Notes under the pieces: generated by a model | What the model saw: only the letters and a program-made list of their open reading frames with translations | Databases searched by the model: none | Told to the model about the DNA's origin: nothing | Made by a program: the position numbers and the translations under genes | Assembly (NCBI RefSeq): GCF_019599505.1 | Contig: NZ_RKLT01000001.1 | Location: 744,001 to 808,000 of the forward strand | Origin: Haloarcula nitratireducens | GTDB lineage: Archaea; Halobacteriota; Halobacteria; Halobacteriales; Haloarculaceae | DNA: 64,000 nt | Reading direction: 5' to 3' | Part shown: positions 1 to 64,000 of the stretch, one piece after another | Layout: every line of letters starts with the position of its first letter | Position numbering within the stretch: the first letter of the stretch is position 1

Positions 1-188
1 CGAGGCATCTTGCCTGAGAGTATATTAGACATACAGACGTCGGTATAGTTGGACATCGAAAATGCGTGCTCGAAAACGAGCGACTCTTCAGCTAGACGAT
101 CGATATTCGGGGTCGTATCGTCTTTTCGTCCGAGACATCCCACGTCAGAGGATCTGAGTGCATCGATAACGACAACGATTACGTTCAT
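1..188 (-). CDS. Sulfatase / alkaline-phosphatase superfamily protein, N-terminal fragment cut by window edge
   Basis: The minus strand opens with ATG at 188-186 and reads into the window edge, giving 62 residues. The first residues (MNVIVVVIDALRSSDVGC) carry the superfamily's N-terminal metal-binding Asp at position 9, followed by a DDTTPNIDRLAEES stretch typical of sulfatases. A Thr in NYTDVCMSNILSGK lies where the family places its nucleophile before the L-[ST]-G turn. In haloarchaeal glycan loci such enzymes modify or hydrolyse sulfated or phosphorylated sugars; the substrate here is unknown. It is divergent from the deacetylase gene to its right and shares that gene's lower GC. The family is clear; the exact activity is not. 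Confidence 0.75.
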   Translation of the reverse strand, partial: MNVIVVVIDALRSSDVGCLGRKDDTTPNIDRLAEESLVFEHAFSMSNYTDVCMSNILSGKMP

Positions 189-278
189 ACGATTCTCTTT
201 CTCGGCCAAGGATTAGTATCGTTTGGATTCCAGAGTTCAGCACGTTTTATACGCGATTCCCTCTTAATGTTACGTATA

Positions 279-1115
279 ATGTTCGGGACCGCTGATAGAT
301 ATCCTGAGTCTCGACCGAGACCCTGGCGAGCACTCGCAAGATTAGACTGGATTACTGGGTTCGCCGCATTTGACCATGGTCGAGACGCTGTCCTGCTCTA
401 CCACTCTGTGGGTGGCCTCCCTGGGATTGACTACAAATGGGATCTTTCTGCTGAGGATTTCCGAGCGCAGATTCAAGAACTAGACAAGCGGTTTGAACTC
501 GTCGATCTTGCGACACTTGTCGACGAACCGGTTGCAGATACTAAGCGAATCGCTGTCACGTTTGATGATGGCTTCCAGAATGTGTATTCAACTGCAGTCC
601 CCATCCTTCGAGAGTTTGACGTCCCTGCGACGCTGTTCGTCTCACCAGCGTTTCTTGACGGCAAGAATCTGGCCATTTTTAACGAACGTCACAATATACC
701 TACAAATAGTCGCGATACTATGCTGACTACAGGGCAGCTCCGTCAATTGAGTGAGGATGACCTATTTACGATTGGAAATCACACGTACAGCCATCCTGAC
801 CTACAAAATCTAAGTGATCAACAGTCGATAGCCGAGGAAATACACAGAGGGAAACGAGAGCTAGAACAAATACTCGGTACGTCAATACAACAGTTCAGTT
901 ATCCATACGGTAGTATGGACGACCGTGCGCAGGAAATTGTTACTGAAACTCACGAGTTAGCAGTAACATCCGTGCCGGAGTTACTCAAGACGAACCAAGA
1001 ACGATATCAAATACCTCGAATTGATACATGTTTATCACCACCTACTGTTAGCTTTGAGGTGACTGATATCTCCGCTCGGCTTAGACAACTCGCGAGACGA
1101 GTGAACTCATCATAA
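279..1115 (+). CDS. Polysaccharide deacetylase (NodB / carbohydrate esterase 4 fold)
   Basis: This 278-residue enzyme has the NodB homology domain that removes N- or O-acyl groups from glycans. TFDDG at about residues 94-98 supplies the catalytic and metal Asp, and NHTYSH at about 167-172 supplies the two metal His. The start at 279 is chosen because TTTTATA at 245-251 lies 28 nt upstream, as expected for a leaderless haloarchaeal transcript; an in-frame ATG at 267 would be too close. No signal peptide is evident, so it may act on lipid-linked intermediates in the cytoplasm. The flippase follows after 5 nt, suggesting one operon. Codon use is AT-richer than downstream genes, suggesting transfer. 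Confidence 0.85.
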   Translation: MFGTADRYPESRPRPWRALARLDWITGFAAFDHGRDAVLLYHSVGGLPGIDYKWDLSAEDFRAQIQELDKRFELVDLATLVDEPVADTKRIAVTFDDGFQNVYSTAVPILREFDVPATLFVSPAFLDGKNLAIFNERHNIPTNSRDTMLTTGQLRQLSEDDLFTIGNHTYSHPDLQNLSDQQSIAEEIHRGKRELEQILGTSIQQFSYPYGSMDDRAQEIVTETHELAVTSVPELLKTNQERYQIPRIDTCLSPPTVSFEVTDISARLRQLARRVNSS

Positions 1116-1120
1116 AGTAG

Positions 1121-2599
1121 TTGAGAGCAGCCAGTTCCGATGTGCTTATACCGGTGGGGTCAGCCGATGCAACTGTGCGAATCGGCCAGACATCAGTGGT
1201 ACATTTCGGCTCGCAACTTATTGCGTCGGTTGCTGGATTTGTCGCCACGGTCTACATTGCGCAGGAATTAGGAGGGGCGGTACTGGGTTCTTATGCGTTA
1301 TTTGCGGCAGTCCTTATTTGGTTGAAGACTGGCGTTGGTGCTGGGACTCAGCAGACGATTGCGAAACGTTTGAGCGAGATCGGGGAAAGCGGACCGGTGC
1401 TCAGCGCTGCACTTCTAGTTCAACTGTTCATTTTCATTTTCGTTTCGATGCTTGTTTTGTTGTTTCATAATTGGGTCGATAGCTACCTAGGGTTTCAAGG
1501 TACGGGACTGCTCATCATTGGACTTCTGGCGCTTTTGTTGTTTTCGACCGTCAAAGCGATTTTACGGGGAGAGCAGAAAGTCCACCTTGCGGCCGTTCTA
1601 TCTCCGCTTGACCGTGTAATCCGAAGTGGTGTCCAGCTAGCGGTTGTGTTTGTTGGACTACTCGGAGGGGGAATAGCCGGACTCGTTTGGGGTTACATCG
1701 CCGGTGGTGCCGTCGCTTCTCTGGCGGGACTCGCGATGATTTCTAGTCGGTTACGACGTCCGACCCGAGAAGATTTTCGGAACGTTACCTCGTTCTCTCG
1801 TTATGCTTGGCTCTCGGGTATTGAGGAACGTGCCTTTTCAGCGCTCGATACAGTAGTCCTTGGCCTCTTCGTTGGCGCTAACCTCATCGGCTATTACGAA
1901 GTGGCCTGGAATTTGGCTTCACTATTGGCTATATTTGGCGACTCGGTAACAAAGTCACTATTTCCAGCAATTAGTGAGCTAGGTAGTAGAGAAAACCGGC
2001 TAGAAGCAGGTAACCTCATAACTGACGGTATGACGTATGTTGGGCTGTTTTTAATCCCAGGGTTGGTTGGCGTCATATTTATCGGCGAGCATGTTCTGGC
2101 GATCTATGGATCTGAGTTTACTAGCGCGACTACTGTATTGCCGCTGCTGGTCTTAGCTCGGTTGATATATGCTTACGAGGCACAACTCGTAACCTCAATA
2201 AATGCGCTCGATTTTCCAAATATCGCTTTCCGCGTCAATCTCGTATTCGTGGGATGCAATATTGCACTAAACGTTGTCCTCGTGTGGTTATATGGATGGA
2301 TAGGAGCCGCCATCGCGACCACCGTCGCTGCGGCCGTCGGACTCGTCGCCGCTTATATCGCATTACAGCGGCTGGTTTCGTTCGAAATACCGCTAAGCGA
2401 GTATCTCCGGCAGTGGGGGGCCGCTGGCACGATGGGTGGGGTCGTCTTTTTTATTGAATCGACTGTCGTCGCGATCGTCCCATTGGTAATACTACAGGCT
2501 CTCACGCTGGTAATCATCGGGGCAGCCGTATACTTCCTATCGCTAATAGGGTTATCTGGTCAATTTCGCGAGACAATACGGGACAATGCACCGGTATAA
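1121..2599 (+). CDS. Polysaccharide / lipid-linked oligosaccharide flippase (MOP superfamily, Wzx-like)
   Basis: About 490 residues with 12-14 predicted membrane helices and no large soluble domain, matching the Wzx/RfbX export family that flips lipid-linked glycan units across the membrane. Typical features are the N-terminal QTSVVHFGSQLI helix, basic loops (RGEQK) and the SFSRYAWLSG segment before helix 7. It starts 5 nt after the deacetylase stop with a TTG; a GTG at 1142 in the same frame is an alternative, so the first few residues are uncertain. It shares the AT-rich composition of its neighbour and ends close to the convergent regulator gene. Confidence 0.85.
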   Translation: MRAASSDVLIPVGSADATVRIGQTSVVHFGSQLIASVAGFVATVYIAQELGGAVLGSYALFAAVLIWLKTGVGAGTQQTIAKRLSEIGESGPVLSAALLVQLFIFIFVSMLVLLFHNWVDSYLGFQGTGLLIIGLLALLLFSTVKAILRGEQKVHLAAVLSPLDRVIRSGVQLAVVFVGLLGGGIAGLVWGYIAGGAVASLAGLAMISSRLRRPTREDFRNVTSFSRYAWLSGIEERAFSALDTVVLGLFVGANLIGYYEVAWNLASLLAIFGDSVTKSLFPAISELGSRENRLEAGNLITDGMTYVGLFLIPGLVGVIFIGEHVLAIYGSEFTSATTVLPLLVLARLIYAYEAQLVTSINALDFPNIAFRVNLVFVGCNIALNVVLVWLYGWIGAAIATTVAAAVGLVAAYIALQRLVSFEIPLSEYLRQWGAAGTMGGVVFFIESTVVAIVPLVILQALTLVIIGAAVYFLSLIGLSGQFRETIRDNAPV

Positions 2600-2607
2600 A
2601 CAGCGAG

Positions 2608-3450
2608 TTAATAGGCCGGAGGATTACTCTCGTACTCCCACACTAAATCGAAGTACCGCTGCATCCCCGCGACGAACGACCCGTTATCGGTCAGCGCGGC
2701 CTGTCGCATGTGGTTCGGCACGTCGGGTTCCTCAACGAGCAGTATCGCCTCGCCGCTGTCGTAGTCCATGCTCGGGTCCACCAGGGTCCCGCGCCAGGGG
2801 AGTTTCTCGGTGCTGAAGCGGACCGCTACCTCAGGGAACTCGTCGGTCAGTCGCGCCACCACCTCTGCTTGCACCGCGGCCTTCTCCGGGGGTAGCTTCT
2901 CCGGGTCGAGAAAGAGGACAGCGACGTCGACATCGCGTTCCACCGCATCGGCGAGCGCCCGGTCGACGCTGTCGAGGTAGGCGAAACTGTTGGTGATGAC
3001 TCGCAGCGTCTCGCCGGCGCGGTCGTAGAGGCGGCGCGTCTCCCGCTCGCTCGGGTCGCCGACGTCGACGACGTGAAACAGTTCGGCCGTCGGCGAGATG
3101 TCCTCGCTCGCCCGCTCGTAACGGGGGCGGTACTCCGAGAGGAAGGCCTCCCGGTACTCTTCGACGTCGCTGGCGAAGCCCTCGAAGGACTGCCGCCTGT
3201 TCTCGACGGCACGGTCGAGGATCTCGGCCGGCGATTTGGGTTGGTACTCCTTGGGTCGGCCCGGAATCACCTTGATGAACCCGCGGTCGGCGAGCGAATC
3301 GAGGACGCCGTAGACGCGGGCCTTCGGGATGCCGCTGGCCTCCGCGAGGTTCGGCGCGGTCGTCCGGCCCAGCGAGAGGAGTTCCTCCAACGCCGTCGTC
3401 TCGTACTCGGTTAGCCCAACGCGGTCGAACACGTCGGACGCATCGGCCAT
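2608..3450 (-). CDS. TrmB family transcriptional regulator
   Basis: 280 residues. The N-terminus (about 10-75) is a TrmB winged helix: GLTEYETTALEELLSLGR, then the recognition-helix segment ASGIPKARVYGVLDSLADRG. A coiled region (about 80-110) follows and then the C-terminal TrmB effector-binding domain (about 115-275). TrmB regulators in haloarchaea control sugar metabolism by binding sugars in the C-terminal domain. It is convergent with the low-GC flippase gene but its own composition is high-GC, so the compositional boundary falls at about 2.6 kb. Its target is unknown; no obvious partner gene is adjacent. Confidence 0.9.
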   Translation of the reverse strand: MADASDVFDRVGLTEYETTALEELLSLGRTTAPNLAEASGIPKARVYGVLDSLADRGFIKVIPGRPKEYQPKSPAEILDRAVENRRQSFEGFASDVEEYREAFLSEYRPRYERASEDISPTAELFHVVDVGDPSERETRRLYDRAGETLRVITNSFAYLDSVDRALADAVERDVDVAVLFLDPEKLPPEKAAVQAEVVARLTDEFPEVAVRFSTEKLPWRGTLVDPSMDYDSGEAILLVEEPDVPNHMRQAALTDNGSFVAGMQRYFDLVWEYESNPPAY

Positions 3451-3593
3451 ACGGAGTGGTTCACCTCCCGGTACGTAAAACGCGTGGGGACCGCCGGAAC
3501 CGCATCGAAAAATGGTTCCAGACTGTGAGCATGCGCATCGACCGCTTTCACTCCTGCTGGAGGGGCAGTTAATCCAGCGTGAGATAGTAGTTA

Positions 3594-3676
3594 CGACGCT
3601 TCAAACACCACTTCAACCACGAACAACCTACTCAAGTGCTCGACGGACGCCAGCTGAGGTGGTCCAGACTATATAG
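3594..3676 (+). pseudogene. Remnant of a DDE transposase / integrase C-terminus, frameshifted
   Basis: The plus strand reads RRFKHHFNHEQPTQVLDGR from 3594 and, after a one-base frame change near 3654, RTPAEVVQTI and stop at 3674-3676. Together these resemble the closing segment of IS3/IS481-like integrase cores, which end in a pattern like YNHxRPHQxLxGRTPAE. No start, no DDE catalytic residues and no clear terminal repeats remain nearby, so only a decayed tail is claimed. The following sequence is AT-richer and gene-poor, consistent with an old insertion site. Confidence 0.4.
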
Positions 3677-4563
3677 TGCCACCGAGAGTCACTCTAACTG
3701 TAGGTTACTTCATCTCCAGAAGTAGCCAAGTGAGAGATGAATCAGAAATTACCGTTTCTACACGGAGTACGGTTTCTCCATCTGGGTCTCGTTGTTCTAG
3801 CGGATACATAGTTAGTTAGGCACCGAATGAGAGCGCTCGTATCTGGGGTGGGCACTCAATGAGATCGCCGTCACAGCTAAGAGAAGGCAGATGTTTTCGC
3901 GGAGTACGACTCTGTAAGTTTTTGAGACATCTACACGAATCCGTATTCACCCAACCTTGGAGATCCTCCCGCTATTACCGAGAGAGAAGGGGCAAAACAG
4001 AGTTCAGAACGAGTTGATTCTGGAGCAGACGTTGAGCTAAAGACCAGATTCGAGACCGCTCAATCCCGGTATATAGGCGCTTGAGACGCGCTCTCTCATA
4101 GATACGGAAACACATAAACAGACTCACAGCGAGAAAATAATAACAGATTTAGTAGATTTCGGCTAGAGATACCGTCCAAGTCTGTCGCAGTATATCGATT
4201 ACCCTAACCTTGGAAGCTGAATTCAATCTGTCAAATGCGTCCGAGAGTTGACAAACACGCAATGATCGCCTCCTATCACCCTGTTTTCCGATTCGATTCG
4301 AGCTTAGCCGACACTCGTAGAGGGATATCTTCCTAGGGGAAATCGATTCAGGTATCGACGCCACTAGCGGGGTGTCTAACCAAGGTTGGAGTTAGCCTCC
4401 TGTCTTCTATCAAGGACCGTTGCCCTCGCCTCGCATCGCGTTCTTCGTCCCGCCGCAAACCTATGTGGCCGTGTAGTTCTGGCTGTGGTAGTCGGAGTCG
4501 TCAACCTGTTTGGCCCCGTCGCCGGAACGTATTTATCATTTGACGTGGATAGTTACTCGCAGA
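3677..4563. other. Gene-poor, AT-richer interval
   Basis: No reading frame here has haloarchaeal codon bias or a recognisable domain. A minus-strand frame at 4149-4364 is basic and serine-rich without similarity I know. The octamer AACCTTGG occurs near 3952 and 4205 and inverted (CCAAGGTT) near 4380, which may mark ends of an eroded mobile element. The right end carries TATTTATCAT at 4530-4539, a good TATA box for the small gene starting at 4564. Otherwise I see nothing. Confidence 0.5.
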
Positions 4564-4722
4564 GTGAGTAACCAACGACAGTCCGCACGGGGACAGCGGG
4601 ACGACGACATCGACGACGCTGCCGACGACCCCGAAGGTCACCTCGACGGCGTCGAAGACGGCTGTGGCTGTACGGAGATCTGGGAGCACCTGAGCGAACA
4701 GCGAGAGAACAACGCGGACTGA
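4564..4722 (+). CDS. Small acidic haloarchaeal protein with a CGC motif
   Basis: 52 residues starting with GTG at 4564. TATTTATCAT at 4530-4539 lies 25-34 nt upstream, fitting a leaderless transcript and fixing this start over longer in-frame options. The protein is a stretch of Asp/Glu/Gln/Arg, then VEDGCGCTEIWEHLSEQREN at the C-terminus. The CGC pair and the amphipathic tail look conserved in type among small haloarchaeal proteins, but I do not recognise a family with a known function. A lone Cys pair could bind metal as a dimer. Confidence 0.6.
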   Translation: MSNQRQSARGQRDDDIDDAADDPEGHLDGVEDGCGCTEIWEHLSEQRENNAD

Positions 4723-4966
4723 GGGTTCGGTCTCTCGTAGTCGACGGAACGTCCGACACGGGCGGGAATGAAAGGAGTCGGTCGCTCGATTAGCCCGGGC
4801 GAAATAAGGACCGAAGCTACCGGTGAGGACCACAGCGAGCCCGGGAAATCGAGCGGCCGGAGCTTTCTGGCTGTCTGTACTGTCATCGTTCTCTATTCCA
4901 GCCGAACCGAACACGGCCAGGCGCGGACCCGCATTTATTTGGGTGCGCGTGGCCGACGTTGGGTCA

Positions 4967-6049
4967 ATGGCCGACCGCGACGACGTCTGCGTCCTCCTGC
5001 CCGCCTACAACGAATCGGAGACCATCGAAGCCGTCGTCTCCGGGTTCCGCGAGGCGGGGTTCGAGAACGTCCTCGTCATCGACGGCGGGTCGAGCGACGA
5101 CACGCGCGACCTCGCGGCGGCGGCGGGCGCTCGCGTCGTCGAACAGACCGTCGGCGGCGAGGGCTCGGGGAAGGGACAGGCCGTCCGCGAGGCCGTCGAG
5201 CGGCACATCGACGCCCCGTACGTGTTGCTCGCCGACGCCGACATGACCTACCGGCCCGAGGACGCCGACCGGATGCTGGAACCGCTCTTCGAGGGGCAGG
5301 CCGAGCACGTCATCGGTAACCGCTTCGCGGACATGCGGTCCGGCGCGATGACCCGCCTCAACCAGACGGGCAACACCGTCATCAACTGGGCCTTCTCGGT
5401 CATCCACGGTCGCTACCTCTCGGACATTCTCTCGGGGTACCGAGCGTTCACCGCCGAGTCGTTCCGACGGCTCACGCTCAACTCGGAGGGCTTCGGCATC
5501 GAGACGGAGATGGCCGTCGAGTGCGTGAAACACGGCGTCCCGACGGCGGTGGTCCCCATCACCTACCGGCCGCGGCCCGACGAGTCCGAGACGAACCTCC
5601 GGCCGTTCCGCGACGGTGCGACGATCATCGTCACGCTCTACCGGATGGCCAAGACCAACAACCCCCTGTTTTACTTCGGCAGCGTCGGGTTCGGCTCCAT
5701 CGGTCTCGGCGTCCTGCTGGGGATGTTCGTCGTCTACGACTACGTCGTCAACAGCATCTCACACGAGGTCATCGCGATGGTCGGCGGCGTCGCGATCATC
5801 CTGGGGCTCCAGTTGCTGATGTTCGGCGTCCTCTCGGATATGATCGTGACCGTCAACAGAGAGCAGACCCGGCGGCTCGAGGACATCGCGAACCGCGTCG
5901 GCACGGAACGTCAGTCCGGGCCGCCGGCGGAGACGGTAGGGAGCGCCGATGCGGACGCTACTGCCGACCCGGCGGACGCAGAGGGAGGCGGGGAAGCCGA
6001 ACGTACCGAGACGGGGACCGCCGTGACGACGAACGACCGGCAGAACTAG
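4967..6049 (+). CDS. aglJ: Dolichyl-phosphate hexosyltransferase AglJ-like, initiating S-layer N-glycosylation
   Basis: 360 residues. A GT2 domain of the DPM1 type (about 5-220) has VLLPAYNESETI at the N-terminus and the metal-binding D-A-D at about 90-92 (LADADMTYRPEDAD). LSGYRAFTAESF and MAVECVKHGV are AglJ-like. Two membrane helices follow (about 225-282), then an acidic tail of about 65 residues that is longer than I recall for Haloferax AglJ. In Haloferax volcanii AglJ adds the first hexose to dolichol phosphate. The start at 4967 is supported by GCATTTATTT at 4931-4940. The gene stands alone, far from the glycan island, and overlaps the next gene tail-to-tail by 4 nt. Confidence 0.85.
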   Translation: MADRDDVCVLLPAYNESETIEAVVSGFREAGFENVLVIDGGSSDDTRDLAAAAGARVVEQTVGGEGSGKGQAVREAVERHIDAPYVLLADADMTYRPEDADRMLEPLFEGQAEHVIGNRFADMRSGAMTRLNQTGNTVINWAFSVIHGRYLSDILSGYRAFTAESFRRLTLNSEGFGIETEMAVECVKHGVPTAVVPITYRPRPDESETNLRPFRDGATIIVTLYRMAKTNNPLFYFGSVGFGSIGLGVLLGMFVVYDYVVNSISHEVIAMVGGVAIILGLQLLMFGVLSDMIVTVNREQTRRLEDIANRVGTERQSGPPAETVGSADADATADPADAEGGGEAERTETGTAVTTNDRQN

Positions 6050-6372
6050 AACGGCACCAGCGAGCGCAGCTGCGAGAGGATGCTGTTGCCGGTCGCTTCG
6101 CGCTTGCGCTCGAACACGGGGTGGAGCGCGTTCAACAGCGCCTGTTCGTTCTCGAATCGCCCGAGGTCGATCTCGTCGAGAGCCTCGCCGACGGTCGTCG
6201 TGTGTCCGGCGGCGTCGTACGGCACCTCGACGTGCCCGACCCGCTCGCGCACCTCGCGTTCGTCAGCGGGGTACTCGATATCGGCGTCCGATAGGGTCGC
6301 GTCTAGCGCCGCGATACCGAACTCGATGACGTCCGGGTCGTCGTTGTCGTCTGCGGGTGGCCGTACTCCCAT
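6046..6372 (-). CDS. DUF5789 family protein
   Basis: 108 acidic residues with the haloarchaeal DUF5789 pattern: IEFGIAALDATLSDADIEYP, a VPYDAAGHTTTVGEALDEID centre and the conserved FENEQALLNALHPVF segment before a short basic C-terminus. It looks soluble and mostly helical. No biochemical function is established for the family. Its stop overlaps the stop of aglJ by 4 nt on the opposite strand; whether they are functionally linked cannot be told from sequence. Confidence 0.75.
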   Translation of the reverse strand: MGVRPPADDNDDPDVIEFGIAALDATLSDADIEYPADEREVRERVGHVEVPYDAAGHTTTVGEALDEIDLGRFENEQALLNALHPVFERKREATGNSILSQLRSLVPF

Positions 6373-6442
6373 CAGTACCTCTATCGACCTACCGGGTGGA
6401 AAAGGCTGTGTTCTCGGTCGCTCGGACGGTTACGCTCGTTCG

Positions 6443-6793
6443 TCACTCGTCGCACGCCGCCAGCCACTCGCCGGCCCAGCACTCGATCTCGTCGAAGACG
6501 GGACAGAGCGACTCGCCCTTCGGCGTCAGCTTGTAGTAGGTGGCGACCGGGGCGTCTTCCTCCAGTCGCCGCTCGACGAACTCCATCTCCTGTAAGTCGT
6601 CGAGGACGCGCGAGAGCGTCCGCGAGCTCGCGTCCGTCGCGCGCTTGAGTTCGTTGAACCGGCGCTCGCCGCCCTGGAGTTCGTGGAGGACGACCAGTCG
6701 CCACTTCGAGCCGATCTGTTCGAGCGATTCGACCAGCGCGCAGGGGCCGTCCTCGGCGTCGGCCGCGTCCTCGGAGAAGATTTCAGATGACAT
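6443..6793 (-). CDS. HxlR family winged-helix transcriptional regulator
   Basis: 116 residues starting at MSSEIFSEDA. The HxlR core includes CALVESLEQIGSKWRLVVLHELQGGERRFNELKR, then SSRTLSRVLDDLQEMEFVERR (recognition helix and wing) and YYKLTPKGESL. The conserved Cys near the N-terminus of the domain is present (GPCAL), which in some relatives senses redox state or electrophiles. It is divergent from the DoxX gene and the shared promoter contains two inverted repeats, so control of DoxX and of itself is likely. The start is placed at 6793 because the sequence upstream lacks haloarchaeal character. Confidence 0.9.
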   Translation of the reverse strand: MSSEIFSEDAADAEDGPCALVESLEQIGSKWRLVVLHELQGGERRFNELKRATDASSRTLSRVLDDLQEMEFVERRLEEDAPVATYYKLTPKGESLCPVFDEIECWAGEWLAACDE

Positions 6794-6795
6794 CG

Positions 6796-6860
6796 ACGTT
6801 ACCTGGTATCGACTATGTCCGCGAATCGATATATAGGTTCGCATCCGAACCAAGTAACGT
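6796..6860. promoter_or_regulatory. Divergent HxlR/DoxX promoter with nested inverted repeats
   Basis: ATATATA at 6829-6835 is itself symmetric and can serve both genes; it sits 27 nt before the ATG at 6862 and about 36 nt before the HxlR start. GGTTCG-CATC-CGAACC at 6836-6851 is a perfect 6-bp inverted repeat immediately downstream. An outer pair, ACGTTACCTGG at 6796-6806 and CCAAGTAACGT at 6850-6860, is inverted with one mismatch. These are good candidates for regulator binding, by inference from the divergent layout. Confidence 0.55.
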
Positions 6861-6861
6861 G

Positions 6862-6933
6862 ATGAAACCACAACTCGCTGCGCGGTCGAACCGAGCCGAA
6901 ACTGCCACTGTCGCCCTCGAGGTGCCGCGCTGA
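6862..6933 (+). CDS. Leader micro-ORF (23 codons) overlapping the DoxX start
   Basis: ATG at 6862 lies 27 nt after the TATA box, so a leaderless transcript would begin on this frame rather than on the DoxX gene. It encodes 23 residues starting MKPQLAARSNRAET and stops with TGA at 6931-6933, where the last base is the first base of the DoxX ATG (TGATG). That overlap is the usual form of translational coupling. The peptide has no domain; the claim rests on promoter spacing and overlap. Confidence 0.5.
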   Translation: MKPQLAARSNRAETATVALEVPR

Positions 6934-7352
6934 TGGCGTTCGAGACTGCGGGGTCGGCTGAACTGTTCCTGCTCGGTCGGCTCCTCTTCGGTGGCGTCCT
7001 CGCGTTCACCGGGCTGAATCACTTCCTGAACGCCGGCGGGATGATCCCCTACGCCGAGGCGAAGGGGCTGCCGGCGCCCGCGGCGGCGGTGTACGGGAGC
7101 GGGGGGTTACTGGTGTTCAGCGGCCTGCTCGTCATCTTGGGGGCGTACCCCGTCGTCGCGGCGGGCGCGCTCGCCGTTTTCCTCGTCGCCTCGGCGGTGG
7201 CGATGCACGACTTCTGGGCCGTCCCGGAAGACCAGCAACAGGACGAGATGACGCAGTTCCTGAAGAACGTCGCACTCGCGGGCGGCGCGCTCGTCGTCCT
7301 GACGCTCGCGGGCACGTCGTGGCCCTACAGCGTCGGCGTGGGCCTGTTCTAA
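6933..7352 (+). CDS. DoxX family membrane protein
   Basis: 139 residues with four predicted membrane helices (about 10-30, 50-70, 75-95 and 110-130). It has the DoxX signature regions LLFGGVLAFTGLNHFLNAGG and the conserved AVYGSGGLLVFSGLLVILG segment. DoxX proteins are found with quinone- and thiol-linked redox systems, but their activity is poorly defined. The divergent HxlR gene and the shared operator suggest control by that regulator. The ATG overlaps the stop codon of a 23-codon leader frame, so translation is probably coupled to it. Confidence 0.85.
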   Translation: MAFETAGSAELFLLGRLLFGGVLAFTGLNHFLNAGGMIPYAEAKGLPAPAAAVYGSGGLLVFSGLLVILGAYPVVAAGALAVFLVASAVAMHDFWAVPEDQQQDEMTQFLKNVALAGGALVVLTLAGTSWPYSVGVGLF

Positions 7353-7437
7353 CCGGGTCGACATCGGCGCCTCAAACGCGTTCCCGCCGCCGATATCGTC
7401 GCCACATCTAAGCCGTCGCCGTCCCGAGAGTGGATGA

Positions 7438-9087
7438 ATGATGCAGTCGTCGCTGTGGGGGTGGGCGGCCGCGGTGCCGTTCCGACCGCTGGCCGTCGTG
7501 GTCGCCGTCGCCGTCGCGCTGGTCGCGCTGCGTCGCCTCGCCGGCGGGCGACTGCTGGATCCGCTCCGCCGTCGCCTCCTGTTCGGGATACCGTGGGGAA
7601 CGCTGCTGACGATGGCGGGCGTCCTCGCTATCTACTGGTTCGTACAGGGAGCCTGGTGGCACGCGCGGCCGCTGGTGACGCCGTTCCGGACGTGGTCGTA
7701 CTTCTACCCGCTCGGTATGTTGACCGGCCCCTTCACCCACGCCGGGGAGGGTCACGTCACGGGGAACCTCATGGCGACGCTCGTCTACGGCACCGTCGTC
7801 GAGTACGTGTGGGGCCACTATCCGCGAGAGCGCGGCACGCAGACGTTCTCCTCGCTCGCGACGAACCCGTTCGCGCGGATCCTCGCGGTTCCGGCGGCGA
7901 TGGCCGTCGTCGGCGTATTCACCGGCGTCTTCGCCATCGGTCCCGTCGTCGGCTTCTCCGGCGTGGTGTTCGCGCTCGCCGGGTTCGCCCTCGTCACGCG
8001 CCCGTTCCTCTTTCTCGGAGCCTTTCTCGCCAACCGCATCGTCGACCTCGTCTACACGGCGCTTCGCTACCCCGAACCGACCGTCGGCGGCGCGACCCGC
8101 TACATCACGCCGTGGTGGGCCGACATCGCCATCCAGGGCCACGCCATCGGACTGCTAGGGGGCGTCGTGGTCGCCGGGATGCTCCTCCGGGCCCGCGAGG
8201 AGCGACCGCGGCCGACGGGCGTGTTCTTCGCCACGCTCGTCTTCGCCATCTCGAACGGTCTCTGGGCGGTGTACCTCCCTGTCGGCGGCGGCCGGTTCAC
8301 GCTGTACCGGTGGCTCGGCACGGGACTCGTCTTCCTCCTCGCGCTCCTGCTCGCGGCCGGGACGAGGCCGCTCGACGGCCGCTTCCCTCGCTTCGAGTGG
8401 CACGGCCCCTCGATTGCGACTCTCGTCATAGTGATCGCGCTCGGCGCGCTCTGTCTGGCGTCGGTACCGACGAACCTCGTCCAGATCGGTCCCGACGAGG
8501 TGCCCGAAGACGGAGTCGAAGTCAGGGACTACGTCGTCACCTACGACGAGAACGTCCGGGACGCCTACGTCGGCGGTATCCCGACCCCGTTCGGCATCGG
8601 CGAGGCCCAGACCAACGTCTCCCAGAGCGGCGTCGTCGTCGCCAACGCCGACCGGGAGGTGTGGATCGCGGCGGTGCCGAAGGGCCGGCTCTCCCTGAAC
8701 GAGCGCGTTCCCGTGATCGTCGGCGGCGTGGGCTGGCGCGAGACGGTGTACGCCAACCGCACGGGCTGGTCGGTGCTGGGCAACGACACCGTCTACCGGG
8801 TCCAACTCCGCCGCGAGGGCGGCGAGCGTCGGACGGCGTTCACGTCGCCGCCGTCGACGGCCGACGCCACGATCGCCGAGAGGAACGTCACGGTTCGCCC
8901 GAGCGACGCGGGATTCCAGATAGCGGTCAGCCGCGGGAATCAGACCATCGGTCGGGGGCCTATTCCAGCGAATATGACGGCCAGCACCATCGGCGGCCTC
9001 ACGTTCGACCGCAACCGGACGCGGCTGTACGCGGGCGAGAACGGGACGCGCGTGATCGTCGCGGAGAAGCGGAAACCGCGGAACTGA
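7438..9087 (+). CDS. Rhomboid family intramembrane serine protease with long extracytoplasmic C-terminus
   Basis: 549 residues. The membrane part (about 15-355) contains the rhomboid core: HVTGN at about 106-110, the catalytic Ser174 in GFSG and the catalytic His235 in AIQGHAIGLLGG. After the last helix (about 335-355) a soluble domain of about 190 residues follows, with several N-x-S/T sites (RNVTV, GNQTI, NMTAS, ENGT), a composition typical of the outer face. Rhomboids cleave membrane proteins within the bilayer; substrates here are unknown. Most rhomboids lack this C-terminal domain, which I cannot assign. MM start at 7438 or 7441. Confidence 0.85.
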   Translation: MMQSSLWGWAAAVPFRPLAVVVAVAVALVALRRLAGGRLLDPLRRRLLFGIPWGTLLTMAGVLAIYWFVQGAWWHARPLVTPFRTWSYFYPLGMLTGPFTHAGEGHVTGNLMATLVYGTVVEYVWGHYPRERGTQTFSSLATNPFARILAVPAAMAVVGVFTGVFAIGPVVGFSGVVFALAGFALVTRPFLFLGAFLANRIVDLVYTALRYPEPTVGGATRYITPWWADIAIQGHAIGLLGGVVVAGMLLRAREERPRPTGVFFATLVFAISNGLWAVYLPVGGGRFTLYRWLGTGLVFLLALLLAAGTRPLDGRFPRFEWHGPSIATLVIVIALGALCLASVPTNLVQIGPDEVPEDGVEVRDYVVTYDENVRDAYVGGIPTPFGIGEAQTNVSQSGVVVANADREVWIAAVPKGRLSLNERVPVIVGGVGWRETVYANRTGWSVLGNDTVYRVQLRREGGERRTAFTSPPSTADATIAERNVTVRPSDAGFQIAVSRGNQTIGRGPIPANMTASTIGGLTFDRNRTRLYAGENGTRVIVAEKRKPRN

Positions 9088-9110
9088 CGAGGGGCGGCGA
9101 TGATGCCCCG

Positions 9111-9734
9111 CTAGTCCCAGACGATGCGGTACACTTCCGCGGTGATGACCTGCGACTCCTGGTCGTGGAAGTCGAACTGGCGGGGGAGGTCGAACTCGGC
9201 TTCGAAGGCGTGGGTCACCTCGCCGCCGTTGTCCGCGGCGAAGGACTCGACGAACTCGCGGCTTCCCTCGTTGTGGACGGAGTAGGAGACTTCCGACACC
9301 TCGGCGGCCGTTTCGAGGAAGCCGCGGTCGGCGTGTTCGTTGCCCGACTGCGCGCCGAAGGGCGGGTTCATGACGACGGTGGTCTCCTCCGGCGGGCAGA
9401 GCGGGGCCCGCGTCGCGTCGGCGCGCACCCACGAGACGGAGGTGGTCGAGCCGACCTTGCGCTCGTTCTTCCGGGCCGTCGAGAGCGGTGCGGGGTCGAT
9501 ATCGAGGCCGACGACGGTGTCCGGTCCCCTGAGCGCCGCACCGAGCGCCAGCATGCCGGTCCCGCATCCGAGATCGACGACAGTGCGGTCCTGAACGTCG
9601 CCTTGGAGGTCCGCCGTGTGGACGAGATGTGCCGCCAGTTCCGGAGGCGTCCGGTACTGTTCGAGGTCTGCCCGTGGGTCGTCGAACCCGGCGACGACGG
9701 CGAGTTGCTGGGCGAGGGCGCTCTTTGTCGGCAT
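9111..9734 (-). CDS. METTL5-like RNA N6-adenine methyltransferase
   Basis: 207 residues, starting at MPTKSALAQQLAVVAGF; a longer in-frame start at 9761 is possible but less likely. The class I SAM-binding fold shows VVDLGCGTGMLALGAAL (motif I), VGLDID and the amino-methyltransferase motif NPPFG at about residues 122-126. Archaeal relatives of METTL5 modify an adenosine in small-subunit rRNA and work with a Trm112 partner; that role is inferred. It lies head-to-tail upstream of nothing obvious and is transcribed in the same direction as dph2, which starts over 1 kb away on the same strand. Confidence 0.8.
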   Translation of the reverse strand: MPTKSALAQQLAVVAGFDDPRADLEQYRTPPELAAHLVHTADLQGDVQDRTVVDLGCGTGMLALGAALRGPDTVVGLDIDPAPLSTARKNERKVGSTTSVSWVRADATRAPLCPPEETTVVMNPPFGAQSGNEHADRGFLETAAEVSEVSYSVHNEGSREFVESFAADNGGEVTHAFEAEFDLPRQFDFHDQESQVITAEVYRIVWD

Positions 9735-9801
9735 CAGCGGGGATACGCCAGATTCATGCAAAAACCTTTGGGAATGCCTGGGAGTTATTCGTACTTCATC
9801 C

Positions 9802-10848
9802 TCACCACGTCCCGTGGAAGGTGTCGAACTCCAGCGAGTCGAGCGGCTTCTCGCCGATGGCGATCTCGTACTCGCCGGGGGTGAGCATCGGCTTCTTGAA
9901 CTGCGGGCCGTCGTCGGTGGTGATGCGCGGACAGCCGGTGTTGACGTAGGCGTCCATCCCGAAGTTGGTCAGGCGGTCTGGCGTCACCTCGTCCATCGTG
10001 ATGAGGTAGGCGTCGTCGTTGTTCTCGACGATCTCCTGGGCCTTCTCCCAGCGGCCCTGCCCGATTTTCGTACAGAAGATGACGCCCCACTGTTCGGCGT
10101 CCATCGCCTTGTGGACCGACGCGTAGCGCTGTTTCATGAACTGCTCCGTGTCGGCGATGGTCAGGGCGTTGTTGACCGGGTCGGCGATGACGACCTTCTT
10201 CTCGGGGTGTTCCATCGCCAGGCCGAGCGGGTGGAACTTGCCGCCGCCGACGTAGAGGATCTGATCGGCGTCGACGTCGGCGCTGGCGTAGTTACAGCCG
10301 AGCACCTGCCCCTCGTGGGTCAGGCGGTCGTCGCCCTTGCGGACGTGGACCTCGTAGCCCCGCTCCTCGAGCCACGAGCGCATCTCGTCGAACTTGTTCA
10401 TGTGCTGGGCGGTCGTCACGAGGCCCACGTCGGGGTCCTCGTCCGGACTCGCCAGCTTCTCCTCCGTGGCCCGCTCCATCATCGGGAAGACGTCGACGTT
10501 CGAGAACAGCGGGACGTAGATGATCTTGTCAGACTCCTTCATCGGGGAGTGGCCGAAGTGGACGAACACGTCGGTTCGGCGCATCATGTAGGTGTCGAGG
10601 TCGCAGGCCCCGTAACAGGGCTGGCCCGACATCATTACCTGCACGTCGTCCGGGAGCGTCTCCCGCAGGTCGTCGGTGACGGCGGGGCCGCGCCGCTTGA
10701 GTCCCTCGGGGAACTGCAACCCGACCGTCTCGGCGTCGCGCTCCTCGACCGCCTCGACGATGCGGTCGATCTCGTAGTCCCACTCCCGGTCGTGCTTCAG
10801 CGAGAGGCCCGTGTTTCGGAGGTCGCCCTCGGTACGCTCTTGGCTCAT
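9802..10848 (-). CDS. dph2: Diphthamide biosynthesis enzyme Dph2
   Basis: 348 residues with the Dph2 three-domain layout. Cysteines sit in SGQPCYGACD (78, 82), VLGCNYA (185) and NTGCPRI (306), the positions where archaeal Dph2 holds its 4Fe-4S cluster. The enzyme transfers a 3-amino-3-carboxypropyl group from SAM to the target His of translation elongation factor 2, the first step of diphthamide formation. Archaea use a Dph2 homodimer. Length is normal and the start MSQERTEGDL is clear. No diphthamide partner gene is adjacent. Confidence 0.95.
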   Translation of the reverse strand: MSQERTEGDLRNTGLSLKHDREWDYEIDRIVEAVEERDAETVGLQFPEGLKRRGPAVTDDLRETLPDDVQVMMSGQPCYGACDLDTYMMRRTDVFVHFGHSPMKESDKIIYVPLFSNVDVFPMMERATEEKLASPDEDPDVGLVTTAQHMNKFDEMRSWLEERGYEVHVRKGDDRLTHEGQVLGCNYASADVDADQILYVGGGKFHPLGLAMEHPEKKVVIADPVNNALTIADTEQFMKQRYASVHKAMDAEQWGVIFCTKIGQGRWEKAQEIVENNDDAYLITMDEVTPDRLTNFGMDAYVNTGCPRITTDDGPQFKKPMLTPGEYEIAIGEKPLDSLEFDTFHGTW

Positions 10849-10939
10849 TGAGACGGCTTACTGCCTCGCGGTGTAAAACCTCCGCGCTTCCGGGTGGGGT
10901 TCCGGCAGGTCTATACATCGCCAGTCCTAATCCCGCGAC

Positions 10940-11338
10940 GTGAGCATCGAGAGCGACACCGCCGCCGACCCGACCGACGACAGCGTCGAGGAACTCGCCG
11001 CGGAGTTCGGCGAGGCCATCACCGAACTGCCGGTGTACCAGCGCTACCTCGAAGCCAAGGAGGCCGTCGAGAACCACGAGGAGGCCCAGAAGGCCATCCA
11101 GGAGTTCGAGCAACTCCGCGAGGAGTTCCAGCTCGCCCGCCAGACCGGCCGCGCCTCCCAGGAGGACCTCCGGAAACTACAGGACGCCCAAGAAGAGCTT
11201 CACGACATCCCCGTGATGAGCGAGTACCTCCAGGTCCAGAACGACCTCGAACTCCGCCTGCAGGAACTCAACGAACTCGTCTCCGAGCAGCTGACCGTCG
11301 ACTTCGGGCAGAAGGCCGGCGGCTGCTGCGAGGACTGA
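10940..11338 (+). CDS. YlbF/YmcA family protein
   Basis: 132 residues, nearly all helical and acidic, matching the YlbF/YmcA (former DUF964) family: LPVYQRYLEAKEAVENHEEA, then a long helix (EFEQLREEF) and MSEYLQVQNDLELRLQELN. It ends in GGCCED, giving a Cys pair. In Bacillus, YlbF and YmcA act with YaaT in RNA processing and biofilm control and the complex carries iron-sulfur clusters; the archaeal role is unknown. Start GTG at 10940 follows CTATACA at 10911-10917 by 23 nt, fitting a leaderless mRNA. Confidence 0.8.
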   Translation: MSIESDTAADPTDDSVEELAAEFGEAITELPVYQRYLEAKEAVENHEEAQKAIQEFEQLREEFQLARQTGRASQEDLRKLQDAQEELHDIPVMSEYLQVQNDLELRLQELNELVSEQLTVDFGQKAGGCCED

Positions 11339-11460
11339 CGCGGAGCGTCTCCTTTTGGGAAGTCGGTCCCTCGACCGCCGGTCCGAGGTGAGTTCGCCTC
11401 GCTCAGAACTGCGAGGAACCACCACAACACATATTTAAATCGTCGTGCGAGAGACGCATC

Positions 11461-12813
11461 GTGCGCGAACTGCTCTCCAATCGAACCTTCCTCCGCCTGC
11501 TCGTCGGCCGGCTGGTGACCAACGCCGGCGACAGCATCTACTACGTCGCGGCGCTGTGGCTGGTCCACGACCTCACCCAGTCGACGTTCTACACCGGCGT
11601 CGCCTCCTTCCTGGTGATGGTCCCCGGCCTGCTCTCCTTCGCGGTCGGGCCGCTGGTCGACGACGTGGAAGTGCGGTGGGCGCTCGTCGTGACGCAGGCC
11701 GTGCAGGGCCTGCTCGTGTTGACGATCCCGGCCGCGGCGTGGTTCGACGCGCTGACGGTCGAACTCGTCCTCGTCGTCATCCCGCTGGCGTCGCTCGTGA
11801 ACCTCATGACCTACCCGGCGCAGTCCGCCGCGCTCCCCCGCGCCGTCGGCCGGGAGAACCTCTCGTCGGCCAACGCGGTGTTCAACACCGCCCACGAGGG
11901 CGTCAACATGGCGTTCAACGCGGTGGGCGGCGTCCTCGTCGGGCTGGCCGCGATCGGTGCCGTCGGCGCGTTCCTCGTCGACGCGGCGACGTTCGGCGTC
12001 GCGATCCTGCTGTTCGCCGGTCTCGCCCTGCCCGAGCGCAGGGGCGACCCCGACGGGGACGGCGCTGACGCCGACGACGCGAACCCCGGCGGCGAAGTGA
12101 CGGCCGCTCCCGACGGCGGAGACACCGAGCGAGCGGGTGCCGATTCGGAGTCGCTCCGCGAGCGGACGCGGCGGTACGTCGGCGACTTCCGCGACGGCGT
12201 CGACTACCTCCGCGGGACGGCGTTCGTTCCGGTTTTGCTCCCACAGATCTTCATCAGCTTCGCCACGGGGATGATGCTCGCTATCCTCCCCGCCTTCGCC
12301 GAACTCCGCGGGAGCGCCGGCCTGTACGGCGTCTTGCTCTCGGCACTGGCCGCGGGCGCGCTCGTCGGGTCGGTGCTCTCGGCGCGGCTCGACCGCGTGC
12401 CCTACGGCTACTTCATGCTCGGCGGGACGGCGCTGACCGGTCTCGCGTGGATCGGCGCGGGCCTCGCGACGTGGACGCCGGTCATCGTCGCGTTCTTCGC
12501 GCTCGCGATCGTCTACTCGGGCGGCAACAGCGTCCTCTTCGATACGCTCGTCCAGACGGTCGTTCCGGAGCAAAAGTTGGGACGGGTGACGAGTGCGATG
12601 TCGACGCTCGGGCAGGTCGCGACGCCGTTCGGGTCGCTCCTCGGCGGGGCGGCGGCGGCCGTCGTCGGCCCGGTCCCCATCGTCCTGTTCGTCGGCGGCG
12701 CGAACTTCGTCGGGACGCTGTACTTCCTCATCTCGGGGTCGCTTCGCTCGCTGCCGTCGGTCGCGAACGTGGAGTACGGCGACGAGCGAATCGAGGAGTT
12801 CCGGAGTCCGTAA
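11461..12813 (+). CDS. MFS transporter, EntS/MFS_3-like exporter
   Basis: 450 residues with about 12 helices split by an acidic cytoplasmic loop (about 200-240). FLRLLVGRLVTNAGDSIYYVAALWLV at the start and the DDVEVRW loop resemble the EntS / MFS_3 exporter group (macrolide and siderophore exporters). The paired C-terminal half keeps LSARLDRVPYG. The substrate cannot be predicted. GTG start at 11461 is preceded by ATATTTAAAT at 11431-11440, a strong conventional TATA box. The metallo-hydrolase follows 32 nt later and may be co-transcribed. Confidence 0.8.
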   Translation: MRELLSNRTFLRLLVGRLVTNAGDSIYYVAALWLVHDLTQSTFYTGVASFLVMVPGLLSFAVGPLVDDVEVRWALVVTQAVQGLLVLTIPAAAWFDALTVELVLVVIPLASLVNLMTYPAQSAALPRAVGRENLSSANAVFNTAHEGVNMAFNAVGGVLVGLAAIGAVGAFLVDAATFGVAILLFAGLALPERRGDPDGDGADADDANPGGEVTAAPDGGDTERAGADSESLRERTRRYVGDFRDGVDYLRGTAFVPVLLPQIFISFATGMMLAILPAFAELRGSAGLYGVLLSALAAGALVGSVLSARLDRVPYGYFMLGGTALTGLAWIGAGLATWTPVIVAFFALAIVYSGGNSVLFDTLVQTVVPEQKLGRVTSAMSTLGQVATPFGSLLGGAAAAVVGPVPIVLFVGGANFVGTLYFLISGSLRSLPSVANVEYGDERIEEFRSP

Positions 12814-12845
12814 CGACTTAGCCCGCCCCCGTCGCAGGCAGGAAC

Positions 12846-13676
12846 ATGACGGTTGATTCCGACTGGGACGACTGGCTCTTGCGCGCCGTCGAAGACGCCG
12901 ACCCCGACGGGCTGGCGATCTGGTATCTCGGGTGTAACGGCTTCATCCTCAAGTCCAGCGGGGACACGACGGTGTTCATCGACCCGTACCTCGGCATCGG
13001 CGACCCGCCGCGCACCGTTCGCATGGTGCCGGTGCCGTTCGACCCGACGGAGGTCCAGGAGGCCGACGCGGTACTCGGTACCCACGAGCACACCGACCAC
13101 GTCCACGGTCCCTCGCAGGCCCCGATCCTCGCGGGCACGAACGCGGACTACTACACGACCGACAGCGGCCACGACGTCGTCCGCGAAGAGGCGTGGATGG
13201 ACGACTGGTCCGTGACCGACGACCAGCTCCACGAGGTCGAGGAGGGCGACACGCTCGAGATTGGCGACCTGACGGTACACGTCGAACCGGCCAACGATCC
13301 CGACGCCGAACACCCCGTCTCCTACGTCTTCGAACACGAGTCGGGCACGTTCTTCCACGGCGGCGACGCCCGCCCTGGCGACTTCGAGCCGGTCGGCGAG
13401 GAGTACGACATCGACCTCGGCGTCCTCGCGTTCGGGACCATCGGTATGATCGACGACAGCGACACCGGCGAGCCGACGCGCACACAGTGGTACAACGACG
13501 AGAACATGATCGTCGAAGCGGCGAACGACCTCCGACTCGACCGGCTCCTGCCGAGTCACTGGGACATGTGGAAGGGGATGACGACCGAGCCGACGGTCCT
13601 GCACAACCACGCCAACAGCTTCGAATATCCCCAGTCGCTGGAAATCGCGAAGATCGGGGACCGCGTGGACCTCTGA
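12846..13676 (+). CDS. MBL-fold metallo-hydrolase (UlaG / UPF0173-like)
   Basis: 276 residues with the metallo-beta-lactamase signature THEHTDHVHG at about 79-88 (His80, His82, Asp84, His85). A further HGGDARPGDF segment supplies the bridging Asp, and LPSHWDMWKG near the C-terminus supplies the last His, as in UlaG-type lactonases. UlaG hydrolyses L-ascorbate-6-phosphate, but relatives act on many substrates, so only a hydrolase role is supported. It follows the MFS gene by 32 nt. Confidence 0.85.
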   Translation: MTVDSDWDDWLLRAVEDADPDGLAIWYLGCNGFILKSSGDTTVFIDPYLGIGDPPRTVRMVPVPFDPTEVQEADAVLGTHEHTDHVHGPSQAPILAGTNADYYTTDSGHDVVREEAWMDDWSVTDDQLHEVEEGDTLEIGDLTVHVEPANDPDAEHPVSYVFEHESGTFFHGGDARPGDFEPVGEEYDIDLGVLAFGTIGMIDDSDTGEPTRTQWYNDENMIVEAANDLRLDRLLPSHWDMWKGMTTEPTVLHNHANSFEYPQSLEIAKIGDRVDL

Positions 13677-13747
13677 CCGCAGCGGTCGAAATCAGTAACT
13701 GCGGGAGGCGAAGTAGCTTTAATACTGCGGGGTATGGACTAACAAAC

Positions 13748-14881
13748 ATGAGTGATTCGCAAACATATGAAGAGGTTACCGTCGCCTCGGATGGGGTCGC
13801 CGTCACCAAGCGGTTCGAGGCCGACGAGTTCCCCGTGCCCGCGATCGCGTTCAACGTACAGTCCCGTCGAACGGAACCGGTGACGCTCCGCCTCGTCGAC
13901 GAAGTGCCGGAGGACGTGGCCGTCGAGGACCTCGGCTTCCACCCGGAGTACGGCTCCGAGTACTGGGACATCAACGAGGACCGCATCGCTTTCGAGAAGG
14001 AGGTCGAAGCCGACGCGGACTACACGACGGTCTACGGCATCCGCGCGACCGGCACCGAAGACGTCGAGAAGTTCCTCACGGAACCGGAGATCGCGTCCGT
14101 CGACCCGCCGATGGACGAGGACGACGCCGACCTGGTGGGAAGCGGCGACGACGCGGTCAGGGACGTCATCGCGGGCGACGCCGACAGCGTCCCCGGACTG
14201 GAAGACGAAGACGACGAGGACATCGAGACGCTCGACCTGAAGGACCCGAACGGCCCCGGCGGCAGCGACGAAGCGGCGAACGGGGACGAGGCAACGGCAC
14301 CCGACGTGGAAGACGGCGTCGTCGCGGCGATGGCCGACGAGATCAGACGACAGAACGTCTCGCCCGAGGACGTTAAGCTCCTCCAGCGAGCGCTCGACGC
14401 CGTCTCTGAGGACGACGAGTCGGCGGACGGCGTCAACGAGGCGCGGATAGAGAGGATTCAGGGGGATATCTCCGACCTTCGCGCGTATACTGACGCGCTC
14501 GAAGAGTTCCTTTCGGAAAACGGGACCGGAGACCAGATGATCTCGGACTTTAGTGATCGACTGGAGCAATTCGAGTCCGAACTCGCGAGCTTCGAGTCCG
14601 AGATTCAGAGCGCGAAGTCGACCGCGCAGTCGGCGAGCGAGGACGTCGACCGACTCGACGACGACGTCGAGACCATCGAGTCCGACGTAGACGACGTGGA
14701 GGGGACCGTAGCGGAGTTGGACGGCCAGCTCGACGACCTCGAATCGGAGCTCGACTCGCTTCGCGAGGAGATCGGCGACGGCGAAGTGGACGAACGTCTC
14801 ACGACCCTCGAAGACGAGATCGAGGACCTCAAAGCGTGGCGCGAACAGCTCTCGTCGGTCATCGGCGGCGGCGGCAACTGA
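13748..14881 (+). CDS. Acidic coiled-coil protein with N-terminal beta domain
   Basis: 377 residues. An N-terminal domain (about 1-115) is beta-rich (FEVTVASDGVAVTKRFEAD type) with no family I can name. An Asp-rich linker (about 120-190) follows, then a long coiled coil (about 205-370) with clear heptads such as LDDLESELDSLREEIG. Haloarchaeal proteins of this type are usually hypothetical. TTTAATA at 13718-13724 lies 24 nt before the ATG at 13748, fixing the start and indicating a leaderless mRNA. It could scaffold the cell envelope or chromosome; that is speculation. Confidence 0.65.
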   Translation: MSDSQTYEEVTVASDGVAVTKRFEADEFPVPAIAFNVQSRRTEPVTLRLVDEVPEDVAVEDLGFHPEYGSEYWDINEDRIAFEKEVEADADYTTVYGIRATGTEDVEKFLTEPEIASVDPPMDEDDADLVGSGDDAVRDVIAGDADSVPGLEDEDDEDIETLDLKDPNGPGGSDEAANGDEATAPDVEDGVVAAMADEIRRQNVSPEDVKLLQRALDAVSEDDESADGVNEARIERIQGDISDLRAYTDALEEFLSENGTGDQMISDFSDRLEQFESELASFESEIQSAKSTAQSASEDVDRLDDDVETIESDVDDVEGTVAELDGQLDDLESELDSLREEIGDGEVDERLTTLEDEIEDLKAWREQLSSVIGGGGN

Positions 14882-14943
14882 CCGAGCCGCGGTTCTCGTC
14901 TGAATCGAACTGGTTTTACCGCTCGCACCTGTGGATTCCCGTA

Positions 14944-15840
14944 ATGACGACGACCAGGGTGGCCGTGCCGCGAAAGGGCAGGCCCCTCGAAGCCGTCCTC
15001 GAACGGCTCGCGTCTCGGACCGGGACCGCCGAGTTGGCCGACGACATCATCTCGACGCTTCGCTACGAGAAGGCCATCACCAAGGGGAACCAGCGCGCCG
15101 ACGACGACGTCTACCATCGCCTCGCCGAGTACTCGACGCTCTCGGACCCGCGCCGGCCGGAGTACACGCTGCTCCGGGACGACCGCGACGGGATGCCGCG
15201 CCGCGTCGTCTTCGACAGCGTCACCGTCCCGACCGACCACGGCGACGTGCAGCTGATCGGCCGCGAGGAACCGTTCCGCGCCCTCCGGACCCACGAGTTC
15301 GCGCTCGGCTTCGACAGCGCCGACCTCGTCTTGGAGGAGGTCGTCCAGTTGCGAGACGACCCGCTCGCGAGCATCGGCGAGATAAACGACCGCATCGACC
15401 CGCTCGATACGGACGTCCGGGTCGTCACCGGGCTCGGCGATACGGTCTATCACACGTTGTTAGCGATACCCGACGTGATCGACGCCCAGGACCGAGCGTT
15501 GAACCGGGAGTTCGTCACCGAGTACGAGGGCGAGTTGTGTATCTCGCCGCGCTACGAGCGGCTCGTCGAGGCGGTGCTGGGAACGGCGGCCCTGGACGGG
15601 ATCACGTTCACCTACCCCGACAACGGCGACGAGGAGGAGGCCGACATCGCCGAGACGGGCATCGGCGTCTACCTCACGGTGACGGGATCGACCGCGCGCG
15701 ACCACGACCTCGAACTCGGCGAGCGCCTCTTCCCGAGCGAGACCGTCCTCCTGGAGAACGCCAGCGAAGGCGACGATACAACCCGGCGAGTCGCCGACCT
15801 CTTTACCGCCCCCGAGGAGACGGCGCTGCAGTCGGTCTGA
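14944..15840 (+). CDS. HisG-like protein (ATP phosphoribosyltransferase paralogue?)
   Basis: 298 residues. It begins TTTRVAVPRKGRPLEAVLERL, close to the (R-I-A-V-P-K-G-R) start of HisG, and near the C-terminus has GIGVYLTVTGSTARDHDLEL, which resembles the HisG PRPP-loop signature but is about three residues shorter and lacks its Asp. The middle (about 45-190) is not typical HisG. HisG catalyses the first step of histidine synthesis; the altered loop argues for a diverged paralogue with another ligand. The start follows the coiled-coil gene by 62 nt; a longer start is unlikely because it would overlap that gene. Confidence 0.45.
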   Translation: MTTTRVAVPRKGRPLEAVLERLASRTGTAELADDIISTLRYEKAITKGNQRADDDVYHRLAEYSTLSDPRRPEYTLLRDDRDGMPRRVVFDSVTVPTDHGDVQLIGREEPFRALRTHEFALGFDSADLVLEEVVQLRDDPLASIGEINDRIDPLDTDVRVVTGLGDTVYHTLLAIPDVIDAQDRALNREFVTEYEGELCISPRYERLVEAVLGTAALDGITFTYPDNGDEEEADIAETGIGVYLTVTGSTARDHDLELGERLFPSETVLLENASEGDDTTRRVADLFTAPEETALQSV

Positions 15841-15879
15841 GCGCTGCCGCTTACCGGTACGAGCGGGTTACCGGCCGCG

Positions 15880-16488
15880 TTAGCGTTCCTGGTACCAGTG
15901 GGCAGTTGCACAGGCGGCGAGGGCGAGGAGGACGCCACCGGTGAGGAGTTCGGCAGCGAGAATCTGCCCGGCGATTTGATTGACGAGAACGCCGACCGCC
16001 CCCATGGCCGCCACCGCAGCGTAGTAGCGATACCACGCTCGCCCGGTGTTCGCTTCGCCGTCGAGGTAGCCGCTGAGCACCGTCGAGTTAGGGCCCAGCG
16101 CGACGGTGCCCGTCTCGCGGTCGAACTCGACGATTCCCAGCCCGTCCATCTTCGGGAGGTGACACTGATACAGGGAGACGTAGACGCGCTTTCGCTGTTG
16201 CTCTCCGAGCGAATCGACCGTCGTGTCGTTCTCCCGGGCCGCGACGTGTTCGGAAACGGAACTGACCGAGACCGACGCCTCGTCCGAGGCGAAGAGCAGC
16301 GAGAGGGTCGCGCGTCTGCGCTCGTTTTTCAAGATGTCGAACAGTTCGCTGTCGGTGAGAGGCGCGGCGGTCGAATCCACGCGTTCCGCAGCGCTGTCGC
16401 CGCTACTGTCGGCTGATTCGGTCGACCCGTCGGCTTCGTCCGGCGCGTTCGGCTTCGATCTCGCCTGTGGATTCGCGTTATCTGTCAC
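15880..16488 (-). CDS. DUF7344 winged-helix protein with two membrane helices
   Basis: 202 residues: an acidic, Ser-rich N-terminus (about 1-45), a DUF7344 winged-helix domain (about 45-135: SELFDILKNERRRATLSLLF, then QQRKRVYVSLYQCHLPKMDG) and two membrane helices at the end (about 155-195). DUF7344 is a common haloarchaeal domain resembling transcription regulators; a membrane-attached form might sense envelope state. The closest relatives in this window are the genes at 16795, 55203 and 59765, which share the KRVYVSLYQxHLPK core. A TATATA near 16564-16570 may drive it. Confidence 0.8.
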   Translation of the reverse strand: MTDNANPQARSKPNAPDEADGSTESADSSGDSAAERVDSTAAPLTDSELFDILKNERRRATLSLLFASDEASVSVSSVSEHVAARENDTTVDSLGEQQRKRVYVSLYQCHLPKMDGLGIVEFDRETGTVALGPNSTVLSGYLDGEANTGRAWYRYYAAVAAMGAVGVLVNQIAGQILAAELLTGGVLLALAACATAHWYQER

Positions 16489-16794
16489 GGTTAGTTGAAT
16501 TTCGGGAGCGGGGTCCGGCGACGGTGCGGTAGCGACGGTTCCACTTCTTACCTGACAATCGAAGTATATAGCTCTTTCCGGGTTTCTAACCAGTTCGATG
16601 GCGAAGCGACCGGCTGTCGGGACCGCCCCGACGCGTCGCGGGCGCCGGTATTAGGTTCGGACCTAGCTGCCGCCGAAGGCAGTAATCCGGCCTGTCTCGG
16701 GAGTAACGACGCTGTAACAAATGGGTGTCCGATTATCGGTACGTTCGTGTCGTCTCGGACGACAGCCAGATGAACAGCCTCCTCACCAACCGCA
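16489..16794. other. Divergent intergenic region between two DUF7344 genes
   Basis: TATATA at about 16565-16570 could serve the minus-strand gene. GTAACAAATGG at 16714-16724 is a weaker match to the CCATAACAAWG element and points right. GTG at 16747 lies 27 nt after that match and reads 8 codons to TGA, overlapping an ATG at 16770 that reads 16 codons into the start of the next gene. No longer gene is seen. Confidence 0.35.
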
Positions 16795-17331
16795 GTGACG
16801 GATGCGATGGAACAAAATAATACAGAACTCTCACGCGACCGTGTCTTCGACATCCTCAGTAGCCCGCGCCGTCGGTACGTCCTGTACTTCCTGCGGACCG
16901 AGCCGAACCCGATCCAGCTGACCGACCTCGCGGAACACGTCGCGGCCTGGGAGAACGACACGACGGTCGAGGAGCTCTCGACACAGCAGCGCAAGCGCGT
17001 GTACGTGTCGCTGTATCAGACACATCTCCCCAAACTCGCGGACTCCGGACTCGTCGAGTACGACGAGGACTCGGGAGAAGTGTCGATCTCGCGGAAGGCG
17101 TCCGAGATCGACCCGTATCTCGGCGAGCAGTCCGAAGAACCGCGCTGGTACCTGTACTATCTCGGGTTGGCCGTCCTGAGTACGCTCCTCATCGCCGCGT
17201 CCGTCGCCGGACTCGGCGTCGCGGAAGGGACGGTGGCGATGATCGTGGTGGGCGCGTTCGTCGTGTTGACGGCGGTCCACGTCGTCTACCGCTGGCGAGA
17301 GCGCCCGCCGCCGGTCGAGTTCACCGAGTGA
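16795..17331 (+). CDS. DUF7344 winged-helix protein with two membrane helices
   Basis: 178 residues from GTG at 16795 (ATG at 16807 is an alternative). The DUF7344 domain (about 12-100) shows DRVFDILSSPRRRYVLYFLR and the shared QQRKRVYVSLYQTHLPKLAD. Two helices follow (about 120-140 and 145-165), then a basic tail. It is divergent from another DUF7344 gene and adjoins a very small gene of a family found again at 54.6 kb. Like its relatives it is probably a membrane-attached regulator, although no target is known. Confidence 0.85.
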   Translation: MTDAMEQNNTELSRDRVFDILSSPRRRYVLYFLRTEPNPIQLTDLAEHVAAWENDTTVEELSTQQRKRVYVSLYQTHLPKLADSGLVEYDEDSGEVSISRKASEIDPYLGEQSEEPRWYLYYLGLAVLSTLLIAASVAGLGVAEGTVAMIVVGAFVVLTAVHVVYRWRERPPPVEFTE

Positions 17332-17346
17332 ACGGTTCCGGCGCGG

Positions 17347-17454
17347 TCACTCCTCCTCTTCGGGGAGTAACTGTTCGGGCTTTCGCAGGTACACCGGGGT
17401 GTTCGCGAACTCGGCCATCCGTTCCAACTCCTGGTCCGTGATGTGCTCAGGCAT
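17347..17454 (-). CDS. Very small protein of a two-copy family (PEQLLPE motif)
   Basis: 35 residues from ATG at 17454 (a GTG is directly upstream at 17457). It reads HITDQELERMAEFANTP then a short basic stretch and RKPEQLLPE before a Glu tail. The gene at 54642-54785 has the same frame: HLTSDEWRRITEFAQTP and RRPEQLLPE. The shared spacing at separate loci, each beside DUF7344 and HalOD1 genes, supports both being real. GGAGG lies about 12 nt upstream of the ATG. Function unknown; a short adaptor or regulator is possible. It is convergent with the DUF7344 gene, 15 nt apart. Confidence 0.7.
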   Translation of the reverse strand: MPEHITDQELERMAEFANTPVYLRKPEQLLPEEEE

Positions 17455-17606
17455 CACCGGCGACAACCCCTCCTTCAGGGTTAGTAATTGAGTTCATATG
17501 ACGGATAATGTAGCTCATACTTCGCGAGTCGGGCGGCGGGGTTCGTTCCCGTCGAGCGGCGGAAAAACCGGCAGACGGGAGCGGTATCGCCCCGGAGTAT
17601 AATCAG

Positions 17607-17616
17607 TATAACAATA
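17607..17616 (+). promoter_or_regulatory. TATAACAATA promoter element
   Basis: One of 13 near-identical elements. TAACAA at 17609-17614 ends 27 nt before the GTG of a 12-codon micro-ORF at 17641 that precedes the DUF457 gene. The flanking ACCCG downstream is shared with the element at 29759-29770. Confidence 0.55.
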
Positions 17617-17640
17617 CCCGAACGCTCCTCAGCGGCTGGC

Positions 17641-17679
17641 GTGAGACAGTCAACTGCAGTCGCGCCGAGAGGTGGATAG
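17641..17679 (+). CDS. Leader micro-ORF (12 codons) before the DUF457 gene
   Basis: GTG at 17641 opens a frame of 12 codons (MRQSTAVAPRGG) that ends with TAG at 17677-17679, three bases before the next ATG. Its start is 27 nt after the TAACAA element, the spacing seen for leaderless starts elsewhere in the window. The peptide has no known domain. It could be a leader or a chance frame; position is the only evidence. Confidence 0.35.
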   Translation: MRQSTAVAPRGG

Positions 17680-17682
17680 CGG

Positions 17683-18252
17683 ATGTGGCCGTGGGAACAC
17701 CTCGCCGTCGGATACCTCGTCTACTCGCTGTACGTTCGCGTCCGCGGACGGGAACGCCCGAGCGGCGTCGACGTCGTCGCCGTCGCCGTCGGTTCGCAGT
17801 TCCCCGACCTCGTCGACAAACCGCTCGGCTGGGGGACGACGCTGTTGCCCTCGGGGACGTCGCTCGCACACTCGCTCCTGTTCGCCGTGCCGATATCGCT
17901 CCTGGTCGTCGCGGTCGCGCGTCGGTACGGCCGCTCCTCGGTGGGCGTCGGGTTCGCGCTCGCGTATCTCGCACACCCGCCGGCCGACGCGGTCTACTCG
18001 TTCGTCCTCGGGGGACACCTCAGGCTCGGCTTCCTGTTCTGGCCGGTGATCCCGGCGCATCCCATGGAGCCGACGGCGATCTTCGCCCGCGCCGGCGAGC
18101 TGTTCGTCGAGTTCGTCGAGATACTCGGCACGCCCGCGGGGCATCGGTTTCTCGCGCTGGAAGCGCTGTTGCTCGGGGCGACGCTCCTCCTGTGGCGGGC
18201 CGACGGGTGGCCCGGTCTCGACCTGCTTCGACCGCGCGCGAACAGTCGGTAG
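17683..18252 (+). CDS. Membrane-bound metal-dependent hydrolase (DUF457 / YbcI-like)
   Basis: 189 residues with about five helices. The family's scattered metal ligands are visible: His6 in PWEHLAVGY, Asp in GSQFPDLVDKP, His in TSLAHSLLF and His/Asp in YLAHPPADA. The family includes YbcI (formerly YdjM/YbcI), membrane proteins proposed to be metal-dependent hydrolases, without a firm substrate. The gene is preceded by a CCATAACAAWG-class element and a micro-ORF, which it shares with glycan genes to the right, so a role in the envelope is plausible by context. Confidence 0.8.
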   Translation: MWPWEHLAVGYLVYSLYVRVRGRERPSGVDVVAVAVGSQFPDLVDKPLGWGTTLLPSGTSLAHSLLFAVPISLLVVAVARRYGRSSVGVGFALAYLAHPPADAVYSFVLGGHLRLGFLFWPVIPAHPMEPTAIFARAGELFVEFVEILGTPAGHRFLALEALLLGATLLLWRADGWPGLDLLRPRANSR

Positions 18253-18328
18253 GGGCGCGCTAGTTACCCTCGTCGGCCGTGTCTGACGGAGCTTTTATTA
18301 CGTTGTCCATCCTCCACCTGTTAACTCG

Positions 18329-18682
18329 ATGAACGGCAACGACTCCGGCCATCGTGAACAAGCACAGGCATGGGAACTAACTGGCGGTGAGTTGGCTGAC
18401 GCGGACGCGCCCGAACCGACCTACGATCCGATGACCGATTCGTACGCGACGACTGTCTCGTTTGCGGACGTGTCACCCAGTATCGCGGTCGCCGAGGCGC
18501 TGGCGTCTGTCCGTCACTGCGAGACGACGGCGCTCAGCCCGCTGTACGACGAGATAGACACGGACGCGCTCGACGCGATAATCCTAGGCAGCGGCGACTC
18601 GGTGAGCGTGACGGCCGCGGTCGACGGGTTCGAGATCGTCGTCTCCAGCGGCGGGAGAATAGAGATTTCGCCGCCGGAGTAA
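18329..18682 (+). CDS. HalOD1 output-domain protein
   Basis: 117 residues. The C-terminal 75 form a HalOD1 domain: SPSIAVAEALASVRHCETTALSPLYDEID, DTDALDAIILGSGD and a last beta strand FEIVVSSGGRIEIS. HalOD1 is thought to be an output domain of haloarchaeal two-component and signalling proteins, often found alone. TTTATTA at 18294-18300 is about 29 nt upstream of the ATG at 18329. A second HalOD1 gene lies at 54302 in a similar setting. Confidence 0.85.
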   Translation: MNGNDSGHREQAQAWELTGGELADADAPEPTYDPMTDSYATTVSFADVSPSIAVAEALASVRHCETTALSPLYDEIDTDALDAIILGSGDSVSVTAAVDGFEIVVSSGGRIEISPPE

Positions 18683-18730
18683 CGATACCTGTCGTCTCGA
18701 ACGGCTTGGTGGGCCGTTCGGGAGTCGGCT

Positions 18731-20815
18731 TTACGCTTCTCTGCGCCCGTAGCCCAACAGCAGCGCCGCCACGACCGAGAGCAGCGCGACCACGGCGGTG
18801 AATCCGGGGCCGTCGCCGCCGGTCGTCGAGGTCGGAGTCGCGTCGGTCGTCATCGCGTTCTCGCCGTCGGCCGTTCCCGACGCCGCGACGTCGAGCGTGC
18901 CGACCTGCGTGCCACCGACGCCGACGGCGTGCGTCCCGGCGGCCGGCGAGAGCGTCGCGGTGAACGTCTGCTCGCCGCCCGGCTGGACGGTCAGCGTTCG
19001 CTCGGTGACGGTGTCGCCGTCGACGGTGACGGGGACGGTCGTCTCGACGGGCGCGGATCCGTCGTTCCGGACGGTCGCGGTCACGGTGACCGTCTCACCG
19101 GCCGAGACGGCGTTCGTCGAGAGCGAGCCGCCCGCCTGAACGGGCGTGACGGTCCCGAGCGCGAGCGTGGAGAACCGGTCGGTCTCCGCCCGGTAGGTCA
19201 CGTTCTCCGCGGTGGACGCGACGCGGGTCGTCGGCAGCGCGGTCCACGTTCCCGCGCCCTCGTCGTACCGGTAGAGGACGACGTTGGCCTCGGCGGTCTC
19301 GCCGAGCGCGGCCCGGGAGACGTCGACGGTGACCGTGCCGCGCTGGATGGACTGATCGACCGTGGTCCCGTTGGCCTGCAGCGACGGGCTGAGCGCGAAG
19401 CCGTGCTGAACGGCGAGACCGTCGGCGGGCGGGCCACCGGCAGAGAGGTTCGCCGTTCGCTTCGCCTCGAGCCACAGGGTTCCCGACCCGCCGGCGTCGA
19501 CCGACACTGTCTGGAGGGTCGCGTCCGCCGTCCCCATCTCGAACTCGAAGGGGACCGTCTGCCCGGCCGTCGCGTTCTGGGCGACGCCGACGTAGGTGTC
19601 GTTGCCGATCTGCACCGTGTTGCCGTCGGCGTTCGCCGGCGGCACGACGGTCAGGGACTGCGCGTCTCCGTCACCGAGCGCGACGGCGTACTGGCCGGTC
19701 CGGTTCGGCGTCATGCTGACGCTGAGCGTCCGCATCTCGTAGGGCGCGAGCGTCGCTTCGTATCGGACGGTCTCGGTGCCGTCGACGAGGACCGGTTCGT
19801 CGAACGTCCCGGCGGCGTCACCGAAGTTGGCGACGGTCACCGTATGCGTCACGGACGTCCCGAGCGTCGTCGCGGACTGGTTGAGTCCGCCGTCGAGCAC
19901 GCGGAGCGACGGCGAGGCGGGAGCGTCCGGGGCGTGGCCGCTGTGGCCGTCGCCCCCGGAAGTCTCGTCCGTCTCGTTCGCAGCGGTGTCGTTCCCCGCC
20001 GCGCTGTCGTTCGCGCTCTCGTTCTCCGTGACCGCGCTCGCGCTCACCTGGTAGGAGAACTCGCCCTCGTAGTCGTCGCTGGCGACGATGACCGTGTAGG
20101 GTCGATCCTGTTCGACGACGTACCGGAGCGTGACGTCCTGTCCAGCGTACGGAGCGACCTTCTGGGCCACCACTTGGTTGTTCGGACCGATCAGGAACAG
20201 CCCGGAGTCGGCCGCCGAGGAGTGGGTCAGCTCGATCTCCTGCCCGGCGGGTGCCGAAAGCGAGAGTTCGGCGTATCGACCGTGGAACTGCTCGCTCTCC
20301 GGGTTCGTCTCATCGACGGTGCCGACGACCGTCTCGCCCAGCTCGATGGACGTCCGCTCCTCGGCGTCCAGTCGGTGCAGCGAGAGCAGGTACTCGTAGC
20401 TGTCTTCCGGGAAGTGACTCGTCACCTGGATGGTGTAGGTCCCGTCCGCGGGCAGCCGCGTCACGATCTCGGAGTTGTTGCCCGACCCGCCGTCCTCGTT
20501 GTGCGAGAGGCGCTGGCCGTCGGGACCGACGAGCACCATCGAGGTGTCCGTCGGGCCGTAGAGGCTGACGTTGACCACGTCGCCGGCGTTCCCTTCGAAC
20601 GAGACCGGTTCGTAGTACCACTCACCGACGTGGCCGTTCTCGGTCGGGTTGTCTCGTATCGCGTCGACGCTATCGACCGCGCCCCTCACCGTCTCGCCGT
20701 AGGCTATCTCGCGCGTGTCGTCCCCCGGTGCGGCGGCGACGGCACCCACGCCGGCGATCGGCGCGGTGAGCGCCACCAAGAGGACCACGCCGACGGTCGC
20801 GAGGCGTGCGGTCAT
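18731..20815 (-). CDS. Surface protein with PPC and CARDB domains and PGF-CTERM anchor
   Basis: 694 residues. An N-terminal signal helix (about 1-30) is followed by two bacterial pre-peptidase C-terminal (PPC) type beta domains (about 60-150 and 155-260), an Asn/Ser/Asp-rich linker, then CARDB-like adhesive domains (about 300-395 and 570-650) and a Thr-rich stretch. It ends GDGPGFTAVVALLSVVAALL plus basic residues, a PGF-CTERM signal processed by archaeosortase A, which lipid-anchors the protein outside. No enzyme motif is present, so an adhesive or structural role is likely. A 16-codon micro-ORF overlaps its start by ATGA. Confidence 0.85.
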   Translation of the reverse strand: MTARLATVGVVLLVALTAPIAGVGAVAAAPGDDTREIAYGETVRGAVDSVDAIRDNPTENGHVGEWYYEPVSFEGNAGDVVNVSLYGPTDTSMVLVGPDGQRLSHNEDGGSGNNSEIVTRLPADGTYTIQVTSHFPEDSYEYLLSLHRLDAEERTSIELGETVVGTVDETNPESEQFHGRYAELSLSAPAGQEIELTHSSAADSGLFLIGPNNQVVAQKVAPYAGQDVTLRYVVEQDRPYTVIVASDDYEGEFSYQVSASAVTENESANDSAAGNDTAANETDETSGGDGHSGHAPDAPASPSLRVLDGGLNQSATTLGTSVTHTVTVANFGDAAGTFDEPVLVDGTETVRYEATLAPYEMRTLSVSMTPNRTGQYAVALGDGDAQSLTVVPPANADGNTVQIGNDTYVGVAQNATAGQTVPFEFEMGTADATLQTVSVDAGGSGTLWLEAKRTANLSAGGPPADGLAVQHGFALSPSLQANGTTVDQSIQRGTVTVDVSRAALGETAEANVVLYRYDEGAGTWTALPTTRVASTAENVTYRAETDRFSTLALGTVTPVQAGGSLSTNAVSAGETVTVTATVRNDGSAPVETTVPVTVDGDTVTERTLTVQPGGEQTFTATLSPAAGTHAVGVGGTQVGTLDVAASGTADGENAMTTDATPTSTTGGDGPGFTAVVALLSVVAALLLGYGRREA

Positions 20816-20862
20816 CGGTCACCCCCATCTCGGGATTCCGAACTGCTGTCTGTATTGGACAT
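20812..20862 (-). CDS. Leader micro-ORF (16 codons) overlapping the PGF-CTERM protein start
   Basis: ATG at 20862-20860 opens MSNTDSSSESRDGGDR and stops with TGA at 20814-20812, overlapping the next ATG (ATGA). CTATACC at 20893-20887 on this strand is 25 nt upstream of the micro-ORF start and about 72 nt from the main start, so transcription should begin on the micro-ORF. The peptide is hydrophilic without a domain. Confidence 0.5.
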   Translation of the reverse strand: MSNTDSSSESRDGGDR

Positions 20863-21060
20863 CACAGCGAGAGAACAGGAGACTATGGTATAGTTACCCA
20901 CTCTGTACGGGGCCTCGCTGGGACGTACGACCCGGATAACGGGTTCCGCGGCGGTCGGGCCACCTAGGTCCGGATTTATCGCGGTAATCGCTTCCTTCGA
21001 TCGTTGCAGCGGCCCGTTATACGGTCTGTTACCATTGCGCGTCCCGATCACTACCCACTG

Positions 21061-21417
21061 GTGACCTCCGATCTCGCCGCGAACGTCGGATTCGTTCGGG
21101 ACTCCCGGCTGCGATACGACCACGTTCTCTGGGGTGTCGTGTTGGGTGCATCGAGCGCCGACGTCGTCCTGACGCTCGTTGGGCTATCGCTGTGTTTCAG
21201 CGAGGCGAACCCGGTCGCGAGAGCGATCCTCGACGTCGCGGGCGGCGTCGGGTTACTGGCCCTGAAGGCCGCTGCGCTGGGCGTGTTGTTCGCGGTCTGT
21301 CGCCGCCTCGATACGACCTATCGGTACGCGGCGCTGCTCGCGTTCTCGCTGCCGCAACTGTACGCCGTGGGCCACAATGGGTTGTTGCTGGCCCGCTACG
21401 CTCACCTCTGCGGTTAG
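21061..21417 (+). CDS. DUF5658 family membrane protein
   Basis: 118 residues from GTG at 21061, with about four helices. DHVLWGVVLGASSADVVLTLVGL and the SEANPVARAILD motif after the first helix are typical of haloarchaeal DUF5658 proteins; GLLALKAAAL follows. Function is unknown. TTATACG at 21017-21023 is a plausible TATA box, slightly far for a strictly leaderless start. A TTG at 21004 could extend the frame but would precede the predicted transcript start. The gene overlaps the convergent next gene by 4 nt. Confidence 0.65.
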   Translation: MTSDLAANVGFVRDSRLRYDHVLWGVVLGASSADVVLTLVGLSLCFSEANPVARAILDVAGGVGLLALKAAALGVLFAVCRRLDTTYRYAALLAFSLPQLYAVGHNGLLLARYAHLCG

Positions 21418-21944
21418 GTGCGTTCGTCGGCGAGTATCTGTGAGGGTAGCTCGCTGGGCGTGCGCGCTTCGAGGTACGCGATCGCGTCGTCGGGCGTGCA
21501 GGCGACGCCGTCTATCAGACTGGGGAAGACGCCGACCAGTTCGTCCTCGGCGTACAGCGCGATACAGCAGTGCGGCGGGACGATACGTCGGAACGACTCG
21601 TCCGTGACGCTGGACGTCACCTTCGAGATACGGAAGAACGGCGAGATGGAGACGTCCGTCTTCGCGGCCAGCTCGTAGAACTCGCTGATCGCGGCCGCGA
21701 TTCGCTCGCCGGCCCCGACCTCCGCGAGCGGGCCGCCGGTCGCGACGCTGTCGCCCCAGACATGCAGATCGATGTCTACGAGCTCGCCGTCCGCGACGAG
21801 TGCCCTGAGTCGTTCGACCAGGGTATCTTGCTTCTCTTTGCACCCCACGGGCGCGAGAGAGTGGACGAACACCTCGACACGAAGATCTGTTTCGTTGGAG
21901 GGCAACAGCCCATCGAGGTGTTCGTGGGTCTCACCTGAACTCAT
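21414..21944 (-). CDS. Conserved haloarchaeal protein, HTH-domain-like family
   Basis: 176 residues starting MSSGETHEHLDG. The LRVEVFVHSLAPVGCKEKQD segment, the HVWGDSV strand and ISPFFRISKV resemble a family of about 180-residue haloarchaeal soluble proteins that are often annotated only as HTH-domain or hypothetical. An alpha/beta fold is likely; no catalytic motif is visible. TATTTAATACC at 21984-21972 on this strand is 28 nt upstream of the ATG at 21944, supporting a leaderless start. Function unknown. Confidence 0.65.
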   Translation of the reverse strand: MSSGETHEHLDGLLPSNETDLRVEVFVHSLAPVGCKEKQDTLVERLRALVADGELVDIDLHVWGDSVATGGPLAEVGAGERIAAAISEFYELAAKTDVSISPFFRISKVTSSVTDESFRRIVPPHCCIALYAEDELVGVFPSLIDGVACTPDDAIAYLEARTPSELPSQILADERT

Positions 21945-21984
21945 TTGTCTCGGATTGGGATGTCCCGAGCACGGTATTAAATAC

Positions 21985-22337
21985 ACACAGCCTTTTCGGG
22001 GCTAAGAAACTCTTACGAACGTTCTCCCCGAAACTCCCGGACGAGTCGCATTGGGGGAGAGCGGACAGCGCAGTTCGGACGACGACGGCCGCCGTCGCGT
22101 GGCCTGAGTGGGGGGTGGGGTGGGTGAGTTGGCAAGGGATGGACCGGTTGGCCAGTACGTGCAGTGTCGCTCTCCCCGCGTTCTGACTGCAGGGGCTAGT
22201 TGTATTGTTATTCCCTGGTTAGCGTCGGTAGGCAGTCGTTCGTCCGCCGGACGAGGCGAACCGTTTCGCTCGAATGTCGAACCCGGAAACGCGGGAAGAC
22301 GACGTATAACTACTGCCCCGTCGTGTGTGTATCCGAC
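21985..22337. other. Intergenic region, no gene recognised
   Basis: Reading frames here lack haloarchaeal amino-acid bias. The right end contains GTATAACTA (22304-22312), which fits the promoter of the small membrane protein that starts at 22338 or 22341. Otherwise I see nothing. Confidence 0.5.
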
Positions 22338-22340
22338 GTG

Positions 22341-22436
22341 ATGTTCGCATCGAAACGAATCCTGCTGGTCAGCATCGCAGCGCTCGCCTTCGGCGTCTGG
22401 TACAGAACCCTCCGTTCATCGTCCCGCGATGAGTAA
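22341..22436 (+). CDS. Single-helix small membrane protein
   Basis: 31 residues from ATG at 22341 (GTG at 22338 directly before). The first two thirds form one membrane helix (KRILLVSIAALAFGVWY), ending in a basic and Ser-rich tail. TAACTA at 22307-22312 lies 26-29 nt upstream, so a leaderless transcript would start on this gene. The positive-inside residues flank the helix on both sides, so orientation is unclear. No family is recognised; small one-helix proteins often attach to larger membrane complexes. Confidence 0.5.
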   Translation: MFASKRILLVSIAALAFGVWYRTLRSSSRDE

Positions 22437-22483
22437 GGCGGTCGTCGAAAGCGAACCGATCGGCCCGCGACTTCGGACTATCC

Positions 22484-22843
22484 ATGTCGCCTGAGGACGA
22501 CGAATCGCCGCTCCGTGACGGGGACAGCGAGACGGGGTTGCTCCCCGATGCCGACGCCATCGAACTGCTCGCCTCCAGGCGACGGCGGACCCTGTTGGGG
22601 CTGCTCGTCGACGCCGACGGGGCCGTTACGCTGGGGTCGCTCGCGACGGCCATCGCACAGACCGAGCGAGCGTCCGGTCTCGGTGCGACGCCGAGCCATC
22701 GGATCGCCGTCTCGCTCCATCACGCACACCTCCCGAAGCTCGACGCCGCAGGCGTCGTCGATTACGACCGCGAGACGAACAGCGTCCGGTACCGCGGCGA
22801 CGAGCGGATCGAGACGTGGCTCGCCGCTATCGACGAATCCTGA
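22484..22843 (+). CDS. Soluble DUF7344-type winged-helix protein
   Basis: 119 residues, a divergent DUF7344 domain without membrane helices: AIELLASRRRRTLLGLLVDAD, then a longer loop (SGLGATP) and HRIAVSLHHAHLPKLDAAGV, ending VDYDRETNSVRYRG. It corresponds to the KRVYVSLYQxHLPK core of the other copies. It could be a DNA-binding regulator; its convergent neighbour is a FemAB-like gene at the left edge of the glycan island. Confidence 0.8.
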   Translation: MSPEDDESPLRDGDSETGLLPDADAIELLASRRRRTLLGLLVDADGAVTLGSLATAIAQTERASGLGATPSHRIAVSLHHAHLPKLDAAGVVDYDRETNSVRYRGDERIETWLAAIDES

Positions 22844-22853
22844 CCCGGGGTTC

Positions 22854-23855
22854 TCACTGGAGCCGTCGGTACAGCTGTGCCATCATCCCGAATCCCGTAG
22901 CGCTCCGTTCGAGGGAGTGATACCGCGTCAGCGTCGGCGCGAACTTCGATTTGTACCGCGAGAGGCGCGGGTTGTTCGCGCCGACGAGGTCGTAGCTTCT
23001 GACGCCGCGGCCGGCGGCGTCCCGGATGATCTCCCAGTGCAGCAGGTCGTTGATGTCGTACTCGATGTCCTGTTTGACGGTCCCCTGCCAGCCGTAGGCG
23101 CGCTCGCCGTCGTCGAGGACGAGGCTCCCCCCCGCGAACTCGCCGTCGATGGTACAGACGTACGGTCTGAGGTGCCCATCCGGGAGCACGTCGTAGAGGT
23201 CGTCGACCAGTTCGGGCGTCACCGGGAAGCCGATGTCCTGCTCGTCGTGGCGCTGTTTGACCTGCTCGATGATCCGCCGAGCGGCGTCTCGTCCGGACAG
23301 CGAGACGGAACAGGCCGCCTCGGCTTCGCGCACGTTCGAGCGCGCGTCGCGGCTGAACCGGTCGAACAGCGTCTCCGGTCCGGTGTCGAGGTCGACGACG
23401 TACGTGAAACGCGGCGTCTCCTCGAACAGCTCCCAGTCGAACGGGCGGGTGTCCGGCGTCGTGATGGCCGTCCGAACGTGGACGTACCGGGGCGCGTGCG
23501 TCTCGTCGAGCCAGTCGATACAGGCGGAGATGAACCGCTGTCGCCTGCGCTCGACGGTGTTGGCTTTCATCCCCGGCTGGGTCAGCAAGACCGGCCCCAG
23601 ATAGCTCACCTTCAGGTTCGGCGGCGGGGAGAACGCCGTCGTTATCGGCCCTTTCTCCAGGGTGAACAGCGGGAACAGGCCGACCTCCTCCTGTCCCTTG
23701 TAGCCGACCAGCGGGTGAAACTCCGCCCCCGAGTGCGCGGCGAACACTTCGAGCGCCTCGAACCGGTGAAACGGCGTCCGTTCGTCGGTCCGGTCGAGCG
23801 CGTCGTTCCATACCGCTCTCTCGTTCGTCGATAGTTTCGCGATCTCCAGACTCAT
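22854..23855 (-). CDS. FemAB / GNAT-fold aminoacyl- or acyltransferase
   Basis: 333 residues starting MSLEIAKLSTNERAVW. It is built of two GNAT-type halves as in FemAB/BioF2-like proteins: N-terminal WNDALDRTDERTPFHRFEALE, the turn FSRDARSNVREAE, and C-terminal GGSLVLDDGERAYGWQG, YDINDLLHWEIIRDA, YDLVGANNPRLSRYKSKF. Bacterial relatives add amino acids to cell-wall peptides or act in exopolysaccharide loci. Here it probably acylates a surface glycan. A paralogue lies at 44565. The start is fixed by an 18-codon micro-ORF whose stop overlaps this ATG (ATGA). Confidence 0.8.
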   Translation of the reverse strand: MSLEIAKLSTNERAVWNDALDRTDERTPFHRFEALEVFAAHSGAEFHPLVGYKGQEEVGLFPLFTLEKGPITTAFSPPPNLKVSYLGPVLLTQPGMKANTVERRRQRFISACIDWLDETHAPRYVHVRTAITTPDTRPFDWELFEETPRFTYVVDLDTGPETLFDRFSRDARSNVREAEAACSVSLSGRDAARRIIEQVKQRHDEQDIGFPVTPELVDDLYDVLPDGHLRPYVCTIDGEFAGGSLVLDDGERAYGWQGTVKQDIEYDINDLLHWEIIRDAAGRGVRSYDLVGANNPRLSRYKSKFAPTLTRYHSLERSATGFGMMAQLYRRLQ

Positions 23856-23908
23856 CGGTCCCTCCCGCGGTGTGTCGGCCCTTGCCATTGGCAGTTACAC
23901 GCCCACAT
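23852..23908 (-). CDS. Leader micro-ORF (18 codons) overlapping the FemAB gene start
   Basis: ATG at 23908-23906 opens MWACNCQWQGPTHRGRDR and stops with TGA at 23854-23852, overlapping the ATG of the FemAB-like gene. TAACTT on the minus strand (23946-23941) lies 33 nt upstream, exactly mirroring the spacing of the divergent micro-ORF at 24060. The Cys-x-Cys and Trp content is unusual but no family is known. Confidence 0.45.
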   Translation of the reverse strand: MWACNCQWQGPTHRGRDR

Positions 23909-24018
23909 CTGTCGGCCAGAAAGTGGCCGCCCCGGGGGGTAAGTTATACCCAGCCTACGGCGGCGACGTGTGCGGTAGTCTATCGGTCCCAAGCCGACTG
24001 AGGGCGGTGGTATGCTCG

Positions 24019-24030
24019 GTATAACAAAGC
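24019..24030 (+). promoter_or_regulatory. GTATAACAAAGC promoter element
   Basis: One of 13 near-identical elements. TAACAA at 24022-24027 is 33 nt before the ATG of the micro-ORF at 24060 and 95 nt before the DUF1616 start. The divergent element TAACTT at 23946-23941 serves the FemAB side. Confidence 0.55.
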
Positions 24031-24059
24031 GACGTTCGGGGAAAGGCCGTAATCGAACA

Positions 24060-24125
24060 ATGTCTGTGGTCAGCGACCCGGCCGACGCCTCGCACTCGGC
24101 CGACCAGTGGGGGACCGACGTGTGA
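24060..24125 (+). CDS. Leader micro-ORF (21 codons) overlapping the DUF1616 start
   Basis: ATG at 24060 opens a frame starting MSVVSDPADASHSAD, 21 codons, ending with TGA at 24123-24125. The stop overlaps the GTG start of the DUF1616 gene at 24122 (GTGA). It is the first start codon downstream of the promoter element, so ribosomes loading on a leaderless or short-leader mRNA would read it first. No domain. Confidence 0.5.
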   Translation: MSVVSDPADASHSADQWGTDV

Positions 24126-25177
24126 GTGTCACCGAAACCGCCCGTCGTCTCGTGGAATCGACTCTTGACGTCGTCCCGGTGGACCTCGTCGTCCTCGTCG
24201 CGTACGTCGCGTTCGCGACGGCGGCGGTCGCCGGCGACGTCGGCGGCGACGTCGGCCTGTTCGTCGTCGGGTCGATACTCGTCTTCTTCGCCCCCGGTTA
24301 CGCCGTCGTCGCGGCGCTCTTTCCCGGTCGGGCGCGGAACAGGGACGCGGGCGACCAGTCGACCGGGCTCTCGCTGTCCTCGGCGCACGACGGCCTGCTC
24401 CCACAGGAGCGACTGGCGCTCGCCTTCGGCGTCAGCGTCACGCTGATTCCGCTCTTCGCGGTCGCCCTCGGCGCGGCGGGCGTTCTGCTGACGACCGAGT
24501 CCGTCCTGGCGGCGGTGTGGGCAATCGTCGGAGCCGGCGTCGTCGTCGGCGGCGCGCGGCGACTGCTCTTGCCGTCCCGAGAGCGGTTCGATCCGCTGAC
24601 CGTCGCACGGCAGCCCCGGAACCAGGGCGTCTTCGCCGGGGACGCGGTGACGAACGTGCTGACGGTCTGTCTGTGCCTCGCGGTCGTGGCCGCCCTCGGG
24701 TCGGCCACCGTCGCCCTCGCCGGGCCGCAGCAGTCGATGTCCTACACCAGCGCCTCGCTGCTGACGAAATCCGGCGACGGCGGACTGGGCGGTTATCCCA
24801 CTAACGTCACGCAGGGCCAGCCGCAGCAGCTCGTCGTGGAGGTCACGAACCACCACCAGACGGCGGCGAACTACACCGTCGTGTCGAAGATCCAGCGCGT
24901 GGACGGCGGTACCGTGCTGGCGAGCAACGACCTGCTGACCCAGAGCCGGCGCGTGGGCGTCAACGAGACGTGGACCTACGACCACACCGTCAGCCCGTCG
25001 ATGGCCGGACAGGACCTCCGGCTGGTCTACTACGTCGTCCGCGGGCCGATGCCGGACGACGTGAACGAGAACACGGCCGAGCGGGTCCTCTACCTCCGAC
25101 TCGACGTGACGCCGACCGACCAGTCACAGCCGGCGCAGTCGGCGAACGCGACGCAGACGCCGACGCCGTCGCAGTAA
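24122..25177 (+). CDS. DUF1616 membrane protein
   Basis: 351 residues from GTG at 24122 (GTG at 24107 in frame is possible). Four or five helices occupy about 20-205 (VPVDLVVLVAYVAFATAAVAG, FFAPGYAVVAALFPG, RLALAFGVSVTLIPLFAV). The conserved FxPGY turn and the LTxSxxxxxxP region identify DUF1616. The C-terminal 130 residues are extracytoplasmic, beta-rich with N-x-T sites (TNVTQ, NYTVV, NETWT) and a Thr/Gln tail. DUF1616 genes are regular members of haloarchaeal glycosylation and exopolysaccharide loci, where their role is unknown. Confidence 0.85.
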   Translation: MSVTETARRLVESTLDVVPVDLVVLVAYVAFATAAVAGDVGGDVGLFVVGSILVFFAPGYAVVAALFPGRARNRDAGDQSTGLSLSSAHDGLLPQERLALAFGVSVTLIPLFAVALGAAGVLLTTESVLAAVWAIVGAGVVVGGARRLLLPSRERFDPLTVARQPRNQGVFAGDAVTNVLTVCLCLAVVAALGSATVALAGPQQSMSYTSASLLTKSGDGGLGGYPTNVTQGQPQQLVVEVTNHHQTAANYTVVSKIQRVDGGTVLASNDLLTQSRRVGVNETWTYDHTVSPSMAGQDLRLVYYVVRGPMPDDVNENTAERVLYLRLDVTPTDQSQPAQSANATQTPTPSQ

Positions 25178-25779
25178 CGCCGCGGTTCGATCGCAGTCCC
25201 GTCTTTTCCGCGCCGCCCTCTCGTCGATACTGTTCCGAGCCGACGACGACACGCTCTCCCGTCCGGTAATCGAGACAATTTTCACAGCAGTCGTGTCGGT
25301 ACAGCGCCGCTGTCATCGTCGTCGCCTCCCCGTGAAAGTGGCGTGTCGCTCCGTGCCGACTCGCCGGCTACGCGGCGTCGGTGAATGAACCGCGCGGGTG
25401 GCCGTCGGCTCGCCGTACAGCCGAACCGGTTCGTCGCTCAGTCGGCACTGGCCGGCACTGGCCCGTCGTCCAGTCGGCTCGAGCTCGTCGCTCGGTCACA
25501 GCGTGGTTTGCCGTGCGACGAAGTGCGGGAACTCACCAGCCGGCGTCCGGATCCTACTGGACCTCGAGTCTCTATAAGCGTCGTGAGAAGACGCCGATAC
25601 GGGTCGGTGTCGTCGGCCGCGCGCACGCATCGGCGGCGTCGAGCGCGGTACCGAGCGCCGATCCCCCGGCCGTCTATCGTGATCGACCGCTCGGTAGTCG
25701 CGCTTCGACTGTGCGTCGTCTGACCGCGTACCGAATGGTAGCGAAAGCCCCGCGGCGGGAAAAAAGCGCCTCGTCCGTC
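25178..25779. other. Intergenic region of about 600 nt, no firm gene
   Basis: A minus-strand frame from 25316 begins MTAALYRHDCCENCLDYR after a GGAGG-like site, but it runs back into the DUF1616 gene and its later residues are shadow-like. The pair GGCACTGGCC is repeated in tandem near 25445. I see no promoter element of the CCATAACAAWG class. The interval separates two convergent genes, so it may hold terminators. Confidence 0.4.
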
Positions 25780-28521
25780 TCAGAGCTGTCGGCTGAGGAC
25801 GACGATGCCGCCGGCCAGCACGCCGACGCTCCCGACGGCGACGAGACCGAGGAACAGCGGGGACATCCCGCCGTCGGGCTCGCCGTTCCCGTCCGCGGGC
25901 GTCTCGCTCCGGCGCTGCGTCGCGTCGCCGTCGACGGTGACGCTGGCGTTCTGGCCGTTCACGCCGACCGTGTACTGCCCGGGCTGCTCGATGCGCTGTT
26001 CGAACGTGACCGTCTCGGAGGCCCCCGCGGCGACGGTGAGGCGCTCCGTCCCGACGACGTCGCCGAAGGCGACGAACGACGCGGTGACGGTGCCCGACTC
26101 GGTCCCGTCGTTGGTGAACGTCGCGGTCACGCGCACGGGCTCGCCGGGGTTGACGGCGTCGCGTTCGACGGTGACGGTCGGCTGGCTGATGTTCGCCTCG
26201 GAGGGCGCGACGTCGACCATTCGGCTCTGTCCGGCGATGGTGAGCCGCTGGCGGCCCGGCGCGGCGGGCACCACCGACATCGTGACTCGTCTCGTCTCGC
26301 CCGGGCCGAGAGTCACTCGCTCGGACCCGACGACGCGACCGCCCAGTACCGCGGTTATCGTCTTCGTCCCGTCGAGCTGTCCCGCGTTCGTGAGCGTCGC
26401 CGTGACGTTCACCGGCTGTTCGGCGACGGCGTTCCCCTCGACCGTCAGCTCACCGCCGACCATGTTCGGTCGCGCGAGACCGACCGCGAGCGGCGTCTCC
26501 GGGCCGGCGGTGGCGTTCACCACGACAGTCGAACCGTTGTTGACGACGGTCGTCTCGGCCGCCTGCCAGTCTGACCCGGTCCACGTCGCCACCGCGAGCG
26601 ACTCGACGGAGCCGCCGCGGTTGCGAATCGCCTCCCGGTCGAGCGCTATCTGGTAGGTGACCGACGAGGGTGCCGACCCGCCCTCGACCGTCGGGTCGAG
26701 CGCCAACAGGGTCTCGTCGCTCCCGGTCGGCGGTCCCCCGCTCCCGTTCCACGCGTCGGTCACGGTGAGGGTCGTCCCCGCTCGGGCGTCGGCGAGCGCG
26801 AGCCGCTGGACCGCTGCCGGACCGGAGCCCAGCGTCCCGTCGTCCAGCGCCACGCCGACGGTACCGGTCCCCGGATCGCTGACCTCGACGCGGACGCCCT
26901 CGTCGGTTCGCGTCGCAGTCGCGGGGGGTCCGTCGTCGGACGGCGGCGGGGCAGCGCCGCCACCGCCCGTGCTGCCGCCGCTACTGCTGTCGTCGTCACC
27001 GCCGTCGTCGCCGTTACCGCCACCGCCGCCCTGTGACTGGCGCTCGACGGTGACTGTCGTACTCGCCGTCGCCGACCGGTTCGTCCGGTCGACCACGGTG
27101 ACCCCGACAGTCCGGTCACCGGGCGCGTCGAACGCCGTCGTCAGCGTCGGCTGGCTCGTCTCGGTCTCGACGGTGCCGTCCGCGTTCACGTCCCACTGGT
27201 AGGTCGCACCGCCGCGCGGGGCCGTGGAGTTCGAGGCGTCGAACGTGACTGACTGGCCGACCGTCGCCGTCGCCGGCCCGGAGAGCGCCGCGGTCGGGTC
27301 GTCGCTCGCGTTCGCTTCGACGACGAGCGTCGCGTTGGCCGTGTCGCTCTGACCACCGTCGGTCACCGTGAGTGTCGCGTCGTACGTGCCGGCGCTCCCG
27401 TACGTGTGGGTCGGCACTGGCCCGGTGGCCGTCGCGCCGTCCCCGAACGCCCACTGGTAGGTGGCCGACTGGCCGGCCGTCGAGTTCCGGCCGTCGAACT
27501 GCACCGCGTCACCGACGAGAGCTGACCCGGGCGCTTCGATCACGGCGTCGACCTGCTGGCTCGATCCGACCGTCACCGTCGCGTTGGCCTCGCTCTGTCT
27601 GCCGTTCGCGTCCTCGACCACGACGGCGACCGTCTTCTCGCCGGCCGTGTCGAACGCTCGCTCGAAGGTCGGCCGGGCCGTCTGCGCCTCGAAGCTCCCG
27701 TCGTCACCGACGTCCCAGCGGTAGCTGACGATGTCGGCCGCCGGCGTCGAACCGCTGGCGTCGAAGGTCACGTTCGCGCCGACGGCGGGGTCGGCCGGCG
27801 TCGCGGTCAGGTCCGCGGTCGGGCAGCTGCCCGCGACCACGGAGACCGATTGGGACTTGTCGAGTTCGACGAGGCCGCTCGGACTTCGCGCTCGCCAGGC
27901 GACCGGGTCCTCGGCCCAGTCGGAGTCCGGCGAGTCGCTGTTCGTGCCGAAGCTCGCCGATATCTCGATGCCGTCGCTCCCGGAGAGGTGAGCGATTCCG
28001 CGCAGCGCGCCCCCGTCGTTCCGTGCGGGCTGCCACTGCCAGTCGATCTCGCTGGTCGTGTCGGTGTGCTCGAAGCTATCGTCCTGTCCGTCGTAGTTGT
28101 CGTCCTCGACGGCCCAGCCCGCCTGGGTCGGGATGCCGGTGATGTCCATCGAGACCGCCCCGCCGCCGGTGTCGTCGTTCCGGCTATCGTGGAGGAAGAC
28201 GAGGCTATCACCGCTCTCGCCGCGGTAGACGTAGAGCTGACTCACCCCCGAGACCTGCAGGTCGTCGGTCCCGTGGGAACTGTAATCGGAGTCGTTCCCG
28301 CCCCGGTAGTCGTAGTACGTCGAGACGTTCTGGGAGGCGTCGCCGACCGTCGCCAGCGGGATGCACTGGCTCCCCTGGACGACCGCGTACGCGTCGGGCC
28401 GCTCTTCGACGTTCTCGACGTTCCCGGCGGCCGTCCCGACCGGCGTAAACGGTGTGATACTGGCCCCGACGACCAGCAGTATCCACGCGATGCTCGTGAT
28501 GGCTAGTGTGTCCCGTTCCAT
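25780..28521 (-). CDS. Large surface protein with PKD and CARDB-like domains
   Basis: 913 residues. Signal helix about 10-30 (SIAWILLVVGASITPFTPVG); a unique N-terminal domain (about 35-235) with YYDYRGGND and similar; three PKD-type domains (about 240-325, 330-405, 410-495; for example YRWDVGDDGSFEA, YQWAFGDGATATG); a Gly/Asp/Ser linker (about 500-535); a beta domain (about 535-690); two CARDB-like domains (about 690-780 and 785-870); and a C-terminal helix ending LSRQL. Unlike the protein at 18731 it has no PGF tripeptide before the last helix. It is probably an adhesin or S-layer-associated protein in the glycan island. Confidence 0.8.
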   Translation of the reverse strand: MERDTLAITSIAWILLVVGASITPFTPVGTAAGNVENVEERPDAYAVVQGSQCIPLATVGDASQNVSTYYDYRGGNDSDYSSHGTDDLQVSGVSQLYVYRGESGDSLVFLHDSRNDDTGGGAVSMDITGIPTQAGWAVEDDNYDGQDDSFEHTDTTSEIDWQWQPARNDGGALRGIAHLSGSDGIEISASFGTNSDSPDSDWAEDPVAWRARSPSGLVELDKSQSVSVVAGSCPTADLTATPADPAVGANVTFDASGSTPAADIVSYRWDVGDDGSFEAQTARPTFERAFDTAGEKTVAVVVEDANGRQSEANATVTVGSSQQVDAVIEAPGSALVGDAVQFDGRNSTAGQSATYQWAFGDGATATGPVPTHTYGSAGTYDATLTVTDGGQSDTANATLVVEANASDDPTAALSGPATATVGQSVTFDASNSTAPRGGATYQWDVNADGTVETETSQPTLTTAFDAPGDRTVGVTVVDRTNRSATASTTVTVERQSQGGGGGNGDDGGDDDSSSGGSTGGGGAAPPPSDDGPPATATRTDEGVRVEVSDPGTGTVGVALDDGTLGSGPAAVQRLALADARAGTTLTVTDAWNGSGGPPTGSDETLLALDPTVEGGSAPSSVTYQIALDREAIRNRGGSVESLAVATWTGSDWQAAETTVVNNGSTVVVNATAGPETPLAVGLARPNMVGGELTVEGNAVAEQPVNVTATLTNAGQLDGTKTITAVLGGRVVGSERVTLGPGETRRVTMSVVPAAPGRQRLTIAGQSRMVDVAPSEANISQPTVTVERDAVNPGEPVRVTATFTNDGTESGTVTASFVAFGDVVGTERLTVAAGASETVTFEQRIEQPGQYTVGVNGQNASVTVDGDATQRRSETPADGNGEPDGGMSPLFLGLVAVGSVGVLAGGIVVLSRQL

Positions 28522-28576
28522 TGTGGTCCTACGGGCTGATGCCCGCCTCAGTATGCTCGGATTTCAGAAGATTCCC

Positions 28577-28588
28577 GCTTTGTTATGG
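28577..28588 (-). promoter_or_regulatory. CCATAACAAAGC promoter element
   Basis: Matches the full consensus. It points at the PKD/CARDB protein gene; TAACAA (28585-28580) is 59 nt before its ATG at 28521. No start codon occurs at the usual 28-nt spacing, so a leader of roughly 30 nt is expected here. Confidence 0.5.
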
Positions 28589-28624
28589 AGCGCCGTCGCC
28601 GCGACTCGCTCCGGTAACGACCGC

Positions 28625-29734
28625 TTACGCCGAATCGGTGTTGACTCGAATCTGCCCGTCGTCTATCGGTTGGACGGCCGCCGCCCGCACCGACTCCATG
28701 ATTCGCATGGTCCAGGTCCCCTCCTCGATCGGGACCGGCATCGGGTCGCCGCGGATGATAGCTCGCGCGTCGGCGTCGATCTGGTAGTAGTGCGAATCGA
28801 GGTCGCGCTCCGCCGTCCAGTCGTCGCCGAGGGCCCGCCGTGCGACGGCGACCACGTTCTCGACGGTCCCCTGTACGCGCCCGAGGACGTGGTCGATGTT
28901 CGTCTGCGCCCGAGCCTTCGGCGAGGCCTCGTAGTCCTTATCGAGGACGGTGACGGACTGGGAGACGATGTCGATGTCCAGGCTCCCGCGCTCGCCGTGG
29001 ACCCGGATCGCCTTGTGCGGGACGTCGCTCGCGAGTACCGTCCCGCTGCACAGCACGCCGTCCTCGCTCGTGTACTGGAAACTGGCGCTGTCGTAGTCGA
29101 AGCCCTGCTCGTACTCGCGGGTCCGCTCCGTCTGCGACTGGATCGAGGCCGCGTCGACCGGGTAGCCGCCGAGTTTCAACACCAGGTATACCGGGTGCGG
29201 GAGCCCCTCCTCGAACTCGCCGCCGGGGAGGTCGAACGCCCACGCGCCCCGGCGGACGTCGTCGGGGTAGGTCTCGCCGGAGTAGAGTAAGTCGACCGAG
29301 CGCACGTCGCCGATGGCCCCCGCCTCGATGAGCTTCGACGCCTTGCGAACCGCCGGGTCGAAGTTGTGGTTGTGGACGACCGAGACCGGCACGTCGTGTT
29401 GCCGGGCGAGTTTCTCCAGCTCTTCGGCCTCGGCGACGGAGGTCGTGACGGGCTTCTCGATCTGGACCGCGAGACCGTCCTCGATCGCCATCCGGGCCAG
29501 GTCGAGGTGGGTCTGGACGGGCGTACAGAGGTGGATCCAGTCGAGGTCCTCCCGGGCCAGCATTCCCTCGAAGTCGGCGTAGGCGCTGATGTCGTACTCC
29601 GTGGCCTTCTTGCGTGCTCTCGACTCGTCTACGTCACAGATGGCGACGAGGTTCGTCGCTGGACACTTCTCTAAGCCTGACAGATGGAAGTCCGAGACGG
29701 TTCCACCGCCGACGACCGCGCTTTCGAGCGTCAT
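28625..29734 (-). CDS. Gfo/Idh/MocA family oxidoreductase
   Basis: 369 residues from ATG at 29734; a GTG at 29740 is also in frame. The N-terminal Rossmann domain (about 3-125) has ESAVVGGGTVSDFHLSGL and the family motif EKPVTTSVAEAEEL. The C-terminal alpha/beta domain follows, containing NHNFDPAVRKA and VDLLYSGETYPDDVRRGAWA. These enzymes reduce or oxidise sugars and nucleotide sugars with NAD(P). TAACAA of the upstream element ends 28 nt before the ATG. It is divergent from the GT2 gene and both carry the same promoter class, consistent with a surface-sugar role. Confidence 0.9.
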   Translation of the reverse strand: MTLESAVVGGGTVSDFHLSGLEKCPATNLVAICDVDESRARKKATEYDISAYADFEGMLAREDLDWIHLCTPVQTHLDLARMAIEDGLAVQIEKPVTTSVAEAEELEKLARQHDVPVSVVHNHNFDPAVRKASKLIEAGAIGDVRSVDLLYSGETYPDDVRRGAWAFDLPGGEFEEGLPHPVYLVLKLGGYPVDAASIQSQTERTREYEQGFDYDSASFQYTSEDGVLCSGTVLASDVPHKAIRVHGERGSLDIDIVSQSVTVLDKDYEASPKARAQTNIDHVLGRVQGTVENVVAVARRALGDDWTAERDLDSHYYQIDADARAIIRGDPMPVPIEEGTWTMRIMESVRAAAVQPIDDGQIRVNTDSA

Positions 29735-29758
29735 CGTCACAGTACCTCGGTCCTGCGG

Positions 29759-29770
29759 GTATTGTTATAG
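29759..29770 (-). promoter_or_regulatory. CTATAACAATAC promoter element
   Basis: Minus-strand element; TAACAA at 29767-29762 begins the 28-nt spacing to the ATG at 29734 and so behaves like a TATA box for a leaderless mRNA. The downstream ACCCG matches the element at 17607. Confidence 0.6.
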
Positions 29771-29887
29771 GCGCTGTGTGGGCCGGTAATCGGAATTTAC
29801 CACCGGTAGCGGCGGGCGTAAGGCCGCCGTACGCCGGCGAACGTCGCCGAAACAGCCGCCGGGCGTCCGGCCGTCTCCGCAAGCCGA

Positions 29888-29899
29888 CCATAACAATGC
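29888..29899 (+). promoter_or_regulatory. CCATAACAATGC promoter element
   Basis: Full consensus match pointing right, 24 nt before the ATG of the 14-codon micro-ORF at 29920 and about 70 nt before the GT2 gene. It is divergent from the element at 29759, 118 nt away. Confidence 0.6.
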
Positions 29900-29919
29900 G
29901 GGTCTCGCTGGCAGTACTG

Positions 29920-29964
29920 ATGAGAATGGGTTTCGAGCATCCACGCCGCGTCGGGGGCAGGTGA
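29920..29964 (+). CDS. Leader micro-ORF (14 codons) before the GT2 gene
   Basis: ATG at 29920 opens MRMGFEHPRRVGGR and stops with TGA at 29962-29964, one base before the ATG of the glycosyltransferase at 29966. It is the first start downstream of the CCATAACAATGC element. Basic peptide, no domain. Confidence 0.45.
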   Translation: MRMGFEHPRRVGGR

Positions 29965-29965
29965 G

Positions 29966-31012
29966 ATGTACCGGGAGACAACTGTTGCCGTCGTCGTTCC
30001 AGCGTACAACGAGGAGGGACTGGTCGGGACGGTCATCGAGACGGTCCCCGACTACGTCGACCGCGTCTACGTCGTCGAGGACGGGTCGACGGACGGAACG
30101 TGGCGGGAGATACGGGAGACGGCCAGCCGAGTCAACGAGCGCGCGAGCGGCCGGAACGGGTTCGAACGCCGCGTCGTCCCCATCCGTCACGAGGAGAACC
30201 GCGGCGTCGGCGGCGCGATAAAGACCGGCTACCTCGCCGCCCGCGAGGACGGAATCGGCGTCACGGCGGTGATGGGCGGCGACGCGCAGATGCAGCCCGA
30301 ACTGCTCGAAGGCGTCATCCGCCCGATCGTCGAGGGCGAGGCCGACTACGTGAAGGGGAATCGCCTCCTCGACGGGCACTACGGGACGATGCCGCGCTTC
30401 CGGTACGTCGGCAACCGCATCCTGACGTGGCTCACGCGCATCGCCAGCGGCTACTGGTCCATCGGCGACCCGCAGAACGGTTACACCGCGATCTCGCTGC
30501 ACGCGCTGGAGACGGCCGGCATCGAGGACATGTACGAGTTCTACGGCTACTGCAACGACCTCCTCGTCCGGCTGAACGTCGCGGGCTTGCGCGTCCTCGA
30601 CGTGCCGCGACCGGCGAACTACGGCGAGGAGGAGAGCCACATCAGTTACCGTTCGTACATCCCGCGCGTGTCGGGGATGCTGTTCCGGAACTTCCTCTGG
30701 CGGCTCCGGGCGAAACACCTCTCGGACGGCGTCCACCCGGTCGCGGTGCTGTACGGGACCGCGGGCGCGACGGGCGTGGCCGGCCTCGTCCGCGCGGCCC
30801 GCAGCGACGGGGGACCGCTCTCGATCCTCTCTCGAGCGGTCGCGGCGCTGGCTCTCTCGGCCGTGTTCCTCCTCGGCGCGATGCTGCTCGATTACTCGCA
30901 CGAGAGCTATCTCGACGACCGGGCGACAGTCGAGGCGGAAGCGAGCGGTTACGACGGCGACGACGATGACGACGACGCTGCGGCCGTCTCCGCCCCTGTC
31001 GGACAGGACTAG
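29966..31012 (+). CDS. Family 2 glycosyltransferase with C-terminal membrane helices
   Basis: 348 residues. GT2 domain about 5-235 with VAVVVPAYNEEGLVG, VVEDGSTDGTW, the metal-binding GGDAQM segment at about 109-114 (a D-A-Q in place of the common D-x-D) and DPQNGYTAISLHAL. Two helices lie at about 255-275 and 288-308, then a very acidic tail. The type resembles dolichyl-phosphate mannose synthase-like enzymes that act on lipid-phosphate acceptors. It shares a divergent promoter region with the Gfo/Idh/MocA gene and is led by a micro-ORF. Confidence 0.85.
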   Translation: MYRETTVAVVVPAYNEEGLVGTVIETVPDYVDRVYVVEDGSTDGTWREIRETASRVNERASGRNGFERRVVPIRHEENRGVGGAIKTGYLAAREDGIGVTAVMGGDAQMQPELLEGVIRPIVEGEADYVKGNRLLDGHYGTMPRFRYVGNRILTWLTRIASGYWSIGDPQNGYTAISLHALETAGIEDMYEFYGYCNDLLVRLNVAGLRVLDVPRPANYGEEESHISYRSYIPRVSGMLFRNFLWRLRAKHLSDGVHPVAVLYGTAGATGVAGLVRAARSDGGPLSILSRAVAALALSAVFLLGAMLLDYSHESYLDDRATVEAEASGYDGDDDDDDAAAVSAPVGQD

Positions 31013-31063
31013 AGCGGCTCGATAGCCCGGACGAACAGAGCGGCCTTACTCCCTGTACGGCCA

Positions 31064-31075
31064 CTATAACAATTC
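31064..31075 (+). promoter_or_regulatory. CTATAACAATTC promoter element
   Basis: TAACAA at 31067-31072 lies 26 nt before the ATG at 31098. This favours ATG 31098 over the in-frame GTG at 31092 for the beta-helix lipoprotein. Confidence 0.55.
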
Positions 31076-31097
31076 CTCGACCACCGACAGCGTGCGT

Positions 31098-32522
31098 ATG
31101 GGCAGGGACTGGACCCGTCGAGAGCTCGTCGAGCGACTGGGAGCGGCGGGGCTGCTCGGCTCGCTCGCCGGGTGCCCGAGCGACGATCCGGGGCCGGGAC
31201 CCGACGAGCAGACGCCGACGCCGAGGACGCCCGGCCCGACGCCGGAGAGCGAGACGCCGTTCGATGTCGAGCGACGGACGGGAGAGTGGCCGCCCGACGC
31301 CGAGCGGTACGAGACCGTCGTCGACGTCGCCGAGGCTGGCGGGGACACCGGCGGCTCCGAGTCCGTACTACCGGTCCTCGAATCGCTCGACCCCGACGAC
31401 ACACTCGTCAGGTTTCCGCCGGGCGAGTACCGCCTCGACGGGAGCTGGCGCGTCGAGGAGTTCGAGCGCCTCGCCGTCGTCGGCCCGGAGGCGACGATCA
31501 CGACCGACCCCGGAATCACCGGCCCGCTGTTCGGACTGGGCGGCGACGGCGACGCCCGCGACCTCGCGATCTCCGGCCTGACGTTCGACTTCCGGCGGGC
31601 GAACACCGGGCCGCGACCGATATACGCCGCCGTCGAGGACGGGCTGACGGTCAGCGACGTGACCGTCCGCGGCGAGATGGACTTAGACCAGGACGGGATG
31701 CGCTTCGGCGTGACTCGCGACGGCGGCGCGGGCGTCGTTCGCCGCCTTCGGATGCCCGACGGCGGCGACCCCCGCTTTACGAACACCGGCTGTTACGTCG
31801 GCGAGGACCATCGCGGTCACGTCGCGTTCGCGGACTGCCGCATCGACGGCTTCCCCGACAACGGACTGTACGCCTCGCCCGCCGTCGGCCGCGTGGACGT
31901 CGTCGGCGGCGTCTACCGGAACAGCGGCGTCTCGAACGTCCGCGTCAGCGGCCCGGCGACGGTGCGCGGCGTCACGGTCCGCTGTAACGAGGCCCGGCGG
32001 GGCGTCCCGAACATGCGCGGTATCCGCCTCCGCGAGGGGTCGGAGGTCCTCGTCGAGAACTGTCGGGTCGTCATGGAGCGAGTGACGGCGAGCGACGGCG
32101 GCATCACCTGCGCGAAGTGGCTCGACGAGGCGACGATCCGGGACACGCACGTCACCGTCGCGGCCGACGACGTCCCGGCGGTCTGGGCGAAAGAGCCGAA
32201 TGCGGTCGGGGCGGACGTTCGCAGTCACCCGATTCAGCTCCGGAGACTCACGGTCGACGGCCCGGCCGCCCGCGGCGCGGCAGTCAAAGTCTCGTACCGC
32301 GACGGGACGCTCATCGAGGACCTCTGTCTCTGCCAGTCCGGTCTCGACCGCGACGGCGTCCACGTCCTCGCCTCCGCCGACGGGGTGCTCCGCCGAGCGA
32401 ACATCACCGTCACCGGACGGCCGCTCGTAACGCGGCGAGCGCCGCTCGCCCGGCGGGACGTCAGCCTCCACTCGCTCGGTCGGATCGGTGCACTCGGCGG
32501 TCCGTCGTGCGGCTGCCGCTGA
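31098..32522 (+). CDS. Tat-exported lipoprotein with right-handed beta-helix
   Basis: 474 residues. The N-terminus MGRDWTRRELVERLGAAGL contains a twin-arginine motif, and LGSLAGC is a lipobox, so the folded protein is exported and anchored by a lipid. After a Pro/Thr/Glu linker, about 70-460 show repeating beta-helix rungs (for example YRNSGVSNVRVSGPATVRG, VLVENCRVVMERV). The fold is shared by pectate-lyase-like enzymes and by polymer-binding proteins; I see no clear catalytic triad. It is likely a surface glycan-modifying or binding protein. It is the plus-strand partner of a convergent phosphatase-fold gene. Confidence 0.8.
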   Translation: MGRDWTRRELVERLGAAGLLGSLAGCPSDDPGPGPDEQTPTPRTPGPTPESETPFDVERRTGEWPPDAERYETVVDVAEAGGDTGGSESVLPVLESLDPDDTLVRFPPGEYRLDGSWRVEEFERLAVVGPEATITTDPGITGPLFGLGGDGDARDLAISGLTFDFRRANTGPRPIYAAVEDGLTVSDVTVRGEMDLDQDGMRFGVTRDGGAGVVRRLRMPDGGDPRFTNTGCYVGEDHRGHVAFADCRIDGFPDNGLYASPAVGRVDVVGGVYRNSGVSNVRVSGPATVRGVTVRCNEARRGVPNMRGIRLREGSEVLVENCRVVMERVTASDGGITCAKWLDEATIRDTHVTVAADDVPAVWAKEPNAVGADVRSHPIQLRRLTVDGPAARGAAVKVSYRDGTLIEDLCLCQSGLDRDGVHVLASADGVLRRANITVTGRPLVTRRAPLARRDVSLHSLGRIGALGGPSCGCR

Positions 32523-32538
32523 GGGCGTCGAGCCGGCG

Positions 32539-34149
32539 CTACTGATCCTCGGCGAGGTAGCCGAGATGCGCGAGGCGATCGGTCACGTCGTGGTCGTCCC
32601 GCGTGCTCGCGTCCCGGTCCTCGTACTCGGGATACGTCTCGACCGGCGGCGGTTCGACGACCGGTAGCGCCGCACCGTCCATCAGGTCGGACTGTGGAAC
32701 CCCCAGCGTTCCCAGGACAGTGGGCGCGATATCGAAGAGGTGCGCGTCGGCGAGCGACGCCGTCTCGTCGACGTCCGCGCCCGTCGCGGCGACGATCCCG
32801 TCGCGCTTGTGGTTCCACGACTCCCGCGGCGTCCCGAACCGCTCGCCCAGCAGCGAGCCGTTGAGGAAGTTCTCGAATTGTCGGGGGACGACCACCACGT
32901 CCGGTGCATCCTCGACGTAGGGTCCCTCGAAGACGTCCTCTCGCGGGAGAACCGCCTCGAAGACCGGGTCGCCGTCCGGGTCGTCGAGGTCGCGCAGTCT
33001 GTCGAGCAGTTCGGTCCGCGTCGCCTCGTACTCGTCCGGGTCGACGACGCCCTCGGGCTCCCGATCCGCGAGGTTGATCCTGACGCCGAGTTCGATCCGG
33101 TCGCGCATGTACGCCCTGGAGTTCCGGAAGTCGACCTGTTCGGTCCCCGCGCGGACGGCGTCCGTGGGCGCGATCCGAGCGACGACCTCGGCCAGTCCGA
33201 ACGGTTCGAGCACCGCCTCGATCCGCTGGCTGGTCACGCCGACGCGGGCGAGCGACGAGACGCCGCGTTCCAGCAGTCCGGGGTCGGGCGTCCCGCCGCT
33301 CTCACCGCGCTGGAGGCGGCGGCGAGCGATGGCGTCCCAGGACGGCATCCCCTCCCCGCCGGCCGTCGCCGAAACCAGGCCCCAGTCGCGTAAGCACTCG
33401 TTAACGCGGATTTCGTGCCCCGCGTACTCGCCGATGCCGTGGTCGCTGACCACGACGACGTTGTCCGGGTCGGCGGCGGAGAGCGCAGTCTCGACGGCGT
33501 CGTCGACGGCCCCGAAGACGCGTTCGATCGCTTCGGTGTCCGTCGGGCGGCGGTGGAAGACGGTATCGGTCTGCTGGAACTCCAGGAAGCCGAAGTCCGG
33601 GTCGAACCGGTCGACGAGGTAGGCGAAGGCGTCCCCGCGGGTCTTCGAGTGGGCCGCCGCGTCGTCTAAGTCGGCCTCGCCGGGCGTGTCCATCGGCCCG
33701 TAGACCGAGTAAGCTCCGATTTCCTCGCGCACGTCGTCGAAGATTCCCTCGGGGTGGCCCGGCGGGTCCTCCGGGGAGACGTACCCCGGGAGTATCGCGC
33801 CGTCGATAGGTCTGGTCGGTGCGGTCACGGGGACGTTGACGACGACGCTCGAACGGCCCCGCCGGTCGAGTAACTCCCACAGCGCGTGGGCGCGCACGTC
33901 CGTCGCGTCCACGACGTCGTAGTCGTAGCCGTCGAACGTCAGGAAGCCGTATACCCCGTGTTTCCCGGGGTTGACGCCGGTGTACAGCGACGGCCACGCG
34001 CTCGGCGTCCACGGCGGCAGCTGCGAGGTGAGCGGCCCCGTCGCGCTCTCCTCGAACAGCGATTCGAGCGTGGGCGCGACGCCGGCCTCGAACACCGGGT
34101 CCAGAACCGACCGGCAGGTGCCGTCCAGTCCGAGCAGGAGCGTCCGCAT
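32539..34149 (-). CDS. Alkaline phosphatase superfamily protein (type I phosphodiesterase-like)
   Basis: 536 residues. MRTLLLGLDGTCRSVLDPVF provides the N-terminal metal Asp (9), PPWTPSAWPSLYTGVNPGKHG contains the nucleophile Thr/Ser, and VVVVSDHGIGEYAGHE supplies the second metal site. The family hydrolyses phosphodiesters, or transfers phospho-groups, and is frequent in haloarchaeal glycan loci. No signal peptide is seen. TAACAA of its promoter element ends 28 nt upstream of the ATG at 34149. It may remodel nucleotide sugars or lipid-linked sugar phosphates. Confidence 0.85.
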   Translation of the reverse strand: MRTLLLGLDGTCRSVLDPVFEAGVAPTLESLFEESATGPLTSQLPPWTPSAWPSLYTGVNPGKHGVYGFLTFDGYDYDVVDATDVRAHALWELLDRRGRSSVVVNVPVTAPTRPIDGAILPGYVSPEDPPGHPEGIFDDVREEIGAYSVYGPMDTPGEADLDDAAAHSKTRGDAFAYLVDRFDPDFGFLEFQQTDTVFHRRPTDTEAIERVFGAVDDAVETALSAADPDNVVVVSDHGIGEYAGHEIRVNECLRDWGLVSATAGGEGMPSWDAIARRRLQRGESGGTPDPGLLERGVSSLARVGVTSQRIEAVLEPFGLAEVVARIAPTDAVRAGTEQVDFRNSRAYMRDRIELGVRINLADREPEGVVDPDEYEATRTELLDRLRDLDDPDGDPVFEAVLPREDVFEGPYVEDAPDVVVVPRQFENFLNGSLLGERFGTPRESWNHKRDGIVAATGADVDETASLADAHLFDIAPTVLGTLGVPQSDLMDGAALPVVEPPPVETYPEYEDRDASTRDDHDVTDRLAHLGYLAEDQ

Positions 34150-34173
34150 CGTGGGCGTCTCTCTCGCCGTTCG

Positions 34174-34185
34174 GCTTTGTTATCG
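34174..34185 (-). promoter_or_regulatory. CGATAACAAAGC promoter element
   Basis: Minus strand; TAACAA at 34182-34177 is 28 nt before the ATG of the phosphatase-fold gene at 34149, the TATA-box position for a leaderless mRNA. Confidence 0.6.
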
Positions 34186-34346
34186 AAGCCTTACCGACAG
34201 TTCGTTTGGGCTACGTGACGGTTACTATGCCAGATGGAACAGAAAATAATTCCTTCATAGGATATAATACGTGTGTGGCGACGTTCGCTGAATTAAGCCC
34301 CCCTTTCGAGGAACCAAGAGCAGGTGGTAAGGAGGCTGTACTCGTT

Positions 34347-34362
34347 CGGTGGATATCCACCG
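34347..34362. promoter_or_regulatory. 16-bp perfect palindrome upstream of the mucin-like surface protein
   Basis: CGGTGGATATCCACCG is perfectly symmetric. It lies about 70 nt before the ATG at 34431 and about 85 nt after GATATAATAC (about 34260-34269), a possible TATA box. It could be a dimeric regulator operator or a hairpin in a long 5' leader. No similar palindrome was noticed elsewhere in the window. Confidence 0.45.
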
Positions 34363-34430
34363 GTTAGTAGGTGAGCCCTACGCGGTAGCTGGCCAGAACG
34401 CCTTTTCCGGTAAGTCCAGCCTGCCCGACT

Positions 34431-36308
34431 ATGGCAAAACGCCACGACGACGGACAAGCGGAGAAAGGTCAGCGTACTACCCGACGAACGTTCGTGAAGA
34501 CGGTCGGCATCGCCGCGACGGCGGCGCTCGGCAGTTCGACGTTCGGCGGTGCCACCGCGGCCGAGACGACCGTCGACCTCGGCGAACAGGGGCTCTCGAA
34601 CGGCGACAACATCGACTCGTACCTCGAGGAGCACTTCACAGACGGGAACGAGGTACTGATCCCGGCCGGGGAGTACGAGTACACGGGAGCCGGACTCGGC
34701 GGCGACAAGGGGAACTGCGCGCTCGTCGGGTCGCCGGACGGCGTCACGTTCAATCGACCGGACGACCCGGAGACCACGGTCCGACCGGGCATCCGCGCGA
34801 CGAGCGGGACCGTCCGCGTCGAGAACATCACGGTCAAGGGCAAGCGCGGGCAGGAGCAGTCCCGCTGGCGCGTCGGTGCCGCCGAGGGCGCGACGATGGA
34901 GGTCGTCAACGTCAACATGCCCGACGGGACCGTCGACGGTTCCGACTCGACCGGACTCTACGCCGGGACGGACCACGCGGGCACGCTCCGGATCCGATCG
35001 TGCTATCTCGAGGGGTTCGGCAACGTCGCGCTGTACGTCTCCGACCCTTACGCGGGCAGTAACGGGAAAGTCGTCGTCGAAGACTGCGTTCTCCGGAACA
35101 CGAACGCGGCCGGCGTCCGCTTCGCGCCCGGCGACAGCGTCATTCGCGGTTGCTACTTCGAGGCGACCGAGACCGCACCGGCGGAGGAGGGCGGCGGGGT
35201 CGCCCAGCGCGGTGTCAAGTTCGACGACGCCGGGCAGGACGTCGTCGTCGAGGACTGCGACTTCGTCTGGGGCGACCCGGGCGGCCCCTGTTTCGACTTC
35301 CACGAGCGCGGTGAGGGCGGGTCCGGCGTCGTCCGGAACTGCCGCATCCGGAACGACTCCGACAGCGCGCCCATCGACACGGAGTGGGACGTCCAGGGCA
35401 ACTGGTCCGGCGAGAACATCAGCCTGACCGGTAGCGGTGACACGGAACTGCCGGAGGGATTCGAGGCCGTCACCGGCAGCGAGGCCACCGCGCCCAACAC
35501 CGACTACGCGATCTGGACGCCCGTCGGCGACAGCTCCGCGGGAACGACCGAGAGCGGGTCGTCTAACGTGACCAGCGCGGACAGTTCCGACGCATCCACC
35601 GAGACGAACACCACCGAGGCATCGACCGAGAGCACGGAAACGGAAACCGAGAGCACGGAGACCGAAACTGAAAACACGGAGACCGCCACCGAAAGCGCGT
35701 CGAACGAGACGGCTGCGGAGACCGATGAGTCGGAGGCGGACGACGGTTCGTCGGACGATAGCGCCTCGACTGAACCGTCGACTCCGACACCGGAGTCCTC
35801 GAACGCTTCGGCCCCGTCCGCGTCCAATAGCTCCGCGAACGAATCGTCGGTCGGCGACGCCAGCGCGGAAGACGACTCCTCGTCGGGCGAGTCCGAAGCG
35901 GATTCGACGACGATTACGGGGACGCTGGCCGACTCGCAGTCGGACGATTCCTCGCCTGCAAGCGCGTCGTCTGAAACGGCCTCGGACGAGTCGTCCGAGA
36001 GTTCGTCGGACGACGCCAAAAGCGAGTCCGAAGCGAGTCAGCCGCTTCCCAACCGCATCGAGATCGACGGGACCGGCGACGCGGAGGAATCCGCGATGTA
36101 CGGCCTTGACGTCTCCGGTGACCTCGTCGTCGACGAGGAGCGAACCGTCGTCAAAGGTGGGACGACGCTCGAAGCGAAGGAGCGCGCCGTCAGAGGTAGC
36201 TCCGCGTCCGGTCGGGTCTGCAACGGCGTCGCCGCTTACTACTACAGCGGCGAGGTTCGCTCCATCGACGTTCACGGGAAAGCCGACGTCAACCGTTTCC
36301 GGGACTGA
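34431..36308 (+). CDS. Tat-exported beta-helix protein with mucin-like Ser/Thr/Glu region
   Basis: 625 residues. TTRRTFVKTVGIAATAALG is a Tat signal ending about residue 44. Right-handed beta-helix about 50-345 (ENITVKGK, RSCYLEGFGNVALYVS, VEDCVLRNTNAAGVRF). Residues about 365-545 are a low-complexity Ser/Thr/Glu/Asp tract, then a compact C-terminal beta domain (about 545-625: IEIDGTGDAEES to VDVHGKADVN type) of a kind common at the ends of haloarchaeal secreted proteins. The tract is rich in sites for O- or N-glycosylation. It sits in the glycan island and may be its substrate or matrix protein. Confidence 0.8.
   Translation: MAKRHDDGQAEKGQRTTRRTFVKTVGIAATAALGSSTFGGATAAETTVDLGEQGLSNGDNIDSYLEEHFTDGNEVLIPAGEYEYTGAGLGGDKGNCALVGSPDGVTFNRPDDPETTVRPGIRATSGTVRVENITVKGKRGQEQSRWRVGAAEGATMEVVNVNMPDGTVDGSDSTGLYAGTDHAGTLRIRSCYLEGFGNVALYVSDPYAGSNGKVVVEDCVLRNTNAAGVRFAPGDSVIRGCYFEATETAPAEEGGGVAQRGVKFDDAGQDVVVEDCDFVWGDPGGPCFDFHERGEGGSGVVRNCRIRNDSDSAPIDTEWDVQGNWSGENISLTGSGDTELPEGFEAVTGSEATAPNTDYAIWTPVGDSSAGTTESGSSNVTSADSSDASTETNTTEASTESTETETESTETETENTETATESASNETAAETDESEADDGSSDDSASTEPSTPTPESSNASAPSASNSSANESSVGDASAEDDSSSGESEADSTTITGTLADSQSDDSSPASASSETASDESSESSSDDAKSESEASQPLPNRIEIDGTGDAEESAMYGLDVSGDLVVDEERTVVKGGTTLEAKERAVRGSSASGRVCNGVAAYYYSGEVRSIDVHGKADVNRFRD
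35608..35690 (+). repeat. Imperfect Thr-Glu-Ser repeat within the surface protein
   Basis: The DNA encodes repeated TESTETE-type units (three or four copies with Asn/Ala substitutions). Codons vary between copies (ACG/ACC/ACT, GAG/GAA), so the repeat is probably conserved at protein level rather than from recent slippage. Confidence 0.6.
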
Positions 36309-36310
36309 GC

Positions 36311-36511
36311 ATGTTCTCGGACGGCAACTGGGACGAGGTCCCCGACGACCCGGACCCACACGAGAACCTCGGCTACGAACTGGAGGAACTGACAGTCATC
36401 CAGTCAGAGACCGACGACCGGTACGTCTTCCTCCCCGCGGAGGAAGACCAACTGCTGGAGGAGGCGTTCATCGTCGCCGACGAGGAGGCCCTCGTCGAAC
36501 TGAAGGAGTGA
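36311..36511 (+). CDS. Small acidic haloarchaeal protein
   Basis: 66 residues, very acidic: NWDEVPDDPDPHENLGYELE, then beta-type LTVIQSETDDRYVFLPAEED and a helical EEAFIVADEEALVELKE. It starts 2 nt after the surface protein stop, so the two are probably translated from one mRNA. The sequence looks like a small conserved haloarchaeal family, but I cannot name it or give a function. Confidence 0.65.
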   Translation: MFSDGNWDEVPDDPDPHENLGYELEELTVIQSETDDRYVFLPAEEDQLLEEAFIVADEEALVELKE

Positions 36512-36577
36512 CGAAAGACCTCCATAACTAACGGTCGGTCCGTGGTGTGACCACACACCCGATTTCGGGGGCCGACG

Positions 36578-37450
36578 ATGACGTACGACGACTACATCCG
36601 CGGTGACGAGGTCACACTCGGTGTCGCGCCGACGGGGTATCGCTACTCGACCGACGCGAACGACTCGCTGCCCGTGACCGCAGCAGACGTGGCGGACCAG
36701 GTCTACGAGTCTGTCACTCTCGGCGCGTCTATCGTGCATCTCCACGGGCGCGATAGCGACGGCGACCCCGCGCCGACCCGGTTGCCGGCGTTCGGCAGCG
36801 CCGTCCGCGACCGCTGTGGGGACGACGTGTTGGTGGAGTACGCCGTCGGGCCGGACTGCCCGCCCGGAGACTTCCTCGCCATCGTCGACGAAGGGCCGCT
36901 GCCGGATCTCGCGTCGGTCCGCGTCGGCCCGGAACAGCACGGCTACCGCGGAACGTCGGCCACTAGCCGCCGCGACGTCGACCAGTTCGTGGGCGAACTG
37001 CAAGACCGGGGCGTCGTTCCGAACCTGCTGGTCACCGGCGGTCGGGACCTCCACGAGGTCGACCGCCTGCGCGAACAGGGGGTGTTCGACGGGCCGCCGG
37101 TCGTGACGCTGCTGTTCGGCGCTCCCGACGGGGCGGTCGGAACGCCGCAGAACCTGCTGGCGTCGCTCGACGCCGTCCCGGAACGAGCCCACTGCCTGGT
37201 GCGGGCGACCGGTCCCAACCAGTACCCGCTGACGGCGATGGCGTTCTTCCTCGGTGCCCACCCGGTGGTCGGGATGGAAGACAACCTCTTTTTAGACCCC
37301 GAGACACCGGTATCGCGCAACGCGCAACTCGTTCGGCAGGTCGCGGAACTCGCGCGCAACTCCCTCCGTGACCTCGCCGACGTCGACGGCGCGCGTCGGC
37401 TCGTCGGCCGCCCGGCGAGAGTGGCCGAAGACGACGACATCGAAGCCTGA
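36578..37450 (+). CDS. BKACE family enzyme (beta-keto acid cleavage; 3-keto-5-aminohexanoate cleavage-like)
   Basis: 290 residues, a TIM-barrel of the BKACE family (former DUF849). ASIVHLHGRD at 51-59 supplies His54 and His56 for the zinc and Arg58; VGMEDNLFL provides Glu234, the third ligand. BKACE enzymes condense a beta-keto acid with acetyl-CoA to give acetoacetate and a CoA ester. The founding member acts in lysine fermentation; many others have different beta-keto substrates. TAACTA at 36535-36540 may be its promoter. Its place inside a glycan island is unexpected. Confidence 0.85.
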   Translation: MTYDDYIRGDEVTLGVAPTGYRYSTDANDSLPVTAADVADQVYESVTLGASIVHLHGRDSDGDPAPTRLPAFGSAVRDRCGDDVLVEYAVGPDCPPGDFLAIVDEGPLPDLASVRVGPEQHGYRGTSATSRRDVDQFVGELQDRGVVPNLLVTGGRDLHEVDRLREQGVFDGPPVVTLLFGAPDGAVGTPQNLLASLDAVPERAHCLVRATGPNQYPLTAMAFFLGAHPVVGMEDNLFLDPETPVSRNAQLVRQVAELARNSLRDLADVDGARRLVGRPARVAEDDDIEA

Positions 37451-37471
37451 AACGCCGTTCGTCTCTCCCGC

Positions 37472-38263
37472 TTACGAGACCGCGAGCAGGAGCAAGGCCA
37501 CCCCGCCGACGCCCGCGAGGACGCCGACGCCTCTGGCCAGCCGCTCTCCCCATCCGACGAGGCGCTCCAGTGAGAGCACGACCGTGAGCGCGGCCATCCA
37601 GAGGACGTTCATCGAGCCGACGACGACCATCACGGCGAACAGCGCCCAGCAACAGCCGACGCAGAAGACGCTGAAGCGGGCGCTCATCGAGGCCGCGCCG
37701 CGGACCCCCGGCCGCTGGTACTCCATCAGGAACCCGAGCGGCGTCCGACAGTACGTCAAGCACCGGTACTTGTACGGCGAGAGCTGATACGCCGAGAGCA
37801 ACACCAGCGTCCCGCCGAACAGGAGCGCGGTGTGCGCTTCGGCGACGGCGGCGACGGGCACGACGGCGTTCACCGCGAGCGGCACGACGCCGGTGAGCGT
37901 CCAGACGAGCGCGTACGTCCCCATGAACGCCGCCAGACGAGCGGCCCTGCCCGCGGGCGTGGCCCCCGATATCGTCCGGTGGTACATGCGAAACAGCGGC
38001 ACCGAGGACGGATACATCATCGCGACCATCATCACGCCCCACATGAGGAGGTACAGCGCCACGCCCCGGAGGCCGTTCGAGAGCGCCATCGCCTCGGGAA
38101 CGCCGGGTGCCGACATCTGCATCCCCATACCACTGCCCGCCCCCGCCATCGGGAGCCAGCGCCCGACGACGGCGACCCACGCGAGCAGCGCGACGACGTA
38201 GGTGACGAGTGCGACCGTCGGGATGCGCTGTAGCCCGAACTGCCGTCTAAATGCCTCTCGCAT
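37472..38263 (-). CDS. DUF2182 integral membrane protein
   Basis: 263 residues from ATG at 38263; an in-frame GTG at 38290 is possible. Six or seven helices. MWGVMMVAMMYPSSVPLFRMY and the Cys-rich CLTYCRTPLGF and FCVGCCWALFAVMVVVG identify DUF2182, a predicted metal-binding membrane family. It is preceded by a DUF1326 gene, the usual pair. A 20-codon frame (38309-38247) bridges the two genes and overlaps this start, so translation may be coupled. Role unknown; metal or small-molecule handling is plausible. Confidence 0.85.
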   Translation of the reverse strand: MREAFRRQFGLQRIPTVALVTYVVALLAWVAVVGRWLPMAGAGSGMGMQMSAPGVPEAMALSNGLRGVALYLLMWGVMMVAMMYPSSVPLFRMYHRTISGATPAGRAARLAAFMGTYALVWTLTGVVPLAVNAVVPVAAVAEAHTALLFGGTLVLLSAYQLSPYKYRCLTYCRTPLGFLMEYQRPGVRGAASMSARFSVFCVGCCWALFAVMVVVGSMNVLWMAALTVVLSLERLVGWGERLARGVGVLAGVGGVALLLLAVS

Positions 38264-38312
38264 CGCCTCCCTCGCGGTCGATAGAGCCACCGGGGCGGTC
38301 GTCGGCCATGGC

Positions 38313-38927
38313 CTACGAGTTCGCCAGCTCGAAGTCCCCGAGGTAGGCGTTGTTGCCAGAGACGTCCCACTCGAACTCGCCGTCGCCGTAGGACACCGTC
38401 GCCGCCGTCGACTTGCCGGTCTGGACTTCCGTGCTCTCCGTGAGCGGATGCGGTGAGACGGTGCCGACCTCCTCGTTGAAGCCGACGGCTCCGTGGGCGG
38501 CCATCGTGACGGCGTCGCCGATCTCGACGGCGTACTCGTCGCCGTCACGGGAGAAATCGATCGGGACGACGGCGACATCACCCGACCTGACGTGCGTGTC
38601 GGCGACCGGTTCCCAGATTCCCCCGGCCCGACCGAAGTAGATGTCCTCGATAGCCTCGCGCTGGTCGTCGTCGGCCGTCTCGTCTATCATGAGGACGACG
38701 TCCCACTCGGTCTCGGGATCGAACATGACTCCCTCCTCGGTCGAAATGAGCATTCCCACGGAGAGGCCGCTCAGGTCCACGTCCCCGTAGTTCCCCTCGC
38801 GGATGTGCCACGCGAGCGAGACGGTGCAGACGTCGTCGTCCGGCGGTTCGAGCCAGACGCACTGGCAGGCGACGTCGCAGTTGCACGCCTCGACGTAGTC
38901 GCCGCTGATAGTCCACTTCTGTGTCAT
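38313..38927 (-). CDS. DUF1326 domain protein
   Basis: 204 residues starting MTQKWTISGDYVEACNC. The Cys cluster ACNCDVACQCVW (residues 15-26) is the family hallmark and may bind a metal; a beta-rich domain follows (SLSVGMLISTEEG, VPIDFSRDGDEYAVEIGDAV). DUF1326 almost always stands beside DUF2182. TAACAA of the upstream element ends 27 nt before this ATG, fixing the start against a longer frame that continues upstream. The shared promoter class ties this pair to the glycan genes. Confidence 0.85.
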   Translation of the reverse strand: MTQKWTISGDYVEACNCDVACQCVWLEPPDDDVCTVSLAWHIREGNYGDVDLSGLSVGMLISTEEGVMFDPETEWDVVLMIDETADDDQREAIEDIYFGRAGGIWEPVADTHVRSGDVAVVPIDFSRDGDEYAVEIGDAVTMAAHGAVGFNEEVGTVSPHPLTESTEVQTGKSTAATVSYGDGEFEWDVSGNNAYLGDFELANS

Positions 38928-38950
38928 AGTTACGCACACGCTTCGGGTGT

Positions 38951-38962
38951 ACTTTGTTATGG
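38951..38962 (-). promoter_or_regulatory. CCATAACAAAGT promoter element
   Basis: Full core match on the minus strand; TAACAA at 38959-38954 is 27 nt before the DUF1326 start at 38927, as for a leaderless promoter. Confidence 0.6.
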
Positions 38963-39177
38963 AGACCGAGACGCCGGCGGGCGGGAAATAACGGCGTATT
39001 AGCGGCTGTCGGCGACGGTTCCTGCCCGTCGATCCGCAACGAGCCGAGTCCCGACTCGCCGGCGTCAGACCGGTCCTCGGGCAGACGGTTCCCGGCCGGG
39101 AAAACCGTCGAAACCGCTCGCTACTCCGCGAAGGCGGACTATACCTTTCCCCGGTCAGGTTCCGTACTCTGGGTACG

Positions 39178-39957
39178 ATGGACGCTGTGATACTCGCGGC
39201 CGGGAAGGGGAGCCGCCTCCGCCCGCTCACCGAAGACAAGCCCAAGGGGATGGTCGAGGTCGACGGCAAGCCCATCCTGACACACTGCTTCGAGCAGCTG
39301 ATCGAACTCGGCGCCGACGAGTTACTGGTCGTCGTCGGCTACAAGAAACAGGCGATCATCAATCACTACGAGGACAGCTTCGACGGCGTCCCGATCACCT
39401 ACACGCACCAGCGCGAGCAGAAGGGGCTGGCCCACGCGATGCTCACCGTCGAGGAGCACATCGACGACGACTTCATGCTGATGCTCGGGGACAACATCTT
39501 CGAGGCCAACCTCCACGATGTGGTCAACCGCCAGCAGGAGGAGCGCGCCGACGCCGCCTTCCTCGTCGAGGAGGTACCCTGGGACGAGGCGAGTCGCTAC
39601 GGCGTCTGCGACACCAACAAATACGGCGAGATAACCAATGTGGTCGAGAAGCCCGACGACCCACCGTCGAATCTCGTGATGACCGGGTTCTACACGTTCA
39701 CGCCGGCCATCTTCCACGCCTGCCACCTCGTCCAGCCGTCCGACCGCGGCGAGTACGAGATCAGCGACGCCGTCGACCTCCTCCTGGACTCGGGTCGAAC
39801 CATCGACGCGATTCGGATGAACGGCTGGCGAAACGACATCGGTTACCCCGAGGACCGCGACGAGGCCGAGCGCCGTCTCCGGGGCGAACCCCGCGCCGCC
39901 GACGCCGACTCCGAGAGCGGAGAGGGAGAGAGCGCCTCGGCCGCGCAGTCGGAGTGA
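39178..39957 (+). CDS. aglF: Sugar-1-phosphate nucleotidyltransferase AglF-like
   Basis: 259 residues. The nucleotidyltransferase signature AAGKGSRLRPLTEDKPKGM at 7-25 and VDGKPILTHCFEQL are intact, with the catalytic Asp in MLMLGDNIFEANLHD. NLVMTGFYTFTPAIFHACHL and GWRNDIGYPEDRDEAE closely match Haloferax AglF as I remember it, which makes UDP-glucose for the N-glycan pathway. The C-terminal 20 residues are an extra acidic tail. CTATACCTT at 39139-39147 is 31 nt upstream, a conventional leaderless promoter, unlike most of the island. Confidence 0.85.
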   Translation: MDAVILAAGKGSRLRPLTEDKPKGMVEVDGKPILTHCFEQLIELGADELLVVVGYKKQAIINHYEDSFDGVPITYTHQREQKGLAHAMLTVEEHIDDDFMLMLGDNIFEANLHDVVNRQQEERADAAFLVEEVPWDEASRYGVCDTNKYGEITNVVEKPDDPPSNLVMTGFYTFTPAIFHACHLVQPSDRGEYEISDAVDLLLDSGRTIDAIRMNGWRNDIGYPEDRDEAERRLRGEPRAADADSESGEGESASAAQSE

Positions 39958-40003
39958 ACGCGACGCCGCCTCGGCGCGTTCGAGCGTAAAACGTACTTCT
40001 CTC

Positions 40004-40954
40004 TCAGACCTGCTTCGCCCGCTGACGCTCGCCCCGCAGCGTCGCCTCCGCGACGTCCGCCATCGTCTCGACGGTCAGGTCCGTGCGTTCGCGCGTGCGG
40101 TCGAGGTAGCGCAGTATCTCCCGGAGCGGCTCGACGTCGTGCTCCTGCCTGACGTTGTTCGGGTGCAACCAGAGGTGGCAGATGCCGTCGCCGGTCGCCG
40201 CCGCGTCGATGCCGAGGCGGGCCTGCTTCAGCACCGGGTCGCCGACGGCCGACGCGATCGCCCGGCGCGCGGGGCCTTCGAGTTCGTAGAGGAACAGCGA
40301 CGCGGGGACGTTCACCAGCCCGTGCTCGTCGACCGTCGGCTCGACCAGCGGCGGCGCGGCGTCGACGACCGTCGCGCGCGCGAGCTTCCGCGCCGGGGCC
40401 AACAGCGGCCCGTCGATGGCGGGCTCCGGGGCCGGACCCCGGTAGCAGGTGAACCCGGCCTCCGCGAGCGCCGCTCGGTGGCCGACCTTGTTCCGAGGGA
40501 AGATAAACGACGACAGCGAGAGACCCGCGGCCTCCGCGACTTCCATCGAGCGTTCGCACTCGGCGCGCGCGAGGTCGGGCGTCGCGTACGCCTCGCCGAA
40601 CTCGACGTGTGAGTACGTATGCGAACCGATATCGTGGTCGACCGGCCCGTCGACGAGGTCGCGAACGAGGTCCGGCGCGAAACGGAACTCCGCGGGCATC
40701 GGGTCGGGGTCGCGCTCGTGGTCGAACCACCCCGGCGGCGACGGGTGGCCGACGTGCGCGCCGTTGCACTCCGATTCGAAGAGGTGGCCGACGATCGCCC
40801 ACGTCGCGGGGACCCGGAACTCCTCGAAGAGGTCGGCGAGTCGGTTCCACCCCCAGCGCGACCGCTCGATGCGTTCGGTCGGGCGGTCTTCCGGTTCGTA
40901 GTCGTGAAACCCCCAGCCCAGTTCGGCGTCGACGGAGATGACGACGGTTCCCAT
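40004..40954 (-). CDS. Polysaccharide deacetylase family protein (NodB-like fold)
   Basis: 316 residues. The N-terminal VVISVDAELGWGF gives the Asp-x-Glu variant of the TFDDG motif, and HDIGSHTYSHVEFGE at about 108-122 supplies the metal His pair. FIFPRNKVGH and HLWLHPNNV are typical of the haloarchaeal subgroup with WLHP near the end. No signal peptide, so it probably acts on cytoplasmic lipid-linked intermediates. TAACCA on the minus strand (40987-40982) is 28 nt before the ATG. It is convergent with aglF. Confidence 0.85.
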   Translation of the reverse strand: MGTVVISVDAELGWGFHDYEPEDRPTERIERSRWGWNRLADLFEEFRVPATWAIVGHLFESECNGAHVGHPSPPGWFDHERDPDPMPAEFRFAPDLVRDLVDGPVDHDIGSHTYSHVEFGEAYATPDLARAECERSMEVAEAAGLSLSSFIFPRNKVGHRAALAEAGFTCYRGPAPEPAIDGPLLAPARKLARATVVDAAPPLVEPTVDEHGLVNVPASLFLYELEGPARRAIASAVGDPVLKQARLGIDAAATGDGICHLWLHPNNVRQEHDVEPLREILRYLDRTRERTDLTVETMADVAEATLRGERQRAKQV

Positions 40955-40979
40955 TTGTCGTCGAGTGGCCGGCGCTCAC

Positions 40980-40989
40980 CTTGGTTATA
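40980..40989 (-). promoter_or_regulatory. Variant promoter element (GTATAACCAA)
   Basis: TAACCA in place of TAACAA at 40987-40982, 28 nt upstream of the deacetylase ATG at 40954. The same spacing as the consensus copies suggests the same use. Confidence 0.45.
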
Positions 40990-41077
40990 CGACGACGATA
41001 CGGCGGTAAGCGCGCCGTAGCGTTCGTTTACCGAGGATAGAAACCGTGCCGGCGAGTCCGGAGAGCACACAGGCTCT

Positions 41078-41089
41078 CCATAACAAAGC
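41078..41089 (+). promoter_or_regulatory. CCATAACAAAGC promoter element
   Basis: Full consensus match upstream of the eight-gene plus-strand operon starting with the acyltransferase. TAACAA ends 37 nt before the micro-ORF ATG at 41123 and 101 nt before the acyltransferase ATG. Confidence 0.6.
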
Positions 41090-41122
41090 CTCGAACTGGC
41101 CGAAATCCCGCCTGAACGCAAG

Positions 41123-41194
41123 ATGACCGGCTCCGACAGTCGCGGCCAGCCAGTGACGCACCGACAGCCCGAACGGAGGTATCTCGATGAGTAA
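41123..41194 (+). CDS. Leader micro-ORF (23 codons) overlapping the acyltransferase start
   Basis: ATG at 41123 opens a frame starting MTGSDSRGQPVTHRQ, 23 codons, with TAA at 41192-41194, eight bases into the acyltransferase gene. It is the first start codon after the CCATAACAAAGC element. Hydrophilic peptide, no domain; the overlap suggests coupling. Confidence 0.5.
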   Translation: MTGSDSRGQPVTHRQPERRYLDE

Positions 41195-41768
41195 GTGCCG
41201 GATAGGCAGCAATTGTCGCATCGCCGAGTCCGCACAGCTCCTCCCGCCGGACGGCGAGCAGTCGCCCGCGAGCATCGGCGACGACTCCGTGATACGCGGC
41301 GGAACGATACTCTACCCCGACGTGGTCGTCGGCGACCGGTTACAGACGGGTCACGGCGCGTTGATCCGCGAGGAGACGACTATCGGGCACGACGCCGTCG
41401 TCGGCACGCAGACGGTCATCGACGGCCAGTGCGACGTCGGCGACGAGGTGAGCATGCAGACGGGCGTCTACGTCCCGCCGGAGACGACCATCGGGAACCG
41501 GGTGTTCCTCGGGCCGCGGGCCGTGCTGACGAACGACCCCTACCCGCTGCGACGGGGCGGCGACCTCCTCGGGCCGACGCTCGAAGACGACGTCTCCATC
41601 GGCGCGAACGCGACGCTGCTGCCGGGGATTTCCGTCGGCGAGCGCTCGTTCGTCGCGGCCGGGGCCGTCGTCACCGACGACGTGCCGCCCCGGACGCTTG
41701 CCGTCGGGACGCCGGCGAAACACCGCCCGCTTCCCGAGCACTTAGACGCGGTCAACGCTTACCGATGA
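41187..41768 (+). CDS. Left-handed beta-helix sugar acyltransferase (hexapeptide repeat)
   Basis: 193 residues. Hexapeptide repeats run through about 10-175 (STIGDDSVIRGGTILYPDVVVGD type; IGNRVFLGPRAVLTNDPYP; IGANATLLPGISVGERSFVAAGAVVT). The loop NDPYP after the fifth coil and the TLAVGTPAKH end match nucleotide-sugar N-acetyltransferases such as WbpD/WlbB, where the nearby His/Asp act on a UDP-3-amino sugar. With the Gfo/Idh/MocA and DegT genes it could complete a 2,3-diacetamido sugar uronate. First gene of a run of eight plus-strand genes. Confidence 0.85.
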   Translation: MSKCRIGSNCRIAESAQLLPPDGEQSPASIGDDSVIRGGTILYPDVVVGDRLQTGHGALIREETTIGHDAVVGTQTVIDGQCDVGDEVSMQTGVYVPPETTIGNRVFLGPRAVLTNDPYPLRRGGDLLGPTLEDDVSIGANATLLPGISVGERSFVAAGAVVTDDVPPRTLAVGTPAKHRPLPEHLDAVNAYR

Positions 41769-42538
41769 TGCGGGACTTCACCGACGCGGCGTACGCGAGC
41801 CTGCTCGACACCGGGCTCGACGCGGGATACGACTTCCTCACCGTCGAGGAGTACATTCGACGCGAGACCCTCCCGGAGCGGTTCGTCATCCTCCGGCACG
41901 ACGTGGACCGGAAACCCGAGAACTCGACTCGCTTCGCTCACATCGAGGCCGAGCGGGACATTTCGAGCACGTACTACGTCCGCACCATCGACAAGGTGTT
42001 CGACCCGCAGTTCGTCCGCGATCTCGCGGCGCTCGGCCACGAGGTCGGCTACCACTACGAGGACTTAGACCGGGCGGACGGCGACGTCAGGGAAGCGCGA
42101 CAGTCGTTCGGGAGTCAACTCGCGCTGCTGCGCGACCACGTCGACGTCGACACCGTCTGCATGCACGGCAACCCGCTGACGCCGCACGACAACCGCGACA
42201 TGTGGGACGACCCCGCCGACCTCGAGCCGTTCGACGTCGTCGGTGAGGCCTACCTGTCGATGGACTTCACCGACGTGACGTACTTCTCGGACACCGGCCG
42301 GACGTGGGAGGACGGCGCGCTCAAGATAAAGGACCACACCATGGGCGAGGGCGACAAGCGGGTCAGCGCCGACTCGACGGCCGACCTCGAGGCCCTCCTC
42401 CGGGAGGGGCGGGTCCCCCGGGCGTGTCTGCTGACCCATCCCAACCGCTGGGCGGACTCGACCACGGAGTACGTCGCCGAGACGGCCAAGGACGCGATCA
42501 CGAACGTCGGCAAGCGGGGGTTGACGCTGCTGCGATGA
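41765..42538 (+). CDS. Polysaccharide deacetylase-fold protein
   Basis: 257 residues, starting ATGATG at 41765 and overlapping the previous stop by 4 nt. FVILRHDVDRKPENSTRFA contains the first metal ligands in a variant D-x-D setting, GHEVGYHYEDLDRA the His region, and VCMHGNPLTPHDNRDMW the next. LLTHPNRW closes the domain. This subgroup is found in glycan loci and may act on sugars or be non-hydrolytic. The overlap with both neighbours shows tight operon organisation. Confidence 0.8.
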   Translation: MMRDFTDAAYASLLDTGLDAGYDFLTVEEYIRRETLPERFVILRHDVDRKPENSTRFAHIEAERDISSTYYVRTIDKVFDPQFVRDLAALGHEVGYHYEDLDRADGDVREARQSFGSQLALLRDHVDVDTVCMHGNPLTPHDNRDMWDDPADLEPFDVVGEAYLSMDFTDVTYFSDTGRTWEDGALKIKDHTMGEGDKRVSADSTADLEALLREGRVPRACLLTHPNRWADSTTEYVAETAKDAITNVGKRGLTLLR

Positions 42539-43572
42539 ACGTCCACTTCGAGGTGGGCCACCCCGCACACGTCCACCTGTTCAAGCACGCCATCTGGGAC
42601 CTGGAGGAAGCGGGCCACGAGACGCTGGTGACGGCCCGCGAGAAAGAGGTGACGACGGAGTTACTCGACGCCTACGGCATCGACTATCAGGTGCTCTCCC
42701 GGCAGGCGGACTCGACGCCGGGGCTCATCTTAGAGTGGGCGCTGCGCGAACTCAAACTGGTGCGGGCCATCCGCGAGTTCGGCTCGGACGTGGTGGTCAG
42801 CCACCTGAGCCCCGTCGCGGCACAGGCCGCGCGCCTGACCGGGACGCCGAGCGTCACCTTCACCGACGACGAGGTGGAGACGCGGACGCTCGAACGCCTG
42901 ACCGTCCCCTTTACCGCCCGCATCTGCACGCCCGCTAACTTCGAGATGGACTTCGGCCGGAAGCACCGCCGCTACGACGGCTATCACGAACTGGCGTACC
43001 TCCATCCCGACCGGTTCGATCCCGACCCCGAGCAGCTGCGCGAGCACGGCGTGGCCGTGGACGAACCGTACTACGTCCTGCGGTTCGTCTCCTGGGAGGC
43101 CCACCACGACGTCGGCAACTCCGGGTTCAGCCGCGAGGCCAAGCGCGAGCTCGTCGAGTACCTCTCCGGGCACGGCGAGGTGTACATCACCAGCGAATCA
43201 GAACTCCCCGAGGCCTTCGAGGAGTACCGCCTCCCGGTCCCCCCCGAGACGATCCACGACCTGCTGTACTACGCCGACGGCTACGTCGGCGACTCGCAGA
43301 CGATGGCGATGGAGGCCGGGCTGCTGGGGACGCCGTCGATCCGCTCGAACTCCTTCGTCGGCGACGACGACGTCTCGATGTTCGGCGAACTCGAAGCCCA
43401 CGGTCTCGTCTTCAACTTCCGGGAGGAGGGCGACGCGGTCGCGAAACTGAAGGAACTGGTCGAGGACCCGGAGACGGCGGCCCAGTGGGAGGGCCGGCGC
43501 GAGCGGCTCCTGGAGACTCGCGTCGACGTGACCGACGTGGTTCTCGAAGAGGCACTGGGTGCCGCAGAATGA
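42535..43572 (+). CDS. DUF354 family protein, GT-B-fold glycosyltransferase-like
   Basis: 345 residues; ATG at 42535 overlaps the previous stop (ATGA). The family hallmark VGHPAHVHLFKHAIWDLEE stands at the N-terminus; SHLSPVAAQAARLTGTPSVTFTDDE follows, and the second half has a donor-site-like YYADGYVGDSQTMAMEAGLLGTP. The two Rossmann-like halves resemble UDP-GlcNAc 2-epimerase and GT-B transferases. DUF354 genes recur in archaeal glycan clusters; no activity is proven. Confidence 0.85.
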   Translation: MNVHFEVGHPAHVHLFKHAIWDLEEAGHETLVTAREKEVTTELLDAYGIDYQVLSRQADSTPGLILEWALRELKLVRAIREFGSDVVVSHLSPVAAQAARLTGTPSVTFTDDEVETRTLERLTVPFTARICTPANFEMDFGRKHRRYDGYHELAYLHPDRFDPDPEQLREHGVAVDEPYYVLRFVSWEAHHDVGNSGFSREAKRELVEYLSGHGEVYITSESELPEAFEEYRLPVPPETIHDLLYYADGYVGDSQTMAMEAGLLGTPSIRSNSFVGDDDVSMFGELEAHGLVFNFREEGDAVAKLKELVEDPETAAQWEGRRERLLETRVDVTDVVLEEALGAAE

Positions 43573-44528
43573 CGACTAGACAGCCCGATTCGACGGCGAA
43601 CGGCCGCACCGAGACGACGAGCCGCCGCGACGCACCCGAGAACGAGGTCGCCGACATCGACTGGGTTCCGGACGGCCACGAGTTCGCGCTCTGTCTCACC
43701 CACGACGTGGACCGACCGTTCAAGACCTATCAGTCCGTCTTCTACGCGCTCACTCGACAGGACCCGAGCCACCTGCTCGACCTCGCGCCGTGGCGGACGC
43801 CCTACTGGACGTTCGACGAACTGCTCGACTTCGAGCGCGGCGAGGGCGTCCGCTCGGCCTTTTACATCCTGGACGAGCAGTCGCTGTTCACCGACCGCCC
43901 GCCGGCGGAGTGGCTGACGATGGAGGGCTGGCAGCTGTACGCCGGCCGGTACGACATCGAGGACGAGCGCATCCGCGGCCTGCTCTCGAAGTTGCTCGAC
44001 GGCGGGTGGGAGGTCGGTCTCCACGGCTCCTACGAGTCAGTCGACGACCGGGAGCGGTTAGCCGCCGAGAAGGACCACCTCGAAACCGTCCTCGGCGAGT
44101 CGGTGCTGGGCGGGCGGCAACACTACCTGCGCCTCGAAGAACCCGAGACGTGGGAGCACTACCGCGACCTCGGTCTCCAATACGACACGACGCTGGGCAG
44201 TCCCACCGAGTACGGGTTCACCGACGGCTACGAACCGTTCAGACCGTTCGGCGACGAGTTCGTCGTCTTCCCGCTGACCGCGATGGAGGCCGCGCTGCCG
44301 GACCCGAGCGACTCCTTCGAGGCGGCGTGGGCCGCCTGTAAGTCGCTGCTTTCGGAGGCCGAGGCGAACGACGCGGTGATGACGGTGCTGTGGCACCCGC
44401 GGTATTTCAGCTCGGACCACCCCGGATTCGACCGGCTGTACCGCCGTCTCGTGCGGACCGCGCTCGACCGCGGCGCGTGGGTCGGGTCGCCCGGAGACCT
44501 CTACAGCGACCGCGTAGGAACCCGATAA
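43569..44528 (+). CDS. Polysaccharide deacetylase-fold protein
   Basis: 319 residues from ATG at 43569, overlapping the DUF354 stop by 4 nt. FALCLTHDVDRPFKTYQSVFYAL is the Asp motif, GGWEVGLHGSYESVDDRERLAAE the His region, and VMTVLWHPRYFSSDHPGFD the late His motif. DTTLGSPTEYGFTDGYEPF is typical of this haloarchaeal subgroup. It is the third NodB-fold gene in 4.5 kb; the three differ in sequence and probably act on different glycan intermediates. Confidence 0.85.
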   Translation: MTTRQPDSTANGRTETTSRRDAPENEVADIDWVPDGHEFALCLTHDVDRPFKTYQSVFYALTRQDPSHLLDLAPWRTPYWTFDELLDFERGEGVRSAFYILDEQSLFTDRPPAEWLTMEGWQLYAGRYDIEDERIRGLLSKLLDGGWEVGLHGSYESVDDRERLAAEKDHLETVLGESVLGGRQHYLRLEEPETWEHYRDLGLQYDTTLGSPTEYGFTDGYEPFRPFGDEFVVFPLTAMEAALPDPSDSFEAAWAACKSLLSEAEANDAVMTVLWHPRYFSSDHPGFDRLYRRLVRTALDRGAWVGSPGDLYSDRVGTR

Positions 44529-44564
44529 CCAATACCCTTCCATAGCGACTCGGAGTCGAGCAAC

Positions 44565-45569
44565 ATGCGAGTCGAACGACTGACGCTCTCCGAGTGGGGG
44601 GACGCGCTACCGAACACTGGCTACGAGGTGTTTCACAGACCGGCGGCGCTCTCCGTCGTCGAGCGTTACGCCGACGGCGAACTCGTCCTGTTCGGCGGGT
44701 TCAAGGGCGACCAACCGGTCGGCTTACTCCCCGTCGTCGAGACGACCAGAACCGTCGGCCGGACGCTCATGTCCCCGCCGCCGGGTATGAACATCCCGCG
44801 CCTCGGCCCGATCGTGATGCCGACCAGCCCGAAACAGCGCAAGCGAGAGCGGGTGAACAAGAAGTTCGTCGAGTCCGTGTTAGAGGAGATCGACGCGATG
44901 GGACCGCTGTCGCTGGTCCGGCTCCTGACGCCGCGACAGTACGGCGACCCGCGCCCGTTCCAGTGGGCCGACTTCGACCTCACGACGCAGTTCACGTACG
45001 TGGTCGACCTCGCCGAGACGGACGCCGAGACGGTCCTCGAATCCTTCTCGAAGAGCCTCCGACGGGACATCCGCCGGGGCCGAGAGAGCGACGTCACCGT
45101 CTCCGTCGAGGGGCTGGACGCCGCCGAGGACATCTACCGGACGACGCGGGACCGCTACGCCGACCAGAACCGGGGCTTCTCGCTGTCGTGGCCCTACGTC
45201 CGCGACCTCGTCACCGAACTCGGCGACGACGCCCGCACCTACGTCGCGCGGTCGGCCGACGGCGAGTTCCTCTCGGGCGTGACCGTCCTCTACGGCCCGG
45301 ACACGGCGTACTTCTGGCAGGGCGGCGCGAAGACCGACCACGACGGCATCGTCGTCAACAGCCTCATCCACTGGCGCGTCATCGAGGACATCCTCGCCGA
45401 CCCGACGTTCGAGGGCGTCACCGAGTACGACCTAATGGGCGCGAACACCCGACGCCTCTGTGATTACAAGGGCAAGTTCGCCGGCGAGCTGGTCCCGTAC
45501 TACACGATCGAGACGGACAGCGCGGCCATGAACATCGCGAAGTCGGCGTTCATGGCGGTGACGAGGTGA
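44565..45569 (+). CDS. FemAB / GNAT-fold acyl- or aminoacyltransferase
   Basis: 334 residues, paralogous to the gene at 22854: both share a PPPxMNIPRLGP or PPPNLKVSYLGP strand, the FSKSLRRDIRRG turn, the YFWQGGAKTDHDGIVVNSLIHWRVI segment and YDLMGANTRRLCDYKGKF. Two GNAT halves joined by a helical arm. Likely adds an amino acid or acyl group to a glycan. The 36-nt gap upstream contains GATAACCAATACCC (44524-44537), which may be a secondary promoter. Confidence 0.85.
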   Translation: MRVERLTLSEWGDALPNTGYEVFHRPAALSVVERYADGELVLFGGFKGDQPVGLLPVVETTRTVGRTLMSPPPGMNIPRLGPIVMPTSPKQRKRERVNKKFVESVLEEIDAMGPLSLVRLLTPRQYGDPRPFQWADFDLTTQFTYVVDLAETDAETVLESFSKSLRRDIRRGRESDVTVSVEGLDAAEDIYRTTRDRYADQNRGFSLSWPYVRDLVTELGDDARTYVARSADGEFLSGVTVLYGPDTAYFWQGGAKTDHDGIVVNSLIHWRVIEDILADPTFEGVTEYDLMGANTRRLCDYKGKFAGELVPYYTIETDSAAMNIAKSAFMAVTR

Positions 45570-46519
45570 TGCCGTTGCGCGTCCTCAACCTCGTGACCAA
45601 CGAGGAAGCGCAGTTCTTCCGCGCGCAGGTCGAAGAGCTCGAACGTCGCGGCGTCGAGCTGACGACGCTGTCGGTGCCCGGCCGGAACCGCTCCGAGTCC
45701 ATCGACGCCGAGGAGGACGGCGAGCGGTCGATACTGGAGTACGCCCGGTTCTACCCGTCGGTGCTGGCGAACTCGCTCGACAGCTACGACCTCATCCACG
45801 CCAACTACGGCCTGACCGCGCCGATGGCCGTCGCCCAGCCGCGACTGCCCGTCGTCCTCTCGCTGTGGGGGACAGACCTCATGGGCAAGTACGGCCCGGT
45901 CACCAAGCGGTTCGCGCACTTCTGTGACGAGGTCATCGTCATGTCCGAGGGGATGGCCGAGGAGTACGACGGCGACTGTCTCGTCATCCCCCACGGTGTC
46001 GACCTCTCGGTGTTCCGCCCCATCGAGCAGTCCGAGGCGCGCGAAGCGCTCGGCTGGCCGCGGGACGAACGCGTCGTCCTGTTCCCGTACCCGCCGAAGC
46101 GGGACGTGAAGAACCACCCGCGAGCGAAGCGCATCGTCGAGCGCGCGAGCGACCGCGTGGGCGAGTCGGTCACGCTCGAGACGGCGACCGGCGTCCCGCA
46201 CGACCGGATGCCGTACTACCTCAACGCCGCCGACGCGATGATAATGACCTCCCGCCGCGAGGGGTCGCCCAACACGGTCAAGGAGGCGATGGCCTGCAAC
46301 CTCCCCGTCGTCTCGACGGACGTCGGCGACGTTCGGACGCGCCTCGACCCCGTGGACCCGTCGACGGTCAGCGACGACGACCACGACCTCGTCGCCGGTC
46401 TCACGGAGATACTCGAACGCGGCGAGCGCTCGACGGGCCGCGAGTACGCCGCCGACATCGCCCTCGAACGGATGGGCGAGCGCATCGTCGCCGTCTACGA
46501 GAAAGTGATAGAGGACTGA
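45569..46519 (+). CDS. Family 4 glycosyltransferase (GT-B)
   Basis: 316 residues; ATG at 45569 overlaps the previous TGA by one base (TGATG). The acceptor-domain start RVLNLVTNEEAQFFRAQVEEL and DLIHANYGLTAPMAVAQP precede the donor domain with VVLFPYPPKRDVKNHPRAKR, PYYLNAADAMIMTSRREGSPNTVKEAMACN (the E-x7-E retaining GT4 motif) and PVVSTDVGDV. It transfers a sugar to the growing lipid-linked glycan; donor unknown. Confidence 0.9.
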   Translation: MPLRVLNLVTNEEAQFFRAQVEELERRGVELTTLSVPGRNRSESIDAEEDGERSILEYARFYPSVLANSLDSYDLIHANYGLTAPMAVAQPRLPVVLSLWGTDLMGKYGPVTKRFAHFCDEVIVMSEGMAEEYDGDCLVIPHGVDLSVFRPIEQSEAREALGWPRDERVVLFPYPPKRDVKNHPRAKRIVERASDRVGESVTLETATGVPHDRMPYYLNAADAMIMTSRREGSPNTVKEAMACNLPVVSTDVGDVRTRLDPVDPSTVSDDDHDLVAGLTEILERGERSTGREYAADIALERMGERIVAVYEKVIED

Positions 46520-46551
46520 ACGGAAAGAGACCCATACCACGCACAACCAGA

Positions 46552-46563
46552 CCATAACAATGC
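46552..46563 (+). promoter_or_regulatory. CCATAACAATGC promoter element
   Basis: Full consensus match in the only sizeable gap of this run of genes. TAACAA at 46555-46560 is 38 nt before the ATG at 46598, so an internal promoter for the membrane protein and flippase is likely. Confidence 0.55.
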
Positions 46564-46597
46564 CCGAACACTTCACAGCAGGGGTCAGATAGCCGAA

Positions 46598-48469
46598 ATG
46601 TCACCGAATAGACGCCGTCACGTCGCCGTCCTCCTCGTCGGCTTCCTCGCCTACACGATCGGCGTGTGGTTCGCCGCACAGAAACAGCCGACCGGGTACG
46701 AGATATCGATATACAGAGCGACGCCGATCGCGTTCTGGGCGGGCGTCGCCGTCGCGTTCGTCGCCGCCGTCCTCGTCGGCCTGAACGCGCCGACGGGAAC
46801 GCTCCGAAACCGCCTCGCGCTCCTGCTGGGGACGCTCGTCGGCATCTCGATGGCGGCGCTCCCGACGATACGGGACTACTACTACTACGGTCTCGGCGAC
46901 GCCCTCTCCTATCTCGGCTGGACGCGGATGATCGCCGAGGGGACGATGAACCCCGTGAACTTCCTCTATCCGGGCATCCACAGCACCGCCGTCGTGTTGA
47001 CCTCGGTAACGGGGCTCGAACCGCGCCGGACGCTCCAGCTCGTGATGGTGTTCTTCATCGCGCTGTACATCCTGTTCACGGGCCTGTGCGTGGCACGGCT
47101 CGCCGCCCGGTCGAACGCGCTCGCCGTCGGCGTCTTCTTCGCGCTCCTGTTCCTGCCCATCAACAACATCCACACCTACATCTTCCCCTACCCGACGAGC
47201 GCCGCCATCTTCTTCACGCCCTTCGCGCTGTACCTCGTGCTCCGATACCTCGGCGACGACAGTTCGCTGTTCTCCGTCGCCGGCCGGCGCGTCCTGACCC
47301 CGCTCGGTCTCCTATTGATGTTCGCCGGCATCAGCGCCATCCTCATTCACCCGCAGTCCGGGTCGAACGTGCTGTTCGTCATCGCCGCCGGGTTCGGGTT
47401 GCAGGTGCTCGCCGGTCTCTACGAGATATGGGACGAGCGCAGGAATCGAGCGTCGCTCTCCACCATCTACGACCGGGCGGGGACGCGGTACACGAGCCAT
47501 CGCTCGCTCGCGCCCCAGGCCGTCGTCGTCGGGCTGTTCTTCGCGCTGTGGACGCCTCGGTTCGACCGGGCCACGGGGACGATGGGAACCGTCGTCAGCG
47601 GCCTGTTATACGGGGCGAACCCGGCCGACGAGATATCCACCTCCGCGAGCTCGCTCGACGCGATCGGCAGCGGTATCGGCGTCCTCTTCGCCAAGATATT
47701 CCTCGTCAGCGCCGTCCTCTCGCTGGTCGCCGGTCTGGTGATGCTGGCGGCGCTCTCCGGTCGACTCGACGACCGCTATCCCGACCGCAACGCGCTGTTG
47801 CGGTACGTCACCTTCGGGTTCGTTCCCGTGTTCATGCTGTTCGGTATCTTCTTCGTCACGAGCGTCACCCGCCAGCCGTTCCGCTATCTCGGATTCATGA
47901 TGGTGTTCGTGACCGTCCTGACGGCAGTGGCGGTCTCCGACGGCATCCCGTTCGGCCTCTCCTTCTCTTCGGACAACTGGCGGGCCGCCGTCGCGGTGGT
48001 GCTGGTCCTGCTGTTGATCCCGCAGGCGCTGATTCTCCACCAGTCGCCGCACATGTACAAGACCTCCGACCACGTCCCCGAGACGTACATGGAGGGCCAC
48101 GTCACCACCTTCGAGAACCGCGACCCGTCGGTGTGGTTCGCCGGCCCGCGCGGCGGGCCGCGCCGCTACGTCGACGCCTACTACGGGACGACCTACTCCG
48201 ACTACACGCCGTCCGGCGAGCACTTCCCCGGCAAGGAGGACAAGATACCCTTCGCCGTCTTCGGAACGAACACGACGAGTCACTACTCCCACTGCCGGTA
48301 CGTTCCGCTGACCTCGCGCGACTACGAGAAGGAGGTCGGGCTGTACGACGGGTTCCGCTACTCCGCGGAGGACTTCCGGAACTTCCGGCAGAACCCCGAC
48401 GTCTACCGCGTCCAGTCGAACGGCGACTACCGCCTCTACTTCGTCAGAGGTGAGGACTGCCTTCGATGA
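46598..48469 (+). CDS. Polytopic membrane protein, possible Wzy-like polymerase or GT-C glycosyltransferase
   Basis: 623 residues with about 12-13 helices over residues 8-480, then a soluble C-terminal part of about 140 residues. An early outside loop, RDYYYYGLGDALSYLGWTRM, has Asp and aromatic residues as in GT-C enzymes. Another stretch, FPINNIHTYIFPYPTSAAIFF (spread over a helix), is unusual. The layout is compatible with an O-antigen polymerase-like or GT-C transferase acting on a lipid-linked sugar outside. The family is not recognised with certainty. It overlaps the flippase gene by 4 nt. Confidence 0.6.
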   Translation: MSPNRRRHVAVLLVGFLAYTIGVWFAAQKQPTGYEISIYRATPIAFWAGVAVAFVAAVLVGLNAPTGTLRNRLALLLGTLVGISMAALPTIRDYYYYGLGDALSYLGWTRMIAEGTMNPVNFLYPGIHSTAVVLTSVTGLEPRRTLQLVMVFFIALYILFTGLCVARLAARSNALAVGVFFALLFLPINNIHTYIFPYPTSAAIFFTPFALYLVLRYLGDDSSLFSVAGRRVLTPLGLLLMFAGISAILIHPQSGSNVLFVIAAGFGLQVLAGLYEIWDERRNRASLSTIYDRAGTRYTSHRSLAPQAVVVGLFFALWTPRFDRATGTMGTVVSGLLYGANPADEISTSASSLDAIGSGIGVLFAKIFLVSAVLSLVAGLVMLAALSGRLDDRYPDRNALLRYVTFGFVPVFMLFGIFFVTSVTRQPFRYLGFMMVFVTVLTAVAVSDGIPFGLSFSSDNWRAAVAVVLVLLLIPQALILHQSPHMYKTSDHVPETYMEGHVTTFENRDPSVWFAGPRGGPRRYVDAYYGTTYSDYTPSGEHFPGKEDKIPFAVFGTNTTSHYSHCRYVPLTSRDYEKEVGLYDGFRYSAEDFRNFRQNPDVYRVQSNGDYRLYFVRGEDCLR

Positions 48470-49935
48470 GCATCCAGGAGCGCATCGCCACGGGGTTCAA
48501 GGCGACACTCGCGGCGCGCGTCGTTCACGCGCTCGCGAACGGGGCGCTCCTGCTCGTTCTGACGCGCTACCTCCTCGACCCCGCCCAGTACGGCCTGCTC
48601 TACTTCGCCATCTCTGTCGTCGGCGTCGCGGAGCTGTTCGGGACGCTCGGCGTCCCGAAGGCGACGGCCCGCTACGTCAACGAGTACGTGGAGCGGGACG
48701 CGACACAGGTCCGCTACATACTCCGATCGTCGCTCGCCGTCATCACGGGTATCGCCGTCGCCGTCGCACTGGTCTTCACGCTGGCCAGCGACCTCATCGC
48801 GTCGTTGCTCGGGCGACCGGAGGCCGCGCCGCTGCTGGCCATCGGCGGCTTCTACGTCGTCGGTCGCTCGCTCTTCGGCTACCTGAAGTCGGCCTTTCAA
48901 GCGTTCAACCGTGTCACCTACAGCGCCGTTTTGACCAGCATCAACAGCGTCGTGCGGTTGCTGACCGCCGCCGGACTGGTCGCGCTTGGTCACGGCATCG
49001 CCGGGGCGATGACCGGCTACGTCGTCGGCTTCTTCGTCACCGTCGTCGTCGGACTCGGTCTCCTGTACGTCCGGTTCTACCGGACGCTGCCGACCGACGG
49101 GTCGATAGAACCCGACCTCAGAAGCCGGCTGCTCCGGTACAGCGTCCCGACGGCGGCGACGCGAGCGAGCGTCGTCGTCGACAGCAAGATGGACACCGTC
49201 CTCGTCGGCGTGCTCGCGACGCCGGCAGCCGTGGGCTTCTACACGCTCGCCCGCCAGATAGCCGATCTCTGTATCGCCCCCGCGCAGTCGCTCGGATTCA
49301 CTATCACGCCCACGCTGGGCGAACAGTCCGCCGCCGAGAACCGCGATCGAGCGGGCGACATCTACGCCACGTCGCTCCGGAACGTCCTCCTGCTGTACGT
49401 GCCCGCGGCGTTCGGCCTCGCCGTCGTCGCCGAACCGACCGTCCGGTACGTCGTCGGTTCCGACTACCTCGGCGCGGTGCCGCTGATCCGACTCTACGGT
49501 CTCTTCGTCGTCGTTCGGGCGGTCCACAAGATTACCGGTTCCGCCCTCGACTACCTCGGACTGGCCCGCGTCCGCGCCATCGCCAGGGGCGTCAGCGCCG
49601 CCTGTAACGTCGGCCTGAACATCCTCCTCATCCCGCCGCTCGGCGCGCTCGGGGCCGGGATCGCGACGGTGATAACGTACTCCGCGTACACGCTGGTCAA
49701 CGTCTACTACATCCACCGCGAGCTCCCCTTCGAGGCGACGGCGATCGGCAGTCACCTCGCGCGCGTCCTCGCCATCGCCGCCGTCATGGCCGGGGCCGTG
49801 ATGACGGTGATGCCCCACGTCTCCGGCCTCCTCACGCTCGCGGGGGCCATCGTCGTCGGCGGCGGCGTCTGGGCCGGACTCTCCGTCGCCAGCGGCCTGC
49901 TCAAGCCCCGCGCCGTCCTCGCCTTCATGAGCTGA
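48466..49935 (+). CDS. Oligosaccharide flippase (Wzx-like)
   Basis: 489 residues, about 14 helices; ATG at 48466 overlaps the previous stop (ATGA). RIATGFKATLAARVVHALANGALL opens the first helix; LLRYSVPTAATRASVVVDSKMDTVLVG is a typical Wzx central region; SALDYLGLARVRAIARGVSAACN follows. It should flip the lipid-linked unit assembled by the adjacent transferases. Pairing with the large membrane protein resembles Wzx/Wzy gene pairs. It is only distantly similar to the flippase at 1121. Confidence 0.9.
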   Translation: MSIQERIATGFKATLAARVVHALANGALLLVLTRYLLDPAQYGLLYFAISVVGVAELFGTLGVPKATARYVNEYVERDATQVRYILRSSLAVITGIAVAVALVFTLASDLIASLLGRPEAAPLLAIGGFYVVGRSLFGYLKSAFQAFNRVTYSAVLTSINSVVRLLTAAGLVALGHGIAGAMTGYVVGFFVTVVVGLGLLYVRFYRTLPTDGSIEPDLRSRLLRYSVPTAATRASVVVDSKMDTVLVGVLATPAAVGFYTLARQIADLCIAPAQSLGFTITPTLGEQSAAENRDRAGDIYATSLRNVLLLYVPAAFGLAVVAEPTVRYVVGSDYLGAVPLIRLYGLFVVVRAVHKITGSALDYLGLARVRAIARGVSAACNVGLNILLIPPLGALGAGIATVITYSAYTLVNVYYIHRELPFEATAIGSHLARVLAIAAVMAGAVMTVMPHVSGLLTLAGAIVVGGGVWAGLSVASGLLKPRAVLAFMS

Positions 49936-49994
49936 GAGCCGAGAGCTGAATGGGCGGTCGGCGCGATCGGCGACGACTGTCGCCACAGGGACTC

Positions 49995-50002
49995 TATAAC
50001 TA
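49995..50002 (+). promoter_or_regulatory. Variant promoter element (TATAACTA)
   Basis: TAACTA at 49997-50002, 27 nt before the ATG of the formyltransferase gene at 50029. Same position as the consensus TAACAA elements. Confidence 0.45.
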
Positions 50003-50028
50003 CACCGGCCTTGCGACTAGAACCGGCC

Positions 50029-50886
50029 ATGCCATCAGTCGCGTTCATGGGGAGCCACCCCCTCGGCGAACGATGCCTCGAACTGCTCACCGACGACGAC
50101 GCCTTCGACGTGGAACTGGTCGTCACCTACGGTCCCGACGAGGAGACGTGGTGGGACGGCTGCCTGTACGACACCGCCGAGTCACTCGGGCACGCCGTCG
50201 TCACGCGCGAGGACGAGCGGGACGTGCTCGACCTCGACATCGACTACCTGCTCTCGGTCTACTACCCGAACATCCTCGGCGAGGAACTGCTCGACCACCC
50301 GAACGTCGCGCCGCTGAACCTCCACCAGGCGGAACTGCCGCGCTACCGCGGGAGCAACGTCTTCAGTCACGCCATCCTGAACGCCCGCGAAGACGACCAC
50401 TGGCAGTACGGCACCACGTTCCACGTCATGGCTCCGGAGGTCGACGCCGGCGACGTCGTCGCCCGCGCGTTCGTCCCCATCCGCGAGAGCGATACCGCCC
50501 GCACGCTGTACGACCGCGTCACCGAGAAGTCCGTCGAACTGTTCCGCGAACAGCTCCCGACGATGCGGGAGAAGCGCGTCCGCGAGCTGGCGACCCCACA
50601 GTCTGAGTTCGACGGCGAGCGGTACTTCTACACCAAGCAGAGCCTCGACGGCGAGAAGGAGATCCCGACCGAGCGACTGGCGGCGACCGACGAGGCCACG
50701 CAGCTCGAAGTGTACGACAAGATCCGCGCGCTCGACTTCCCGCCGTTCCAGCCCGCCTACACGACACTCGGCGGTCACCGCGTCCAGTTGACCGCCACGT
50801 CCTACGAGGACCTCTTCGAGGACGCGCCGGTCCCTGACTTCGAGGTCGACGCGCCCGAGGAGTCGACGCCGCTCGCACAGGACTGA
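50029..50886 (+). CDS. Formyltransferase family protein, probably nucleotide-sugar N-formyltransferase
   Basis: 285 residues from ATG at 50029. The fold of methionyl-tRNA formyltransferase is evident: Rossmann start VAFMGSHPLGERCLELL, the catalytic Asn97, His99 in PLNLHQAELPRYRG and Asp142 in VMAPEVDAGDVVA. The substrate groove and C-terminal part resemble sugar formyltransferases that use N10-formyl-THF to formylate UDP- or TDP-amino sugars. The neighbouring DegT aminotransferase and Gfo/Idh/MocA genes on the other strand make an N-formylated amino sugar the likely product. Confidence 0.8.
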   Translation: MPSVAFMGSHPLGERCLELLTDDDAFDVELVVTYGPDEETWWDGCLYDTAESLGHAVVTREDERDVLDLDIDYLLSVYYPNILGEELLDHPNVAPLNLHQAELPRYRGSNVFSHAILNAREDDHWQYGTTFHVMAPEVDAGDVVARAFVPIRESDTARTLYDRVTEKSVELFREQLPTMREKRVRELATPQSEFDGERYFYTKQSLDGEKEIPTERLAATDEATQLEVYDKIRALDFPPFQPAYTTLGGHRVQLTATSYEDLFEDAPVPDFEVDAPEESTPLAQD

Positions 50887-50959
50887 CGGCGCGAGCGCTC
50901 CAAGAACCGAGTGGCAAAGCAGAATCAGCTTCGTTCGAACGATACCGAAGAGCGCCGCG

Positions 50960-51964
50960 TCAGGGCTGTTGCACCATCGGCGGCTGTTCGACGTCCACGA
51001 CGATGTCCTCCGCGTCCGAGCGCTCGACGCGTTCCAGCGTCTCGACGGCGCGGGCTCCGACCGCGCCGCTCGCGGGCGGCTGAGTCCCGTTCTCGCTGGC
51101 CTCGACGAACGACTCGACCTCGAACTTCAGCGGTTCGCGCTCCTCGGCCGTGTGAGTGATGGAGCCGTCATTGCGGGAGTTCAGCCCGTCGTGCGGGTCC
51201 GAGAACACCTCGGCGTCGAACAGTTCGAGTTTCGTGTTCTCCAAGTAGTCGATGTACGCCGAGCGGTTCGACCCGACGACGACGAGGTCGCGGGTCTTAT
51301 CGAACACCGGGATCTGCCACGAGGAGTTGACGACGCCGGTGGTGTCGCCGTAGCCCAGCGTTATCGTCGCCGTCTCGGTGATCCCCTCGCGGACGAACGA
51401 GTCTAGTTGCCCGTGGACGGTGTCGGGCCGGCTGTCGAGTAAGTAGTCGTAGATGTCCACGTCGTGGACGGCCAGCGAGTAGACCACGCCCGTCGTCGTC
51501 CGCGGGACGCGGAACGAGAAGCGGCGGGTCTGGAGGTACTTGATGCGCCCGAGCTCGCCGCGGTCGATGCGGCGTTTCAGCGCCCGCAGCGCCGGGTGGT
51601 AGCGGAAGATGTGACCCACGCCGAGCGTGCAGTCGTTGTCCTCGGCCGTCGTGACGAGTTCCCACGCCTCCTCGCTGGTCAGCGCCAGCGGCTTCTCGAC
51701 GAGGAGGTCGATGCCGCGGTTCAGCATCGCGTCGCCGATGGCCGGGTGGGTCGTCGAGGGCGTCGCCACCGTCGCGGCGTCGACGTCTAAGTCGTCGACG
51801 TCGGTGACGTACGGCAGGTCGTAGGTGTCGGCCAGCGACTCGACGCGGCTCTCGTCGACGTCGCAGATGACCACTTCGTCCAGTCGCCCGTCGTCAAGCA
51901 GTTCCTTGGCGACCCTGACGTGGTTCTTCCCCCAGTAGCCCGTGCCGACGACGCCGTACCTCAT
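50960..51964 (-). CDS. Gfo/Idh/MocA oxidoreductase (WlbA-like sugar dehydrogenase)
   Basis: 334 residues from ATG at 51964, overlapping the aminotransferase stop (ATGA). MRYGVVGTGYWGKNHVRVAK is the Rossmann start, EKPLALTSEEAWELV the family motif and GHIFRYHPALRALK the active-site region with His. With the DegT gene before it, the pair matches the order oxidation at C3 then transamination used to make 3-amino sugars in Pseudomonas (WbpB/WbpE) and Bordetella (WlbA/WlbC). Substrate inferred only. Confidence 0.85.
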   Translation of the reverse strand: MRYGVVGTGYWGKNHVRVAKELLDDGRLDEVVICDVDESRVESLADTYDLPYVTDVDDLDVDAATVATPSTTHPAIGDAMLNRGIDLLVEKPLALTSEEAWELVTTAEDNDCTLGVGHIFRYHPALRALKRRIDRGELGRIKYLQTRRFSFRVPRTTTGVVYSLAVHDVDIYDYLLDSRPDTVHGQLDSFVREGITETATITLGYGDTTGVVNSSWQIPVFDKTRDLVVVGSNRSAYIDYLENTKLELFDAEVFSDPHDGLNSRNDGSITHTAEEREPLKFEVESFVEASENGTQPPASGAVGARAVETLERVERSDAEDIVVDVEQPPMVQQP

Positions 51965-53061
51965 TCGTAGTACCCCCGTATCTCGGCGGCGACGCGGTCG
52001 ATCTCCTCGCCGGTGATGCGGGGGTGCATCGGGAGCGAGACGATGCGCTCGCTGAGTTCCTCGGTCACGGGCAGCGAGGGGATCTCGTCCAGCGCCTCCC
52101 GCATCGCCGGCGTCCGGTGGACCGGCGGGTCGTAGTGGACGCCGGTCTGGATCCCCTGCTCGTCGAGGTGCGCGCGCAGACCCTCCCGGTCGGGGACCTG
52201 CACGACGTACAGGTGATAGACGTGAGTCGCGTCGTCCATCCGCACCGGCAGTTCGACGGCGTCGACGTCGGCCAGTCGCTCGTCGTAACGCTCCGCGGCG
52301 GCCGCCCGCTCCGCGTTCCAGTCGGCTAAGTGCGAGAGCTGTTCGATGCCGGCGGCGGCGCTCGTCTCGTTCATGCGGTGGTTCAGGCCGATTCGGACGT
52401 GATTGCCATCGCCGTCGCGACCGTGGTTGCGCAGCTCGCGGGCCGCGCGCGCGAGGTCCGCGTCGTCCGTGACCAGGATGCCGCCGTCCCCGGCGACGGT
52501 CATGTTCTTCGACGGGTAGAAGCTGAAACACCCCGCGTCGCCGAGACTCCCCGTGGGGTCCCCGCGGTAAGTCGCGCCGTGAGCCTGACAGGAGTCTTCG
52601 ATAACCGTCAGGTCGTGCGCGTCGGCGACGCCGTGAATCGCGTCCATCGCCGCCGGTTGGCCGTAGAGGTGGACCGGGACGGCGGCTTCGGGGTTCTCTG
52701 CGTCCTCGGCCTTCTCGGCGAGGTCGGTCCCGCTCATGGTGTACGTCTGCGGGTCGACGTCGACGAAGACCGGGTTCGCACCCAGTTCGACGACGGGGCT
52801 GACCGTCGCGAAGAACGTGTGGGCGGGCACCAGCACGTCGTCGCCGGGGCCGATGCCGGCGGCTTTCATAGTCAGGTACAGCGCGGCGGTACCGCTGCTG
52901 ACGCCGACCGCGTGGTCGACGCCGCAGGTGTCCGCGAACTGCGCTTCGAGTTCCTCGACGCGCGGTCCTTTGACGTATCGCCGCGATTCGATCGTCTCCA
53001 CCACCCTCTCGACGATGGCGTCGTCGACGTAGACGTCTGTGAACGGGACTTGCTCCGTCAT
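51961..53061 (-). CDS. DegT/DnrJ/EryC1/StrS sugar aminotransferase
   Basis: 366 residues, PLP-dependent fold type I. SSGTAALYLTMKAAG forms the phosphate-binding region, VIEDSCQAHGATYRG supplies the Asp and Gln that hold the cofactor, and FSFYPSKNMTVAGDGG contains the PLP lysine at about 185. The second half has the HDGRDGDGNHVRIGLNHRM-type loop found in this family. It aminates a keto nucleotide sugar. TAACAA of its promoter element ends 28 nt upstream of the ATG. First gene of a two-gene operon with the Gfo/Idh/MocA gene. Confidence 0.95.
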   Translation of the reverse strand: MTEQVPFTDVYVDDAIVERVVETIESRRYVKGPRVEELEAQFADTCGVDHAVGVSSGTAALYLTMKAAGIGPGDDVLVPAHTFFATVSPVVELGANPVFVDVDPQTYTMSGTDLAEKAEDAENPEAAVPVHLYGQPAAMDAIHGVADAHDLTVIEDSCQAHGATYRGDPTGSLGDAGCFSFYPSKNMTVAGDGGILVTDDADLARAARELRNHGRDGDGNHVRIGLNHRMNETSAAAGIEQLSHLADWNAERAAAAERYDERLADVDAVELPVRMDDATHVYHLYVVQVPDREGLRAHLDEQGIQTGVHYDPPVHRTPAMREALDEIPSLPVTEELSERIVSLPMHPRITGEEIDRVAAEIRGYYE

Positions 53062-53085
53062 CGGACTCGGGTTGTCGAGAGATAC

Positions 53086-53097
53086 CCATTGTTATAC
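53086..53097 (-). promoter_or_regulatory. GTATAACAATGG promoter element
   Basis: Minus strand; TAACAA at 53094-53089 is 28 nt before the aminotransferase ATG at 53061. Confidence 0.6.
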
Positions 53098-53195
53098 TCC
53101 GCGTTCGCGCGCACGCACGGTTCTCGACTCACCGGCTGGCGGCGGGGAGAGCGGCTCTCGTGTCGTAGGCGGTCCCAACGGCGGGTTCGCCACCG

Positions 53196-53203
53196 CATAA
53201 CTT
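53196..53203 (+). promoter_or_regulatory. Variant promoter element (CATAACTT)
   Basis: TAACTT at 53198-53203, 30 nt before the epimerase ATG at 53233. Divergent from the element at 53086. Confidence 0.4.
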
Positions 53204-53232
53204 ACCGCCGAAGGGGAGTGGGACCCGAGAAG

Positions 53233-54156
53233 ATGGCACTGGAGTCAGTCAGCGACCGGCGAGTGCTCGTCACCGGCGGCGCGGGGTTCGTCGGGAGCCA
53301 CCTCGTCGCCGCGCTCGCACCGACGAACGACGTGACCGTCCTGGACGACTTCTCGACGGGCGCGCGGGACCACCTCCCCGAGGACGTCACGGTCGTCGAG
53401 GGCGACGTCAGAGACGAGTCCGTCGTCGACGAGGCGATGGCGGGCGTCGACGTCGTCTTCCACGAGGCGGCGATGGTCAGCGTGCCCGAGTCAGTCGAGC
53501 GGCCGGTGGACTGCCACCGGCTGAACGGCGGGGCGACGGTCGGCGTCCTCGACTGCGCGCGCCGGCACGACGCCCGGGTCGTCCTCGCGTCCAGCGCCGC
53601 CGTCTACGGGACGCCGGAGAAGGTCCCCGTCGAGGAGGGCGACGCGCTGTCGCCCGCCTCGCCGTACGGCTTCGAGAAGCGCTCGAACGAGCAGTACGCG
53701 AGGTTCTACGCGGAGACGTACGGCCTGCCGACCGTGCCGCTCCGGTACTTCAACGTCTACGGGCCGCGCGGCCTCGACGGGGAGTACGCCGGCGTCATCG
53801 GGACGTTCGTCCGGCAGGCACAGGCCGGCGAGCCGCTGACGGTCGAGGGCGACGGCGAGCAGACCCGCGACTTCGTCTACGTCGGCGACGTGGTCCGGGC
53901 GAACCTGCGGGCGGCGACCACCGACGCGACCGGCCGCCCGTTCAACGTCGGCACCGGCGAGAGCGTCAGTATCAACCACCTCGCCGAGACCGTCCGGGAC
54001 GTGGTGGGTGCCGACGTCCCCATCGAACACGTCCCGCCCCGCGAGGGCGATATCGAGCGAAGCGAGGCGGACGTGACCGTCGCCAGCGACCGACTCGGGT
54101 TCGAAGCCGACGTGGGGCTCCGCGAGGGGCTCGCGTTGACGCTCGCCGAGGACTGA
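53233..54156 (+). CDS. NAD-dependent epimerase/dehydratase (UDP-hexose epimerase-like SDR)
   Basis: 307 residues. VLVTGGAGFVGSHLVAAL carries the NAD-binding G-x-x-G-x-x-G, SSAAVYGTPEKVPVEEG the Ser/Tyr region, and SPYGFEKRSNEQY the catalytic Tyr145 and Lys149. LRYFNVYGPRGLDGEYAGVI and DFVYVGDVVRANL are typical of UDP-glucose or UDP-GlcNAc 4-epimerases. It supplies a galacto-type sugar nucleotide for the island. The start at 53233 is clear; upstream in-frame sequence is shadow of the minus-strand gene. Confidence 0.9.
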   Translation: MALESVSDRRVLVTGGAGFVGSHLVAALAPTNDVTVLDDFSTGARDHLPEDVTVVEGDVRDESVVDEAMAGVDVVFHEAAMVSVPESVERPVDCHRLNGGATVGVLDCARRHDARVVLASSAAVYGTPEKVPVEEGDALSPASPYGFEKRSNEQYARFYAETYGLPTVPLRYFNVYGPRGLDGEYAGVIGTFVRQAQAGEPLTVEGDGEQTRDFVYVGDVVRANLRAATTDATGRPFNVGTGESVSINHLAETVRDVVGADVPIEHVPPREGDIERSEADVTVASDRLGFEADVGLREGLALTLAED

Positions 54157-54301
54157 GCCGTCGACGCGTTAGATCGCTCGTCGGTTCCCGCTTCCATCGT
54201 TCGGTCGACGGTAATCCGGTCGTACCGACGATACGAGGATCGATGATTGAGTTTACCACGGTTTCGAAAAATATATACCCTCGCTCCGGAAGTGGTTTCG
54301 T

Positions 54302-54562
54302 ATGGAGATTTGCATGGGAGAGGGGGCCACAAGCAGTCGGTCTATCGGGCCGGAGCGGTCAGTAGCGACGGTCGTTGCACTCGAGCTCGCGGCGGTCCGA
54401 GACGAGGATCCGATGGAGATCGCGCCGCTGTCCGAATCGATAAACACCGACGCGCTGAACGCGTTCTTCCGAGAGAGCGACGCGGATTTCGAACTCGCCT
54501 TCACGCACGAAGGCCACTCGGTCACCGTCTCGTCGTCGGAAGTCACCGTCGCTCGCGAGTAG
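54302..54562 (+). CDS. HalOD1 output-domain protein
   Basis: 86 residues. SVATVVALELAAVRDEDPMEIAPLSESINT is the HalOD1 N-terminal helix and DTDALNAFF-like turn; FELAFTHEGHSVTVSSSEVTV forms the closing strands. It is shorter than the copy at 18329, which has a longer N-terminus. ATATATA at 54271-54277 is 25 nt before the ATG, so leaderless. The next gene downstream is the PEQLLPE small protein, repeating the neighbourhood at 17-18 kb. Confidence 0.8.
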   Translation: MEICMGEGATSSRSIGPERSVATVVALELAAVRDEDPMEIAPLSESINTDALNAFFRESDADFELAFTHEGHSVTVSSSEVTVARE

Positions 54563-54641
54563 CCCACGTGTCCGCTAGGCGGACATTTCTCGCCGTAACC
54601 CACAAATTACGAAGAGTATCGACTCCTCACTACAGGGTTGT

Positions 54642-54785
54642 ATGAGTGGTCACCTTACGTCGGACGAGTGGCGACGCATCACGGAGTTCGCACAGACTCC
54701 GAAACACCGCAGACGGCCGGAACAACTCCTCCCAGAAGGGGCACTCGACGAGCACGAACCGGACGACGCGTCGACGGCCGAATAG
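54642..54785 (+). CDS. Very small protein of a two-copy family (PEQLLPE motif)
   Basis: 47 residues from ATG at 54642. HLTSDEWRRITEFAQTPKHR then RRPEQLLPEG aligns without gaps with the 35-residue gene at 17347 and adds an acidic tail (DEHEPDDASTAE). The N-terminal part could form one helix. It is convergent with a winged-helix gene whose stop is 4 nt away. No domain is known. A second unlinked copy with the same motif is the main reason to call it a gene. Confidence 0.7.
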   Translation: MSGHLTSDEWRRITEFAQTPKHRRRPEQLLPEGALDEHEPDDASTAE

Positions 54786-54789
54786 CGCT

Positions 54790-55071
54790 CTACAGCATGT
54801 TCTCCGCTTCGATGGTGTTCCAGACTTCCTGTCCCGAATCGGTGATCCCGTAGACGCGCCCCTTTCGCCGGTCCTCCGAGACGAGTAACGTGACGAGGTC
54901 TCCCTCTTTGAGCTCCTGTAAGGCGCGCGAGACGTGCGCGATGCTCAACCCGGTCTCGTCGGCGATGAGCGAGGGGGTGGCCGGTCCCTCGGCGAGTCGT
55001 TTGAGCGTCTCGACGCGATAGCGCGAGCTGATGACGTAGCTGACGTCGTCCCACGGGTCTGAATCACTCAT
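54790..55071 (-). CDS. Winged-helix transcriptional regulator (MarR/ArsR-like)
   Basis: 93 residues from ATG at 55071: SDPWDDVSYVISSRYRVETL, then LAEGPATPSLIADETGLSIAHVSRALQEL (helix-turn-helix) and a wing GDLVTLLVSEDRRKGRVYGIT. The small single-domain form is common in haloarchaea. No effector domain or Cys pair is visible. It stands between the PEQLLPE small gene and a DUF7344 gene in the regulatory block that interrupts the glycan island. Confidence 0.85.
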   Translation of the reverse strand: MSDSDPWDDVSYVISSRYRVETLKRLAEGPATPSLIADETGLSIAHVSRALQELKEGDLVTLLVSEDRRKGRVYGITDSGQEVWNTIEAENML

Positions 55072-55202
55072 CTGTCCACCTGCTGCGGGGCCCCGCCGCA
55101 TGGCGAGGGCGCGTCTGTTGCTTGCCGAGGACTGTCGATAACCATTTCGGTCGTTGATCGATATGCCGTCTTGAGGTTTTAGTGTGGAGCATCGTTGCAG
55201 TT

Positions 55203-55736
55203 TCACGGATCTCTGAGTTCGAGCGGGCGGGCGCGCTGACACCGCCGGTAATCGACGAGCTGTGCCGCGGCGACGACGAGCAACACGACGACGATCGCAC
55301 TCGCCAGCAACAGCGGAGACACGCCGGTCAGTACTGAGATCTCGAACAGCGTCCCGAGAAACAGTCCGCCGACGACCAGCGAGAGCGCGCCGTTGAGTCG
55401 CGACCACGGGAGCGCCGACTGCACCGGACCGAGGTACCGGTCGACTTCGGTGACGGACGGCGTCGCGGCGACGGTGCGCGTCTCCTCGTCGTACCGGACG
55501 AAGCCGGCGCTCTCCAGTTTCGGGATGTGCGTCTGGTACAGCGAGACGTAGACTCGCTTCTGCTCGGCCGAATCGACCGCCGACGGGTCGATGTTCGCCT
55601 CGTGCCCCCCGATCTCTCTGGCGAGCGTGGTCAGTTCCACGGGTTCGTCGCGCTGCCGGAGCGTCGAGATGATGAACCGCCGCCGGTTGTTACTCAACAC
55701 CTCGAACACCGTATCTCGGGCGACCGGCGCTGTCAT
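55203..55736 (-). CDS. DUF7344 winged-helix protein with two membrane helices
   Basis: 177 residues from ATG at 55736. RDTVFEVLSNNRRRFIISTLRQ opens the DUF7344 domain, followed by EQKRVYVSLYQTHIPKLESAGFVRYDEETR. Two helices lie at about 118-138 and 145-165, then a basic tail. It is the same architecture as the gene at 16795. GTAACAAAGGG on the minus strand (55825-55815) upstream resembles the promoter element but is 83 nt from the ATG, so a TTG at 55802 extending the frame is an alternative. Confidence 0.85.
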   Translation of the reverse strand: MTAPVARDTVFEVLSNNRRRFIISTLRQRDEPVELTTLAREIGGHEANIDPSAVDSAEQKRVYVSLYQTHIPKLESAGFVRYDEETRTVAATPSVTEVDRYLGPVQSALPWSRLNGALSLVVGGLFLGTLFEISVLTGVSPLLLASAIVVVLLVVAAAQLVDYRRCQRARPLELRDP

Positions 55737-55962
55737 CGTCCCCTCCGGACGCGTCGACGTGTGCGGAGGTGTCCGTGTCCTGAAGCCACTGTTGAGTGAC
55801 AATCACATGGGCCACCCTTTGTTACGTATTACATATCCGTCGGGCGCGAGACGGTATCCCGGGGGAAACGACACAATACCAACGTAGTTGAAGGAACGTT
55901 CCGACGACGGCGCAAGTACCCCCCGGGGAGGGCGAAATCTACGCCTTCGAGACACAGGACGC

Positions 55963-55974
55963 CCATAACAATGG
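55963..55974 (+). promoter_or_regulatory. CCATAACAATGG promoter element
   Basis: Full core match; TAACAA at 55966-55971 ends 27 nt before the GTG of the micro-ORF at 55998 and 95 nt before the aminotransferase ATG at 56066. Confidence 0.6.
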
Positions 55975-55997
55975 CTATACTTTGCTTGCCCCAAACC

Positions 55998-56069
55998 GTG
56001 ATAGTTGCACAACTGACGCCGACGGGACAGCGTCGGCCCGACTCCCCGCACGGTGGTGAGACGGGATGA
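55998..56069 (+). CDS. Leader micro-ORF (23 codons) overlapping the DegT aminotransferase start
   Basis: GTG at 55998 is 27 nt after TAACAA, the spacing of a leaderless start. The frame begins MIVAQLTPTGQRRPDS, has 23 codons and ends in TGA at 56067-56069, overlapping the aminotransferase ATG at 56066 (ATGA). No domain. Best of the micro-ORF set because spacing and overlap both fit. Confidence 0.55.
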   Translation: MIVAQLTPTGQRRPDSPHGGETG

Positions 56070-57169
56070 GCGATACCCGACCGCTCGAACCCGACATCGC
56101 CATCGCATCGCCGGACGTCGGTGAGACGGAGCTACGTCGTATCCACGATGTACTGCGCTCCGGCCACCTCAGCGGCGGCGACGAGGTGGCCGCGTTCGGC
56201 GAGGAATTCGCGGATTACTGCACAGTTGCACACGGCGTTCCGACCAGCAACGGAACGACCGCTCTCCACGCCGCCCTCGAAGCGCTGGAGCTCGGCGCGG
56301 ACGACACCGTCCTCACGACCCCGTTCTCGTTCGTCGCCACGGCCAACGCCGTGCGTCACGTCGGCGCGACGCCGGTCTTCGCCGATATCGACCCGACGAC
56401 GTACAACCTGGACCCCGAGGCGGTCGAGGCGACCGCCGAAGCACACGGAGACATCGACGCCATCCTCGCCGTCCACCTCTACGGCTGTCCCGCCCCGATG
56501 GCGGAGTTGCGCGAGATCGCCGACCGATACGACGCCGCCCTCGTCGAGGACGCCGCACAGGCCCACGGCGCGGCGTATCGGGGCCGCCCCGTCGGCAGTC
56601 TCGGCGACGTCGCCTGCTTCAGCTTCTACCCGACGAAGAACATGACGACGGGCGAGGGCGGGATGGTCGTCACCGACGACGACGCGCTCGCCGACCGGCT
56701 GCGGAGCTACATCGACCACGGTCGCGACGGCGAGGGAAACCACGCCGTCGTCGGCCACAACTTCCGGATGACGGACATCTGTGCGGCCGTCGGGCGCGTG
56801 CAGTTGGGGAAACTCGACGACTACGTCGCCGCCCGGCGAGAGCACGCCGCGGCGTACGACGACGCGCTGGCCGAAACCGACGTCGTCGGGCCGGTCGAAC
56901 CCGACGGCTGTCGGCACGCCTACCACCAGTACACCGTCCGATGTGACGACCGCGAAGCGCTGCGGTCCCACCTCCGAGACTACGGCATCAGTCCCGCGGT
57001 GTACTACCCGACCCCCATACACGAGGAACCGGCCTACGACAACGTCGACGCGTCGCTCCCGGCGGCCGAACGCGCGGCGAAGGAGGTCCTCTCGCTGCCG
57101 GTCCACCCGTCGCTCTCGACGGACGACGTTCGGCGGATCACAGTCGCGCTCACGGAGTACGAAGCATGA
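56066..57169 (+). CDS. DegT/DnrJ/EryC1/StrS sugar aminotransferase
   Basis: 367 residues, second copy of this family in the window. TSNGTTALHAALEALE, LVEDAAQAHGAAYRG and FSFYPTKNMTTGEGG (PLP Lys191) are the key motifs. It differs from the copy at 51961 and is followed by Gfo/Idh/MocA and nucleotide-sugar dehydrogenase genes, each overlapping. The three would make a 3-amino-3-deoxy uronic acid type sugar, in reverse operon order to the 50.9-53.1 kb pair. A micro-ORF precedes it. Confidence 0.95.
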   Translation: MSDTRPLEPDIAIASPDVGETELRRIHDVLRSGHLSGGDEVAAFGEEFADYCTVAHGVPTSNGTTALHAALEALELGADDTVLTTPFSFVATANAVRHVGATPVFADIDPTTYNLDPEAVEATAEAHGDIDAILAVHLYGCPAPMAELREIADRYDAALVEDAAQAHGAAYRGRPVGSLGDVACFSFYPTKNMTTGEGGMVVTDDDALADRLRSYIDHGRDGEGNHAVVGHNFRMTDICAAVGRVQLGKLDDYVAARREHAAAYDDALAETDVVGPVEPDGCRHAYHQYTVRCDDREALRSHLRDYGISPAVYYPTPIHEEPAYDNVDASLPAAERAAKEVLSLPVHPSLSTDDVRRITVALTEYEA

Positions 57170-58167
57170 ACACGAGAAATCCGCTCGCCGCCGGCGTCGT
57201 CGGCGTCGGGAGCATGGGAAAGCACCACGCACGCGTGTACAACGAACTCCCCGGCGTCGAACTCGCCGGCGTCGCCGACGCGAACGACGCGGCGGCCGCC
57301 GAGGTCGCCGCCGAGTACGGGACCGGCGTCGCGGACGCGGACGACCTCTTGGAGGTGGTCGACCTCGTCTCCATCGCCGTCCCGACGCGGTTTCACTATC
57401 ACGTCGCCTCGAAGGCCATCGAGGCGGGCACCTCCGTCCTCATCGAGAAGCCCTTCGTCAGCAACCCACAGCACGGCCGCGAGCTCATCCGCCACGCCGA
57501 CGACGTCGGCGTCCAGCTGCAGGTCGGTCACGTTGAGCGGTTCAATCCGGTCGTAGACGTGCTCAAAGACGTCCTCGCCGACGTCGAACCGATCGCCGCC
57601 TCGGCCCGCCGCCTCGGCCCGCCGGTCTCGCGCGACGTCGAGGACGACGTGGTCATCGACCTGATGATACACGACATCGACGTCGTCTGCTCGCTGTTCG
57701 ACGACGACGTGGCGGGCGTCAGCGCTCTCGGCGCGTGCAACGGCGACTACGCCGACGCGCAGATCGAGTTCGCGGACGGCACCGTCTGTTCGCTGACCGC
57801 CAGCCGCATCACGCAGGAACGGATACGAGACCTCTCGGTGACCGCCCGGGAGTGTCACGTCGACGTCGACTTCATGGACCAATCGATGCGCATCTACCGC
57901 CACTCGGACCCGTCCTACCACACGAAAGACGGCGACGTCAGGTACAGCCAGGAGAGCATCATTGAGCGCCCGGCCGTCGAGAGCGACGAACCGCTCAAGC
58001 GTGAACTGCGCTCGTTCGTCGACTGCGTGCGCGAGGGGACGACCCCGCGCATCACCGGCGAGGACGGCCTCCGCGCGCTCTCGATAGCCAACGAGATAAG
58101 CGACCTCGCGTCCGCTCACGAGCTCGAACACAGGGAGGTGAGCGTCAGTGACGGCAGCACGACCTGA
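57166..58167 (+). CDS. Gfo/Idh/MocA oxidoreductase
   Basis: 333 residues; ATG at 57166 overlaps the previous stop by 4 nt. AAGVVGVGSMGKHHARVYNEL (Rossmann; quoted in part), EKPFVSNPQHGRELI and VGHVERFNPVVDVLKD are the family marks. VIDLMIHDIDVVCSLFD supplies the active-site Asp/His segment. It probably oxidises C3 of a UDP-sugar before transamination by the DegT enzyme upstream. Its 3' end overlaps the start of the dehydrogenase gene by 20 nt. Confidence 0.85.
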   Translation: MNTRNPLAAGVVGVGSMGKHHARVYNELPGVELAGVADANDAAAAEVAAEYGTGVADADDLLEVVDLVSIAVPTRFHYHVASKAIEAGTSVLIEKPFVSNPQHGRELIRHADDVGVQLQVGHVERFNPVVDVLKDVLADVEPIAASARRLGPPVSRDVEDDVVIDLMIHDIDVVCSLFDDDVAGVSALGACNGDYADAQIEFADGTVCSLTASRITQERIRDLSVTARECHVDVDFMDQSMRIYRHSDPSYHTKDGDVRYSQESIIERPAVESDEPLKRELRSFVDCVREGTTPRITGEDGLRALSIANEISDLASAHELEHREVSVSDGSTT

Positions 58168-59518
58168 GGGGGCGCTCTACGCCGCCGAGACCGGCGGGTT
58201 GGCGATCCAGGAGGCGTTCGTCGACGGCGAGATTCCGGTCGCCGTCTACGGGCTCGGGAAGATGGGTCTGCCGCTCGCGGCCGTCCTCGCCGACGTGACG
58301 GGGAACGTCACCGGCGTCGACATCGACCCCGAGGTGGTGGACGCGGTCGAAGCGGGCGAGTCCCCCGTCGGCGGCGAACCCGGGCTCTCCGAACTCGTCG
58401 CCGAGACGGCGGCCGACGGGTCGCTGACCGCGAGCGCCGACCCCGCCGCGGCGGCCGAGGGGGCGCGGATGCACGTCCTCATCGTCCCGACGCTGCTGGA
58501 CGAGACGAACGAACCCGACCTCTCGGCGCTGCTCGCGGCCGTCGACGCCGTCGGGGAGGGTCTCGACTCGGGCGATCTCGTCGTCGTCGAGTCGACGGTG
58601 CCGCCGGGGACGACGCGCGACGTGGTCACGCCGCGTCTGGCGGAGCGAAGCGGGCTGGATCCGTCGTCGTTCGGCGTCGCGTTCTGCCCGGAGCGGACCG
58701 CGAGCGGCCGCGCGCTACGGGACATCCGCGGTGCCTACCCGAAGGTCGTCGGCGGCGTCGACGACGAGAGCGAGCGCGTCGCGGGCCTGCTTTACGAGAA
58801 GGTGACGAGCAACGAGGTCATCCGCGTCGGCGACGCGACCACCGCCGAGTGCGTCAAGGTGTTCGAGGGGATCTACCGCGACGTGAACATCGCGCTCGCC
58901 AACGAGCTCGCGCGCGTGACCGACCTGCTGGACGTGGACGTCAACCGGGCCATCGAGGTGGCCAACACCCAGCCGTTCTGTGAGATTCACGACCCCGGAC
59001 CGGGCGTCGGCGGCCACTGCATCCCGCTGTACCCGCACTTCCTCACCTCGCAGGTCGACATCCAGCTGCCGCTCGTCGAGACCGGCAGGTCCGTCAACGA
59101 CGCCATGTCGACGTTCGTCGCCAACGCCGTCGTCAGGTGCCTCGACGACCGTGACGTCGACGTCGCGGACGCGGACGTGTTGCTACTTGGCGTCGCCTAC
59201 CGCGCCGGAGTCGACGAGACGCGCAAGACGCCGGCCCGCCCGATCGCGGATAGGCTCTCGAAACTCGGCGCGTCGGTCTGGGCTACCGACCCGGTCGTGG
59301 ACGTGTCGGGCGTCCCGGAGTTCGACGCGACGCCGCTCGACCACGACGGCATCGAGGACGCCGCCGCGCGCTTCGACGCCGTCGTCCTCGTGACGGCCCA
59401 CGAGGAGTACGAACGCATCGACTACGGCGCGTTCGAGGACGCGGTCGCGGTCGATACGCGGGCGGTCCTCGACGGGGAGTCGCTGCCGGTCTACACGGTC
59501 GGTAGCGGCACGCGATGA
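58148..59518 (+). CDS. UDP-sugar 6-dehydrogenase (WecC/WbpA/AglM type)
   Basis: 456 residues from GTG at 58148. NAD site VAVYGLGKMGLPLAAVLA (31-48), catalytic Cys291 in GPGVGGHCIPLYPHFL, ESTVPPGTTRDVV and CPERTASGRALRDIR are diagnostic. It oxidises a UDP-hexose or UDP-HexNAc to the uronic acid in two steps. VGGHCIPxYP favours the UDP-ManNAc/GlcNAc dehydrogenase group. The first 25 residues are an extra leader overlapping the previous gene; a later start is not obvious. Confidence 0.9.
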   Translation: MTAARPEGALYAAETGGLAIQEAFVDGEIPVAVYGLGKMGLPLAAVLADVTGNVTGVDIDPEVVDAVEAGESPVGGEPGLSELVAETAADGSLTASADPAAAAEGARMHVLIVPTLLDETNEPDLSALLAAVDAVGEGLDSGDLVVVESTVPPGTTRDVVTPRLAERSGLDPSSFGVAFCPERTASGRALRDIRGAYPKVVGGVDDESERVAGLLYEKVTSNEVIRVGDATTAECVKVFEGIYRDVNIALANELARVTDLLDVDVNRAIEVANTQPFCEIHDPGPGVGGHCIPLYPHFLTSQVDIQLPLVETGRSVNDAMSTFVANAVVRCLDDRDVDVADADVLLLGVAYRAGVDETRKTPARPIADRLSKLGASVWATDPVVDVSGVPEFDATPLDHDGIEDAAARFDAVVLVTAHEEYERIDYGAFEDAVAVDTRAVLDGESLPVYTVGSGTR

Positions 59519-59610
59519 GCGCGCCGTTCGATTTTGTCCTGTTAACACATGTCTCGGTAACGAACGCGGCGAACGGGTTCGTAGTTCCCGCCTTATGTGT
59601 AAGAATACTT

Positions 59611-59622
59611 CCATAACAAAGT
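59611..59622 (+). promoter_or_regulatory. CCATAACAAAGT promoter element
   Basis: Full core match. The next gene starts at 59765, 146 nt away, or at an in-frame GTG at 59639, only 20 nt away. This is the one copy without a start at the usual spacing; the DUF7344 gene may have a long leader or a longer protein. Confidence 0.5.
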
Positions 59623-59764
59623 ATTAAGTGCTAATCGCGTGACTGATTTGACACGCGCTTGGGTTCGGACGGTACTACTGGTCGAGACCACACGGGGGTG
59701 CGGTCGAGACTATCCCGACGCGGTTCCGATTCGCCGTCCGAGACCACGCCGTCGAGGGTTATCC

Positions 59765-60394
59765 ATGAGCACACAGGACCAATCCACCACCGGAACGAGC
59801 ATCGAGGAGTCAGGACGCGAACGCAGTCAGTCGGTGGAGGCCGAACAGGAAGCGCCGGCCGACGTCGAGGCGGAGGAGGCCGAGCAGAGTTCGCTCTCGC
59901 TCGACCTGATATTCGAGATCCTGAAGAACAGCCGCCGCCGCGAAGTGCTGCACTATCTCCGCGAGGCGGACCCGGACGAACGGGTCTCGCTGGGAGAGCT
60001 GGCCGAACACGTCGCCGCGATCGAGAACGACACTACCACGGACGCGCTGACGTCGAGCGAGCGAAAGCGCGTCTACGTCGGGCTGTATCAGTGTCACCTC
60101 CCGAAGATGGACGACATGGGCGTCGTCGACTTCAACCAGGACAGGGGTCACGTCGCGCTCGCGCCCGCGGCCGACTACCTGACGGAGTACCTCGACACGC
60201 CGAGCGACGCGACCGCCGTCCGCTGGCACCGTTACTACGCCGCCATCTCGGGGATCGGTCTCGCCGTAGTGACCCTCTCGGCGGCGGCCGGGCTCACGGG
60301 CGGCGTGTTGATGGCGCTCGTCGGTCTCGTCGTCGGGACGTTCACATTCTGTTCGGCCTGCCACTGGCTGGCCGAGTCCCGCACCGACAACTGA
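59765..60394 (+). CDS. DUF7344 winged-helix protein with two membrane helices
   Basis: 209 residues from ATG at 59765. A Ser/Glu-rich N-terminus (about 1-45) leads to the DUF7344 domain (SLDLIFEILKNSRRREVLHYLR and SERKRVYVGLYQCHLPKMDDMGV) and two helices at about 158-178 and 182-202 (with FCSACHWL). It is closest in layout to the gene at 15880. It closes the glycan island and carries the island's promoter element, so it is a candidate regulator of it, possibly self-regulated. An in-frame GTG at 59639 could add 42 residues. Confidence 0.85.
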   Translation: MSTQDQSTTGTSIEESGRERSQSVEAEQEAPADVEAEEAEQSSLSLDLIFEILKNSRRREVLHYLREADPDERVSLGELAEHVAAIENDTTTDALTSSERKRVYVGLYQCHLPKMDDMGVVDFNQDRGHVALAPAADYLTEYLDTPSDATAVRWHRYYAAISGIGLAVVTLSAAAGLTGGVLMALVGLVVGTFTFCSACHWLAESRTDN

Positions 60395-60876
60395 CCGCGG
60401 CGCGACCGGCGCTGTCTCGATCATCTCCACCGCTTCTTCACTTCCGCCGGCGACCACGGACGAGCGGCGGCTGTGGCGACCGTCACCGACCGCGAGGGTG
60501 GCGTGAGGACCCGGTCTCTCATCGACGGGCGCACGCGACGCGAGTGGCGGGGCAGTCGAGTCGAGAACGACGACTGCTCGATCGAACGCGTCGAGTCCCT
60601 GGTCCCGCTCTACTGCAAGTCCCGGAGCCGGGCGTCAGATTACGACGGCCGTCTCTCCTTCTGGATTCGCCTCACTCCTTCCCCTAATGTTCATCATCGT
60701 TCAGATAGTTCACGTCGCTCGACCAAGCGTCAAACGAAAGGGGCCGCCGTCCGTCGGTAGGGCTGTCTTACACCTGGCTAAAATCCCCATTGAAGTCATC
60801 GTATAGCGGCGAAAAGAGTGTTTAACTCCCGCAGTACGACCTCGAGTGAATCACTGCCTTCCCGGACGACCTCTCT
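60395..60876. other. Intergenic region, no gene recognised
   Basis: About 480 nt between convergent genes. Frames on the plus strand are Arg/Ser-rich shadow-like sequences without starts in good context. The last 100 nt are AT-richer. No promoter element, repeat or RNA gene is seen. Confidence 0.5.
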
Positions 60877-62289
60877 CTACGTCCGCGGTTCGACGTTCTG
60901 GTTCAGGTGGAAGACGTTCTCCGGGTCGTACTTCGTCTTGACCTCGGCCAGTCGGTCGTAGTTGTCGCCGTACAGCATCGTCGTCGGGTCCTCGGCGAAC
61001 CCGGGGAAGTTCCCGTATCGACCGGATGCGACGTCGAGAGCCGCGATCTCGTCGAAGCAGTCGCGAGCCCACTCGACGTTCGCGTCGTCGTCGCTCGCGT
61101 CCTCCCAGTTGGCTTCGACGTTGAACATGAACGGCTTGTCGCGGTGCCAGAACGCCGTCGCGTCCTCTGGGACGTCGGCGACGGCACCGCCGAGATGCCA
61201 GACGTCGAGCGTCGAGAGGGCGGACGGGGCCGACTCGTTGTATCGGACGGCGATGTCCACCACCTCGTCGGTGAGTTCGGTGAGGAAGACGGACTTCCAG
61301 TAGTAGCGCAGGCCGTCGGGGTAGTCCGCGTCGAGCATCGACTGGAGCGCCTCGTAGGGCATCGGGCCGCTGAGGTCGGCGATAGGGGTCGCGCTCTCGC
61401 GCAGGGCGGCGTAGACGTCCTCGGCGTCGCCTCTCTCGCCCCGGAACGACCCGAGCATCGCCACCGCCGGTTCGCCCCACGACGGTTCGGGGAACTCGTC
61501 GAGCTCCGGGACGTGTCCGAGGAACGGCAACACGCCGGCGTCCCGGGGCGCGGTGTCGGCCCACTCTCGGAACCCGTCGAAGACGGTCTCGGCGTCGTCG
61601 CCGTGGAACCAGGCGAAGAAGGCGTACACCTCGGGACCGACCTCGTGGAGTTCGTACTCGAAGGACGTGACGACGCCGAAGTTGCCGCCCCCGCCGCGGA
61701 TGGCCCAGAACAGGTCCTCGTGGCTGTCCTCGCTGACGGTCAGCACCTCGCCGTCCGCGGTTACGACGTCCGCGGACACCAGATTGTCTGCCGCGAGGCC
61801 GTATTCCCGCGAGAGGTGGCCGTAGCCACCGTTGAGCGTCAGGCCGGCGATGCCGGTCTCCGAGACGGCACCGAGCGCCGTCGCGAGGCCGAACACCTGC
61901 GTCTCGTGGTCGACGTCGCCCAGTTCCGCGCCGCCGCCCGCCCGAACGGTTCGAGCCGCTCGGTCGACGCGGACGCCGTTCATCGGCGAGAGGTCGATCA
62001 TCAGACCGCCCTCCGTGACCGACTTCCCCGCGACGTTGTGGCCGCCGCCGTGGACGGCGATCTCGAGGTCGTTCTCCCGCGCGAAATCGACGCAGGCGAC
62101 GACGTCGGCCGCCCCGGTACAGCGAACGATGAGCGCCGGTCGCCGATCTATCATCGCGTTCCAGATGGCTCTGGTCTCGTCGTACTCGGGGTGGCTCGGA
62201 GTGACGAGCTCGCCCCGCACGCGCTCTCGAAGCGGTGCGATCTGCGCGTCCGGCAGCTCCGCCGGGCTGTCTGTGGGTTCTTGTGACAT
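60877..62289 (-). CDS. FAD-linked oxidase (BBE / 6-hydroxynicotine oxidase-like)
   Basis: 470 residues from ATG at 62289. PCMH FAD-binding domain about 45-215: LIVRCTGAADVVACVDFAR, then IAVHGGGHNVAGKS with the His84 expected to bind FAD covalently, and GYGHLSREYGLAADNLVSADVVTADG. The second covalent Cys of bicovalent relatives is absent. C-terminal BBE motif YGDNYDRLAEVKTKYDPENVF. It oxidises alcohols, sugars or amines with O2; substrate unknown. TAACTA on the minus strand (62321-62316) is 27 nt upstream. Confidence 0.9.
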   Translation of the reverse strand: MSQEPTDSPAELPDAQIAPLRERVRGELVTPSHPEYDETRAIWNAMIDRRPALIVRCTGAADVVACVDFARENDLEIAVHGGGHNVAGKSVTEGGLMIDLSPMNGVRVDRAARTVRAGGGAELGDVDHETQVFGLATALGAVSETGIAGLTLNGGYGHLSREYGLAADNLVSADVVTADGEVLTVSEDSHEDLFWAIRGGGGNFGVVTSFEYELHEVGPEVYAFFAWFHGDDAETVFDGFREWADTAPRDAGVLPFLGHVPELDEFPEPSWGEPAVAMLGSFRGERGDAEDVYAALRESATPIADLSGPMPYEALQSMLDADYPDGLRYYWKSVFLTELTDEVVDIAVRYNESAPSALSTLDVWHLGGAVADVPEDATAFWHRDKPFMFNVEANWEDASDDDANVEWARDCFDEIAALDVASGRYGNFPGFAEDPTTMLYGDNYDRLAEVKTKYDPENVFHLNQNVEPRT

Positions 62290-62315
62290 GGGGAGAGAGA
62301 CGCTGTCAGACGGCG

Positions 62316-62323
62316 TAGTTATG
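62316..62323 (-). promoter_or_regulatory. Variant promoter element (CATAACTA)
   Basis: TAACTA at 62321-62316 on the minus strand, 27 nt before the FAD oxidase ATG at 62289. It shows the TAAC-type box also occurs outside the glycan island. Confidence 0.4.
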
Positions 62324-62532
62324 CGCTGAGGATCGGTGACGGCAGTCGGGTAAGCCGACCTTCGGGCGGTCGCCTCGGGCGAGCGGCATCGTCCGAAACG
62401 AGGGCGGTCGCGCGCATAGGGAGGTCGTACTCTGTGAGCGGCCCGCTGCCAGTCGGCCCCGCCCCGGGTACCGATGACCGGCTCCGCGTCGCCGCACGGA
62501 GATTCATTACGTGAGCGAACCAACACTCTCGC

Positions 62533-63999
62533 ATGGAGTCATACGATTTCGCGGTCGTCGGGTCGGGGTCCGGTCTCAGCGTGGCGAGCGTCGCGGCGAA
62601 CCGGGGGCAGTCCGTCGCCGTCGTCGAGAAGGGGCCGCTCGGCGGGACGTGTCTCAACCGCGGCTGTATTCCCTCGAAGCTGCTGCTGTATCACGCCGAC
62701 GTCCTGGAGACGGTGCGACGGGCCGGGGAGTTCCACGTCGGCGTCGAAGTACGGGACGTGGACTTCGAGACCATCGTCCGCGAGGTGAACGAGGAGGTGG
62801 CCGGAGAGGCCGAGGCGATCCGCCGCGGGTTACACGAGTCGCCCAACCACACGCTGTTCGAGGGCGAGGGGCGCTTCGTCGGCGAGCGAACTATCGAGAT
62901 CACCAGTGGCACCGACGCCGGCACCCGAATCGAGGGGGAGACCGTGCTGATAGCCGCCGGGACGCGCCCGGCGATTCCGGACGTGGACGGCATCGACGAC
63001 GTGGACTACTTGACGAGCGCGGAGGCGCTCCGGCTGGAGACGCCGCCCGAGCACCTCCTCGTGGTCGGCGGCGGCTACGTCGCCGCCGAGTTAGCGCACT
63101 TCTTCGGGACGTTCGGCAGCGACGTGACTATCGTCGGCCGCCGGCCGCACTTGCTCCCCGAGGCGGACGGAGAAGTGGCCGAACTGTTCACCGACCGGTA
63201 CGCCGACCGCTTCACCGTCCACACCGGCCACGCCGTCACGGCCGTCACCGAAGGCGACGGGGGTGCGGTGACGCTGACCGCACGCCCGTACGCGTACGGC
63301 GAGGACGCGGAGAACGGAGGAAGCGGGGAGTCGGGCGGTATCGACGCCGACGCGGACCCGGTAACGGCGACGGGAGACGCCCTCCTGGTCGCCGCCGGAC
63401 GGCGGCCGAACACGGACACGCTGAACCCCGACGCGGCGGGCGTCGCCGTCGACGACGCCGGGTTCGTCGAGACCGACGAGTACCTGCGGACGACCGCCGA
63501 CGGCGTCTGGGCGCTCGGCGACATCGTCGGCGAGTACCTGCTGAAACACAGCGCCAACCACGAGGCCCGCGCCGTGATCCGCAACCTGTTCGGCTCGGAA
63601 CGCCGCCCCGTCGACTACACCGCGATGCCCTTCGCCGTGTTCGCGTCGCCGGAGGTCGCCGGCGTCGGGGCGCGCGAGTCGGACTTGGCCGCGGCCGACC
63701 GGGAGTACGCGACTTCCACCTACCGCTACGAGGACACCGCTCGCGGGAACGCGATGCACGCCGAGGGACTCGCGAAGGTACTCGTCGCGCCCGACGGCGA
63801 GATCCTCGGGACGCATATCGTCGGCCCGGACGCCTCAGCGCTGATTCAGGAGGTCGTCGTGGCGATGAAGGCCGGAACGGGGACTGTCACTGACGTCCGC
63901 GAGTCCGTCCACGTCCACCCGGCGTTGCCGGAAGTGGTCCAGCGCGCCTTCTCGGGGCGGTTCACGCACGGGAGTCACGGCCACCATCATCACGACTGA
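62533..63999 (+). CDS. NAD(P)H disulfide oxidoreductase (dihydrolipoamide dehydrogenase / mercuric reductase class)
   Basis: 488 residues. FAD site VVGSGSGLSVASVAANRG, redox disulfide Cys40 and Cys45 in LGGTCLNRGCIPSKLL, NAD(P) site LVVGGGYVAAELAHFFGTFG, second FAD motif VWALGDIVGEYLLKH and C-terminal His462/Glu467 in VHVHPALPEVV. The protein ends in a His-rich tail (HGSHGHHHHD), unusual for the family and possibly metal-binding. The lack of lipoyl-complex genes nearby and the haloarchaeal host make a thiol reductase such as gamma-glutamylcystine reductase a good alternative. The stop is 1 nt from the window end. Confidence 0.9.
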   Translation: MESYDFAVVGSGSGLSVASVAANRGQSVAVVEKGPLGGTCLNRGCIPSKLLLYHADVLETVRRAGEFHVGVEVRDVDFETIVREVNEEVAGEAEAIRRGLHESPNHTLFEGEGRFVGERTIEITSGTDAGTRIEGETVLIAAGTRPAIPDVDGIDDVDYLTSAEALRLETPPEHLLVVGGGYVAAELAHFFGTFGSDVTIVGRRPHLLPEADGEVAELFTDRYADRFTVHTGHAVTAVTEGDGGAVTLTARPYAYGEDAENGGSGESGGIDADADPVTATGDALLVAAGRRPNTDTLNPDAAGVAVDDAGFVETDEYLRTTADGVWALGDIVGEYLLKHSANHEARAVIRNLFGSERRPVDYTAMPFAVFASPEVAGVGARESDLAAADREYATSTYRYEDTARGNAMHAEGLAKVLVAPDGEILGTHIVGPDASALIQEVVVAMKAGTGTVTDVRESVHVHPALPEVVQRAFSGRFTHGSHGHHHHD

Positions 64000-64000
64000 C

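Follow-up and report, generated by a model that had tools for sequence, protein, structure and literature searches.

The motif CCATAACAAWG, which recurs in the window (the whole 64,000-nucleotide stretch of Haloarcula nitratireducens DNA analyzed), is probably the core of a promoter class dedicated to haloarchaeal surface-glycan genes and read with the help of a DUF7344 regulator. Comparison of sequences shows a defined element that is conserved, that is concentrated in glycan clusters and at a few unlinked surface genes, that keeps a fixed spacing in long-leader promoters, and that is co-located with regulator genes.

The motif in the window is real. Allowing up to two mismatches, 18 matches to CCATAACAAWG were found, against a mean of 3.24 expected (sd 2.03, maximum 10, 100 shuffles). 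The preliminary description had listed thirteen copies, all intergenic. Twelve match CCATAACAAWG within two mismatches at the claimed positions, the thirteenth, at 17607, being TATAACAATAC with its ATAACAA core beginning at 17608; the identity of CCATAACAA in seven copies and the WG continuation in ten were recovered as described, and independent gene calls placed 13/13 between genes. An additional 14th ATAACAAW copy, missing from that list, lies at 22211 on the minus strand (Table 1). The claimed end of TAACAA at –28 to –26 was borne out at 29734, 31098, 34149, 38927, and 53061, where the first A of ATAACAA lies 32–34 nt before the ATG. The boundary with ordinary promoters is indeed not sharp, five ATAACT/ATAACC variants with the same upstream A being present at 22306, 23947, 36524, 44525, and 49996. 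Reversed ATAACAAW matched the window three times (3/3 overlapping true sites); as a control the reversed pattern is conservative for ATAACAATA, because ATAACAATA read backwards nearly repeats itself.

Table 1. Element copies, variants, candidate readers, and glycan genes in the window.
Feature	Positions	Strand	Remarks
DUF7344 protein, favored candidate reader	16807..17331	+	probable winged helix; 100% identical in nearest compared genome
DUF7344 paralog	15880..16380	–	domain match
Short DUF7344 protein, without hydrophobic C-terminus	22484..22843	+	domain match
DUF7344 paralog adjoining PF25213	55203..55709	–	domain match
DUF7344 paralog, element in front	59765..60394	+	domain match
93-aa winged helix PF25213, second candidate reader	54790..55071	–	53–98% identical in 85/146 family genomes (those with E below 1e-27)
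PF20575 (HTH_63) protein, cluster edge	21414..21944	–	start moved to upstream ATG
Glycan genes	41187..54156		hexapeptide transferase, DUF354 protein, FemAB/GNAT, glycosyltransferase, flippase, formyltransferase, Gfo/Idh, DegT, epimerase
Bipartite element GTA-N8-ATAACAAT	17597..17616	+	upstream of YdjM-like gene 17683; same site in nearest compared genome
14th ATAACAAT copy	22203..22222	–	PF20575 gene 267 nt downstream; –9 = A, –11 = C
Element	24010..24029	+	upstream of DUF1616 gene
Element, without A at –9	28578..28597	–	upstream of PKD-domain surface protein gene 25780–28521
Element	29760..29779	–	Gfo/Idh/MocA gene, ATG 34 nt after core's first A; site shared with 8 other genomes
Element	29879..29898	+	upstream of GT2 gene 29966
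Element	31055..31074	+	gene 31098 (no Pfam match above cut-off), ATG 32 nt after core's first A
Element	34175..34194	–	type I phosphodiesterase gene; core's first A 34 nt before ATG
Element, without A at –9	38952..38971	–	DUF1326 gene (non-glycan); core's first A 33 nt before ATG
Element	41069..41088	+	upstream of gene run 41187–46519, first gene hexapeptide transferase
Element	46543..46562	+	gene 46598 (623 aa, no Pfam match), ATG 44 nt after core's first A; flippase gene next
Element	53087..53106	–	DegT aminotransferase gene; core's first A 34 nt before ATG
Element	55954..55973	+	upstream of gene run DegT – Gfo/Idh – UDP-sugar dehydrogenase
Element	59602..59621	+	upstream of DUF7344 gene, ATG 59765
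Variant ATAACTA, –9 = A	22295..22314	+	short DUF7344 gene 22484, 178 nt downstream
Variant ATAACTT, –9 = A	23939..23958	–	upstream of FemAB/GNAT gene 22854–23855; same in 5 genomes
Variant ATAACTA	36513..36532	+	upstream of BKACE gene
Variant ATAACCA	44514..44533	+	FemAB/GNAT gene ATG 40 nt on
Variant ATAACTA	49985..50004	+	upstream of formyltransferase gene

Over 95 non-redundant sites the full element is bipartite, [GA][TC]A-N8-ATAACAAW, with A at –9, about one helical turn upstream of the core, in 87% of the logo. At the 77 long-leader sites, positions +22/+23 (counted from the core's first A) are A/T in 64% and 77%, and a start-site signature follows: C at +32 (51%), A or G at +33 (71%), and A at +34 (44%). 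The 14 leaderless-type sites did not show the +22/+23 pair (A/T 29% and 43%). Since the spacing to the –10 AT pair and to the start-site signature is fixed in the 77 long-leader promoters, the element appears to occupy the place of BRE and TATA; the start site, deduced from the signature, would lie ~33 nt after the core's first A.

Housekeeping genes had been said to use different boxes; as background for this contrast we took 400 kb of the nearest compared genome (G001, which shares 27% of sampled 31-mers with the window). There TTTA occurs at –40 to –26 in 44 of 251 first genes, peaking at –30 to –28, against 2 for ATAAC and 0 for ATAACAAW. In the window cluster the same interval holds ATAAC in seven, ATAACAAW in five, and TTTA in none of 25 first genes; within 150 nt, TTTA was found in 1/25 of these genes vs 68/251 in the background.

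Glycan genes are not the only targets: downstream of the copy at 38962 come a DUF1326 gene and a gene for PpoB2 (copper chaperone family). The run from 41187 to 54156 includes a protein weakly resembling the deacetylase VimE (below cut-off). In the nearest compared genome, five of seven exact copies fall in 28 kb, and the 43-kb orthologous cluster accounts for 14 of 55 ATAACAAW copies (binomial ~1e-15 under uniform placement); the element also stands at two polysaccharide-deacetylase loci unlinked to the cluster, and is thus enriched at functionally related genes that are not neighbors. Another genome, G019, has a similar deacetylase pair with the element (judged by the start of the sequence, without a Pfam run). 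The idea of a regulon therefore stood to this extent: a shared element at the core-promoter position, conserved across species and found at unlinked polysaccharide-deacetylase genes, marks what is, on these comparisons, a well-supported surface-glycan regulon.

Orthologous promoters keep the element and have diverged in their flanks, also where the proteins are only 54–64% identical. ATAACAA was the top upstream 7-mer, found de novo, in 16 of 25 cluster genomes, including three of the six picked irrespective of the motif (G023, G028, G029; not G016, G017, G021). Other genera gave 115 bipartite sites vs 0 with the reversed pattern, over 80 glycan-cluster loci whose protein clusters were named from the window ortholog or by eye; by our own gene calls none of these sites is inside a gene, and the distance to the start codon peaks at 33–35. 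The compared genomes are related, so these counts are not independent, and a comparison of motif-positive with motif-negative loci was set aside as circular for the motif, which had defined the groups. By these comparisons the element is a recurring feature of glycan clusters across many haloarchaeal genera. A literature search found no earlier report of it.

The favored reader, encoded at 16807–17331, carries a PF24035 domain (113.3 bits vs a cut-off of 27.8) and, by eye, two hydrophobic C-terminal stretches. DUF7344 is probably a winged helix and putatively DNA-binding. Its sub-cut-off matches are to ArsR/SmtB (2e-4) and DUF6293_C (0.006); PDB sequence searches gave no useful relative (1uly_A only, E 0.46), and our literature search no paper on the family. 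DUF7344 was found in at least 131 of the 146 family genomes at E 1e-22, with several paralogs per genome among the matches listed. With motif copies taken as listed, for genomes up to G131, and each genome represented by its best listed DUF7344 match, 70 of 138 exact copies lie within 50 kb of that match (3.5 expected under uniform placement in 3.9 Mb), and 35 of 64 genomes have an exact copy near it (3.4 expected likewise); the other 29 have no listed exact copy near the best match, relaxed copies being near in several. In Haloferax mediterranei the element stands 85 nt before a DUF7344 homolog. A PadR gene beside that homolog, at first taken as PF25213-like, aligned poorly and was dropped.

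The motif is in excess where both candidate readers occur, 650 copies vs 192 for the control in 79 genomes with DUF7344 and PF25213, and 80 vs 65 in 51 genomes with neither at the chosen cut-offs, genomes of any completeness being taken. The excess is absent in some genomes with DUF7344 and without PF25213 (G107, 3 vs 3; G116, 0 vs 5), and in G064 the copies are scattered.

We propose that [GA][TC]A-N8-ATAACAAW, at about –44 to –26, stands in for the usual BRE and TATA boxes, CGAAA and TTWT, and that transcription starts at the predicted site. The box would be a poor TATA/BRE, and a helper would therefore be needed. The likeliest is the cluster's own DUF7344 winged-helix protein, which may span both parts of the element on one helix face and recruit TFB/TBP; its likely membrane helices could make glycan expression depend on how the cell envelope fares. 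In its fullest form the proposal makes membrane-anchored DUF7344 a promoter-specificity factor that reads GTA-N8-ATAACAAW in place of BRE/TATA and, responding to the envelope, activates a surface-polysaccharide regulon throughout the class. DUF7344 would then be roughly what an envelope-stress sigma factor is in bacteria; this reading we offer tentatively, as somewhat unlikely.

It is possible, if somewhat unlikely, that the PF25213 winged helix binds the element and DUF7344 is its sensor partner. PF25213 is highly conserved, often has one match per genome, close to DUF7344 and the motif, and is co-located as tightly (70 of 133 copies), so that the two proteins, often near each other, are hard to separate; their presence tracks motif excess about equally (Spearman 0.60 for PF25213, 0.61 for DUF7344). 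Nevertheless, G051, G053, G054, and G055 have 6–9 bipartite sites on the contig of the best listed DUF7344 match and no PF25213 match at 1e-15, and the predicted recognition helix of PF25213 differs (IAAVSHAL vs IAHVSRAL) in the Halorubrum/Halobellus loci L127, L141, and L174, where the motif is unchanged. In 22 of the 25 cluster genomes the locus holds a relative of the PF20575 protein, several of these loci having been chosen for it; the protein was rejected as the binding factor, showing no clear helix-turn-helix by eye and not being found in 20-kb stretches of G066 and G067. PF25213 and PF20575 may both be partners of DUF7344. A TrmB-like gene at 2608 was dropped as regulator, the loci first compared around the cluster holding no homolog.

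The element could instead be an operator, where a repressor sits over a weak TATA box and keeps the glycan genes off until released. Archaeal repressors commonly bind over the core promoter, which the element overlaps, and sequence alone does not tell activation from repression. The scarcity of TTTA in the cluster promoters argues otherwise, since it suggests that the unaided promoter is weak, and we doubt the operator reading.

The main idea of the preliminary description, that the element is a variant BRE/TATA recognized directly by one particular TFB/TBP pair without an extra regulator, strikes us as rather improbable. The position of the element and its fixed spacing in long-leader promoters would suit it, as would the 8–17 PF08271 zinc-ribbon matches per genome in six genomes (E 0.001 or better, some below cut-off). 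However, such TFB-type matches are linked to the cluster in one genome of the six (G115, two on the cluster contig); in G001, G009, G019, G063, and G081 the nearest are >100 kb away or on other contigs. The constant A at –9 is upstream of the usual BRE, and the motif excess follows DUF7344 and PF25213. The added regulator that the same description had allowed for appears to fit better: among the matches listed, 18 of 19 motif clusters have a DUF7344 gene no more than 60 kb away. Chance, base composition, or promoter DNA copied by recent gene duplication is a very remote explanation: AT-rich words are scarcer in GC-rich genes, which makes intergenic placement by itself weak evidence, but shuffles, reversed controls, and cross-genus conservation contradict it, and the 95 sites are all below 52% flank identity.

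To our knowledge, little is established about haloarchaeal control of surface polysaccharides. A motif defined to the single base, a predicted start site, a target list, and two candidate regulators together make a directly testable control circuit, and DUF7344 gains its first concrete functional hypothesis. Should the regulon be set by the identity of the core promoter and not by a distant operator, this would bear on archaeal promoter selectivity.

The Bat-dependent bop promoters of Halobacterium likewise combine an upstream element with an adjoining non-standard TATA box in a small regulon, but sequence, regulator family, and genes are all different. The ordinary haloarchaeal promoter, as outlined in PMC4983044, has BRE CGAAA, TATA TTWT, and WW at –10. 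Our element resembles that outline in box position, in serving leaderless genes, and, in the long-leader subset, in the –10 AT pair; it differs in having ATAACAAW in place of the TATA-like box (our box count covered TTTA) without CGAAA, in an added A ~10 bp upstream, and in its concentration in one gene class. The haloarchaeal regulator CsmR of Haloferax volcanii, as summarized in PMC13286277, has a defined site close to BRE/TATA as well, but that site is a semi-palindrome, TATCA-N4-TGATA, and the glycan element is non-palindromic. EarA of Methanococcus maripaludis, a winged-helix regulator, is described as probably aiding TFB at a weak-BRE archaellum promoter (PMC5512572, PMC13286277). By that description it offers the likeness of a winged-helix helper at the weak core promoter of a surface structure, in another organism and with another target and site, whereas the element here is common to ~14 promoters and overlaps the box.

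The preliminary description had read thirteen copies of CCATAACAAWG as the promoter mark of a glycan regulon. With small corrections these copies were confirmed: the window holds 18 motif copies (shuffle mean 3.24, maximum 10). In the nearest genome compared (G001, 3.9 Mb), five of seven exact copies lie inside 28 kb and 14 of 55 ATAACAAW copies inside 43 kb; most of the 41 outside that 43 kb may be chance occurrences, since their number is close to the genome-wide reversed control of 32 (pattern read backwards). The proposed contrast with housekeeping promoters also held in this genome: TTTA was found at –40 to –26 in 44 of 251 first genes, preferentially at –30 to –28, and ATAACAAW at that promoter position in none of the 251. 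The motif is probably a widespread bipartite core-promoter element, [GA][TC]A-N8-ATAACAAW, and the regulon idea is strengthened.

Five further Haloarcula-like genomes keep the element at orthologous promoters with diverged flanks, and its oddities are preserved too, for instance CTATAACAATA in front of Gfo/Idh. In more distant genomes (54–64% protein identity) the Gfo/Idh promoter carries CCATAACAATG at an unchanged distance. In a motif-free count of upstream 7-mers, ATAACAA ranked first in 16 of 25 cluster genomes and third or better in 19; most of the 25 were picked because of exact motif copies; it ranked first in three of the six picked without regard to the motif, and fell outside the top nine in six of the 25 (G005, G016, G017, G021, G066, G076).

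The window and 40 fetched cluster loci contain 211 ATAACAA sites, one within a gene and 181 intergenic at most 300 nt upstream of a gene. Counting from the first A of ATAACAA, in 95 sites thinned to <52% flank identity –9 is A in 87% (11 of the 13 originally described sites have it), –10 is T or C in 75%, –11 is G or A in 79%, –2 is C in 58%, –1 is C in 56%, and the base following the core is A/T in 97%. No comparable upstream A was seen in 35 background TTTA promoters. Long-leader sites (n = 77) share another signal at fixed distance: positions +22 and +23 are A/T in 64% and 77%, +32 is C in 51%, +33 is A or G in 71% and +34 is A in 44%. Since haloarchaeal promoters have been credited with WW at –10 (PMC4983044), the AT pair would place the start site near +33. 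Leaderless genes have their start codon near +33 (25 of 86 distances in a wider set are 33–35). Given such start sites, the box would occupy about –33 to –26, the BRE/TATA position, and the additional A would sit about one helical turn upstream. The AT pair was not seen in 14 leaderless-type sites (29% and 43% A/T), which counts against one uniform –10 signal.

Features of the window
Feature	Position	Remark
Surface-glycan genes	17.6–60.4 kb	Glycosyltransferases, flippase, epimerase, UDP-sugar dehydrogenase; sugar-modifying Gfo/Idh and DegT enzymes, formyltransferase, polysaccharide deacetylase; FemAB/GNAT, hexapeptide transferases, PKD-domain surface protein
DUF7344, two genes	within 15880–17331	One is 16807–17331
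DUF7344	22484–22843	
DUF7344	55203–55709	
DUF7344	59765–60394	
PF25213	54790	Winged helix
PF20575	21414–21944	Helix-turn-helix family by name, acidic alpha/beta protein by eye
DUF1326–PpoB2	37472–38927	Preceded by motif site 38962
ARAGORN tRNA calls (Ala, Asp)	22608–22703, 24511–24606	Inside called protein genes; probably false

The window DNA is haloarchaeal and close to Haloarcula (GC content 66%; phosphodiesterase 92% identical to its Haloarcula amylovorans counterpart). Across 80 loci from many haloarchaeal genera bearing a relative of this phosphodiesterase, 115 bipartite sites were found against none reversed, none within called genes. Their distribution is uneven, with at least two sites in 29 loci and none in 34 long loci. 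Motif-positive loci are richer than motif-negative ones in the FemAB/GNAT gene (25 versus 4), hexapeptide transferase (18 versus 1), DUF1616 (16 versus 1), Gfo/Idh (13 versus 1) and DegT (12 versus 1), indicating that the element marks one glycan-cluster type rather than every phosphodiesterase locus. Haloarcula marismortui pNG700 has ATAACAAW copies within its glycan stretch.

Unlinked G001 targets include two divergent site pairs (C1:731.6 kb, C2:105 kb), each between a polysaccharide deacetylase gene (E 3e-20 and 4e-21) and one for a secreted-type or PKD-domain protein; G019 has a similar pair, judged from protein starts. Two more G001 sites each lie 34 nt before a gene (MoxR-like ATPase; metallo-beta-lactamase-fold protein; named by eye), and three others inspected (L183, L185, L033) had no gene at a telling distance. 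Glycan genes are not the sole targets, as site 38962 precedes DUF1326–PpoB2. Of the loci compared, those of the window, G001 and G009 are the only ones in which this gene pair stands behind a motif, as if newly inserted and then given an element promoter. Conserved site pairs about 1.5 kb apart also occur away from both regulator genes in G008 (C35:279767 and 281328), with like pairs in G010, G011, G015 and G020.

Three regulator families recur in the window (see table). From sequence comparison, DUF7344, or else PF25213, is the putative regulator at the element. The 16807 DUF7344 protein is 100% identical to that of G001 (neighbours 88–97%). Among the matches listed, 70 of 138 exact motif copies stand no more than 50 kb from its best match, where uniform placement would give 3.5, and 18 of 19 motif clusters stand no more than 60 kb from it. 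Only G005 departs from this; its assembly is fragmented, and a further motif copy there is 1.6 kb from the DUF7344 gene. With 10-kb flanks included, 17 of the 29 motif-positive loci contain a DUF7344 gene, against 3 of the 34 motif-negative ones. All co-location figures, including that of PF25213 below, are inflated, since related genomes were counted separately and clusters are inherited whole. At the cut-offs used, motif versus control counts were 650 versus 192 in 79 genomes with both families, 46 versus 17 in 10 with DUF7344 only, 22 versus 6 in six with PF25213 only, and 80 versus 65 in 51 with neither. Against DUF7344, the excess is absent in G107 and G116 despite matches of like strength. 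Among the matches listed, 29 of 64 genomes had no exact copy near DUF7344; at least seven of these (G008, G010, G011, G014, G015, G018, G020) have a relaxed copy 0.6–0.9 kb away. Scattered motif copies in G064 also count against the reading. Sub-cut-off profile matches suggest that DUF7344 may be a winged helix, and two hydrophobic C-terminal stretches, seen by eye in four of the five window proteins, may be membrane helices. RdfA and SMC-related genes lie near DUF7344 in L179 and L180 (Haloarcula marismortui pNG700, Halorientalis pHOS100).

Co-location of PF25213 is equal (70 of 133 copies), but G051, G053, G054 and G055 lack a PF25213 match at 1e-15 and have 6–9 bipartite sites on the contig of their best DUF7344 match. 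A 40-kb stretch of Haloferax mediterranei has just two ATAACAAW sites: one precedes a DUF7344 homologue (41% identity) by 85 nt, the other a sugar nucleotidyltransferase gene by 92 nt. Because of these two cases, the balance tips to DUF7344. The PF20575 gene has an ordinary ATTTAATA box. Of the regulators first proposed, an added regulator is thus favoured, and a special TFB/TBP pair is less likely, as TFB-type genes are unlinked in five of six genomes searched, the sole linked case being G115 (two zinc-ribbon matches, C17:13823 and 16670, on the glycan-cluster contig).

No report of the element was found in literature on DUF7344, HVO_A0261 or TATAACAA/ATAACAA in haloarchaea, or on haloarchaeal glycan and polysaccharide regulation, searches that covered few subscription papers. 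The nearest mechanism found is EarA acting at a weak BRE (PMC5512572).
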